A DNA stretch of 39,505 nt. Source: Chloroflexota bacterium (GTDB lineage Bacteria > Chloroflexota > Anaerolineae > B4-G1). The notes beneath the pieces are model-generated. The model ran no database searches, was not told where the DNA came from, and saw only the letters and a program-made list of their open reading frames with translations. The DNA lies in the NCBI GenBank assembly GCA_024232355.1, contig JAAEPW010000005.1:1-39505 (forward strand), written 5' to 3'. Shown one piece after another: positions 1 through 39,505 of this stretch. Each line of letters begins with the position of its first letter. Position 1 is the stretch's first letter. Position numbers and translations under genes: made by a program.

Positions 1-1464
1 ATAGCCATCCCCGTTCACATCTCCCACGCTCGCCACCGAGCGGCCAAAGTAGTCCCCAGTGTTCTCGCCGGTGAGGGTGAGGGCCGGCGCGGCCGCCAGC
101 CCCGTGCCCGCGCCGTGGTAGACGTAGGCCCGGCCCTGATCAAAGTTGTAGCCCCAGGCTCCGACAATGACGTCGGCATAGCCGTCCCCGTTCACGTCCC
201 CCGTGCTTGCCACCGAGACGCCAAAGTAGTTGTTAGTGCTCTCGCCGGTGAGAGTGAGAGCGGGCGTGGCCGCCAGCCCCCCACCCGCGCCGTGGTAGAC
301 GTAGGCCCGGCCCTGGTTGCTGTTGTAGCGAGAGGCCCCGACGATGACGTCGGCATAGCCGTCCCCGTTCACGTCCCCCGCGCTCGCCACCGAGACGCCA
401 AAGTCGTCATAAGTGCTCTCGCCGGTGAGGGTGAGGGCCAGCGCAGCCGCCAGCCCCGCGCCCGCGCCGTGGTAGACGTAGGCCCGGCCCTGCTCGCTGT
501 TGTAGTGATATGCCCCGACGATGACGTCGGCATAGCCATCCCCGTTCACGTCTCCCGCCCTCGCCACCGAGGCGCCAAACCAGTTCCCAATGTTCTCGCC
601 GGTGGAGGTGAGGGCCGGCGTAGCCGCCAGCCCCGCGCCCGCGCCAAGATAGACGTAGGCCCGGCCCTGGTCGCCGCCGCTGGGGTAGCCCCAGGCCCCG
701 ACAATGACGTCGGCATAGCCATCCCCGTTCACGTCCCCCGCGCTCGCCACTGACCCGCCAAAGTAGTCCCCGGTGCTCTCGCCGGTGAGGGTGAGGGCCG
801 GCGTGGCCGCCAGCCCCGCGCCTGCGCCGTGGTAGACGTAGGCCCGGCCCTGGTCGCCGCCGCTGGGGTAGCTCTCGGCCCCGACGATGACGTCGGCATA
901 GCCATCCCCGTTCACGTCCCCTACGCTCGCCACCGAGCGGCCAAACCAGTCCCCGGTGTTCTCGCCGGTGAGGGTGAGGGCTGACGTGGCCGCCAACCCC
1001 GCGCCCGCGCCGTGATAGACGTAGGCCCGGCCCTGGAAGCCGTTGTAGCGATAGGCTCCGACGATGACGTCGGCATAGCCGTCCCCGTTCACGTCCCCCG
1101 CGCTCGCCACTGACCAGCCAAAGTTGTTGTTAGTGCTCTCGCCGGTGAGGGTGAGGGCCGGCGTGGCCGCCAGCCCCGCGCCCGCGCCGTGGTAGACGTA
1201 GGCCCGGCCCTGGGTGCTGTTGTAGGCCTCGGCCCCGACGATGACGTCGGCATAGCCATCCCCGTTCACGTCCCCCGCGCTCGCCACCGAGACGCCAAAG
1301 TAGTCGTTGGTGCTCTCGCCGGTGAGGGTGAGGGCCGGCGTGGCCGCCAGCCCCGCGCCCGCGCCGTGGTAGACGTAGGCCCGGCCCTGGAAGCCGTTGT
1401 AGCGATAGGCTCCGACGATGACGTCGGCATAGCCATCCCCGTTCACGTCCCCCGCGCTCGCCAC
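1..1464 (-). repeat. Nine tandem 177/183-bp FG-GAP coding repeats
   Basis: The same block (ATAGCCATCCCCGTTCACGT on the plus strand, with few changes) recurs at 1, 178, 355, 532, 715, 898, 1075, 1252 and 1429. Seven... spacings are 177 or 183 bp, always a multiple of three. Copies stay nearly identical even at third codon positions, which suggests recent amplification or gene conversion rather than selection on protein alone. The array continues beyond the left edge. Confidence 0.93.
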
Positions 1465-2343
1465 AGAGGTGCCAAAGGAGTTGTTAGTGTTCTCGCCGGT
1501 AGCGGTCCAACTGGGAGAGGAAGCCAGAGGATCGACGGTGAGGGGGTAGACGGCGTTGGTGGCGTCCAGGGTGATGCGTAGAACGTGATGCGTGATGCGT
1601 GATGCGTGATGCACAAGTTCAAAATGAGCGGTGAGTTGGCGGCCGGTGGCGTCGGTGACGTACAGGTGGTCGTAGCGCAACATGGTGACGCGGCCAGGGG
1701 AGAGAAAATCGATGGTTTGTCGATCAGAACTGAGGTGCGGCGTGAGGTCGGTGTCGAGGGCCAGGTCGAGGACGAGTTTCGAGTTCCGAGTTTTGGGTTT
1801 CGAGTTGGAGGGCGGGGTGGGGAGGGTAAAGCCGTGTTCCAGCCCGCGCGCGTCGTTGACGTACCACTCGACGATGCCGGATGGATAACGGTATTCAAAG
1901 CGGTTGCCCTGGGTGGTGGTCTGGAGCGGCCCACGCACCGGGCGCGCGTCGCCCACGTACCCATAGCCCATCAAGCGCAACTCCCAGTGCCAGGAGGTTT
2001 GCTCTTTCTCCTGGTCGGTACGCGGGTTTTCGCCCGCGTCGCCCGCAGACAGGCGCAAGCCGGACGCTTCAAAGCTGAGGACAAAGTTGTGGGCGCGGTT
2101 GTAGCCGCGCTGCCCGGTCTGGTCAGGGGAGAGCTTGTAGCTCTCGCGGCGCAGGTGCTCCTGGACCTCTGCCCACCAGGCATCCGTCGTGCCGGGTACA
2201 GCGGCAAGCGGTGTGGTGTTGCTGACCGGGTCGGTGCTCTGGGGCACCGGCTCTTGCGCGTGGGCGGCGCGGGCCGCCATCAGGGTCGCCAACAAGGCGA
2301 TGGTCAAGACGAGAGTTGTTTTGAATAATGGTTTGGTGTGCAT
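1..2343 (-). CDS. Secreted FG-GAP repeat protein, 3' end outside window
   Basis: The frame is open for 781 codons from an ATG at 2343 to the left edge, preceded by AAAGGAGT about 8 nt upstream. Residues 1-29 form a signal peptide (basic start, hydrophobic core, AHA before QEP). Residues about 30-290 are a non-repeated N-terminal domain containing two stretches encoded by heptamer DNA repeats. From about residue 294 come nine copies of a 59-61 residue unit with core VASxGDVNGDGYADVIVGA. This is the FG-GAP/integrin-alpha blade with the DxNxDGxxD calcium loop, so a calcium-binding beta-propeller at the cell surface is expected. Variable segments between cores read like YRYNGFQ, EAYNSTQ or SYPSGGDQ. 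Role inferred: adhesion or surface binding; ligand unknown. Long open frames on the plus strand here are antisense shadows. The C-terminus and any anchor lie outside the window. Confidence 0.9.
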   Translation of the reverse strand, partial: MHTKPLFKTTLVLTIALLATLMAARAAHAQEPVPQSTDPVSNTTPLAAVPGTTDAWWAEVQEHLRRESYKLSPDQTGQRGYNRAHNFVLSFEASGLRLSAGDAGENPRTDQEKEQTSWHWELRLMGYGYVGDARPVRGPLQTTTQGNRFEYRYPSGIVEWYVNDARGLEHGFTLPTPPSNSKPKTRNSKLVLDLALDTDLTPHLSSDRQTIDFLSPGRVTMLRYDHLYVTDATGRQLTAHFELVHHASRITHHVLRITLDATNAVYPLTVDPLASSPSWTATGENTNNSFGTSVASAGDVNGDGYADVIVGAYRYNGFQGRAYVYHGAGAGLAATPALTLTGESTNDYFGVSVASAGDVNGDGYADVIVGAEAYNSTQGRAYVYHGAGAGLAATPALTLTGESTNNNFGWSVASAGDVNGDGYADVIVGAYRYNGFQGRAYVYHGAGAGLAATSALTLTGENTGDWFGRSVASVGDVNGDGYADVIVGAESYPSGGDQGRAYVYHGAGAGLAATPALTLTGESTGDYFGGSVASAGDVNGDGYADVIVGAWGYPSGGDQGRAYVYLGAGAGLAATPALTSTGENIGNWFGASVARAGDVNGDGYADVIVGAYHYNSEQGRAYVYHGAGAGLAAALALTLTGESTYDDFGVSVASAGDVNGDGYADVIVGASRYNSNQGRAYVYHGAGGGLAATPALTLTGESTNNYFGVSVASTGDVNGDGYADVIVGAWGYNFDQGRAYVYHGAGTGLAAAPALTLTGENTGDYFGRSVASVGDVNGDGY
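1573..1614. repeat. Six tandem heptamers, GATGCGT type, inside a gene
   Basis: Six consecutive 7-mers read on the plus strand: GATGCGT, AGAACGT, GATGCGT (three times) and GATGCAC. They lie in the FG-GAP gene just before the propeller and are translated as a His/Ser/Arg/Ile/Thr-rich insert. Seven bases is not a multiple of three, but the six copies (42 bp) keep the frame. Confidence 0.85.
1773..1807. repeat. Five tandem heptamers, CGAGTTT type, inside a gene
   Basis: Five consecutive 7-mers on the plus strand: CGAGTTT, CGAGTTC, CGAGTTT, TGGGTTT and CGAGTTG. They encode an Asn/Ser/Lys/Thr/Arg-rich insert in the N-terminal domain of the FG-GAP protein. Five copies add 35 bp, so flanking bases must compensate to hold the frame, which remains open. 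Confidence 0.8.
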
Positions 2344-2746
2344 TTGATTTACTCCTTTCCTATTGTTGGTTATGGGTTGAAAAACACAAAACTGGTGCAA
2401 CGTCTTTGGTCGCTTGACGTGTTGCATCTGGCGCTATGGGTTTACATTCTCTTGTGATTATAAAATTGCATCTTTGTGACACGCTCTTCCCACTGACGGG
2501 GGAGTGACCAGCTCCCCCACCAGCGGGCACAAAAAAGGAGAAATTCGAGCAGCGCGGCCTGTCTCGAGGCCAAGAGGCTTGATACGCGGTTAACACCAGG
2601 CACTCGTCACTGCCTGTCAATAGTATACTCTATCGACCTTCCAAACGCCTTACAAAATGGGCCGCGGACCTTCCAAAAACCTTCCAAATTGTATGTGCTT
2701 CTGCCAAGTGTCTGCTAGTGAAAAACTCAATCACAACCGCGCGGCG
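2344..2746. other. Intergenic region between divergent genes
   Basis: No credible gene is seen; the short open frames have neither a good start signal nor a recognisable protein. The stretch holds the ribosome binding site of the FG-GAP gene at its left end and three copies of CCTTCCAAA at 2637-2645, 2669-2677 and 2680-2688. A promoter for the FG-GAP gene must lie here, but no convincing -35/-10 pair was found. Confidence 0.5.
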
Positions 2747-2775
2747 TTGACAAGTCCCCCCAATAGTGCTATCAT
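2747..2775 (+). promoter_or_regulatory. Sigma-70-type promoter for the Thr/Pro-rich gene
   Basis: TTGACA (2747-2752) and TATCAT (2770-2775) are separated by exactly 17 bp. The expected start of transcription is near 2782, about 23 nt upstream of the ATG at 2805. It could also serve the M42 genes, which follow 39 bp after that gene. Confidence 0.7.
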
Positions 2776-2804
2776 ATTCCAGTCTATCACAATGGAGTTG
2801 TCCA

Positions 2805-3374
2805 ATGCTTGATATGTTTGAAAATAATGTGACCGAACAACGTTCTATCCGTTGGATATTGGCTACCATTATTCTCGCGACACTACCGTGTTATTGTCTT
2901 GGGGTTTCTCTGTTGGCTATAAAACCGGATATCAGAGAGCCAACGCCAACCTCCACACTCACTGCAATATCTACCGAATTGCCTTTGGTCACTTTTACCC
3001 CGGGCTCCACAGGGCCGACCGAGACACTGATGCCAACGCCCACCCAGTGGTTCCCCCCTACGTATACGTCCACATCCGGTGCAGCGCCCGCTGACACGCC
3101 GACATCCACTGGTATGCCAACAGATACGCCTACAGCAACACCCACTGCTACACCAACGCCTACTGAGACACCCGAATCGACAGGGACACCTACCGATACC
3201 CCCGAGTCGACAGAGACGCCTACCGATACTCCCGAGCCAACAGAGGTGCCTACCGATACCCCTGAGCCGACAGAGGTGCCTACTGATACTCCTACACCGA
3301 CTCTGATGCCCACCCTTACCGCAACGCCAACACTTTCGCCTACCGTGCATATCATTATTACACGGGAACCATAA
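2805..3374 (+). CDS. Membrane-anchored Thr/Pro-rich stalk protein
   Basis: 189 residues. The ATG at 2805 is chosen because GGAG lies 7 nt upstream and a sigma-70 promoter fits; an upstream in-frame start at 2766 would sit inside the promoter. After a charged start of about 13 residues, one hydrophobic helix (about residues 15-38) acts as signal anchor. The rest is low-complexity Thr/Pro/Glu/Ser sequence, including four 10-residue units of the PESTETPTDT/PEPTEVPTDT type, then a short hydrophobic end (HIIITREP). No enzymatic domain is visible. Such segments commonly act as extended, possibly O-glycosylated wall spacers. Its function next to three peptidase genes is unknown. The long minus-strand open frame opposite it is a shadow of the repeats. 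Confidence 0.75.
   Translation: MLDMFENNVTEQRSIRWILATIILATLPCYCLGVSLLAIKPDIREPTPTSTLTAISTELPLVTFTPGSTGPTETLMPTPTQWFPPTYTSTSGAAPADTPTSTGMPTDTPTATPTATPTPTETPESTGTPTDTPESTETPTDTPEPTEVPTDTPEPTEVPTDTPTPTLMPTLTATPTLSPTVHIIITREP
3171..3290 (+). repeat. Four tandem 30-bp coding repeats
   Basis: Units start at 3171, 3201, 3231 and 3261, each like CCCGAGTCGACAGAGACGCC plus 10 more bases. They encode the decapeptide repeats of the Thr/Pro-rich protein, and unit number may vary between strains. Confidence 0.85.
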
Positions 3375-3413
3375 GCTGTATCCTGTTGCAATACAGTACA
3401 CAAGGAGCTTTGA

Positions 3414-4484
3414 GTGAAAATCATTCCCCTGTTGAAACAACTTTCAGAAGCCAATGGCATTTCTGGCTACGAGGAGCCGGTGCGTGAACTGGTACGTCAG
3501 ACGTGGCAGCCCTTTGTAGACGAGATGCACGAGGGTAAACTGGGCAGCTTGATCGCCCTCAAGCGAGGATCAGGCCCCGAACCTCGTCCCAAATTGATGC
3601 TGGCAGCGCACATGGACGAAAATGGCCTGATGGTGACCGGCATCGAGAAAGGATTCCTGCGCATTACGCGGGTCGGAGGGCCAGACCGGCGGACGTTGTT
3701 GGGGCTTGAGGTCACCGTGCACGGGCAGCGAGATTTGCCCGGCGTCGTTGCTACGCGCCCACCCCACGTCTTGCCGGCAGGCGAGCGAAAAAAGACCGTT
3801 CCCTGGGACAAGCTCTTTGTGGACGTGGGATTGCCGGCGGAAGAGGTCGAGCAATTGGTCACCGTCGGTGATTTGATCTCTACCCGGCGCGAAATGGTAG
3901 AACTCGAGAACCGCCGGGTGGCGGGCAAGGCGATGGATGACCGGGCTTGTGTGGTGGTAGTGACCCTTGCCCTGGAGCAATTATCCAGTATGCGGCACGC
4001 TTGGGACGTTTTGGCTGTGGCGACAGTACAGGAAGAAACTGGATTAAAGGGAGCCATCACCTCTACCTATGGCATCGCGCCAGATGTGGCCGTGGCGCTG
4101 GACGTGACCTTTGGCAAACAAGCCGGTGTCCCGGATGAGGACTGTTTTCCTCTGGGCAGGGGGCCAGCGATTGGGGTTGGCCCCAACTGTCATCCAGAGT
4201 TGGTGGCGCGTCTGAAAAAAGTATCCCAAGACCTAGAAATTCCGTACCACATCGAACCCCTGCCAGGCCGCAGCGGGACTGACGGGTGGGCAATCCAAGT
4301 CTCCCGTGAGGGCGTGCCTACGGCCCTCATCGGCATTCCGGTCCGATATATGCACCAACCGGTCGAGACGTTGGCGGTGCAAGATGTCGAACGATCCGGA
4401 CGGTTGTTGGCCGCTTTTGTCGCTGGGTTGGAGCCGGATTTCCTGCAAGAGTTGGCCTGGGACACCAAGGCGGAAAGCGAGTAG
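3414..4484 (+). CDS. M42 family metallo-aminopeptidase, paralogue 1
   Basis: 356 residues, GTG start at 3414 with AAGGAG about 8 nt upstream. M42 enzymes (glutamyl-aminopeptidase/TET/YsdC type) are cytoplasmic di-metal aminopeptidases that form large dodecameric particles and trim peptides released by the proteasome or other proteases. Expected ligands and catalytic residues are present: H66 and D68 (AAHMDE), D175/D176 (KAMDDR), E207/E208 (VQEETG), D230 (ALDVT) and H314 (RYMHQP). Length is normal for the family. It is the first of three adjacent paralogues; the next starts 4 bp after its stop, so they are surely co-transcribed. Substrate preference cannot be read from the sequence. Confidence 0.93.
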   Translation: MKIIPLLKQLSEANGISGYEEPVRELVRQTWQPFVDEMHEGKLGSLIALKRGSGPEPRPKLMLAAHMDENGLMVTGIEKGFLRITRVGGPDRRTLLGLEVTVHGQRDLPGVVATRPPHVLPAGERKKTVPWDKLFVDVGLPAEEVEQLVTVGDLISTRREMVELENRRVAGKAMDDRACVVVVTLALEQLSSMRHAWDVLAVATVQEETGLKGAITSTYGIAPDVAVALDVTFGKQAGVPDEDCFPLGRGPAIGVGPNCHPELVARLKKVSQDLEIPYHIEPLPGRSGTDGWAIQVSREGVPTALIGIPVRYMHQPVETLAVQDVERSGRLLAAFVAGLEPDFLQELAWDTKAESE

Positions 4485-4488
4485 AGAT

Positions 4489-5547
4489 ATGACAATACCG
4501 ATATTGCGAGAACTTTCGGAAGCGATTGGCGTTTCTGGGGATGAGGGAAATGTGCGCGCCATCATGCTCGATGCGGTACGCGAGCATGCGGACGAGGTCA
4601 CAGTGGACACGATGGGCAGTGTTGTGGCGTTCAAGCGTGGAACGGGCCGGCAGCGGATGCGCGTGATGCTGGATGCCCACATGGACGAGGTCGGTTTGAT
4701 GGTCGTGGGGCACAACGGCGATGGCTTTTTAAAGGTGCGAACCGTCGGCGGCATTGACGCCCGATTGTTGCCCAGCGTGCTTCTCGATGTGGGGCCAAAG
4801 CATATCCCTGGCGTTATAGGTATCAAACCCATTCACCTGATCAATCAGGGTGAGGGTCAAAAGGCTCCCAAGATCGAGAATTTGGTCGTGGATATTGGAG
4901 CCAAGAGCAGAGATGAAGCCAAGTCGCTGGCTCCGGTGGGAACATATGCTACTTTTGCCACGGTATTCCGCGAGTTGGGTCCCACCGTTTGTGGCAAAGC
5001 GTTCGACGACCGGGCCGGGTGCGCCGTATTGATCGAGCTTTTGCGGGGCGAGCGTTTTCGTTTTGATCTTTACGCGGCGTTTACGGTGCAAGAAGAGGTC
5101 GGGCTGCGTGGCGCGCAGGTGGCCGCATACACCATCGAACCCGACTGCGCCTTTGCGTTGGAGGGCACCATCGCTGACGACATTCCCAAGGACAAGGACG
5201 TCAGCCCAACGACAGAACTGGGCAAGGGGCCGGCGATCACGTTGATGGACCGTTCCTTTATCGCCGACCGCCGGTTGGTGCGGCTGTTGACCAGTACGGG
5301 CGATGAACTTGGCATCCCGTACCAGTTCAAGCAGCCGGGCGTCGGCGGCACTGATGCTGGCGCTATTCATCGCAGCCGTGAGGGTGTGCCCGCGGTAGCG
5401 GTGGCCGTACCCTGCCGCTACATCCACAGCCCGGTGGGGTTGTTGAGCCTGGATGATTTTAACCATACTGTACAATTGATGCGCGAATCCCTTTCGCGTC
5501 TCACACGTCGTACCCTGACGAGAAGCAGGGGAAAGGGGAAGAATTGA
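4489..5547 (+). CDS. M42 family metallo-aminopeptidase, paralogue 2
   Basis: 352 residues. The ATG at 4489, four bases after the previous stop, is chosen because the protein then aligns with its neighbours from residue 1; the open frame extends upstream to 4306 only as an overlap with the first paralogue. Motifs: H64/D66 (DAHMDE), D173/D174 (KAFDDR), E202/E203 (VQEEVG) and H313 (RYIHSP). The fourth metal-ligand position is E225 (FALEGT), while the other two copies have Asp; both acids can bind metal, but the site is a visible difference. The last 15 residues are basic (RRTLTRSRGKGKN) and not shared with the paralogues. Its stop overlaps the next start by one base. Confidence 0.92.
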   Translation: MTIPILRELSEAIGVSGDEGNVRAIMLDAVREHADEVTVDTMGSVVAFKRGTGRQRMRVMLDAHMDEVGLMVVGHNGDGFLKVRTVGGIDARLLPSVLLDVGPKHIPGVIGIKPIHLINQGEGQKAPKIENLVVDIGAKSRDEAKSLAPVGTYATFATVFRELGPTVCGKAFDDRAGCAVLIELLRGERFRFDLYAAFTVQEEVGLRGAQVAAYTIEPDCAFALEGTIADDIPKDKDVSPTTELGKGPAITLMDRSFIADRRLVRLLTSTGDELGIPYQFKQPGVGGTDAGAIHRSREGVPAVAVAVPCRYIHSPVGLLSLDDFNHTVQLMRESLSRLTRRTLTRSRGKGKN

Positions 5548-6542
5548 TGAGAGACTTGATCCGTAAACTGGTAGAAACTTTTGGTCCTTCAGGAGTCGAG
5601 GACCAGATCCGAGCCGTCATCCGCGCCGAGGTTGAACCTCTGGCCGACGAAATCCGGGTGGACCCGATGGGAAGCTTGATCGCCCGCAAACAGGGGGGCG
5701 AGGGCAAGCGTATTGTCCTGATGGCCCACATGGACGAGATCGGCCTGATGGTAACCTTTATAGAAGAAAAGGGTTTTGCTCGTTTTACGCGCATTGGCGG
5801 GGTAAGCGCGCTCACCTGTGTGGGGTCGCGGGTTGCCTTTGCCGATGGCACGATAGGCGTCATCAATGCCCAAAGGAAGCGGCCGGACGTCAGTAAGGTT
5901 CCTCAACTCGGACATCTCTACATTGACGTAGGAGCCACGAGCCGTGACGATTGCCCCGTCGGCGTGGGCGATGCCGCCGTGTTTGTGCGGCCTTTTGTTC
6001 GCGTGGGCGACGAATCCAGCACCCGGCTCGTCGCCAAGGCGATGGATGACCGTATCGGTTGCGCGATACTGATCGAGACGCTGCGCCAACTGAAGCACAC
6101 CCCACACGACGTCTACTTTGTGTTTAGTGTGCAAGAGGAGGTTGGAGTGCGTGGGGCGGGTACTGCTGCCTATGGGATCGATCCTGACTTGGCCATCGCC
6201 GTGGACGTGACGGGGACCGGCGACACGCCAGAGAGCCATCCAATGGCTGTCGAGTTGGGCAAAGGGCCGGCGGTCAAGATCAAGGATTCGAGGATGCTGG
6301 CTCATCCAGCAGTCAAAGATCTTTTGATCCAACAGGCAAAAAAGGCCAATATCCCCTATCAATTGGAGATTCTGGAAAGAGGCTCGACGGACGCAGCCGC
6401 AATGCAATTGGTGCGCGCGGGTGTGCCTGCGGGTTGTCTCTCTATTCCCTCTCGCCACATTCACACACCCTCAGAGATGGTAGACGAGAGAGATGTGGAG
6501 AACAGTGTGCGGCTATTGGTGGAGGTATTGCAAACACCGTAA
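5547..6542 (+). CDS. M42 family metallo-aminopeptidase, paralogue 3
   Basis: 331 residues. The ATG at 5547 overlaps the preceding stop (TGATG), and AAGGGGAA lies upstream; a TTG one codon earlier is possible. All M42 residues are kept: H61/D63 (MAHMDE), D167/D168 (KAMDDR), E197/E198 (VQEEVG), D220 (AVDVTG) and H306 (RHIHTP). It is the shortest of the three because loops between the first metal motif and the central region are trimmed. Translational coupling of all three suggests they are made in fixed proportion, which would suit a hetero-oligomeric particle; that is inference. No terminator with a T-tract follows. Confidence 0.92.
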   Translation: MRDLIRKLVETFGPSGVEDQIRAVIRAEVEPLADEIRVDPMGSLIARKQGGEGKRIVLMAHMDEIGLMVTFIEEKGFARFTRIGGVSALTCVGSRVAFADGTIGVINAQRKRPDVSKVPQLGHLYIDVGATSRDDCPVGVGDAAVFVRPFVRVGDESSTRLVAKAMDDRIGCAILIETLRQLKHTPHDVYFVFSVQEEVGVRGAGTAAYGIDPDLAIAVDVTGTGDTPESHPMAVELGKGPAVKIKDSRMLAHPAVKDLLIQQAKKANIPYQLEILERGSTDAAAMQLVRAGVPAGCLSIPSRHIHTPSEMVDERDVENSVRLLVEVLQTP

Positions 6543-6590
6543 TCTGTTCCAAATACAACTTGATTGGATTAGCGTAACTACTCAGGTATG

Positions 6591-6690
6591 GAACCCTTGC
6601 GAAGGTTCGACAGTGCTTTTCAAGTCAAAGATGCTTTCGTTGACCAAAAATCAGTACAGCAACAGTGCAATTCGCAACCTTTGCAAGGGT
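6591..6690. repeat. Inverted pair of a short palindromic repeat
   Basis: GAACCCTTGCGAAGGTTC (6591-6608) is an imperfect palindrome. AACCTTTGCAAGGGT (6676-6690) is its inverted copy with one mismatch (ACCCTTGCRAAGGTT). The pair lies between the M42 genes and comEA and resembles a REP-type repeat. It could fold into one larger stem in RNA; no poly-T follows. Confidence 0.55.
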
Positions 6691-6733
6691 AGGCTGAGTA
6701 GATTAGCAAATTTTGCATAATCGGTGATCAGAA

Positions 6734-7384
6734 ATGTATGATCAAGCTGCGAAAAAAATGGCGAGGGATCAAGATGTTGCACGGCGTCGGGGCCTTGCCA
6801 TTTTTTGCAGTTTACTTCTTATTGTCTTTGGTTGGGGGATTGGTCATTTTTTGACCCCACGCCCCCAGCCCAACAAGCCGATTGAGATATCTACGCCTCT
6901 GCCCACCTCGACGCCAATTCACACACCCACACCGGCTCCTATTCGGGTTCACGTCAGTGGGGCGGTGCAGCAACCGGCGGTCTATGAACTGCCTGTGGGC
7001 AGCATTGTTCAGGATGCGGTGGACGCTGCTGAGGGACCCACCTCTGATGCCGATCTGGATCACATCAATTTGGCTGTGGAACTGCGCGACCAGCAGCAGG
7101 TGTACGTGCCACGCCAGGGAGAAACAGACCCACCGCCGGTGGTTTCGGGTGGCGAGTCGAGCAGCAGTGGCGGAGGGACGGTAGGGGCACAGGTCAACAT
7201 CAACACGGCCACGACAGCCGAGTTGGAGACGCTACCCCGCATTGGGCCAATGACGGCGCAACGCATCCTGGAATACCGCGAGGCCAACGGGCTGTTTGCG
7301 ACTATCGAGGATATCCAGAACGTGCCGGGCATTGGCCCGGCAACGTTCGAGGGATTTCAGGACATGATTTCAGTGGGGCCGTAG
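6734..7384 (+). CDS. comEA: ComEA-like competence protein (SLBB + helix-hairpin-helix)
   Basis: 216 residues, ATG at 6734, weak ribosome binding site. Residues 1-20 are charged and cytoplasmic, 21-40 form a membrane anchor, about 45-68 a Pro/Thr-rich linker, about 69-126 an SLBB domain (RVHVSGAVQQPAVYELPVGS), 130-150 a Ser/Gly linker, and 153-212 a ComEA-type helix-hairpin-helix pair (NINTATTAELETLPRIG and NVPGIGPATFEGF). ComEA binds incoming double-stranded DNA outside the membrane and passes it to the ComEC channel. No comEC is present in the window, so the gene stands alone here. Some genomes keep ComEA-like proteins with no shown role in competence, so uptake is likely but not proven. Confidence 0.88.
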   Translation: MYDQAAKKMARDQDVARRRGLAIFCSLLLIVFGWGIGHFLTPRPQPNKPIEISTPLPTSTPIHTPTPAPIRVHVSGAVQQPAVYELPVGSIVQDAVDAAEGPTSDADLDHINLAVELRDQQQVYVPRQGETDPPPVVSGGESSSSGGGTVGAQVNINTATTAELETLPRIGPMTAQRILEYREANGLFATIEDIQNVPGIGPATFEGFQDMISVGP

Positions 7385-7596
7385 GAATTGTTAGGACGCA
7401 GGCATTTAGGCTTTTCCAGTTGTTAAATCCTCCCAAGATTTGCAGTGGAAAAGCTCACAAGTCGCACGCGAGTTACAAAACAACCGGCAAAGCTCTAGGA
7501 ATTCCATCATAATCTGCCTTTTCAAGGTGTCGTTGACTGGATCACAAAATCTGTTTGGGAGATTTATTTTTCTGGAATTCCCCTATTACTCTAGGG

Positions 7597-7805
7597 CTGT
7601 TCAGTTCTAACAATCTTTTGGTACAGATCGCTCACAGCCACCGCCCCGGGGGCGGTCCATGCAACAAAACATCGACTTGTGAGTAATTTTCTACCCCAAA
7701 TCGCCCTCGGGGACCCTATACTTGGCAGCACCTGTCCTGGACCGACAGGTACAGGGTTCAGGACAAGTGCGAGGGCGAGAACCTTGGAAAGCTAGAACTG
7801 AACAG
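7597..7805. repeat. Inverted-repeat-bounded element, MITE-like, about 209 bp
   Basis: CTGTTCAGTTCTA (7597-7609) and its perfect complement TAGAACTGAACAG (7793-7805) bound the segment; the match extends 3 bp outward with one mismatch. Inside are the palindrome CCGCCCCGGGGGCGG (7641-7655) and a small hairpin (CCTGTC 7731-7736 with GACAGG 7744-7749). No coding capacity and no clear target duplication are seen. The gene-free stretch 7385-7833 also holds a long-loop stem (GCTTTTCCA 7410-7418 with TGGAAAAGC 7446-7454) after comEA and the motif CTTAACTTGATG at 7811-7822. Confidence 0.55.
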
Positions 7806-7833
7806 TCCGGCTTAACTTGATGATATTGGTTTA

Positions 7834-8823
7834 CTACTCTGCTTGAGCCAGTAGGAGATGCGAGGGAAAGATCGCCAACATTGCCTCGCGTATTACGGGG
7901 ATACGTTCCAACCGCTTGATCATCTTGTCCCAACGCGATGATTGTCCGTATGCTGATACAAACGGAAAGACTACCCGCGCTGATTTGCCAAAAGCCCGAC
8001 GCGCCAGGCGTTGCAATTCTCCAAGTGAGAGCAACTGTGTGGTCGAATAGGGAATATTGCGGAACTTGCGCACGTACCAGGACTGAAGCCGCCGTGGCAA
8101 AAAACCTACCCATCGAAGTTGTGCGTGAGGTTCGGGGAAAAACAGGTCAAAGCGGTTGCGCGAATCGCCACAAAAGCATCCCCCTGGTCCGAGTACGCGG
8201 CGCAACTCGTGAAACGCGGGTTCGACGTCGAGCAAATGCTCAATGACATTCTGTGCGACAGCGTAATCGACGCAATCATTACGTAGAGGGATGTGTTGCG
8301 CATAGGCACGCACAAGTATCACATTCTCTACCCCCTGTTCTTGAAAGAATTTGCGCGCCAACAGCAGGTTGGGCAAGAATGGGTCCAAACCTATTACCCA
8401 TTCGAACTCTTGCGCCAATGCAGTGATGCTGGTGCCGACCCCACAACCAATATCCAGGGCCAGCGTTTGCCCCGGCAACGGGTAATTGGCCGACAACCGC
8501 TGGCGGAACATGCGCACCATATGATCGCCGCGCTCTTGCAAGTTGGCGTGATACCCACGATATACCGACAATAACCGCTCAGGCGTCTGGGATGTCTGAA
8601 ACCGCACCACTGCCAGTTCTTTGAACGTGGCAGTGGGATAGCGGGCCAATATTTCAGATACCAGGGCTGCCTCTTTGGGGTTGGCAACAGGCCGCGGCCA
8701 GCGTAAATCTGGGATGCCCAAGACACTGTTATAGGTTTCTCCACAAGTAGTGCATTGCTTGTCTTGGAGTTGTCCGTGACACGACGGACAGCACAACCCC
8801 TCTAGCCAATGATAAGAGTCCAT
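7834..8823 (-). CDS. SAM-dependent methyltransferase with N-terminal zinc-ribbon-like motif
   Basis: 329 residues, ATG at 8823; no good Shine-Dalgarno sequence is seen. The N-terminus carries CxxC pairs (C12/C15 and C24/C27) followed by GIPDL, the Trm112-like ribbon found at the start of many class I methyltransferases. The SAM-binding glycine loop is at 123-131 (LDIGCGVGT), followed by the acidic end of strand 2 (GLDPF) and the NVIEHL motif typical of UbiE/Methyltransf_11 enzymes. The C-terminal 100 residues are basic and aromatic. Substrate unknown; similar proteins often act on sugars or lipids in surface-glycan loci. It is 65 bp downstream of the lipoprotein gene in the same direction. 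Confidence 0.85.
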   Translation of the reverse strand: MDSYHWLEGLCCPSCHGQLQDKQCTTCGETYNSVLGIPDLRWPRPVANPKEAALVSEILARYPTATFKELAVVRFQTSQTPERLLSVYRGYHANLQERGDHMVRMFRQRLSANYPLPGQTLALDIGCGVGTSITALAQEFEWVIGLDPFLPNLLLARKFFQEQGVENVILVRAYAQHIPLRNDCVDYAVAQNVIEHLLDVEPAFHELRRVLGPGGCFCGDSRNRFDLFFPEPHAQLRWVGFLPRRLQSWYVRKFRNIPYSTTQLLSLGELQRLARRAFGKSARVVFPFVSAYGQSSRWDKMIKRLERIPVIREAMLAIFPSHLLLAQAE

Positions 8824-8888
8824 AAACGGGGCACCGATTCCACAAAGCTTGTTGTTTCTAGTGTGATGCTTGTATAATGTCGCGCTGT

Positions 8889-9428
8889 CTATGGTTCCTG
8901 AACCATTGCAGTATCGAAATAGAATCCGATTTGTGGAATTTGCAAGGCGCCGTCACCGTTGAACTCGGGAGACTGAAAGTCTTCTATTGTCCAGGATGTG
9001 CCTGCTACGTCAACCGTCAATCCCACGCGATGCTGGGCTTCCAACGGTTCTGACAAAACGAGTTCAAATGTATTATCTTTTTCGATCTGCCCTGCCGCGA
9101 TAAAGCGCCCCGCAAATGTCACGTCTTCCAGACGTATGGGGGCATCTGCCGGCCCTGTACCGGTCACACGCGTATCCCCTTCTTGCAAAGGCTTGTCGAG
9201 TTGAAATGGTACGACCTCAGAAACAGGGGGAGGAGTAGGAGCATCGCTCGGCGGCGTGACTATAGGGCTGTCTGGCTGTAGGGGGGAATCCCCCGGCAAG
9301 GGGCTGGGGATCTTTGTGGCGTCTGGACGGCGACAAGACGAGATTCCCACGGTAGCAACAACGACCACCGCAATGGCGATTGTAAAAATCAATGACCGGT
9401 TTTTCTCTTTTTTCATGTCTGTTTTCAT
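8889..9428 (-). CDS. Putative lipoprotein with Ig-like beta domain
   Basis: 179 residues from the ATG at 9428; AAAAAGGAT lies about 12 nt upstream. A TTG four codons earlier would overlap that site. Residues 5-30 are a basic start, hydrophobic core and lipobox-like ISSC, so export and lipid anchoring are expected. A Pro/Ser/Asp-rich linker follows to about residue 70. The remaining ~105 residues (GTGPADAPIRLEDVTFAG onward) look like a small all-beta domain with a repeated amphipathic pattern, of the kind found in exported carbohydrate- or wall-binding proteins. No catalytic motif is seen and the function is unknown. Its 5' leader contains a strong nested hairpin. Confidence 0.7.
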   Translation of the reverse strand: MKTDMKKEKNRSLIFTIAIAVVVVATVGISSCRRPDATKIPSPLPGDSPLQPDSPIVTPPSDAPTPPPVSEVVPFQLDKPLQEGDTRVTGTGPADAPIRLEDVTFAGRFIAAGQIEKDNTFELVLSEPLEAQHRVGLTVDVAGTSWTIEDFQSPEFNGDGALQIPQIGFYFDTAMVQEP

Positions 9429-9438
9429 AACAAATAGC

Positions 9439-9542
9439 AATCCTTTTTGCTGCTACTCGGCCACCGCTCTCAGCCACTCTCGGGGACGAGGGCTGAGAGC
9501 CTGGAAACACGATCTCTGACAAGCCGAGTAGTAATCCTTTTT
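9439..9542 (-). promoter_or_regulatory. Nested hairpin in lipoprotein leader, flanked by 10-bp direct repeats
   Basis: Outer stem CTACTCGGC (9453-9461) with GCCGAGTAG (9523-9531); inner stem CTCTCAGCC (9467-9475) with GGCTGAGAG (9491-9499). AATCCTTTTT occurs directly on both sides (9439-9448 and 9533-9542); read on the minus strand it is AAAAAGGATT, and the proximal copy is the ribosome binding site of the lipoprotein gene. Either a structured regulatory leader or an inserted palindromic element with target duplication. Confidence 0.55.
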
Positions 9543-9567
9543 CCGGTAAATCCTGTTTCTACAACAC

Positions 9568-9594
9568 GGAGCCACCCTACAAACGGGTGGCTCC
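9568..9594 (-). terminator. Hairpin terminator after the secreted repeat protein
   Basis: GGAGCCACCC (9568-9577), a 7-nt loop and GGGTGGCTCC (9585-9594) form a perfect 10-bp GC-rich stem about 68 bp past the stop at 9662. On the minus strand it is followed by GTGTTGTAG, so the T-tract is weak. Confidence 0.55.
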
Positions 9595-9661
9595 GCTTTA
9601 GATCAATGCCAAAGGTCTCAAGTCAGCGTACCTTTGAGCCTGGGCTGTTTGTTGTACAGGA

Positions 9662-11119
9662 CTAGGGGGTCAGGTTGAATCCCTCATAGTTGTTATTGTC
9701 CTGGTCGAGCGTGGTGACGTCGGGGTGAACAGCCTCGTTGCTGATGGCCACTACGTTTTGGTCAGCAGAGACCGATATACCAAACGTGGCATTGCTTGGG
9801 GCAGCGTCCCCGTTCCAAATGGCCTTGCCACTGACATTGGACAACTCGATGCTGCCGCCTGGACCAATTGTCTGGGGATCGGTCGTAAAGGTGCCGGTGC
9901 CGTTAGCCGCCTGGTTAAAGGTGACAATGACATTGGTCGCCGTCACAGCACCAACGTTCTGGATCATCAAACCCGTGTACTTGGAGAAACGATTTTCCTT
10001 GTACATCGGCACGGCAATCTGTGTCGTCGTGGATCCATCACCAAAGGCAGAGTAGGTCGTGGATTTCTGCTGCCCGGTGTAGGTGCCAATATAGCTCTCA
10101 CTGACAACCGCTACGACGTCCCCGGTGGCCTCAACGGAGGCTGAGGCTGCGCAGTTATCGACCATCGCGCCGCCCTGGCCTGCGATCTGGTTAGCGGTCC
10201 AGGATGCACCACTGGCCAAATCTGTTTCTGTCCGTACGTAGGTCTCGCCTGCGCAATCACCACGCGAACCAACCAGGGTCAGTGTCACAGTGACTGGGCT
10301 ACCGCTCACGTTCTGTACCTGGATGCCCGTAAAGCGGTTGTACCGAGCCTGTTTTACTGTTGGTGCATAAATCTTGGTGTCAAAGTCGTTGGCCGTGAAA
10401 CCACGCGTGGCCTGGAGGACCTTGGCGGGTGACTCGTCCGTGATGTATTCCATTACCACACCGGCCAAGTTTTCTGCCGAGGTCACGGTCAAGCTGCCAA
10501 TGTTGCCACGGTCTGTGTTGACAGAGGGAACGCCAGCGTCACCAGGAACAACGACTACCATCTCGTTCACAGGAATCGAGGGGGTGGTAAAGGTGTAGGT
10601 GTCGGTGCCGGTGGCAAAAACACACGTTGCCGTGGCGGCGTCGCTACCGGCATTCTGGATGTAGAACGCGGTGGTCTTGCTGAAACGATCGTTCTTGGCC
10701 ATCGGAAAGTACAATGTGGTATCAACGGCGCTGCCGTCGATTCCCTGGTATTGGGCCGCGGCCTCACCACCCGTAACGCCCAAGTCGCCGGATAGGCGGT
10801 TGGTTACGTTGACGACGGCTTTGATCGGCTGGTCTGCCTGAACTACCGCCGCGCCCTGGAATCCGTCGGGCATGTCCGTAAAGGTGGATGGGGTAAAGTT
10901 CTGTGCTGCATCCTGTTCGATCTCTGTATCGACAGTGCTGTACGAGAGGCCACCGTCATAGGCGGTCACGACGACGTGAGCAGTGTCGGTGCCGACGTTC
11001 TGGACCATCTCACCAGACCACCAGCCACTGCCGGGGATACCACTCTGGGCGCTTACTGCGCTGGCCAGAGCGAGTGCTACTATGGTTACTACTGTTGCGA
11101 TTCGAACTAGTTTCTTCAT
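9662..11119 (-). CDS. Large secreted surface protein with three related beta repeats
   Basis: 485 residues, ATG at 11119 with TAGGAG about 9 nt upstream. Residues 1-24 are a clear signal peptide (basic MKKLVR, hydrophobic core, VSAQS cleavage site). The mature protein is acidic, Thr/Val/Ala/Asn-rich and nearly free of Lys/Cys. It repeats a module three times, each opening with a Phe/Tyr-Pro or Ala-Pro turn, basic residues and an aromatic-Thr-Gly/Ala strand: FPMAKNDRFSKTTAFYIQN, then APTVKQARYNRFTGIQVQN, then VPMYKENRFSKYTGLMIQN. Each is followed by a beta strand rich in Val/Thr. Secreted repeats of this kind suggest a surface-layer or matrix protein. The good promoter and long leader support high expression, but S-layer function is inference; no anchor domain is recognised. 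Confidence 0.75.
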   Translation of the reverse strand: MKKLVRIATVVTIVALALASAVSAQSGIPGSGWWSGEMVQNVGTDTAHVVVTAYDGGLSYSTVDTEIEQDAAQNFTPSTFTDMPDGFQGAAVVQADQPIKAVVNVTNRLSGDLGVTGGEAAAQYQGIDGSAVDTTLYFPMAKNDRFSKTTAFYIQNAGSDAATATCVFATGTDTYTFTTPSIPVNEMVVVVPGDAGVPSVNTDRGNIGSLTVTSAENLAGVVMEYITDESPAKVLQATRGFTANDFDTKIYAPTVKQARYNRFTGIQVQNVSGSPVTVTLTLVGSRGDCAGETYVRTETDLASGASWTANQIAGQGGAMVDNCAASASVEATGDVVAVVSESYIGTYTGQQKSTTYSAFGDGSTTTQIAVPMYKENRFSKYTGLMIQNVGAVTATNVIVTFNQAANGTGTFTTDPQTIGPGGSIELSNVSGKAIWNGDAAPSNATFGISVSADQNVVAISNEAVHPDVTTLDQDNNNYEGFNLTP

Positions 11120-11215
11120 GATTTTTTCTCCTAGATTTTATTTTTTGTCTCGGGTTTCATTTTTGATATAAAAAGTCATTTTGGATTTACTTATAGTTGC
11201 CTCCCTTTTCTGTTC

Positions 11216-11295
11216 GTGTGATAGCAATCCATCACACACATGGTTTGCTTCCTCAAAACTGTTTAGAGTATAGTCCAAAAGTCACGCGATATCAA
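11216..11295 (-). promoter_or_regulatory. Promoter and leader hairpin of the secreted surface protein
   Basis: On the minus strand TTGATA (11290-11295) and TATACT (11267-11272) have a 17-bp spacer, close to the sigma-70 consensus. Transcription should start near 11260, leaving a leader of about 140 nt. In it GTGTGAT (11216-11222) pairs with ATCACAC (11231-11237), an 8-nt-loop hairpin that may stabilise the message. Confidence 0.65.
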
Positions 11296-11337
11296 TACTC
11301 CCTTTGGGTTATTGTGGGTTATGGAGCAATCGAGTGG

Positions 11338-12792
11338 TTATTTGCCCCCTGGCACAAGTGCCCTTTTGGCCGTTTTCCATATCTCGACCGCATTGACTAC
11401 CCGGCAAAGCAGCAATGTGACAGCATAAGTCAATGCGCCACCACCGATCAAGATCAGTACGTGCCCGTGTCGGAACAAATAGATCATCGCGGCCATAGCT
11501 CCCAGGGCCATTATGCTGCCAGGCCCAGAACGCCGCCATTTTGCCAAAAGAGCCTGATCGCGCAGCACCCACAGCAGCAGGCACAGGGCAATTCCTTCGC
11601 ATAGGATAGCGACTTTGGCTGCCGCCGGCGCTCCAAAGCGTGGGATCAACAGCAGGTTGAGGGTGACGTTCAGCAAGGCATCGCCCGCAGTGATCACTGT
11701 CGCCGGCCACACTTTGTCGTGGGCGATGGCGAGATTGTGGGCCAGGCCCACCAGGAATCGGATGGGCAGCGCGCACAGCAACAGGCTCAACAGGGGGCCG
11801 GCCGACGCAAATTGCGAGCCGTACAGGAGATTGATGACGCGGCTGCCCAATAGGATTCCGCCGACGGCGCAGGGCATTGAGAACAGTAGCAGGTACTTGG
11901 CTGCCGATTGGCTGAGAGCGCGGGCCTTTTCTGGTTGCGCGTTGGCTATGCGAGAGACGGTCGCAAACACAGACGTGCTGATTCCGTGCGCGACGATGAA
12001 TGTGCCAAAGACAATGTCGTACGCGGCACTGTACCACCCCACGCTGGCCTCGCCCTGCCAGTGTTTGAGGATGAATGTGTCGGCGCGCAGCGCGATGCTA
12101 AAAAATAGTTGCAGCAGGCCGATGGGCAAAGCGGCCCGAATCAGGCTCATCCACTCGGACGGAACGAGGTCGAGACGCAATCTGTGCAGACGAAAGTGGA
12201 CGATGCCAAAGCTGAGCACCGCCGCCACCGCCACGCTCAAGAACGATGCGCCAACGATGCCCAAAAAGTGGCCGCTCCATCCCAGGATCAGCACACCCGC
12301 TCCCATGAACAACAGTTGTTCCGCTACGCTGAGCACAGCAGAATAATCTAGCCGTTCATAGCCCACGAGCATGGCGTCTAACGCCCCGCGAACGGCCAGC
12401 AGGAAGAATCCTCCACTGGCTACCGCCACGCCGATCACAATGGCACGTTCATAGTCCATCCAGACGGCCACCAGGGGGGCTGCAATGGCGATAGGGATCG
12501 CCGCCGCCAACCGAATACCGGCTGCGTTCGAGATGAAATAGCTGCCTCGCTGGCGGTCGCGCGCGATCTGACGAATGCAGTATAGCGACAAGCCCAGGTC
12601 GGCTGGAAAGCTGAATGTGTTGACGATACCGGTCACCAAAGAGTATCGGCCATAGTTGTCGCTTCCCAGCCGCCGGGTGACAATAGTCGCAAATAGTATC
12701 ATCAAAGCGCGCACGATGGCCTGGGCCGCAATCATCACGACAGAGTTGCGGACGACGGTCAAAATGGTCGACGATTTTTGTTCCTCTTTCAT
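11338..12792 (-). CDS. Polysaccharide flippase (Wzx/MOP superfamily)
   Basis: 484 residues, ATG at 12792 with GGAG 7 nt upstream. About 12-14 hydrophobic helices are seen along the whole length. The N-terminal block (RNSVVMIAAQAIVRALMILF, then RRLGSDNYGRYSLV) is typical of oligosaccharide flippases of the MATE/MVF-like MOP superfamily, which move undecaprenyl-linked sugars across the membrane. The loop QGEASVGWYSAAY is shared with the second flippase at 18626 (QGESEVGWYGAAT), so the two are distant paralogues. It follows the sulfatase-fold gene by 44 bp and is probably co-transcribed with it. Confidence 0.9.
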   Translation of the reverse strand: MKEEQKSSTILTVVRNSVVMIAAQAIVRALMILFATIVTRRLGSDNYGRYSLVTGIVNTFSFPADLGLSLYCIRQIARDRQRGSYFISNAAGIRLAAAIPIAIAAPLVAVWMDYERAIVIGVAVASGGFFLLAVRGALDAMLVGYERLDYSAVLSVAEQLLFMGAGVLILGWSGHFLGIVGASFLSVAVAAVLSFGIVHFRLHRLRLDLVPSEWMSLIRAALPIGLLQLFFSIALRADTFILKHWQGEASVGWYSAAYDIVFGTFIVAHGISTSVFATVSRIANAQPEKARALSQSAAKYLLLFSMPCAVGGILLGSRVINLLYGSQFASAGPLLSLLLCALPIRFLVGLAHNLAIAHDKVWPATVITAGDALLNVTLNLLLIPRFGAPAAAKVAILCEGIALCLLLWVLRDQALLAKWRRSGPGSIMALGAMAAMIYLFRHGHVLILIGGGALTYAVTLLLCRVVNAVEIWKTAKRALVPGGK

Positions 12793-12836
12793 TTGTCTGC
12801 TCCAGCTCGTATCTGTTTATCGCGGTTCATATCAGA

Positions 12837-14354
12837 TCAATCTACGACGTAAGGAAAACGAGCGCTATATATGGACAAGCCAAACTGATCCAATAGATCT
12901 TGGCGCAGTTCTTGGGCCCGATCGGGTTCGGATGACAGGAGGTTGTCCACTTCGTATAGGGAAGACTCTTGAAGCAGGTAAAGTTCGTTGGACTGCTCAT
13001 CTCCCACGTGGTGAATGAGCTTCCAATCTGCCCGCTGAATGGAATACAGATCAACTCGAGGGGCCGTCCAGTATAACGGGTGATCGGGGTTGGTCAGGGC
13101 ATCTATTTCGTTAAATATATCTCGCGTGATTTGGGTGGTTCCGCCTTGTATGAGCGAGCGCAGACTGATCGCTTGCAGGTCTGTGGGGACCGGCTCGCCG
13201 ACCAAGTCGAGAATGGTGGGCATCAGGTCCATGCTTTGCACCGGCGTCGTCACGACCAGTCCAGGGCTGATCACGCCCGTATAGCGCATCATCAGTGGCA
13301 CGCGCACGACTTCTTCATAGATGGAACTTCCGTGCGCCCATTTGTCGTGCTCACCGAACATTTCGCCGTGGTCAGAGGTGACGACGAGTAGCGCGTTATC
13401 CATCAGGTGATTGTTTTCCAGGTAGAGCAGCATATTTCTCAGTTGAACGTCCCAGTATCTGATCTCTCCATCGTATAGGTTGATCAAATGATCAACGTCT
13501 TGCTCGGTGGGCACGATTTCACCGGATACCGCGACCTGACCGTCTTTATACACGCTGGGGTCCAAGAACGGTCCATCGTACGCGGGGTCGGTGTATAGTT
13601 CGTCATACGGGGACAATGGATCGTACCAGGAATGCGGATCGAAATAATAAATGAACAGGAACAGCGGTTGGGTGCCGCTCAACCCCGACATCCAGGTGTC
13701 CGTCAACCAATCTGTGACCTTGGCGTTGACCAGGGGAGCCCGCGCCTTGTCCTCTGATGTGTGACTAGATAGCTCGTCATCATACATGTCGAACCCTTGG
13801 TCAAAGCCCAGCTTTCCTTTGACGCAATAGGTGTTTGCGAACCCGGCGGTATAGTAACCGGCGTCGTGCAGGTATTCGGTCAGTGTATTGGCGTCTTGGG
13901 GGATAGAGTCTTGGATGGTTTCCCAAAAGACCCCCAAACTGGAAGGGCTGCGTCCGGTCATTGTGGCGGCGTTGGACGGACACGTCCAGGGAGATGAGGA
14001 CGTCGCATCCTCAAAGCGGATGCCCTGGTTGGTGATGAACGCGTCCAAGTTTGGCGTCGTGTCGCGATGATAACCATACGATGACACGTGGTCGGATCGC
14101 AGGGTGTCTACAATGATCAGGATCACGTTGGGAGACACGGGGGTGGTCTCGGTCAGGGCTGGGGAAGCCTCAGTGGCGACTGTTGTGGATGGCTCTTTTG
14201 TTGATACGCTCGTTTCTACGACGATGGGAACACCTGGCGTTTCCACCACCGGGACAACCGTGTGGCGGGGAGGTATGGTCGCTCCACACGCAGCGAAACC
14301 TCCTACAACAATTACAATTGCTACGATGTATATTCCTAACTGTTTGCTTGTCAT
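12837..14354 (-). CDS. Sulfatase-fold lipoprotein with Thr at the catalytic position
   Basis: 505 residues, ATG at 14354 with AAAGGAGG about 6 nt upstream. Residues 1-23 form a lipoprotein-like signal (FAAC, C23), followed by a Thr/Pro/Val-rich spacer to about 74. The sulfatase/alkaline-phosphatase fold starts at PNVILIIVDTLRSDH (metal Asp at D83). The usual C/S-x-P-x-R signature for formylglycine is replaced by T124-C-P-S-N, so Thr would be the nucleophile, as in LtaS/EptA-like transferases, and no formylglycine enzyme would be needed. The metal motif SDHGEMFGEHDKWAHG and a later PLMMRY segment are intact. It probably acts outside the membrane on a sulfated or phosphorylated glycan or lipid head group; whether hydrolase or transferase cannot be told. 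Confidence 0.85.
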   Translation of the reverse strand: MTSKQLGIYIVAIVIVVGGFAACGATIPPRHTVVPVVETPGVPIVVETSVSTKEPSTTVATEASPALTETTPVSPNVILIIVDTLRSDHVSSYGYHRDTTPNLDAFITNQGIRFEDATSSSPWTCPSNAATMTGRSPSSLGVFWETIQDSIPQDANTLTEYLHDAGYYTAGFANTYCVKGKLGFDQGFDMYDDELSSHTSEDKARAPLVNAKVTDWLTDTWMSGLSGTQPLFLFIYYFDPHSWYDPLSPYDELYTDPAYDGPFLDPSVYKDGQVAVSGEIVPTEQDVDHLINLYDGEIRYWDVQLRNMLLYLENNHLMDNALLVVTSDHGEMFGEHDKWAHGSSIYEEVVRVPLMMRYTGVISPGLVVTTPVQSMDLMPTILDLVGEPVPTDLQAISLRSLIQGGTTQITRDIFNEIDALTNPDHPLYWTAPRVDLYSIQRADWKLIHHVGDEQSNELYLLQESSLYEVDNLLSSEPDRAQELRQDLLDQFGLSIYSARFPYVVD

Positions 14355-14405
14355 TCTTTTCCTCCTTTGTGGATGTGTTTGATTTCAGTTGTCAGAACTA
14401 TATAT

Positions 14406-14489
14406 ATCGTATCACAAAACAGGGAAAAAAGGTGAAAATGGGAACGATTCTTGATTTTTGGGCCGGGTGTGCAAAAAAGATTTGTTACC
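14406..14489 (-). promoter_or_regulatory. Conserved promoter region P1 (sulfatase/flippase genes)
   Basis: On the minus strand GGTAACAAATC begins at 14489 and the -10 hexamer TACGAT (14411-14406) begins exactly 78 bp further on. CGTTCCCA lies at offset 44-51. No good -35 is visible. The same layout occurs at P2 (18307-18224) and P3 (32777-32694). The gene-free stretch 14355-14592 holds nothing else that was recognised. Confidence 0.65.
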
Positions 14490-14592
14490 AGTTCTGCCTG
14501 GCCAATGGAATAGGTGAGAAAGGTCAAATTCGCGGAGAGATAACGGTGAATGAGACACATCCCTGGCGCATCGTCGTGCAGGGAGCGTCGAG

Positions 14593-16275
14593 TTAATCTA
14601 GGTAGCCCAAGTTGCGCAATCGGTCGAGCAATTCCTGTTCCTCACGTTCAGAAAGCTGCTCTTCTTGCGGCTCACTCGCTGCCCAATCGTCGTCTTGACA
14701 AGTCTCAATAGGGCGCGCGGCCCAATCAGGTGCGAGTCGTTTGGTTAGCACTTGACCGTCTATGCTTTTGGGTACGGGGCATCCCAACAAGTGAAGGGCC
14801 GTGGGGGCGACGTCTATCAACGAGGCAGCGGGCGCTTTCCCGTCGGTTTTGGCTATCCCTGGCCCGGCGGCGATCAATGTGCCGTTTAGGCGGTGGCTTC
14901 CTGTCTCGTGGGTAGGCGAAGGGGTAAATATGACGCCGGGCTTGTATCCAAACTCGTGCCCCTGGCGCGTAACATAAGCCAAATCGCGCATCACGACGAT
15001 CAGGTCTGGCGCGTTGACAGCGTGCGGGCCGTGATAGAGTTCCTCTGATGTGAATGTCTGGCTGACGACAGGTTGGCCGTCGTCTGGGTCCGTCCACCGA
15101 CCCAGCGATTCGCATATCCGCTGGCGAACGCGCTCGAATTCTTCGCCGGGGGGCACGATCCCGCCAGGCTCGCGGCCGGATACGTTGAGGTAGATTTGTC
15201 CGTAATATCCAAAGCTGTACGCTTGGGTCTTGGACCAGTCGATCACTTCGGCAAAGTCGCCCCATCTGTCGCGGGGCAGCGCGTCGATCCGTTCTCCCAG
15301 GAGGCGTTTGATCCAGCTTTCCACGCGAGACAGGCGCAGCGCGCGCAGGATGCGGGATGCATTCGCGCGCGTAATCCCCAAACGGGCCAGCGTTCGCCGA
15401 GCGGTCTTTGGGGGTTTTACGACCAGGAATCCCTCCCGCCGCAGCCACTCGTTCAGGATGACGTCTTTGTAGAGCGGCCCCGTGCCGTGGTCCGAGATAA
15501 TGAGCACGGTGGTCTCGGGTCCCGCAGCGTCGACCAGCTTTTGCACAGCTTGATCGAGCCGGCGGTAACAATCCAGAATGGCATCTTGATAGGGTTGCGC
15601 GCGTACTTTGTCGTGGGCGGGGTGGGTCTCGTCCATATAGCTCCAGAAGGCGTGCGCGATCTCGTCTGTGCCGCGATAGACTATCATAAAAAAGTCCCAC
15701 GGCTCCTCGTCCATCAGGCGGAGCGCGGATCGGGTCAGCTTTTCCGAGATGTCGTATGTATCGTCCATAAAGGCGCGTTCGCTGCCCGGACGCTGGTGAA
15801 ACACCCGCCGGTTGACCCGATAGCCATCCTGAAGCAAACGCGCACCTAGTGCCTGGGGGTGTGTAAAATCCTGATGGTTTGGCGTGCCCAACCCGGATAC
15901 CAGAAAGCCGTTGACAGGTTCGGGGGGATAGGTCATTGGCACGTTGACGACGCCCACTTGCAGACCACTGTCACCCAGGATGCGCCACAGAGAGCGCCCG
16001 GACATGTGCTGCCGGGTCACCGGTCGCAGGCGATAGCTCTCGGGATGGCGGCTGACAAAGTCGTACAAGCCGTGCTTGCCGGGGTTCATCCCCGTCATGA
16101 ACGACGCCCAAGCAGCGGACGAGATGACGGGATATACAGAGCGCAGATGGCTATAGCTGCCTCGTGCCATCAAATCAGCCATTGCGGGCAGGTGACCCGC
16201 CCGCGCCCAAGGTTCGATCAAATCCAGCGTTGCACCGTCCAGACCAATTATTAACAATCGTTGCACACGTGCCAT
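14593..16275 (-). CDS. AlkP-superfamily phosphohydrolase/phosphomutase-like protein, copy 1
   Basis: 560 residues, ATG at 16275 with GGGAGG 5 nt upstream. It belongs to the type I phosphodiesterase/alkaline phosphatase superfamily (COG3379-like). D13 (GLDGAT) is the first metal ligand. The predicted nucleophile is S52 in PVISSAAW, nine residues before the TG of SFMTGMNPGKHGLYDF. ISDHGTGP gives the Asp-His metal pair, and the late His lies in GSHRLNGTLIAAGPG. No signal peptide is seen, so it is probably cytoplasmic or peripheral. The C-terminus ends in a short acidic helix and RLRNLGYLD, an ending common in this family. The substrate is unknown. It is a paralogue of the protein at 24292 inside the glycan operon. 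Confidence 0.87.
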   Translation of the reverse strand: MARVQRLLIIGLDGATLDLIEPWARAGHLPAMADLMARGSYSHLRSVYPVISSAAWASFMTGMNPGKHGLYDFVSRHPESYRLRPVTRQHMSGRSLWRILGDSGLQVGVVNVPMTYPPEPVNGFLVSGLGTPNHQDFTHPQALGARLLQDGYRVNRRVFHQRPGSERAFMDDTYDISEKLTRSALRLMDEEPWDFFMIVYRGTDEIAHAFWSYMDETHPAHDKVRAQPYQDAILDCYRRLDQAVQKLVDAAGPETTVLIISDHGTGPLYKDVILNEWLRREGFLVVKPPKTARRTLARLGITRANASRILRALRLSRVESWIKRLLGERIDALPRDRWGDFAEVIDWSKTQAYSFGYYGQIYLNVSGREPGGIVPPGEEFERVRQRICESLGRWTDPDDGQPVVSQTFTSEELYHGPHAVNAPDLIVVMRDLAYVTRQGHEFGYKPGVIFTPSPTHETGSHRLNGTLIAAGPGIAKTDGKAPAASLIDVAPTALHLLGCPVPKSIDGQVLTKRLAPDWAARPIETCQDDDWAASEPQEEQLSEREEQELLDRLRNLGYLD

Positions 16276-16301
16276 TGTTACCTCCCTAAATCAATAGTCA
16301 A

Positions 16302-16329
16302 ATTGTAGAGCAGTTCAATGAAAAGGCAA
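16302..16329 (-). promoter_or_regulatory. Possible promoter for AlkP-like copy 1
   Basis: On the minus strand TTGCCT (16329-16324), a 16-bp spacer and TACAAT (16307-16302) lie 27 bp before the ATG at 16275, within the short gap after the FN3 gene. Confidence 0.45.
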
Positions 16330-16347
16330 GTTTTCTAGGCCCTGAAT

Positions 16348-18125
16348 CTACTGCCCTCTGGGATTGCGTGTGAGCAAGGGCAAATAGACATAGCTGCCGT
16401 TGACGATGACGGTGGCTGAAACACTTTCTTCACTACCGGACACTTTTTCTTCAGCCACGAATTTCACGAATTATCACGAATGTGGAGAGGCAAATTTGTG
16501 GAAATTCGTGGCAAAAAGATAGGCTTTTGTCTTGTGGAAACTCGCTTTGCACAAAAGTGTCCGGTAGTGGAATAGAGAATAATCTTTGCCACCAGGGGCA
16601 AAAGGATGAACTCGGCAAGCGGTAGTGTTGTCGCCTGGGCAATGCCGCTGTAGCCAGAACTGCCGACCTCGTTGTAAGCCTGCACACGGTAATAGTAGGT
16701 TGTGTTGTATGCGAGATATGTGTCGACGTAACTGGTATCTGTGTACACCAACGAGCCGATGAGGTTGGTCACCACGCCGGTCTGGGTCCAACTGTAGCCG
16801 TCGGGTGAGCGCTCTATCCTGAAACCAAGTTCGTCGTTGCTGTTATCCTGCCACGTCAGTGTGATGGCTGTCTGCGAGGTCAGTGTCGCTGTCAGATGGC
16901 TGGGTGTGGTGGGGGTTCCGTCCGGACAAGCGAAGGTTTTGTCTCCCGCGACGTTGGCGTAATCTGACCCCCCTCCCGCGTTGTACGCTTGCACGCGGTA
17001 ATAGTAGGCAGTGTCGCACGTGAGGTTGGTGTCGGCATACGTTGTTACGTCGGTCATCACCGTGCCAATCGGCAGCCAGACACTGCTGCCGCCGGGCGAA
17101 CGTTCGACGGCAAAGCCGTCCTCGTTGTCGCTGTTGTCGGTTCAGATCAACGTGATGGCCGTCTGCGAGGTCAACGTCACCGCCAGATCGCTTGGTGCGG
17201 TGGGGCAGGCCGTGGTGTCACCGCTCACAATGTTGGTGTGTTCAGAGTCGACGTTGACGATACAAGCTCGCACGCGGTAATGGTAGGATGTTTCACAACT
17301 CAGACCAGTATCGGTGTACGTCGTCACGGCTGGTGGAACTGTGCCAACCTGCCCCCAGTCGTTGATGCCATCGAGCGAACGTTCGATCTTAAAGCCGCTC
17401 TCGTTGTCGCTGTTGTCGGTCCAGGCCAGTGTGATATCTGCTGACGAGGCTTGTATCAATGTCAGATTGCTGGGTGCGTTCAGTAGAGGGATATCTGCCT
17501 CTACTCGAACGTCATCCACCTGCCAGTAGTAGTGGTAATATTTCATATCAAAGTAGTCAAAGCGGATCATCACATTGGATTGCCACGCAGCTTGAGCAGT
17601 GATATCCACCGTAACAGCCCCTTGGTAGAACCAACCCTCGGACCAGACATGGGTCCAGGTATTCCCGTTATCGGTGCTTACGAGCACAGACACCCATCCG
17701 TCAAAGCCCGTCAAATAATAGGTGTTGAATTTCAATGTGACGGAGCTATAATTGGAGAGGTCCAGCACTGGCGTGTCCAGTGTGGTGATCAGACCATCGA
17801 AAAAGTCACCGTCGGCGATGGCAAAATTCCCGCTGCCACCGGTCTCATTGTCCCGTTCTCCGGGATTATCAAAAACCCAACCTTTATAGTCGCTCGTGAT
17901 CCACCCGGTTGGCAGCTCTCCTGAGGCAAAATCCTCAGAGAGCACGGTAGTTACGTCCATACTCGCGTTCATCTTGCTGCTCTGTCGCGCGACAGGTGGC
18001 ATAGGCTCTTCTATCGGCGCTGCGCTGGCTACGTCGACGCCCCATATCAAGCCGATCAGTATCAGTCCCGTCAATACCCATCTGGAATACTTGAACCACG
18101 TAGAAGCAAATTGAGCGTGAATCAT
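16348..18125 (-). pseudogene. Secreted FN3-domain protein, broken by in-frame TGA and a MITE
   Basis: The ATG at 18125 is chosen because AAAGGAGATC lies just upstream; an in-frame ATG at 18164 lacks such a site. Residues 1-36 are a signal peptide (ending VASA before API). About 50-220 is a jelly-roll-like domain (SEDFASGELPTGWITSDY), followed by three FN3 domains. Codon 328 (17144-17142) is TGA where domains 1 and 3 have the conserved Trp of TLAW/TLTW; the same frame continues without another stop to 16464. The tail is also interrupted after codon 519 by a 137-bp element (16432-16568). Without it the frame runs on for 27 codons, including VYLPLLTRN, to TAG at 16348. The intact ancestor would be 546 residues. 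A shorter product up to codon 327 could still be made. Two lesions favour a decaying gene. Confidence 0.8.
16432..16568. mobile_element. 137-bp miniature inverted-repeat element
   Basis: Ends are perfect 16-bp inverted repeats: ACTACCGGACACTTTT (16432-16447) and AAAAGTGTCCGGTAGT (16553-16568). Inside, CCACGAATTTC and GAAATTCGTGG form an inner palindrome, with further CACGAAT copies. No transposase is encoded and no target duplication is evident. Deleting exactly these 137 bp restores the FN3 gene's reading frame and a sensible C-terminus, which defines the insertion precisely. Confidence 0.82.
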
Positions 18126-18223
18126 CGTTGTGATCTCCTTTATCAAATGCTCATTGGAACCCATCGAAACGGCCAGTTCCCTAACACATCGGCGTTGTTC
18201 AGAAACAACACCGACTTGTGCTT

Positions 18224-18307
18224 ATCATACTACAAAACTGCGTACGAGGGTCCAAGTGGTAACGTTTCTTTTTTGATTAGGGCCAAGTGAAAAAAAGATT
18301 TGTTACC
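18224..18307 (-). promoter_or_regulatory. Conserved promoter region P2 (FN3 gene)
   Basis: On the minus strand GGTAACAAATC begins at 18307 and the -10 TATGAT (18229-18224) begins exactly 78 bp on; CGTTACCA at offset 44-51 is an inverted match to TGGTAACG. No good -35. Downstream in the leader, CGGCGTTGTT and AACAACACCG (18190-18213) form a tight hairpin with one mismatch before the start codon. Confidence 0.65.
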
Positions 18308-18354
18308 AATTTCGCGCGATTTGACTTTTAGATGCTAGGGGCGTAGTGGGGAGG

Positions 18355-18591
18355 GGGTATTATCCCCATACGCATCAAGCTAAGGGCCGCTCACGTCGCT
18401 CATAGGGGTTTGCAACCCCGGTTTGGAGAGAACCGTACCGAAACTACGATAACAAGTCTACTTTTTACAACGGTATGTCGCCAAAACGCGGGTGGCAACC
18501 CGCTGAGAGCGATGGGGGTCAAGTTTGAGTTTTCGAGTGTTCGGCTTTCTATACGGTAACGTTTAACTTGATGTGTATGGGTATTATCCCA
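18355..18591. repeat. Palindromic intergenic element, about 237 bp
   Basis: Arms at 18355-18383 and 18563-18591 are inverted copies (core TTARCTTGATGYGTATGG, 16 of 18 bases). Nested inside are GGGGTTTGCAACCCC (18405-18419) and GCGGGTGGCAACCCGC (18488-18503), each with related flanks in opposite orientation. No coding capacity. It fills the gap between the end of the glycan operon (18626) and P2, and could also help stop transcription. Confidence 0.55.
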
Positions 18592-18625
18592 CAGGATTTG
18601 TCACGTTCTCTTACTATAGAGTTGT

Positions 18626-20080
18626 TTAATCGCGGCGGCGATCTTGAAGCGCCTGGCGAACGAGCTGCCGGTCATGGCGAGGAATTCCACCGCTGGCTAC
18701 CAGGGCACCACAATACACCACGATCCCAATCAGGATGACGGCCCAAACAGGCAGATCGTAGTACGCCAAAACTGCGCCGCACATCAGCGCTGTCGCCAGA
18801 GCCGAGCGCCACAACAAGCGGATCAGGCTGGTGTCCAATTTTGCCACGACGAATCGCAGCACCAAATAGTTGGAAAAGAAAAAGAGCGCGGATGAACATA
18901 TTCGAGCCAGCGCCGCCCCTCGCGCACCTAGCAATGGCGTCAACCATAGATTCAGGGCCACGTTGACAGCCATACTGCCCACCATCATCCACGTCACCCA
19001 TCCCTGGCGGTTGTGGACGAACATCATCCGCACGTTGGGCACGTTCAAAAAGGTAAAGATCAGGGCGATGGACAGGCTTTGCAACACACCCACGCTGGGG
19101 AGGAACTCGGACTCGAATATCAGGGGGATGATGGCCGGTGCGAGCAACACCAGCCCGGCGACCATCGGCAAAACCAACGTACCCAGGTAGCGCAGGGATG
19201 ACTTGTATAGACGTACCAGTTTTTGCCGTTCCTCGGCGTAGGATGCCATCAGGGGATAGACGGCCAGCCGGTACGCCTGGGGCATCATTGCCAAAGTGGA
19301 CACGATGGTGGTCGCTGCCCCGTACCATCCCACCTCGCTTTCGCCTTGCAGTATGGACAGCAGTATCGTGTCGATTTGGAACTCGATCGCCATCAGGAAT
19401 CCGTTGACCACAAAAGGCAGCATGTCGCTCAATTCCCGGCGCACCAGCGACCAATCCAACACCCGTTGGTCAGGCGGGACTGGTATCTTTTTGACTTGCA
19501 GCCCTACCCAGGGCACCAGTACCGCCATTCCGACGACGCTGCTGCCCCACCACAACGCGGCCACGTAATGCATTGGCGTTTCCCGAGACAGCAGCACCGC
19601 TCCCCCGGTCAGGCGGAGCAGGCACACGCCGACGGCTACCAAGGTGGGGGCGATAAAACGGCGCTGTCCCAGCATCACTGCGCCAGCACCACTGATGAGG
19701 CTGTCGGAGACAAGGCCCGCCGATACGATCAGGATGGGGATCAACGTTCCCGTTGGGTAGCGCAGAAAAACACACACCACGACTGTAAGCAGGCCGTACA
19801 GGACGACGTTCAACCCGAAACGCAGCGTCATAAAGGTGACGAAATACCGCCGGGTGTCCCGGGGAAAGCGTGCCACTTGTCGCACGACCAGTTCGTCGAG
19901 CCCCCGCGTGAGTACGGAAAATATCAGCAGGTACGTGGTCGCCAACTGAAAGATGCCTGCTTCCGAGACGCCCATCCTGCGCCCGATAAAGATAAACATC
20001 AAGGCGTTGGCGGCACGGGTGGATACGTTCAACACCAGGGATAGGGCCGAGTTCCGTGCCAGTTCGGTGAACGCTTTCAT
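18626..20080 (-). CDS. Polysaccharide flippase, last gene of glycan operon
   Basis: 484 residues. The ATG at 20080 overlaps the methyltransferase stop (ATGA); the open frame reaches 20287 only as overlap. About 12-14 transmembrane helices run along its length. The start (LARNSALSLVLNVSTRAANA, then GRRMGVSEAGIFQLATTYLL) and the loop GESEVGWYGAATTIV mark a Wzx-like exporter of lipid-linked oligosaccharides. It is a distant paralogue of the flippase at 11338. The end is basic (RHDRQLVRQALQDRRRD), presumably cytoplasmic. It likely exports the unit built by the enzymes encoded just upstream. Confidence 0.9.
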   Translation of the reverse strand: MKAFTELARNSALSLVLNVSTRAANALMFIFIGRRMGVSEAGIFQLATTYLLIFSVLTRGLDELVVRQVARFPRDTRRYFVTFMTLRFGLNVVLYGLLTVVVCVFLRYPTGTLIPILIVSAGLVSDSLISGAGAVMLGQRRFIAPTLVAVGVCLLRLTGGAVLLSRETPMHYVAALWWGSSVVGMAVLVPWVGLQVKKIPVPPDQRVLDWSLVRRELSDMLPFVVNGFLMAIEFQIDTILLSILQGESEVGWYGAATTIVSTLAMMPQAYRLAVYPLMASYAEERQKLVRLYKSSLRYLGTLVLPMVAGLVLLAPAIIPLIFESEFLPSVGVLQSLSIALIFTFLNVPNVRMMFVHNRQGWVTWMMVGSMAVNVALNLWLTPLLGARGAALARICSSALFFFSNYLVLRFVVAKLDTSLIRLLWRSALATALMCGAVLAYYDLPVWAVILIGIVVYCGALVASGGIPRHDRQLVRQALQDRRRD

Positions 20081-21030
20081 CGGGCATCCGTTTTGCGGGC
20101 CACGATCGTCAGTTTGCTGCCGCGCCCCAGCCGGTCGGCGATGGCCGTGATGGGCATAAAGGGCAGCCGCATCCCAGGTATGCTGAGCAAGCAAAGCCAG
20201 AGCTTGCGTGCGGTCTGGTGGCGCACGCGCTGGTTGATCCACAGTCGCAGGCTGGCGGTAAAAGTGTAATATCCTCCAAAAGCGCACTGTGCGTGCACGA
20301 CGTCAAAGCCGGCGCGGTCGAGCATGTCGCGCAAAATGTCCCGCGAGAATACGTGCAGGTGGCGCGGCGCGTCGTAGCCGATCCAGTAGCGGCCAAAGAG
20401 TTGACGATCCCAGCTTTCATAATGGGGCACCGCAATCACGACGATGCCGTCTGCTTTTAGCAGCCGGTGTATGGTTTGCAGCGTTTCCAGGGGATCAAAG
20501 GTATGCTCCAGCACGTCCCACAGCGTCACCGCTGTGAATTGACCGGCTGGTAGATCGGCGTCCGCCAAAAGGCCCTCGAATGCGTCCAGGCCAAATCGCT
20601 CGCGGGCGTATGCTATCGCAATCGGGCTGATATCGACACCGTACGTTTCCCAGCCCGCGTCACGCATCTCGGCCAAAAAGATGCCTGTCGAGCAGCCGAC
20701 GTCCAGCACTCGTCTAGGGACATGGCGGCTAAATCGTTCGACGGCGCGGCGGCGTTGGCGAATGTTGTAGCGGCGCACCCAGCGCATCAACGCCCACCGT
20801 TCGTCTTCGATGGCCGACTTGTAGGGCAAATAGTCGGCAGGGTAGTAGTGGTCCATCTGCGCCGGGCCTGGGCGCGGGTTTAGGTACATCAACCCACATT
20901 GGCGACAGCGGACCAGGGGGAACTCGCCCGGCCCGTCAAAGCCGTAATCGCGCAGTGTCAGTAGCCGCTCCGCGTCGTCCGCTTCGCACAGGCTGCAAAA
21001 AGTGGTCTCCATCGCCGGGTTATGCTCCAT
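20077..21030 (-). CDS. Methyltransferase with N-terminal zinc-binding motif, glycan operon
   Basis: 317 residues from the ATG at 21030, which overlaps the glycosyltransferase stop; an ATG six codons later (21012), with GGAG upstream, is an alternative. The N-terminus has CxxC (CSLCEA) and CxxC (CRQCGLMYLNPRP), the usual head of Methyltransf_23 proteins. The SAM loop is VLDVGCSTGIFLAEM, followed by YGVDISPIAIAYA and TLWDVLEHTFDP. Members of this family often methylate sugars in surface-polysaccharide loci; the acceptor is unknown. The gene is translationally coupled to both neighbours. Confidence 0.87.
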   Translation of the reverse strand: MEHNPAMETTFCSLCEADDAERLLTLRDYGFDGPGEFPLVRCRQCGLMYLNPRPGPAQMDHYYPADYLPYKSAIEDERWALMRWVRRYNIRQRRRAVERFSRHVPRRVLDVGCSTGIFLAEMRDAGWETYGVDISPIAIAYARERFGLDAFEGLLADADLPAGQFTAVTLWDVLEHTFDPLETLQTIHRLLKADGIVVIAVPHYESWDRQLFGRYWIGYDAPRHLHVFSRDILRDMLDRAGFDVVHAQCAFGGYYTFTASLRLWINQRVRHQTARKLWLCLLSIPGMRLPFMPITAIADRLGRGSKLTIVARKTDAR

Positions 21031-22189
21031 CCAGTATTTTGCGATAGAACGATTCCAGTGGATCGGTCAGGTGACGCCAGGTGAACTCTGTCTCTGCCAG
21101 GTGACGAGCCTGCCGTCCCATTTCCTCGCGCTGTTGGGGGTCTTGGAGCAATTTTAGCATTTTGTCCGCTATATCCTTTGGCTCATCCTTGGATAGCAAG
21201 CCGATGGGGTGTTGTTCCAAGAAGGCGGTCAGGTCGCCCACAGCGGTGGCGACGACGGGACGCCCGACGGCGATATAGTCGTTCAGTTTGAGCGGCCAGC
21301 GCCCGCGATTGGCCCCGCTGTCGTTCAGCGGCAGCCAGCAGACGTCGCAGGCAGAGAGGTAGTGGGCGATTTCGTCGTAGCGCACGTGTCCGGTGCGAAT
21401 TACGGCCTCTGGCGCGTCCACCAATTGTTCCACGGCGACGTTGCAGTAACCGATCAGCAGCAAGCGCACGCGCGGGTCGGCGGCGTGGATCAGGTCAAAG
21501 GCGCGGGCCATCAGTTCTGCATCGCGACGGAAAATAGCGCCGATGTAGCCGATGATGGGGGCCTGGGCCGGCAGGTTTGCCCACTTGCGGGCTTGTTCTT
21601 GAGGGTGCGGGCGCAGGGTCTCCACCTCGCTGCCGTTGCGCAGCAGCAGGATCGTCTGCGGCGGCACGCCCAGCTCGATGGCTTTTTGACGCAGTACCGT
21701 GTTGATGACGGTGGTTCCGTCTGCCCAGGGCCGAAAGGCCTCTTCGAAAAAGGTCTCCACGGGGCGCAAGATTGCGCGCATCAACGGGTTGGGCCGTTCC
21801 TCGACCGAGCCGCCGCGACCGAACCAGTCGCACCAGTCCATCACGAGCTTGACGCCGCGACGACGTTGAAGGTAAAGTGCGGGGAAAATCGCCACAGGAC
21901 GCGCTTCAAAGGCGTGCACCAGGTCGTACTCTTTTCCCCTCAGCCAGTTTATGCGCGCCAGTGTGCCCCAGGGGTCCCAGCCGGAGCGGAGCGAACCCCA
22001 CAGCAAGTCGGGTGACTCGACAATCTGAATATCGTTTTCCTGCCGCACGCGAAAGCGCAGACGACGGTCATTCGACGTCGCCAGCAGCGTCACGCTGTGG
22101 CCGCGCTCGGCCAGGCTGAACCCAAAGTGCAGCGCCCGCCAGTAGGTGCCCGTGCCGACCCGATTGTAGAGCAGCATCAGGATGCGCAA
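21020..22189 (-). CDS. GT4-like glycosyltransferase (GT-B fold)
   Basis: 389 residues from a TTG at 22189, chosen because GAGGAG lies 5-6 nt upstream and the protein then opens as (M)RILMLLYNRVGTG, the usual first strand of GT4 enzymes; the ATG at 22177 (TGATG with the preceding stop) is the alternative. N-terminal acceptor domain: LAERGHSVTLL and YDLVHAFEARP. C-terminal donor domain: IIGYIGAIFRRDAELMARAF, then YLSACDVCWLPL and PLKLNDYIAVGRPVVAT. It should transfer a nucleotide-activated sugar to a lipid-linked or glycan acceptor in the cytoplasm. Sugar specificity cannot be read. Confidence 0.87.
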   Translation of the reverse strand: MRILMLLYNRVGTGTYWRALHFGFSLAERGHSVTLLATSNDRRLRFRVRQENDIQIVESPDLLWGSLRSGWDPWGTLARINWLRGKEYDLVHAFEARPVAIFPALYLQRRRGVKLVMDWCDWFGRGGSVEERPNPLMRAILRPVETFFEEAFRPWADGTTVINTVLRQKAIELGVPPQTILLLRNGSEVETLRPHPQEQARKWANLPAQAPIIGYIGAIFRRDAELMARAFDLIHAADPRVRLLLIGYCNVAVEQLVDAPEAVIRTGHVRYDEIAHYLSACDVCWLPLNDSGANRGRWPLKLNDYIAVGRPVVATAVGDLTAFLEQHPIGLLSKDEPKDIADKMLKLLQDPQQREEMGRQARHLAETEFTWRHLTDPLESFYRKILDGA

Positions 22190-23118
22190 GACGGCTCCTC
22201 GATTCCCACGTGTGACTCTAAGGACATGCCAAACCCGTCGCGCAGCCCACGCAAGTAGGCCGACGCTGACTTGGGCCGTCTCTGCCACAACAGGCGGATG
22301 GTTGTCTTGACGGCGCTTCCCATCCGGTACGGCACGACGATAAACCATCGCCAGCCCCGAACGTGTTTGCGAAAGAATCGCACGCTGTTGCGGCCCATCA
22401 AGTAGCGCTCGCGCGGCGAACCCGCTCCGCCACCGCTGGCAGAAACCTTGTGCCACATTCGAGCACTAGGCACGAGCAGTAATCGGTAGCCGGCCTGGCG
22501 CGCGCGCACGCACAAGTCTACGTCCTCGTAATAAATGGGGCAGTAGCCCATGTCGAACATCCCGATGTCTTCCAGCATGGTGCGTGTCATCAGCAGGGCG
22601 CATCCAACCAGATAATCCCGCTCTAGCACCTCTTCCCACTGGCCGCGGTCGAGTTGCAAGTCTCCTATGTCGGTCATCTCTATGGTCAACGGATGCCGCC
22701 CACCGCCCACAGACCAGATACGGTCCGGTTCGTCGGCGTAATAGATTTTCGGAGCCAGCATCCCCACGCCCGCCGAATCGACGTGGGCCATCAGTTCGTC
22801 CAGGATGTTGGGTTCAACAAAAGTATCGTTGTTGATCATAAAGACATAGTCAGCACCCTGCGCCAGGGCGTGGTGCAAGCCAACGTTGAAACCGCCAGGG
22901 AAACCCAGGTTCTCCGAGTTGACAATGACGTCCACGTTGGGGAATTGCTCTTTGACCGCCTCGACGGTGCCGTCAACCGAGGCGTTGTCCACCAGGAGCA
23001 AGCGGTAGTGCGGGTAGGTCATCTGGCTGAGCGATTCGAGGCAGCTTGTCGTGTCCTCGCGTTGGTTCCACGTTAGGGTGACCACGTAGACCAAGGGATG
23101 AGACGCTTCTGCCGTCAC
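22177..23118 (-). CDS. GT2 glycosyltransferase, rhamnosyltransferase-like
   Basis: 313 residues, GTG start at 23118 overlapping the epimerase stop (GTGA). GT-A fold with VTLTWNQREDTTSCLESL, LLLVDNASVDGT (nucleotide site), ENLGFPGGFNVG, MINNDTFVEP (DxD-type metal site) and, later, YYEDVDLCVRARQAGY (catalytic-base region). This pattern is typical of the WbbL/RfbN group that adds rhamnose and similar sugars. The adjacent sugar epimerase gene fits use of a dTDP-6-deoxyhexose donor. C-terminal 60 residues are basic and amphipathic, suggesting membrane association. Confidence 0.89.
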   Translation of the reverse strand: MTAEASHPLVYVVTLTWNQREDTTSCLESLSQMTYPHYRLLLVDNASVDGTVEAVKEQFPNVDVIVNSENLGFPGGFNVGLHHALAQGADYVFMINNDTFVEPNILDELMAHVDSAGVGMLAPKIYYADEPDRIWSVGGGRHPLTIEMTDIGDLQLDRGQWEEVLERDYLVGCALLMTRTMLEDIGMFDMGYCPIYYEDVDLCVRARQAGYRLLLVPSARMWHKVSASGGGAGSPRERYLMGRNSVRFFRKHVRGWRWFIVVPYRMGSAVKTTIRLLWQRRPKSASAYLRGLRDGFGMSLESHVGIEEPSCAS

Positions 23119-24254
23119 TTGATCAGACCTCGATGCTCTAGTTGTTCCATCGCCTGTGGAATTTTATCAAGCACCCCTATCTGCTCTCTCACCCACGCTA
23201 CCCAATCGTCGATTCCTTGTTCCAGGCTCACTTGCGGGGCAAAGCCCAGTTTTTGCTGGATCTTGGAGATGTCAGCGTAGCAGTGGCGAATGTCGCCCGC
23301 TCGAAAACGATTCACGATATTCGGTTCGAGGCCTGGATGACCAAGTTGGTCTTGCAGAATACGAACGAGGTCCAGAATCGTGCCCTGCCGCCCCGTGCCC
23401 ACGTTGAAAACCTCGTAATCGGCCTCGGGATTTTCCAAGGCCAACAAGTTGGCTTGTGCGATGTCTTTGACGTGGGTAAAATCACGGCTCTGCAAACCAT
23501 CCTCAAAGATCGCGGGCGCGTTCCCATTCATAATCCTGGCAGAAAAGATCGCGGCAGCGCCCGTATAGGGGTTGGATAGCGCCTGGCGCGGCCCGTAGGT
23601 GTTAAAGTATCGCAAGGCCACCGTCGGGATCCCGTAAGCGTGCCCGATGGCCATGCACATTTCTTCGTGGTCGCGCTTGGTGATGGCGTAAATGGAGGTG
23701 GGATAGAGGGGCTTTTCTTCATCTGTCGGCAGGGGAGCCAGTTCTTGGTCACAATCGGGACAGCGCATCTCCCAGCGGTGTTCCTGAAGTTGAGCTTCTG
23801 TCCGTAACCTGGGAGCCACGTCCCCACATTGGGCACATTGATATTTTCCCTCGCCGTAAATGGACATTGAGGAAGCGACGATCAGCTTTTCTATCTCGAA
23901 TTTTCCGCTGGACAGGATCTGGAGCAAGTTGGCGACGCCCATTGTGTTGTGGTCAACATAGTGGGCGATGTCGTACATGGATTGCCCGACACCGACCGCG
24001 GCGGCCTGGTGGAATACCGCTTGCACTCCCTCCAATGCCTGTGACATCGCTCGTTCATCCCGTATGTCCCCCAGGATGAACTCGGCCTCTGGATGAAGGT
24101 ATGATGGCGCTTTTCCCTCTTTTTGTAACTCGTCGCCGTGCACCTGGGGGGACAGGTTGTCAAACACCCGCACCTGGTAACCGCGCTCGATCAAACCATC
24201 CACAATGTACGAGCCAATAAAGCCTGCTCCGCCGGTAACTAGAACTCGTTTCAT
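23115..24254 (-). CDS. NAD-dependent sugar epimerase with Cys4 insertion (dTDP-rhamnose 4-epimerase-like)
   Basis: 379 residues, ATG at 24254 with AGGAGG 6 nt upstream. Extended SDR fold: GGAGFIG at 8-14 binds NAD, D63 closes strand 3, S128/S129 (ASSMSIYG) and Y189-x3-K193 (YAITK) are catalytic. Between them is an insert of about 45 residues with C140/C143 and C165/C168, a zinc-ribbon-like pattern that I recall from the WbiB-type dTDP-L-rhamnose 4-epimerases; plain UDP-glucose 4-epimerases lack it. It likely supplies the nucleotide sugar for the coupled glycosyltransferases. No dTDP-rhamnose synthesis genes lie in the window, so the substrate would come from elsewhere. Confidence 0.85.
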   Translation of the reverse strand: MKRVLVTGGAGFIGSYIVDGLIERGYQVRVFDNLSPQVHGDELQKEGKAPSYLHPEAEFILGDIRDERAMSQALEGVQAVFHQAAAVGVGQSMYDIAHYVDHNTMGVANLLQILSSGKFEIEKLIVASSMSIYGEGKYQCAQCGDVAPRLRTEAQLQEHRWEMRCPDCDQELAPLPTDEEKPLYPTSIYAITKRDHEEMCMAIGHAYGIPTVALRYFNTYGPRQALSNPYTGAAAIFSARIMNGNAPAIFEDGLQSRDFTHVKDIAQANLLALENPEADYEVFNVGTGRQGTILDLVRILQDQLGHPGLEPNIVNRFRAGDIRHCYADISKIQQKLGFAPQVSLEQGIDDWVAWVREQIGVLDKIPQAMEQLEHRGLIK

Positions 24255-24273
24255 TTTTCCTCCTGAAAGTGTG

Positions 24274-24291
24274 GGACCTCGTCAGAGGTCC
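24274..24291 (-). other. Perfect hairpin between AlkP-like copy 2 and the epimerase
   Basis: GGACCTC (24274-24280), GTCA loop, GAGGTCC (24285-24291). It abuts the stop codon of the upstream gene and is followed by no T-tract on the minus strand, so partial attenuation or mRNA processing within the operon is more likely than full termination. Confidence 0.45.
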
Positions 24292-25980
24292 TCATAAATA
24301 TCCCAAATCCTCCAGACGTTGTGCGACCTTGGCGGCATCCTCTTCCGTATAGGTCACTGTATCCTGGAGGGGCTGCGCAGTCGCGGTCACATCTGATGAC
24401 GACGCGCTGGCAATTGTGCCCTCGACGAACGCCGAGTGCAGCACTGTGCCGTCCATATATTTGGGGATGGGCAGGTCCAAAATCCCCAGGATGGTCGGCG
24501 CCAGGTCGAGGATGCGTGCTCCTTCAACGGTCGTTCTAGGCTCGACGCCGGGGCCGCTGGCGATGAATATGCCGTCGGGGCGATGTGTGCCCGATAGGCG
24601 CAATTTGTTGAAATCCATTTCCTTCTGCGTTTCAAAGATTGGGGCCTGTTGGATGTCGTATCGTCCACGCCCCCAGTATCCGTAATCGACCCATTCGATG
24701 ATCAGGTCTGGGGCTTGTTCGAGACAGGGGCCGTGATACTGTTCCTCTCGCCGCCAGACGCGATGCACGATGCGCTCGCCGGTTTCTGGGTCTTGCAAGG
24801 CCATCAGTTTATCTATCAGTTTGTCTCTCAGAGCCTCGTACTCGACACCTGGCTGCACGATGCCTTCAGGCTCCCGTCCGGCGACGTTCAGGTAGATGTT
24901 CCCCGCGGCCCCAAGGGCATAGGCTTTGGTCTCTCCCCACTCGATGGCGGACGTAAAGAGCACGGTCTCCATATCACCCTTGAGTTGTTCGAACCGTTGG
25001 ACGCCAAGTTGAGAGCGCACCCTGGCCCGCAATGCGGCAGGCGCGTAACGACTATAGATGCCCGCTGCCTTTTCGACCAACCGAGAGCGCCATTGTCCTC
25101 TTGTCTTGTTCCGCGAGGCGCGAAAATGCAAAAAATCCGCTTCGGCCAGCCAGCGGTTGAGGTTCACGATTGCACGTAGCGGTCCCGCGCCATGGTCGGA
25201 TATGACGATGACGGTGGTGTCCTCGTCGATGCGTTCGAGCAGAGCGCCAATCGCGACATCTATGTGCTGGTACACGTCTCGGATGGCGTGTCTGAAGCGG
25301 GCAGCATCGTCGTCCTCGTCCGCTTCCATACAGTGCCAGAAGAAATGCTGTATCTGGTCGCTGGCCATAAAGACGGCGACAAAAAGGTCCCAAGGTTCGG
25401 TATCCATCAGGTGAACGGCCAACTGCCGCCGATACTCTACGCCGCGTTTCAATGCGCTCACGTAGGAGGACATTGGGTCTGGCACTGTGGAATCATAGTC
25501 TGCCGTGATAAAGTAGCCGTCAGCCAAGCTCATCAGAGTATCGCCCAATTCTGGCGGGTAGACGATGCTGGCATCCGCCACTGGCGCGAACGGACCGCCG
25601 ACCACCACGCCGTTGACCGGACGGGGGGGAAAAGTGTAGGGGACGTTCAGCGCCACGACACGGCGGCCCTGATCGCCAACCAGATCGAATATTGTCGGTT
25701 TTGCGATTGCAGAGGTGTTCGTCACTTCTAATTTGTAGCTGTCAGGCCGCCGCCGCACGAAATCGTACAACCCGTGCTGACCCTGATTCACGCCGGTCAT
25801 AAAGGTTGTCCAGGCGGGGGCCGAGACTGGCTGCATAGTAGAGGTCAATGGGCCGCGACAACTTTGGGACATCAAGTTGGATAGGTTTGGCAGGTGACCT
25901 GCGGCTATCCACGGGTCGATCAGGTCAAAAGTGGCGGCATCTATACCGATGACCAATACTCGTTTGCGCGACGTTTCCAA
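24292..25980 (-). CDS. AlkP-superfamily phosphohydrolase/phosphomutase-like protein, copy 2
   Basis: 562 residues from a TTG at 25980, chosen because GGAG lies 7 nt upstream and the length then matches copy 1 (560). The frame is open further upstream but overlaps the previous gene. D14 (GIDAATFD), S53 in PVSAPAW (predicted nucleophile, nine residues before the TG of FMTGVNQGQHGLYDF), ISDHGAGP and SGTHRPDGIFIASGPG give the full metal/nucleophile set. It ends in an acidic helix and RLEDLGYL, like copy 1. No signal peptide. Within a glycan operon it may hydrolyse or transfer a phosphate or phosphodiester on a lipid-linked intermediate; that is inference. Confidence 0.87.
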   Translation of the reverse strand: METSRKRVLVIGIDAATFDLIDPWIAAGHLPNLSNLMSQSCRGPLTSTMQPVSAPAWTTFMTGVNQGQHGLYDFVRRRPDSYKLEVTNTSAIAKPTIFDLVGDQGRRVVALNVPYTFPPRPVNGVVVGGPFAPVADASIVYPPELGDTLMSLADGYFITADYDSTVPDPMSSYVSALKRGVEYRRQLAVHLMDTEPWDLFVAVFMASDQIQHFFWHCMEADEDDDAARFRHAIRDVYQHIDVAIGALLERIDEDTTVIVISDHGAGPLRAIVNLNRWLAEADFLHFRASRNKTRGQWRSRLVEKAAGIYSRYAPAALRARVRSQLGVQRFEQLKGDMETVLFTSAIEWGETKAYALGAAGNIYLNVAGREPEGIVQPGVEYEALRDKLIDKLMALQDPETGERIVHRVWRREEQYHGPCLEQAPDLIIEWVDYGYWGRGRYDIQQAPIFETQKEMDFNKLRLSGTHRPDGIFIASGPGVEPRTTVEGARILDLAPTILGILDLPIPKYMDGTVLHSAFVEGTIASASSSDVTATAQPLQDTVTYTEEDAAKVAQRLEDLGYL

Positions 25981-26033
25981 TATACTTCTCCGTAAATAGG
26001 GCACGGTTCCCGTACCCCTACAATTTGCGATTT

Positions 26034-27170
26034 TTAACGAGTTTTGTGATCTATAGCCTCGATCAGGTTCATCAATTGAACCCACGACGAGGTGTTGGGT
26101 GCATCATTTCGGCCCGATGTTGGCGAGTCTGGGGGTGTGGTAAAGAAACGGACGACGGCGTCTGCTAAAGCACGAGTATCGCCAGGTGATACCAGCAAGT
26201 TTGTTTCGTCGTCTGTGGGTTCTTTATCCTGCGTTATGTGTGTCGTCACCACTGGGATGCCAAACCCGCGCGCCATTTGCAGCACTGCACTCCCCGTCAC
26301 CCGTCGATATGGCGCGACCAGTACGTCCGCCGCCGAAAAGTACAGAGGCACCTCTTCGTTTGGAATGTAGCGATCCGCGATGATTACCGAGTTACGGATC
26401 CCCAACCGCTCGATCATTTCCAGGTACGGACGCTTGTCTTCCCAGAATTCGCCTGCCACCACGAGGATTACCTTTTCTAGTTGTGTCTGAACCTCAGGCA
26501 GTGCTGTCAGGATGTCTTGTAAGCCTTTATATTCTCTCACAATCCCAAAAAAGAGCAATACAGAAGCGTCTGGCGACAATTGCAGCTTTTTGCGGGCCTC
26601 ATCTCGGGGGATTCGTTCATCAGCGAACATGTCGAAAATCGGCAGGGGGATGATGGTTACCCGTGCATCTGGTAGTAGTGAAAGGAGTTGTTTCTTTTCC
26701 TCCGTAGACTGCACGCGGAAATCAGTCCCCCACCGCAACACCACTTTTGTCACGAGATGGTCCCACCAATGGGTCTCGTGGGGTAGCACGTTGTGACAGA
26801 TGACGACCAACCGCCGCCGTAAAAAGAGTCGATTTAGCAGCCCCAAGACGAACCACGCCGGAGCCCAAAAGACTGTCCACCATTGCAGGATAATTGCATC
26901 GGGTTTGTATTGGCATATGCGCCAAAAGGTCGTCAGCCAGGTGATGGGGTTCAGGGAATCGATCCAGTAGTAGACGTCTTGTACTTGTAAAGGTTTATTG
27001 CTGGGATCTTTGTCACTTTGCCCTGGAAAGAGCCACTGTGGGTATTGGCGTTTGAATGAAATGAGCAGCACTGTGTGCCCGCGAGCGCGCAAAGCCTGGT
27101 GGAGCATCGTCGTATAGTGGGCGATGCCTCCGCGATATGGGTATACTGGGCCGATGAGAACCAGCTTCAT
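26034..27170 (-). CDS. GT4 glycosyltransferase (GT-B fold)
   Basis: 378 residues, ATG at 27170 with AGGTGG 4-5 nt upstream; the frame is open to 27251, but the extra sequence has no ribosome binding site and overlaps the next gene. Acceptor domain: KLVLIGPVYPYRGGIAHYT (glycine-rich first loop) and VVICHNVLPHE. Donor domain: VLLFFGIVREYKGLQDIL, PNEEVPLYFSAADVLVAPYR and QMARGFGIPVV. A truncated copy of its first 80 residues occurs at 31228-31479 in the same operon. The sugar is unknown. Confidence 0.9.
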   Translation of the reverse strand: MKLVLIGPVYPYRGGIAHYTTMLHQALRARGHTVLLISFKRQYPQWLFPGQSDKDPSNKPLQVQDVYYWIDSLNPITWLTTFWRICQYKPDAIILQWWTVFWAPAWFVLGLLNRLFLRRRLVVICHNVLPHETHWWDHLVTKVVLRWGTDFRVQSTEEKKQLLSLLPDARVTIIPLPIFDMFADERIPRDEARKKLQLSPDASVLLFFGIVREYKGLQDILTALPEVQTQLEKVILVVAGEFWEDKRPYLEMIERLGIRNSVIIADRYIPNEEVPLYFSAADVLVAPYRRVTGSAVLQMARGFGIPVVTTHITQDKEPTDDETNLLVSPGDTRALADAVVRFFTTPPDSPTSGRNDAPNTSSWVQLMNLIEAIDHKTR

Positions 27171-27186
27171 TTTTCCACCTTGTACA

Positions 27187-29094
27187 CTATTCGATCTGAA
27201 AAATGAACACTCCACCTTCCTGGTAAAGCAAACGCACACCTTCCGCCTCACTCAGTTGGGTAGCGTTCAGCCCTGGGCCAGAGAAATCGCCCCTGCGCCC
27301 AACGTACACGTAATCAATGCCCATCGCCTGCAAATCTGGCAGGGATGCATTGTCAATTTCCAGTTGCTCTACCGCGTGCGACGTTTCGACGACAGCACTC
27401 CAGTATTCTCTTGCGCCCATGCCATTTATCATAGCGCCGACAGTCGTCTGACGATTTGTAAAGTAGGGAATCCAATATCCCGCGTCTGTGCCGTGGGGGC
27501 CGTTAGGCAGCCAAAAGTACGTGTTTACAGCAAATAACGCATCTAGCGGCGTGTTGGCATTGATCCAGTGCATAGCCGCCACGTCCTCTGGAGTGACAAA
27601 ATATCTGAATGGCTCAATTTCTGTAACCCTGACGTGGCTGGCGACGAAACTGGCAGCCAGAATGATCCCCAGCGTGAGCTTGATGCCAAACTCGCGCCAG
27701 CGCAAGTCTAACAGATTCACCAATTCTTGCACCGCAGAGCCGACGATCAATCCGATAGGGAGATAGAACATGATCAGAACAGCTCCCAGGTTGGTGATGC
27801 TCAAGAGTGGTATGCCCAAAACGTGAGCGTTCGCAACGAGGTACAAGGTGACCATCCATAACAGGCAGCAAATCACCAGCTTGTTGCGCCTGAACAGGCC
27901 AATCGCGGCGGCCAAACTTGCTAGAATCATCAACCACGGGCGCGCTACTAGTATTGGGAGCGAGTTCCACGGGAATTCATAGTATGCTTGTGCTACCTGG
28001 GGTACTTTGTAGGTGCGCCCCACAGCCTGAGCGGCGTTGAGAGCGTTTATGTGCGGAGCCACGTGGCTGTATGCCGCCTGCCACAAAGCTGGAGCAACGA
28101 CGATCAATGCAGTGATTCCAACTGCCATCGCTCCCAACAACACAGGGACAATTTGGCGCTCCTGGCGGGCTTTCCATAATTCCCATATGACACTGATAAT
28201 CAACAAAGGTATGTAAAAAGCGACCACACGAAAATGTAGCAGAAACATGGCTCCCGTCAACGTGGCGGCCAAGACCGTGCTCCACAGAATCCTGACTTTG
28301 TGTTCTCTCCACGAGAGTTTGTACGAGACGATGGCTTCCCACGTGATTAACCAGGCAATCAAGAGTATCGCTTGGCCAGATATCTGCGTAAAGCGCCCCC
28401 AGTTGACGTAAAAGGCGGGTTGATGCGCAAGCACTCCCGCGACAGCTGCGCCAACGACCGCGCCGAGCCGTCCCACCTTTCGATCCAGCACCAAGTAGAC
28501 GCCTGCGCCACACAGTCCATTCAGCACCTGCGCTGTCCACAATAGAGCCGTGTGCGCTGGAACCTGGGCTAGCCATTGTACAGTGGCAGAGAGCGCGTAT
28601 AATCCCAAGTGGTATTTCCCCAATGGAATGGGGTAATAGGGTTCCAGACTGGTAGGCAATTTCCCTTGCACGGCTGTAAGTTGGGTCAGCAAGGTATGAT
28701 GTAGTGAATCCGACCATGCGGGGTAAGGATGATCGCGGATGATCCAAAAACGGGTGAAAAGCGTCATACCCAAGATGCCAAGGGCCACCCATTCCAAACG
28801 GTCAAAAATGAATTGTTCTTTCCAATGCCCTCGCATCCGCCAGCCAATGATGATAGCACAAAGGAGAAGCAATGTGCCCATTTTAAAAGGACCGAATGTC
28901 AAAAATGGAATAACTGAGCGCGTGGCGTAGAAAAGCACCGGATAGAATGCGATGCTTATTCCTATAGCCACGATCCAGCGTTGCAACCCTTTCCATTGAC
29001 GCCAACTATGGTTCAAGGCCAACGCCGCCCACCCAGGCAGAGTGAACATTCCTATCAATACAATGGTCAGCCAAAGCCCTGTGGTTGTAGACAT
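27187..29094 (-). CDS. Multi-pass membrane protein, GT-C glycosyltransferase-like
   Basis: 635 residues, ATG at 29094, weak ribosome binding site. About 12 hydrophobic helices fill residues 5-480; a soluble, largely extracytoplasmic domain follows to the end. The first large loop contains PYPAWSDSLHHTLLTQL and later YHLGLYALSA, resembling the Asp-bearing loop of GT-C enzymes that use polyprenyl-phosphate sugars. Family assignment (GT39/PMT-like or DUF6541-like) is tentative. Its neighbour at 30078 is a polyprenyl-phosphate sugar synthase-like GT2, which would make such a donor; the two fit as a pair. Confidence 0.75.
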   Translation of the reverse strand: MSTTTGLWLTIVLIGMFTLPGWAALALNHSWRQWKGLQRWIVAIGISIAFYPVLFYATRSVIPFLTFGPFKMGTLLLLCAIIIGWRMRGHWKEQFIFDRLEWVALGILGMTLFTRFWIIRDHPYPAWSDSLHHTLLTQLTAVQGKLPTSLEPYYPIPLGKYHLGLYALSATVQWLAQVPAHTALLWTAQVLNGLCGAGVYLVLDRKVGRLGAVVGAAVAGVLAHQPAFYVNWGRFTQISGQAILLIAWLITWEAIVSYKLSWREHKVRILWSTVLAATLTGAMFLLHFRVVAFYIPLLIISVIWELWKARQERQIVPVLLGAMAVGITALIVVAPALWQAAYSHVAPHINALNAAQAVGRTYKVPQVAQAYYEFPWNSLPILVARPWLMILASLAAAIGLFRRNKLVICCLLWMVTLYLVANAHVLGIPLLSITNLGAVLIMFYLPIGLIVGSAVQELVNLLDLRWREFGIKLTLGIILAASFVASHVRVTEIEPFRYFVTPEDVAAMHWINANTPLDALFAVNTYFWLPNGPHGTDAGYWIPYFTNRQTTVGAMINGMGAREYWSAVVETSHAVEQLEIDNASLPDLQAMGIDYVYVGRRGDFSGPGLNATQLSEAEGVRLLYQEGGVFIFQIE

Positions 29095-29115
29095 TTGATA
29101 GTTCTCGTCGTAAAC

Positions 29116-30078
29116 TTAGGCTTTTTCCAAAACAAAGCAAACTTCACAGGGGAGTCCTGCTTTCAACAGGCTAACAGGTAACTTGGACAGTAGGGCATAA
29201 TATGCGGCATTAGACCAGTTGACCAATTTGTGCTTTGATTCCCGATGAAAATACGTCTGTATGATCTTGAAATTCTGCTTTGAGAAGAATTGCTTCCACT
29301 CTTTTAGTGTATAGCTATTTTCGTGGATTCCCCATTTGCGTGCTGTTTTGCCTTTTTTCCCCCAACGGCTATTCCAGAATAACTGGGGAAGTGAGCCTAT
29401 GGACAATTCGTTGACTATGTACCATCGTCCTTTAGGTTTGAGGACAGAGTAAGCTTGTTTCAGACCAGCCTCCAGGTGTCCCAAATGATGGAGCATCGCC
29501 GAACTGAAAATGAAATCAAAAGACTTGGGAATAAATGGTAATCTCTCTGCATCGCAAGTGACAAAATAATCAACGCCAAAGCCAAGCAGATGATCTACTT
29601 GCTCGCCAATCGCCATGTTTGTCGGCGCTACGTCAGACGTAACCATCTCCGTTTCTGGGAAAAACAGCTTGATAAAACCACTTTGGTGTCCAGTTCCCCC
29701 ACCAAGTTCTAATCCCCGTCCTTTGAGTTTATACTCTTGGGCAAAATTATCGCGAAAGAATAGATATTGGGAAGTAAATAGATAACCGGTTATTGCCGTC
29801 AGTAACTTGGAAAGGGTATGTTGGCTTTCGCTCTGCCAGTCTATCAAATTGGCATGGCGTTCGTAGGTTCGTACTCGGAATTGGTCTTCGGCCTTTTGGA
29901 ACGAATCCAGGTGAGAGGGTAACAAGTCAAAGCGGCGATCTGTTCGGCTTGACTGATAGGAGCAGGCTTTGTTGGTACAAATGATCCTGGTCTTGTGCTC
30001 TGCTGGCTCAAGTGAACTGCCACAATCAGGGCAAGCAATTATCTCCCAGAGCCAGTCTTGATTCTCTACAAATGACAT
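29116..30078 (-). CDS. Methyltransferase with N-terminal zinc-ribbon motif
   Basis: 320 residues, ATG at 30078 overlapping the preceding stop (TAATG). Residues 14-45 have CxxC (IACPDCGSSL) and a second Cys pair (ICTNKACSYQ), with FDLLP after, as in Trm112-like heads. The SAM loop is LELGGGTGHQSG, followed by TSDVAPTNM, CDAERLPFIPKSFDFIFSSAMLHHL and a Lys-rich C-terminal part. It is a class I enzyme of the Methyltransf_11 type. The acceptor is probably a sugar or lipid-linked glycan, judging only from the operon. Confidence 0.86.
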   Translation of the reverse strand: MSFVENQDWLWEIIACPDCGSSLEPAEHKTRIICTNKACSYQSSRTDRRFDLLPSHLDSFQKAEDQFRVRTYERHANLIDWQSESQHTLSKLLTAITGYLFTSQYLFFRDNFAQEYKLKGRGLELGGGTGHQSGFIKLFFPETEMVTSDVAPTNMAIGEQVDHLLGFGVDYFVTCDAERLPFIPKSFDFIFSSAMLHHLGHLEAGLKQAYSVLKPKGRWYIVNELSIGSLPQLFWNSRWGKKGKTARKWGIHENSYTLKEWKQFFSKQNFKIIQTYFHRESKHKLVNWSNAAYYALLSKLPVSLLKAGLPCEVCFVLEKA

Positions 30079-31055
30079 TATTTGGGAATCCCCGTTTCAT
30101 TCGAGATGTTTTGATTTTTCGTTTCCATTCGCCGCACCCGATACAGTGTATCTTCCAACATCCGGCGGTTCAATCGTACGAGGTCTGCTATTAGGCCTAT
30201 CAACCAGACTTGGAAACCAACGATAGTGAGAATCGCTGCCAAAATCAACGACTGCACATTGCCTGCTCCTCTTCCTTGAAGGAAAAAGTACAGAAACCGC
30301 AACCCGACTGTTGCACCGCTAGCGATGAACACACCTCCTATCATTGTGAAAACCCGCATAGGACGGTACATTGTGTAGAAACGAATAATAGTTCCAGCCG
30401 AAACAGCCAAAAAGGAGGGGATGCTACTTATCAACCGAGATGGACGGGTTTTGGGATTAGTGCGTATCGGGACATAGACAACTGCCATCCGGCGAACACC
30501 GGCCTGAATTAGCGTTTCCAGTGTATAGGTATAATCACTGAGGACGGTGAGACGCAGCACGGCATCGCGGGTAAAAGCTCGGAATCCGCTGGTAGCATCG
30601 GGGATTGGGATGCCGGCCGCTTGTTCCACGACCCAGCTTCCAAATCGTTGTAGCCATCGCTTGATAGGGGAGAAATATTCTAGCACTGCCACACCCCGAT
30701 CTCCAATGACGATGTCGGCTTGTCCATCCAGGATTGGCTGGACCAGACGACCGACGTCATCTCCCCGGTACTGATTATCGGCGTCAGTGTTGACAACAAT
30801 ATCCGCGCCGGCCATCAGGGCTGCTTCCAGTCCAACCATAAAGGCATGAGCCAACCCGCGATTTTGCTTCAACCTGATGATGTGATGTATTCCCAACTCT
30901 TGCGCCACATCGCTTGTGCGGTCGTTGCTACCATCATCTACGACCAGGTATTCAATTTCGTCCACGCCCGGCAAGGAGCGCGGTAGATCTTGTATCGTTT
31001 GTGGCAGAGTGGCTTCTTCATTGTAGCAGGGAATCTGAATCACAAGTTTCGTCAA
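30078..31055 (-). CDS. GT2 polyprenyl-phosphate sugar synthase-like (DPM1/ArnC type)
   Basis: 325 residues from a TTG at 31055, chosen because TGGAG lies 8 nt upstream and the protein opens as (M)[13 protein letters not shown]; upstream sequence holds the promoter and leader. GT-A motifs: VVDDGSNDRT, LKQNRGLAHA, NTDADNQYR (DxD) and IPDATSGFRAF. Two hydrophobic helices near the C-terminus (GGVFIASGATVGLRFLYFF and ILAAILTIVGFQVWLIGLIA) resemble polyisoprenyl-phosphate glycosyltransferases. It likely charges a lipid carrier with a sugar for an extracytoplasmic GT-C enzyme. A truncated copy lies at 32219-32506. Confidence 0.9.
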   Translation of the reverse strand: MTKLVIQIPCYNEEATLPQTIQDLPRSLPGVDEIEYLVVDDGSNDRTSDVAQELGIHHIIRLKQNRGLAHAFMVGLEAALMAGADIVVNTDADNQYRGDDVGRLVQPILDGQADIVIGDRGVAVLEYFSPIKRWLQRFGSWVVEQAAGIPIPDATSGFRAFTRDAVLRLTVLSDYTYTLETLIQAGVRRMAVVYVPIRTNPKTRPSRLISSIPSFLAVSAGTIIRFYTMYRPMRVFTMIGGVFIASGATVGLRFLYFFLQGRGAGNVQSLILAAILTIVGFQVWLIGLIADLVRLNRRMLEDTLYRVRRMETKNQNISNETGIPK

Positions 31056-31122
31056 AAGACACACTCCAGTTTGTGGAAAATATCGACTATAGGCAAGATG
31101 TACACCTCTGAAAACGGCGCGT

Positions 31123-31151
31123 ATTGTATCACGGGTATGTGCTCTCGTCAA
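31123..31151 (-). promoter_or_regulatory. Sigma-70 promoter of the GT2 gene (duplicated copy A)
   Basis: On the minus strand TTGACG (31151-31146), 17-bp spacer, TACAAT (31128-31123), followed by a leader of about 60 nt to the TTG at 31055. The same promoter with an identical spacer length occurs at 32602-32574. Confidence 0.68.
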
Positions 31152-31227
31152 CGAATGCGAGTCAGGTGACCAGAAAGTTGTCCATCACAGCAGAATGAGC
31201 ATACTTGGCCGATACTGTCATATGCGT

Positions 31228-31479
31228 CTAAACGACATCAACCAGGTAGGTTAGAGGGTTCAGGGAAGCAATCCAGTGGAGATCATCTTTTATTTGCAGT
31301 TGTTTTTCGCTCGAGTTCTTGTCGCTTTGTCTAGGAAAGAGCCACTGTGGGTACTGATGTTTGAATGAGACAAAGAGCACCGGGCACCTTTGCTTACGCA
31401 ACGCGTGATCGAGCATCGTGGTATAGTGGGCGATTACGCCTCGGTACGGATACACTGGATCAATCATCACCAGTTTCAC
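31228..31479 (-). pseudogene. Truncated GT4 glycosyltransferase fragment
   Basis: 83 residues, GTG at 31479 overlapping the methyltransferase stop (TAGTG). It matches the first 80 residues of the GT4 at 26034-27170 (for example PVYPYRG.IAHYTTML and FK.QYPQWLFP.QSDK) at roughly 60-65 percent. Similarity ends at SLNPLTYL, where the frame runs into VDVV and a stop. The donor-binding half is absent, so it cannot be an active GT4. It is probably a remnant of operon duplication and deletion. Confidence 0.85.
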
Positions 31480-32222
31480 TATTTTCCCTCAAGCAGTCCA
31501 CCCAATTCTGACACAGATGAATCTCGATCTTTTTTGCCCAAGATGAACTGTACATGCCAGGTCAGAAACTCACCCAACCACGGCAATCGAGCCAAGTTGA
31601 ATGGAAGGTATCGTGTTGATTCATGCCTGACCTGTAACTGGGCATCCGCAATGAGTTGCCGCACGCGGCGGATGGTCAATGGGTATATCCCCCAATCGCC
31701 ACAGGCAGTGGCAAAACTGTCCACTTTTTTCCCAGAGAGACGTATTGCCCAACGTTCACCCAATAGATGGTAGGGTTTGAATTGGTGACCACCTATAGGG
31801 GTGTAGAAAGGGGGGAAACTCAGATAGGCAACACCATCAGGTGTTAGCACTCGCTTGATCTCGAGCAAAAGCTGAATAGGCTCAGGGACGTGCTCAATCA
31901 AGCTGGCACAAAAGACCAGGGAGAAGCGGTTAGAATCAAAAGGGAGTTGAATGGCATCCGCTAACACAAAATCTGGCGGTATTATCCGCGGTCGTTTCAG
32001 ATCAGTCGAGATTACGCGTGCGCCGGCATTTGTCATAGCCTGGCCGTATCCTCCAGTGTAGGAGGCCAGGTCGAGTACTTGATCACTTTGGATGCAAATA
32101 CCTTGTTCAGCCAGGTAATCAAGAATCAAATTCCCTTGATAGATCTGAAATCGAAGATAGTCATCACTGCTACGAAAACGACGGCGGGCCAGACGCAATA
32201 AGGTCATCCACTCACGAATCAT
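31479..32222 (-). CDS. Class I SAM-dependent methyltransferase
   Basis: 247 residues, ATG at 32222 overlapping the stop of the truncated GT2 fragment (ATGA). SAM loop [15 protein letters not shown], acidic [34 protein letters not shown] and [13 protein letters not shown]. The loop has LASYTGG instead of the usual LGCGTG, slightly atypical but of workable form. Unlike the other methyltransferases here it has no zinc-ribbon head. It is flanked on both sides by truncated glycosyltransferases, so it is the only apparently intact gene of that duplicated block. Confidence 0.85.
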
Positions 32223-32506
32223 TGTGGATTTTCTCCAGCGTTGACGACAGCATCTGCATCAACCATTAGGGTTGCTTCCAGCCCAACTATAAAGGCATGA
32301 GCCAATCTATGATTTTGCTTCAACTTGATGATGTGATGTCCGCCCAATTCCCGCGCTACCTCGGTAGTGCGGTCGGTGCTGCCATCGTCTATGACCAGGT
32401 ATTCGATTTCATCCACACCTGGTAGGGAGCGGGGTAGGTCTTGTACTGTTTGAGGGAGGGTGGTCTCTTCGTTGTAGCAGGGGATCTGAATCACAAGTTT
32501 CGTCAA
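32219..32506 (-). pseudogene. Truncated GT2 glycosyltransferase fragment
   Basis: 95 residues from a TTG at 32506 (same GGAG spacing as the full copy). It is about 80-85 percent identical to the first 90 residues of the GT2 at 30078-31055 and keeps IPCYNEE and [10 protein letters not shown]. It stops right after VVNAGENPQ, where the full protein reads VVNTDADNQ, so the DxD metal site and everything after it are missing. It overlaps the methyltransferase start by 4 bp and may now serve only to couple that gene's translation. Confidence 0.87.
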
Positions 32507-32604
32507 AAGACACACTCCAGTTTGTGGAAAATATCAAGTATTAGCAAGATGTACACCTCTGAAAACGGCGCGTATTGTATCACGGGTATGTAGTCCCGTC
32601 AACG
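32236..32604 (-). repeat. Segmental duplication, copy B (copy A about 30785-31152)
   Basis: The coding start of the GT2, its leader and its promoter are repeated at high identity in both places; for example CACAAGTTTCGTCAAAAGAC and ACCTCTGAAAACGGCGCGTA occur in each. Similarity ends on the outer side just past the TTGACG box and on the inner side within the GT2 coding region. Confidence 0.85.
32574..32602 (-). promoter_or_regulatory. Sigma-70 promoter at head of the glycan operon (copy B)
   Basis: On the minus strand TTGACG (32602-32597), 17-bp spacer, TACAAT (32579-32574). It lies about 115 bp downstream of the conserved region P3, so the operon seems to have tandem promoters. Confidence 0.65.
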
Positions 32605-32693
32605 AATATGATAGAGAACGCTTCTAGATGGATATCCTCAGATTAACACTGCTTGCAAAAGTTGTGTTTGATTGCTGCGGAAAATCCATACAA

Positions 32694-32777
32694 ATTATAT
32701 CACTAAACGGCAAAAGGTGGGGAAATGGAAGTATTTCTTGATTATACCTGAGGGATGTGTGAAAAAGATTTGTTAAC
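32694..32777 (-). promoter_or_regulatory. Conserved promoter region P3 (glycan operon)
   Basis: On the minus strand GTTAACAAATC begins at 32777 and TATAAT (32699-32694) begins exactly 78 bp on; ACTTCCA lies at the middle site. No good -35. It reads toward the glycan operon. The gene-free stretch 32507-32933 contains P3, the tandem sigma-70 promoter, the leader and, on the other side, the ribosome binding site of the gene at 32934; nothing else was recognised. Confidence 0.65.
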
Positions 32778-32933
32778 AGTTTCTTGGCTCTCTGGGACTG
32801 ACCCCGCGAAATCCCAAAGAGTACGTATTGCGTTCGCTGGCAATCACTTGGCGAGAGAATTTCTTCGAATAAATCTGTGAGGAAAAGCGTTATATGAGTA
32901 GAAAGTTCATTTAATGAAAGGAGAAAAACAAAA

Positions 32934-34067
32934 ATGGATTACGGAAAAGTTTTGAAACGAGCTTGGGAGACGACGTGGCGCTATCGAGCGTTGTGGATAT
33001 TTGGTATCATCATCGCGCTGACCACTGCCAGCGGTAGTAGTGGCAGCACTGGCGGTGGGGGCAATGGCCACAGAGACTTTCAACACAGCGAGTATCAATG
33101 GCAGTTTGACGAAGACTCTTGGCCGTTCGAAGAGTACGCCTGGCAATTTGACGAGCACTCATGGTCGGAGATTCCGCCCCACGTCGTAAACTCGTTAATA
33201 GGGGCTGGTGTGGCTGTGGCGTGTGTGGTCATTTTGTTGACCGTCGCGGCGACGATAGCCCGTTACGTGGCTAGGACAGCATTGATACGGATGGTGGACG
33301 ACCAAGAAAAGACAGGAGAACAACGCAGCGTGCGCGAGGGGTTCCGGATGGGATGGTCGCGTACCACGTTCCGGCTCTTTATGATCGATTTGCTGATCTG
33401 CCTTCCGGTGGCAATCGTCTTTATCTCGCTGTTCCTATTGTCGGCTGCTCCACTGCTGCTGTGGCTGACAGAGCAGACGCCTATGGGAGTGATCGGTACC
33501 ATAAGTTCGAGCGGATTGTTCCTGATCGTGGTCTTGCTAGCCATCGTGGTCGGAGCAGTGATCACGGTGCTACAACAGTTCTTTTGGCGAGTGTGCGCGC
33601 TGAAGGGCTTGAGAGTGATCGAGTCGATCCGTGAGGGACTGAGTATAGTGAGACAAAACCTAAAGGACGTGGGGGTGATGTGGCTCATTATGATCGGTGT
33701 GCGAATCGGTTGGATGATCGTAGTGATTGTCAGCTTGATCGTGTTGTTCCCAGTCGTGCTCTTTCTGATCGTCTTGGGTGTGGCATTGGGTGGCCTGCCA
33801 GCGCTGTTGGCGGGCGGGTTGACGAGCCTGTTCGTCCAAGGACCGGCGCCGTGGATTGCAGGAGCTGTGATCGGTATACCGATCTTTATGTTGGTGGTAT
33901 CAGCACCGTGGGTGTTTGTCAGTGGGTTGATGGAAGTGTTCAAGTCGAGCACCTGGACGCTGACGTATCGAGAGTTGCAAGCGCTGAAAGATGTAGAGAC
34001 AGAGGTCGAGGTAGAGGCAGAGACCACAGGATGGTCCGAGACTGAGGCTGAACCTGGATTAGCATAA
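32934..34067 (+). CDS. Multi-pass membrane protein of unknown function
   Basis: 377 residues, ATG at 32934 with AAAGGAG about 9 nt upstream. The start (MDYGKVLKRAWETTWRYRAL, then WIFGIIIALTTASG) is followed by a Gly/Ser stretch and an acidic, Trp/Phe-rich loop with three imperfect units (WQFDEDSWPFEEYAWQFDEH). Five or six hydrophobic helices follow, with conserved-looking basic/aromatic segments such as REGFRMGWSRTTFRLFMIDL and QQFFWRVCALKGLRVIESI. The layout recalls DUF7544 or glycerophosphodiesterase membrane-domain-like proteins, but I cannot assign a function. The C-terminal tail is acidic. It is divergent from the glycan operon and ends at a clear terminator. Confidence 0.8.
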   Translation: MDYGKVLKRAWETTWRYRALWIFGIIIALTTASGSSGSTGGGGNGHRDFQHSEYQWQFDEDSWPFEEYAWQFDEHSWSEIPPHVVNSLIGAGVAVACVVILLTVAATIARYVARTALIRMVDDQEKTGEQRSVREGFRMGWSRTTFRLFMIDLLICLPVAIVFISLFLLSAAPLLLWLTEQTPMGVIGTISSSGLFLIVVLLAIVVGAVITVLQQFFWRVCALKGLRVIESIREGLSIVRQNLKDVGVMWLIMIGVRIGWMIVVIVSLIVLFPVVLFLIVLGVALGGLPALLAGGLTSLFVQGPAPWIAGAVIGIPIFMLVVSAPWVFVSGLMEVFKSSTWTLTYRELQALKDVETEVEVEAETTGWSETEAEPGLA

Positions 34068-34099
34068 GGCGTTGCTCAGAAGCAAGATAACAAAAAGAG

Positions 34100-34127
34100 A
34101 CGGCCTCCGTAATGGAGGCCGTTTTTT
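34100..34127. terminator. Bidirectional rho-independent terminator
   Basis: ACGGCCTCC (34100-34108), GTAAT loop, GGAGGCCGT (34114-34122), then T6 on the plus strand; on the minus strand the stem is followed by CTCTTTTTG. It sits between the convergent genes ending at 34067 and 34201. Confidence 0.88.
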
Positions 34128-34200
34128 CGTTTTGATTGCGAGGAGAGAGCATTCCCAAATATGGTGCATTCAGCAATGCAAAGTCATTCTTGAATCTGTA

Positions 34201-35073
34201 CTAGCTCTCCTCATTATTGCCGACTTGCAGCGGGCCTTCTAGGGGCTGCTGCGCCCGTTTCCCCAACAAGCGCGATTTTTTATAAGCGGCCCAGATCGCC
34301 TTGGAGAGTATCGTGCGCAGGCCACCCTTTTCCAACTGGTAGATCGCCTCGGCGCTAGTGCCGCCGGGCGATGTGACCATATTCCGCATCCGGGCCAGGT
34401 GGATGTCTGATTGCTGGGCAAATTTGACCGAGCCGGACACAGTCTGGAGGACAAGCAAGCGCGCCTGGCGGCGGGAAAAGCCCAGGTGGACGGCCGCGTC
34501 CACCATCGCCTCCATCAGCAAAAAGACATAGGTGGGGCCGGTGCCGCTGACGGCGGTAGCCATATCCAGCGCATCCTCGTGAGTGACGTACATCTCTAAC
34601 CCCATCGTCTGCAAGATGGCCTGGGCCTGGGCGCGCTGATCTTGAGTGACCGCCGCCGATGCCGTCCATACCGTCATTCCCTCCCCGACCTGAGCGGGGG
34701 TGTTGGGCATGGTGCGCACGACGACGTCGTGACCAAGCCCGGCGCAGATGGTGGCGATGGGCGTCCCGGCGACGATGGAAGCCACCAACGCAGCGGGCCG
34801 CACGTGCCCATGTAGCTCGGTCAGCACGGTGGGCAGCACCTGCGGTTTGACCGCCAGAATCACAATATCGGCCTCGCTGGCGGCGGCGACGTTATCTGTG
34901 GTGGTGCGAATGCCATGTTGGGCTTGCAACTTTTCACCCCGCGCGCTTCGCGGCCCGCTGGCGATGATCTGTTCCGGCGTCATCTCTCCCGCGCGCAACA
35001 ACGCCTGGATCATCGCCTCGGCCATCGTCCCGCTGCCGATAAACGCTATTGTTAATTTGTGTAATGTGTTCAT
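34201..35073 (-). CDS. proC: Pyrroline-5-carboxylate reductase
   Basis: 290 residues, ATG at 35073 with CAGGAAAC upstream. It reduces 1-pyrroline-5-carboxylate to L-proline with NAD(P)H in the cytoplasm. The Rossmann loop is IGSGTMAEAM, the cofactor-domain motif LAVKPQ and VVRTMPNTPAQVGEGMT; the dimerisation domain carries AVSGTGPTYVF (substrate site) and SPGGTSAEAI, the signature of the family. Length is slightly above the usual 265-275 because of a polar tail (about 20 residues). It follows a DAO-type oxidoreductase by 12 bp in one operon, which suggests a link to proline or imino-acid metabolism rather than plain biosynthesis. Confidence 0.95.
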   Translation of the reverse strand: MNTLHKLTIAFIGSGTMAEAMIQALLRAGEMTPEQIIASGPRSARGEKLQAQHGIRTTTDNVAAASEADIVILAVKPQVLPTVLTELHGHVRPAALVASIVAGTPIATICAGLGHDVVVRTMPNTPAQVGEGMTVWTASAAVTQDQRAQAQAILQTMGLEMYVTHEDALDMATAVSGTGPTYVFLLMEAMVDAAVHLGFSRRQARLLVLQTVSGSVKFAQQSDIHLARMRNMVTSPGGTSAEAIYQLEKGGLRTILSKAIWAAYKKSRLLGKRAQQPLEGPLQVGNNEES

Positions 35074-35085
35074 GATCGTTTCCTG

Positions 35086-36243
35086 TTATTTTAGCTTTTC
35101 TCCCCCGCCAAAGTCTCGGTATGGACTAAACTCTTCCAGCGCTTCCTCATCTTCTGATGTGAGCGCTTTCTGTACTACTCGAGCCAGCAGCGCGCCAACC
35201 CCCGGTCCCAGCATGTACCCCTGTCCGCACATCCCGACGGCATGGATGTACCCCTCCAATTCCTGTACCCGCCCGACGATGGGAAAGCCGTCGGGCGTCA
35301 TCGGGTAGAGACCGCGCCATGTGCGGCGCACCTTGACGTTGGCCAGTTTGGGCATCAAGTCGACCATGCGCTGGGCGATCATTGGCAAAAAAATCGAGGT
35401 CTCTCGACGGTCGGTGCCAACGATGGGTGGGTCCGGCGTGATGCAAAAGACGATAGGGCCGGGCCCGTGTTGGTAAAAGTAATAATTCTTGGAGCCGGCG
35501 GCGGGGCGAATGTCTACCACCATTGGTTCCAGAAAGCGAGCCACTGGCTCGGTGATGCCTGCCTCGTGACTGTCTGGCGCTACGGATACATCTTGCCCCG
35601 CCATCTGGGCTACGGCTCGCGCCCACGGACCGGCGGCGTTGATGACCGCACCTGTGGCATAGCCTCCCTTGTCGGTGCGCACGCCCACCACCTTGCCTCG
35701 TCGTCGAATGATGCCTGTGACCCGTTCGTTAAAGCGAAACTCGGCCCCGCGCTCTCGCGCCCGTGTGTAGAACGCGTGAGCGCTGAGCATCGGCGAGGCC
35801 GATCCGTCACGCGGCGAGTGCGTCCCGCCGAGCAATCCCTCGGGGTTTAGATCGGGAATCAGTGCCAGCATTTCGTCCCGGTCTACCCAATTAATGTCCA
35901 ACCCCTGGGCCTGCTGAATTTTGAGAAGGTCCTGTAGACTGTCCTTATCTAGCTCCCGGTAAGCGACAAACGCATAGCCACCCCGGTGCCACTCGATGTC
36001 GTCTCCATACGTCTCTTTCCAGGTGGAGAACGTTTTGATCGAATCGATGCAGAGCCGAATCTTGGACGGGGACGAGTGGGTAGCGCGGATGCCACCGATG
36101 GCGGCTTTGTTGCAGCCCTGACCGGGGCTGGCGAACTGGTCGATGACCAACGGTTTGAGCCCTGCCTGGGCCAGAAAAAAGGCGGTCGGAAGCCCAACGC
36201 TCCCCGCACCGATGATGATGGCGTCGTATACTTGTGTGGTCAT
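35086..36243 (-). CDS. DAO-family FAD oxidoreductase, beta subunit (proline dehydrogenase/sarcosine oxidase type)
   Basis: 385 residues, ATG at 36243 overlapping the alpha-subunit stop (TAATG). The FAD-binding start is DAIIIGAGSVGLPTAFFLAQ; NAAGPWARAV and the C-terminal GMCGQGYMLGPGVG are typical of the glycine oxidase/sarcosine oxidase-beta family. The middle holds substrate-domain motifs (SHEAGITEPVARFLEP). Such subunits pair with an alpha subunit having a 2Fe-2S domain and NAD(P)/FAD folds, in sarcosine oxidase, HcnBC, opine oxidases and dye-linked L-proline dehydrogenases. Given proC downstream, L-proline or a related imino acid is the best guess. Confidence 0.87.
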   Translation of the reverse strand: MTTQVYDAIIIGAGSVGLPTAFFLAQAGLKPLVIDQFASPGQGCNKAAIGGIRATHSSPSKIRLCIDSIKTFSTWKETYGDDIEWHRGGYAFVAYRELDKDSLQDLLKIQQAQGLDINWVDRDEMLALIPDLNPEGLLGGTHSPRDGSASPMLSAHAFYTRARERGAEFRFNERVTGIIRRRGKVVGVRTDKGGYATGAVINAAGPWARAVAQMAGQDVSVAPDSHEAGITEPVARFLEPMVVDIRPAAGSKNYYFYQHGPGPIVFCITPDPPIVGTDRRETSIFLPMIAQRMVDLMPKLANVKVRRTWRGLYPMTPDGFPIVGRVQELEGYIHAVGMCGQGYMLGPGVGALLARVVQKALTSEDEEALEEFSPYRDFGGGEKLK

Positions 36244-38411
36244 TATAGTCCTCCCTCGTGCGCGTCCGTTGCGTGGTCCGCTGGCTCTTCCTCGGCCAGC
36301 CCCTCTCCAATGACGACGCCCGCGAATGCTCCCAGAGGCACTTCGATGAACAGCGGACGTCGGGTGTTTTCGGTCACTTGTGCCAATGGCACCCCCTCCT
36401 CACGGAATAGCCGCAGGATCAGGTTGGCGCAGGTCTTGGCTCCGCAGGCTCCCATTCCGGCCCGTGTTACGCCCTTGATGTGATTAATGTCTCGTATACC
36501 GGCCTGGATGAGGGTCCGAATCTCACCCGCCGTCACCCGCTCGCAGCGACAGATGATCTCGTCGTCGGTCATACGCTCGACGTATCGTGCCAATGGCTCG
36601 GTCACTGTTTGCTCTTGCACGCGGATGCCGGCGATGGTCTTGGCGATCTCGTGGGGCGCGCGCACCTGTACCAGCAGCGCCCGGTCGGAAAAATTGGGCG
36701 CCCGTACCCGGACCACCTCTACGTTACCCAGGATCGCCCCCTCGGTGTCCAGCACCGTCACCACGTCCCCGGCCTGGATCGTGTCCCGTGGGAACTCGTA
36801 GGCCACTGTTACTGTGGGAGTTTTAGCATCCTTGCGATAGTCCACCAGTGTAATCGCCAGCCCCGGACAGATGGCGACGCATTGGGTGCAGCCGGAGCAG
36901 TCTACTCCGATGTACTCGGGCAGGCTGCGGATGTCCTCGGCTTGGCCCAGATCCGCCCCTTCCATCACAATGCACTCCTGGGGGCAGACCGACGTGCAGG
37001 GATTGCACGGAATCTCCTGAGCGCAGTGGAGCACGGGAAAGACACCAGTCTCCACTTCTGGGATGTCCTCGGTGACGACAGCGCCAGGGCGGGATTTGAG
37101 GATATCGGCGGTGCGATGCCACTCGCGCGGCACCTCGCCCACGTCGCGGCCCAGGCTGCGGGCGATCTCCATCCCTCGGATGCGACCGGTGAACATGGCT
37201 GCCGACGCCTCGGCGATCTCTTCCGCGTCTCCCGCCGCATAGACCGGCAGGCCAAACTCACGGGATTTGTGCAGGAATTCGTCCACCGGGTCTAACCCGA
37301 CGGCGACCAGCACCGTGTCGCACGCAAACGTCTGCTCCGTGCCAGGGATGGCTTGCCAGTTATCGTCGATCTCGGCGATGGTCACAGACTTGGTCTCTGT
37401 CTCGCCGTTGGCGCTGAGCACGGTGTGTGAGACATAGATGGGGACGCCCAGGCGGGCCAGCTTGTCTTTGTGGACCTTGTAGCCGGAGCACTCGGGCAGC
37501 GCCTCGCACAGGCCAACGACCTGGATACCGGCCTGGAGCGCGTGATACCCGGCGATCAGGCCCACGTTCCCCCCGCCAATGATGAACAGTCGCTCGGTGG
37601 GCCGTACCAAGTCGCGGTTGACGAGGGTCTGGAAAGCGCCCGCGCCGTAGACGCCCGGTAATGTGTTCCCTTTAAAGGCCAACGATTTTTCCCGTGCGCC
37701 CGTCGCCAGCAGCATGGCGTGGGGTTGGACGACGACATAGTGTCCTTCTCGTAAGATACCCACCTTGCGGTCCGAAAAAACGGACAGAGCGGTGGTATTG
37801 AGCCAGACCTGCACATTCTCAAACTCGCGCACCTCTTCCTCCAGTCGAGTGGCAATGTCGGTGCCGCGCGTCCCGGCGTAGCAGGCGTCGATGGATCCAA
37901 AGAACTTGTGGGTCTGGAGGACCAGCTTGCCACCCAGGCGGTGCTTGTCGTCCACGATGAGGGTACGCACGCCGGCTTTGCCCATCTCGATGGCTGCCGA
38001 AAGCCCTGCCGGTCCGCCGCCAATGATGAGGCACTCGACCTCGACGGATTCGGCTGTGTGTGTCGGGGGCACGGTGTGAACGTCGGGCAGAACGGGTTTG
38101 CCATCCATTGGCTTGACCTGCATCCCCGGTTGAACGAGGGCCATACATGCCTTGACGGGCAGGCCATCAGCGATGACCGCGCACTGGGCGCACTGGCCAT
38201 TGGCGCAAAACATACCCTGGGGCGCGCCATCTTTGTGGTGATGTCCAAAGGTGCGCACACCGTGGGCAAAGAGGGCCGAGGAGATCGTCTCTCCCTCATG
38301 AGCCTGCATCGGCTGGCCTTGCCAGGTGAACTCGAATGTGGATTGTTTCTCGACCGATAATACCGGGTGTTTGTGGATGCGGTAATCGCTCGTTGTTTTT
38401 GTTTCAGTCAC
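36243..38411 (-). CDS. Multi-cofactor alpha subunit (2Fe-2S, FAD/NAD, 2x4Fe-4S, BFD-like)
   Basis: 722 residues, GTG at 38411 with AAGGAGG 6 nt upstream. Order of domains: N-terminal 2Fe-2S ferredoxin-like domain (C69, C74, C77, C89); FAD-binding GGGPAG at 131-136; second nucleotide fold with IIGGGNVG (277-284); two 4Fe-4S clusters (C469/C472/C476/C480 and C505/C508/C511/C515); then a BFD-like [2Fe-2S] domain (C621, C623, C656, C661). This set is larger than in HcnAB or sarcosine oxidase alpha, where separate proteins carry some of these clusters, so it looks like a fused electron-transfer subunit. Electrons from the DAO subunit would pass through the clusters to a ferredoxin, quinone or NAD. 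It is coupled by a one-base overlap to the beta subunit. Confidence 0.88.
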   Translation of the reverse strand: MTETKTTSDYRIHKHPVLSVEKQSTFEFTWQGQPMQAHEGETISSALFAHGVRTFGHHHKDGAPQGMFCANGQCAQCAVIADGLPVKACMALVQPGMQVKPMDGKPVLPDVHTVPPTHTAESVEVECLIIGGGPAGLSAAIEMGKAGVRTLIVDDKHRLGGKLVLQTHKFFGSIDACYAGTRGTDIATRLEEEVREFENVQVWLNTTALSVFSDRKVGILREGHYVVVQPHAMLLATGAREKSLAFKGNTLPGVYGAGAFQTLVNRDLVRPTERLFIIGGGNVGLIAGYHALQAGIQVVGLCEALPECSGYKVHKDKLARLGVPIYVSHTVLSANGETETKSVTIAEIDDNWQAIPGTEQTFACDTVLVAVGLDPVDEFLHKSREFGLPVYAAGDAEEIAEASAAMFTGRIRGMEIARSLGRDVGEVPREWHRTADILKSRPGAVVTEDIPEVETGVFPVLHCAQEIPCNPCTSVCPQECIVMEGADLGQAEDIRSLPEYIGVDCSGCTQCVAICPGLAITLVDYRKDAKTPTVTVAYEFPRDTIQAGDVVTVLDTEGAILGNVEVVRVRAPNFSDRALLVQVRAPHEIAKTIAGIRVQEQTVTEPLARYVERMTDDEIICRCERVTAGEIRTLIQAGIRDINHIKGVTRAGMGACGAKTCANLILRLFREEGVPLAQVTENTRRPLFIEVPLGAFAGVVIGEGLAEEEPADHATDAHEGGL

Positions 38412-38440
38412 AAACGTCCTCCTTGGAAAAGAATGGGGGT

Positions 38441-38469
38441 ATGATACGTCAAGATGCGCCAGAAGGCAA
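38441..38469 (-). promoter_or_regulatory. Promoter for the dehydrogenase/proC operon
   Basis: On the minus strand TTGCCT (38469-38464), 17-bp spacer, TATCAT (38446-38441), about 30 bp upstream of the GTG at 38411. Confidence 0.5.
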
Positions 38470-38637
38470 GTGGGGAGAGGGCTAATGTCATCAAGTTAAG
38501 GCTTGTACATGCGGCTGATGATCTCTTTTCCCTCATATTTCTCCCCTTTATTGAATTGCAAAAGCAATTCTATCCGAGAGGTAAAAAGGTCTCAAGTTGA
38601 CAACGTCCACGTTTTCAAGGGTTACTCGGTAGACAGA

Positions 38638-38666
38638 TTGTGATATAAACAAAATCATGCTACACT
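38638..38666 (+). promoter_or_regulatory. Possible promoter for the small membrane protein
   Basis: TTGTGA (38638-38643), 17-bp spacer, TACACT (38661-38666). This would give a leader of about 155 nt before the ATG at 38827. Confidence 0.4.
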
Positions 38667-38826
38667 TCTTCTCATCAGGTTGTCCAATGGATTTGGCTGG
38701 TCTCGGCAAGTTGCGGCAGGCCAAGGTCCCCACCAGCCCCACATCGAGCGAAAATTGACGATACAGATACCACTCTCTGGGACGAGATAGATATCTGTGT
38801 CGGGGAACTCGCGACGGAGAGGACAA

Positions 38827-39243
38827 ATGCAGAATGTCAAGAATGTCCTAAAAGGGATACTTTTGCCCAAGGGCTTGACCTTTCCGTTACTCTTTATCCT
38901 GGGAATGCCAATGCTCTTGATGTTATGGTTTACCCCATTCCACAGGGTATCAGCCACAGCATATGTGGAAATGCTTGGTGCAATGATGATCTGGGCTCAA
39001 CTGCCTGGCGCTTTTATCTTGAATCGGATCACTCCCATCACGTACCCGGCGGAAACAGCTTGGGAAGGGGGGCTGGCATACCTTACCCCCATAGTGATCG
39101 CAAGTGCACTGGTTTACGTGATATTGATCAAAAAGGATATGCTCGGTTCTAGAGCCGTATGGCTGGCGTTTTGCTGGAGTTTATTCTTGATACAGGTGAT
39201 GGGAACATTACCAATGGTCTATCTCTGGGCAATAGGTGTTTGA
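38827..39243 (+). CDS. Small integral membrane protein, unknown
   Basis: 138 residues, ATG at 38827 with GGAG 7 nt upstream; an in-frame ATG at 38797 lacks a good site. Four hydrophobic segments: LTFPLLFILGMPMLLMLWF, the VEMLGAMMIWAQLPGAFIL region, YLTPIVIASALVYVILI and the VWLAFCWSLFLIQVMGTL region up to the end. The N-terminus is basic, so it is probably inside. No family is recognised and no catalytic motif is seen. It is flanked by palindromic elements downstream. Confidence 0.7.
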   Translation: MQNVKNVLKGILLPKGLTFPLLFILGMPMLLMLWFTPFHRVSATAYVEMLGAMMIWAQLPGAFILNRITPITYPAETAWEGGLAYLTPIVIASALVYVILIKKDMLGSRAVWLAFCWSLFLIQVMGTLPMVYLWAIGV

Positions 39244-39263
39244 GTGGCTTTTAGACTCAATAC

Positions 39264-39340
39264 GGTGCAGTTAAAGAGTAGCATAGCCCCTTGTGCCCGC
39301 TAGGAACGTCCACAAGGGGCTAAACTATGCTAACTGAACC
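39264..39340. repeat. 77-bp long-hairpin element
   Basis: Ends GGTGCAGTTA (39264-39273) and TAACTGAACC (39331-39340) are inverted with one mismatch. Inside, TAGCATA pairs with TATGCTA, and GCCCCTTGTG with CACAAGGGGC, so almost the whole element folds on itself around a 15-nt loop. It begins 20 bp after the stop at 39243 and could also act as a terminator, but it has no T-tract. Confidence 0.6.
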
Positions 39341-39372
39341 AATAGGTATTGCTTTTAGCTACACGGCACTGG

Positions 39373-39505
39373 TTCAGTTGGGTGGGATTTCCGGATAATA
39401 ATCCAATTGTGACTCAAAAAGGGATTTGTAGCCGAGGTTTCCATACCTCGCAGAGCCTCACGCGCTATGGAAAGCGCGGCTACATTGTAATCCCATTCAA
39501 CTGAA
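39373..39505. repeat. MITE-like palindromic element at right edge
   Basis: TTCAGTTGGGTGGGATT (39373-39389) and AATCCCATTCAACTGAA (39489-39505) are inverted with 15 of 17 matches. Internally TGTAGCCG (39427-39434) with TTTCCATA faces TATGGAAA and CGGCTACA (to 39484), giving a second long imperfect stem. No coding capacity. The right end may extend beyond the window. Confidence 0.6.

Follow-up and report, generated by a model that had tools for sequence, protein, structure and literature searches.

Three promoters on the minus strand of a contig from an uncultured Chloroflexota bacterium (P1, P2, and P3) raise the question of what form of transcriptional control is served by an upstream box that recurs in all of them at the same distance from the -10. 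Our pattern matching in the window (the whole stretch of 39,505 nucleotides that was analysed) confirmed that a near-identical box is present in the three promoters with a -10-like hexamer equally far downstream, as a sequence-only reading of this DNA had claimed. The box TGGTAACAAATCTTTTT begins at 14490 in P1 and at 18308 in P2, and its variant TGTTAACAAATCTTTTT begins at 32778 in P3, while the hexamers are TACGAT (14411-14406), TATGAT (18229-18224), and TATAAT (32699-32694), respectively. The spacing of 78 bp given in that reading holds in all three promoters when it is counted from the second base of the box (G at 14489, 18307, and 32777), but it is 79 bp from the first T; two counting origins, one base apart, had been mixed. 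The elements of the promoters are as follows.

14473..14490, minus strand: P1 distal site TGGTAACAAATCTTTTTT (pattern and model match)
14439..14456, plus strand: P1 proximal site, an inverted copy reading TGGGAACGATTCTTGATT on the plus strand (13/18 identical to distal)
14406..14421, minus strand: P1 block TGTTTTGTGA and -10 TACGAT, extended -10 (alignment)
18291..18308, minus strand: P2 distal site TGGTAACAAATCTTTTTT (pattern and model match)
18257..18274, plus strand: P2 proximal site, an inverted copy reading TGGTAACGTTTCTTTTTT on the plus strand (15/18 identical)
18224..18239, minus strand: P2 block AGTTTTGTAG and -10 TATGAT (alignment)
32761..32778, minus strand: P3 distal site TGTTAACAAATCTTTTTC (pattern and model match)
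32726..32743, plus strand: P3 proximal site, a weak inverted copy reading TGGAAGTATTTCTTGATT on the plus strand (9/18 identical, one base off)
32694..32709, minus strand: P3 block CGTTTAGTGA and -10 TATAAT, extended -10 (alignment)
32574..32602, minus strand: TTGACG-N17-TACAAT, a consensus promoter that separates P3 from the first gene downstream

Conservation of the Shared Architecture

The fixed-spacing pattern occurs three times in the window, compared with a mean of 0.00 over 100 dinucleotide shuffles. Because this pattern was chosen post hoc, two further tests were added, viz. a motif search without a preset motif and an independent sliding of the downstream regions. The motif search covered 15 intergenic stretches (4,424 bases, delimited by a hand-made gene list) and required matches in two other stretches; its top 16-mer was the box of P1, P2, and P3, with 31 of 32 letters matching, whereas 60 shuffles gave 27 at most. 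When the regions were slid independently from offset 51 (98,470 placements, 18-column window), the two best placements, each with 11 columns identical in all three promoters, were found at zero shift, as were ten further listed placements. The downstream block holds its register independently of the box, and a chance origin of the shared architecture is rejected on the basis of the dinucleotide shuffles, the 16-mer search, and the zero-shift register.

The columns that are identical in all three promoters are concentrated in the distal site (16/18), the block before the -10 (6/10), and the -10 itself (4/6), and they are fewer in the spacer (4/16) and after the -10 (2/21). The linker at offsets 51-67, which lies in no named site, has 6 of 17 columns identical (47-59% in pairwise comparisons); given that it is about as conserved as the proximal site in straight register, conservation extends beyond the named boxes. 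Partial conservation of the linker would also be expected if P1, P2, and P3 had arisen through promoter duplication or as units of a dispersed intergenic repeat, with a spacing that was inherited and not selected, and this explanation draws further on the other duplications present at the locus and on the occurrence of AATCAAACACA in the leaders of both P1 (offset 105) and P3 (offset 104). However, identity peaks in the blocks and is poorer in the spacer, the flanks mostly match at only 3-8 of 20 positions (maximum 10/20, for P1 and P2 near -40), and the clear duplication near P3 begins downstream of P3, where the following promoter has its -35; hence we consider common copying to be quite unlikely.

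An Inverted Second Copy of the 18-bp Site

The sequence-only reading had noted an opposite-facing half-site whose offset is equal in P1 and P2 and one base greater in P3. This half-site is indeed found at these positions, and it belongs to a second, inverted copy that spans the full 18-bp site with its T-tract. The pair is laid out as TGGTAACNNNTCTTTTTT, a 16-17 bp spacer (16 bp in P1 and P2, 17 in P3), and AAAAAAGANNNGTTACCA, with the T-tracts pointing inward; the whole pair measures 52-53 bp, and the gap between the proximal copy and the -10 is 27 bp in P1 and P2 but 26 bp in P3. The inverted copy is clear in P2, good in P1, and weak in P3. A model derived from the distal boxes only, one from each promoter, scores highest on the reverse strand at offset 33-50 in both P1 and P2 and at 34-51 in P3, and the share of window positions that score as high as the proximal match, counted with the distal sites and the scored site itself included, is 8.9e-5, 5.1e-5, and 1.3e-3 for P1, P2, and P3, respectively. 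When this model was extended with the proximal copies of P1 and P2, the six top-scoring sites in the window were the three distal and the three proximal sites, the P3 proximal copy having been left out of the extended model that ranked it. The P3 copy taken singly is matched equally well by 3% of 8,338 intergenic 18-mers, and because it is weak and one base off, only 4 of the 18 columns of the proximal site are identical in all three promoters in straight register. An additional TATAAT is present in P3 at 32746-32741, in the spacer beside the proximal site.

An inverted pair of this kind could in principle act as a hairpin or terminator, and the P2 pair folds as single-stranded DNA better than its shuffles (z -3.4, with one shuffle in 200 folding as well). 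However, the pairs of P1 (z 0.0) and P3 (z +1.4) fold no better than shuffles, nothing terminator-like is found at P1 or P2, and the one such structure in the P3 region lies elsewhere, at 32833-32855 on the plus strand. With zero Rfam matches at gathering scores as well, a role as an RNA element is extremely improbable.

The -10 Region and the Predicted Sigma Factor

Column comparison bears out the presence of a GTTTTGTGA-like block before the -10 in P1, P2, and P3, and the lack of a recognisable -35 noted earlier is upheld: a hexamer-pair scan at 9/12 found no TTGACA-like consensus -35 at 16-18 bp before the -10 of any of the three promoters, there being no pair of at least 9/12 at P1 and P2, and the sole pair in the P3 region being the separate downstream promoter at 32574..32602. 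A looser scan yields an 8/12 pair at P2 (TGGACC-N16-TAGTAT), which overlaps the -10 in another register, and another in the operator region of P1 (TTTGCA-N17-AAGAAT, 8/12). TGn directly precedes the -10 in P1 and P3 but not in P2, which has TAG. The sequence GTGATAYRAT occurs four times in the window, in all cases in intergenic DNA, viz. in P1, in P3, and in two promoters of the form TTGACG-N17-TACAAT.

Because the extended -10 of P1 and P3 is common to these two consensus promoters, the primary sigma factor is favoured as the probable reader of P1-P3. The earlier reading had offered two possibilities, an activator bound to two opposed half-sites or an alternative sigma factor assisted by an activator. 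The first fits our results and is strengthened by the full-length inverted copies together with the missing -35. The second, in which an upstream activator would assist an alternative sigma factor that reads the GTTTTGTGA-TAYRAT block, agrees with the absence of a consensus -35 and with the conserved block immediately before the -10, but it is not favoured, as GTGATAYRAT also stands behind a TTGACG -35 at 17 bp elsewhere; although these cases are few, we regard it as very unlikely.

Proposed Mechanism and Comparison with Known Systems

We propose that P1, P2, and P3 are probably activator-dependent promoters that are read by the primary sigma factor. The operators would be the two inverted copies of TGGTAACNNNTCTTTTTT, extending from about -91 to -40 relative to the expected start; an activator acting as a dimer or tetramer would contact both copies, perhaps aided by bending of the DNA at the A/T tracts, and the bound activator would recruit RNA polymerase and thereby substitute for the missing -35. 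The motifs, their copies, their orientation and spacing, and the absence of a consensus -35 are demonstrated at P1-P3, in three instances on a single contig. From this arrangement we infer protein binding, activation, the use of these -10s, and co-regulation of the three genes.

Paired inverted operators are also commonly used by repressors, and the sites might instead bind a repressor or a looping silencer that shuts off weak extended -10 promoters. However, neither the -10 nor the expected start is covered by the sites, which stop at about -40, and the promoters are without a -35 that would make them strong when unaided, so that repression appears unlikely. Identities of the box with PhoB/PhoP-, WalR-, and IHF-like sites were considered and, on inspection by eye, dropped.

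The paired-operator geometry resembles the boxes bound by Escherichia coli FlhDC at flagellar promoters, which have a poor -35 with the box directly upstream of it. Paired inverted sites are common to both systems, but at P1-P3 the sites are 18 bp each and the spacer of 16-17 bp is longer, the host belongs to the Chloroflexota, and the genes are of glycan and secreted-protein type and not flagellar; TGGTAACNNNTCTTTTTT-type sites do not conform to the FlhDC consensus AAYGSSNNAAATAGCG, and the sequences, compared by eye, are unrelated. Promoters P1 and P3 are similar to extended -10 promoters of the primary sigma factor in having TGn without a consensus -35, unlike P2, which is without TGn, and all three differ from such promoters in the added upstream inverted pair at a fixed distance. 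The operator of AimR from arbitrium phages (SPbeta) likewise consists of inverted boxes that are far apart, with A/T-rich parts in the spacer, and a single dimer spans both (PMC6458997); however, its boxes measure 6 bp and are separated by 25 bp, its sequence is different, and the system is that of a phage. The Pcauto promoters of acetogens are a further example of a new promoter motif from bacteria that have received less study, and both a TetR-family protein and the housekeeping sigma factor activate them; the motif is reported to lie within 50 nt of the start, with no further motif up to 150 nt (PMC6873888), whereas the paired sites of P1-P3 extend to about -91.

Occurrence in Other Genomes

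The exact fixed-spacing pattern (allowing one two-fold letter in the box and two in the -10, with invariant spacing) is absent from all Chloroflexota contigs of GTDB r220, which argues against a widely and exactly conserved motif. The contigs of GTDB r220 contain three matches, in Erysipelothrix, a Mycoplasmatales MAG, and Campylobacter, of which two are inside ORFs; the third, although it coincides with no ORF of 80 aa (table 11), lies in an open frame by eye. IMG/VR contains one match to the exact pattern and one to a relaxed inverted pair, both inside ORFs. All five matches, being in apparent coding DNA, are taken as chance. On a plasmid of Thermomicrobium roseum (Thermomicrobia, another class), three single sites with one mismatch were found, compared with five for a reversed-pattern control, and hence no signal; close relatives were absent from a plasmid protein search, where all 732 of 732 records had less than 60% identity. 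Proteins with 95, 90, and 86% identity are encoded on other contigs (P0122, P0124, and P0125, respectively). Among the literature matches listed, nothing was found on a promoter motif of this kind in Chloroflexota, and the matches listed for the box strings in PMC full text include nothing relevant by title.

Genes Downstream of the Promoters

The genes and related features downstream of the promoters are as follows.

12837..14354, minus strand: P1 gene, sulfatase-fold protein; lipoprotein-like signal seen by eye (..FAAC)
11338-12792: flippase gene, next after the P1 sulfatase-fold gene
17142..18125, minus strand: P2 gene, secreted protein; FN3 domain and a weak match to choice-of-anchor J
32219..32515, minus strand: first gene after P3, a truncated duplicate of the start of GT2 (98 aa, 78% identical)
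30078-31151: GT2 gene, whose start the truncated duplicate matches

A single surface-glycan regulon, as suggested by the sequence-only reading, is only partly supported for the genes of P1, P2, and P3. The P1 genes, encoding the sulfatase-fold lipoprotein and the flippase, fit this suggestion, but an in-frame stop terminates the P2 gene, with FN3-like sequence continuing past it in the same frame, and the P3 gene is truncated and has its own consensus promoter, which belongs to a duplicated block with a second copy at 31151-31123. A Pfam scan of 30 ORFs, a subset of those in the window, recognised no transcription regulator.

We tentatively suggest, as a possibility and not an expectation, that a new Chloroflexota activator of its own class binds the 52-bp paired inverted operators, in the way that FlhDC acts on flagellar promoters, and takes the place of the -35 in a lineage-specific regulon of surface-polysaccharide and secreted-protein genes. 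Three sites on one contig make this a good lead that falls short of a discovery. The signature, consisting of an 18-bp site, a 16-17 bp spacer, an inverted 18-bp site, 26-27 bp, and TAYRAT, is strict and searchable, and it would permit the regulon to be listed from sequence alone and its regulator to be retrieved.

Paired-site signature of three promoters

Our analyses have identified a paired-site signature upstream of three putative promoters (P1, P2, and P3), which is a real and well-defined promoter signature with three members. The features concerned are as follows:

14489-14406, minus strand: P1, with -10 element TACGAT at 14411-14406
18307-18224, minus strand: P2, with -10 element TATGAT at 18229-18224
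32777-32694, minus strand: P3, with -10 element TATAAT at 32699-32694
32602-32574 and 31151-31123, minus strand: two copies of a consensus promoter, TTGACG-N17-TACAAT (hexamer scan)
9662-11119, minus strand: gene next after the P1 flippase, with its own candidate promoter TTGATA-N17-TATACT at 11295-11267

Each of P1-P3 carries an 18-bp box that includes a T-tract (the distal site; offsets are counted downstream from its second base) and an inverted copy nearer the -10 element (the proximal site). Re-inspection of the sequence confirmed where a sequence-only reading had placed the three boxes and -10 elements, and its distance of 78 bp between them holds in all three cases if counting begins at the box's second base. 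This box was the top triple 16-mer (31 of 32 letters; maximum of 27 in 60 shuffles) in a search without a preset motif of 15 intergenic stretches, which were taken from a hand-made gene list (ORFs and Pfam hits). When P1-P3 were slid independently from offset 51 on, zero shift was the best among 98,470 placements; the sliding was anchored on the box and is therefore a test of spacing.

The opposite-facing half-site noted previously is present, but it is not merely a half: it belongs to a full inverted copy, because a weight model built on the distal boxes of all three promoters has its best reverse-strand matches there (offset 33-50 in P1 and P2, 34-51 in P3). The P2 pair, TGGTAACGTTTCTTTTTT vs. 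TGGTAACAAATCTTTTTT, is identical at 15 of 18 positions, and the inverted copies of P1 and P3 match their distal sites at 13/18 and 9/18. The shares of intergenic 18-mers (n = 8,338) matching the distal site equally well are 0.0005, 0.0008, and 0.03 for P2, P1, and P3, respectively, and the P3 copy is hence weak when taken alone. The site core is TGGTAAC-N3-TCTT followed by an inward-facing T-tract. If transcription started 6-8 bp past the -10, as is assumed here, the sites would span roughly -91 to -74 and -57 to -40. A further weak match, CGATAACAAGTCTACTTT on the plus strand (18447-18464; tenth best of the window), shares its intergenic region with P2.

Columns identical across P1-P3 number 16/18 in the distal site, 4/16 in the spacer between the sites, 4/18 in the proximal site (straight register, P3 being one base off), 6/17 in the linker (offsets 51-67, before the block preceding the -10), 6/10 in that block, 4/6 in the -10, and 2 in the 21 bases past it. 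The linker is more alike among the promoters than the spacer. Pairwise identity in the flanks is mostly 3-8 per 20-base window (highest 10). The leaders of P1 (14384-14374, offset 105) and P3 (32673-32663, offset 104) contain AATCAAACACA, which is absent at that place in P2; the P2 leader opens, by eye, with a near-perfect hairpin, TCGGTGTTGTT-TCTG-AACAACGCCGA (18214-18189).

The -10 region and sigma factor usage

No hexamer pair of 9/12 was detected at P1 or P2 by a hexamer-pair scan; a looser scan gave an 8/12 pair in a different register at P2 (TGGACC-N16-TAGTAT), and an additional TATAAT lies within P3 at 32746-32741. Four instances of the sequence GTGATAYRAT are found in the window, each in intergenic DNA: those at P1, P3, and the two TTGACG-N17-TACAAT copies. 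An alternative sigma factor had been suggested earlier; as P1 and P3 have this sequence in common with two consensus promoters, the option is disfavoured, and the simplest reading is that one primary sigma factor would serve these promoters. The upstream site pair would replace the -35 element, with the primary sigma factor reading the -10.

Associated genes and genomic context

The window spans an entire contig, as its own proteins belong to a contig of 39,505 bases. Pfam matches between 11 and 32.5 kb on the minus strand are mostly to flippases, glycosyltransferases, methyltransferases, and phosphodiesterase/sulfatase-fold hydrolases. Among the genes that the sequence-only reading placed under these promoters, those of P1 stand, viz. 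a sulfatase-fold lipoprotein and the flippase after it. The P2 gene has a signal peptide (by eye), FN3 sequence, and a choice-of-anchor J match of 25.1 bits (below the cut-off of 30); either it is broken or the assembly is in error, since an in-frame stop (17142-17144) is followed by FN3-like sequence in the same frame. Past P3, the first gene encodes just 98 aa, which match the beginning of the GT2 gene at 30078-31151 with 78% identity, and it has its own TTGACG-N17-TACAAT promoter; P3 may nevertheless drive the long operon. The GT2 5' region is duplicated together with this promoter (30785-31151 and 32236-32604), the upstream copy being truncated to 98 aa, and the duplication starts at the consensus promoter, not at P3. 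Pfam scans of 30 ORFs, out of 112 window ORFs of at least 90 aa (many of them spurious), revealed no transcription regulator.

A second duplication (26934-27174 and 31243-31483; 71% over 241 bp) involves, besides the start of a GT1 gene (26034-27251), a fragment located between the methyltransferase and GT2, and it suggests that the glycan locus has been shuffled. Elsewhere in the window are an FG-GAP protein gene (1-1500), in which a 177-bp unit is repeated 8.4 times in tandem, and three successive M42 peptidase ORFs, apparently tandem duplicates, with a 52-bp stretch in common (3414-6542). At E <= 1e-100, relatives of a 722-aa oxidoreductase (36243-38411) number 7,366; among the matches listed (120 of 7,366), those bearing organism names are Chloroflexota or Anaerolineae, 77-84% identical. 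The host would accordingly be an uncultured member of the Chloroflexota, probably of the Anaerolineae.

Distribution and comparison with known systems

The exact fixed-spacing pattern has three matches in GTDB r220 contigs and one in IMG/VR, where the relaxed inverted-pair pattern also has one; none of these five is a Chloroflexota promoter, and all lie in apparent coding DNA. These scans speak against a wide distribution of the exact motif and barely address a degenerate one.

Among known systems, AimR bridges 6-bp boxes 25 bp apart (PMC6458997), and Pcauto shows that an activating regulator and the housekeeping sigma factor can act together on a new promoter motif (PMC6873888). The P1-P3 sites have their geometry in common with FlhDC boxes and the pair may work in an FlhDC-like manner; however, FlhDC sequence and exact dimensions are not matched, and the sites are hence not classed as FlhDC boxes. 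The explanations keep their ranking when the linker conservation, the second TATAAT in P3, and the weak hexamer pair at P2 are taken into account. Most likely, P1-P3 represent an activator-dependent promoter family under a putative regulator.
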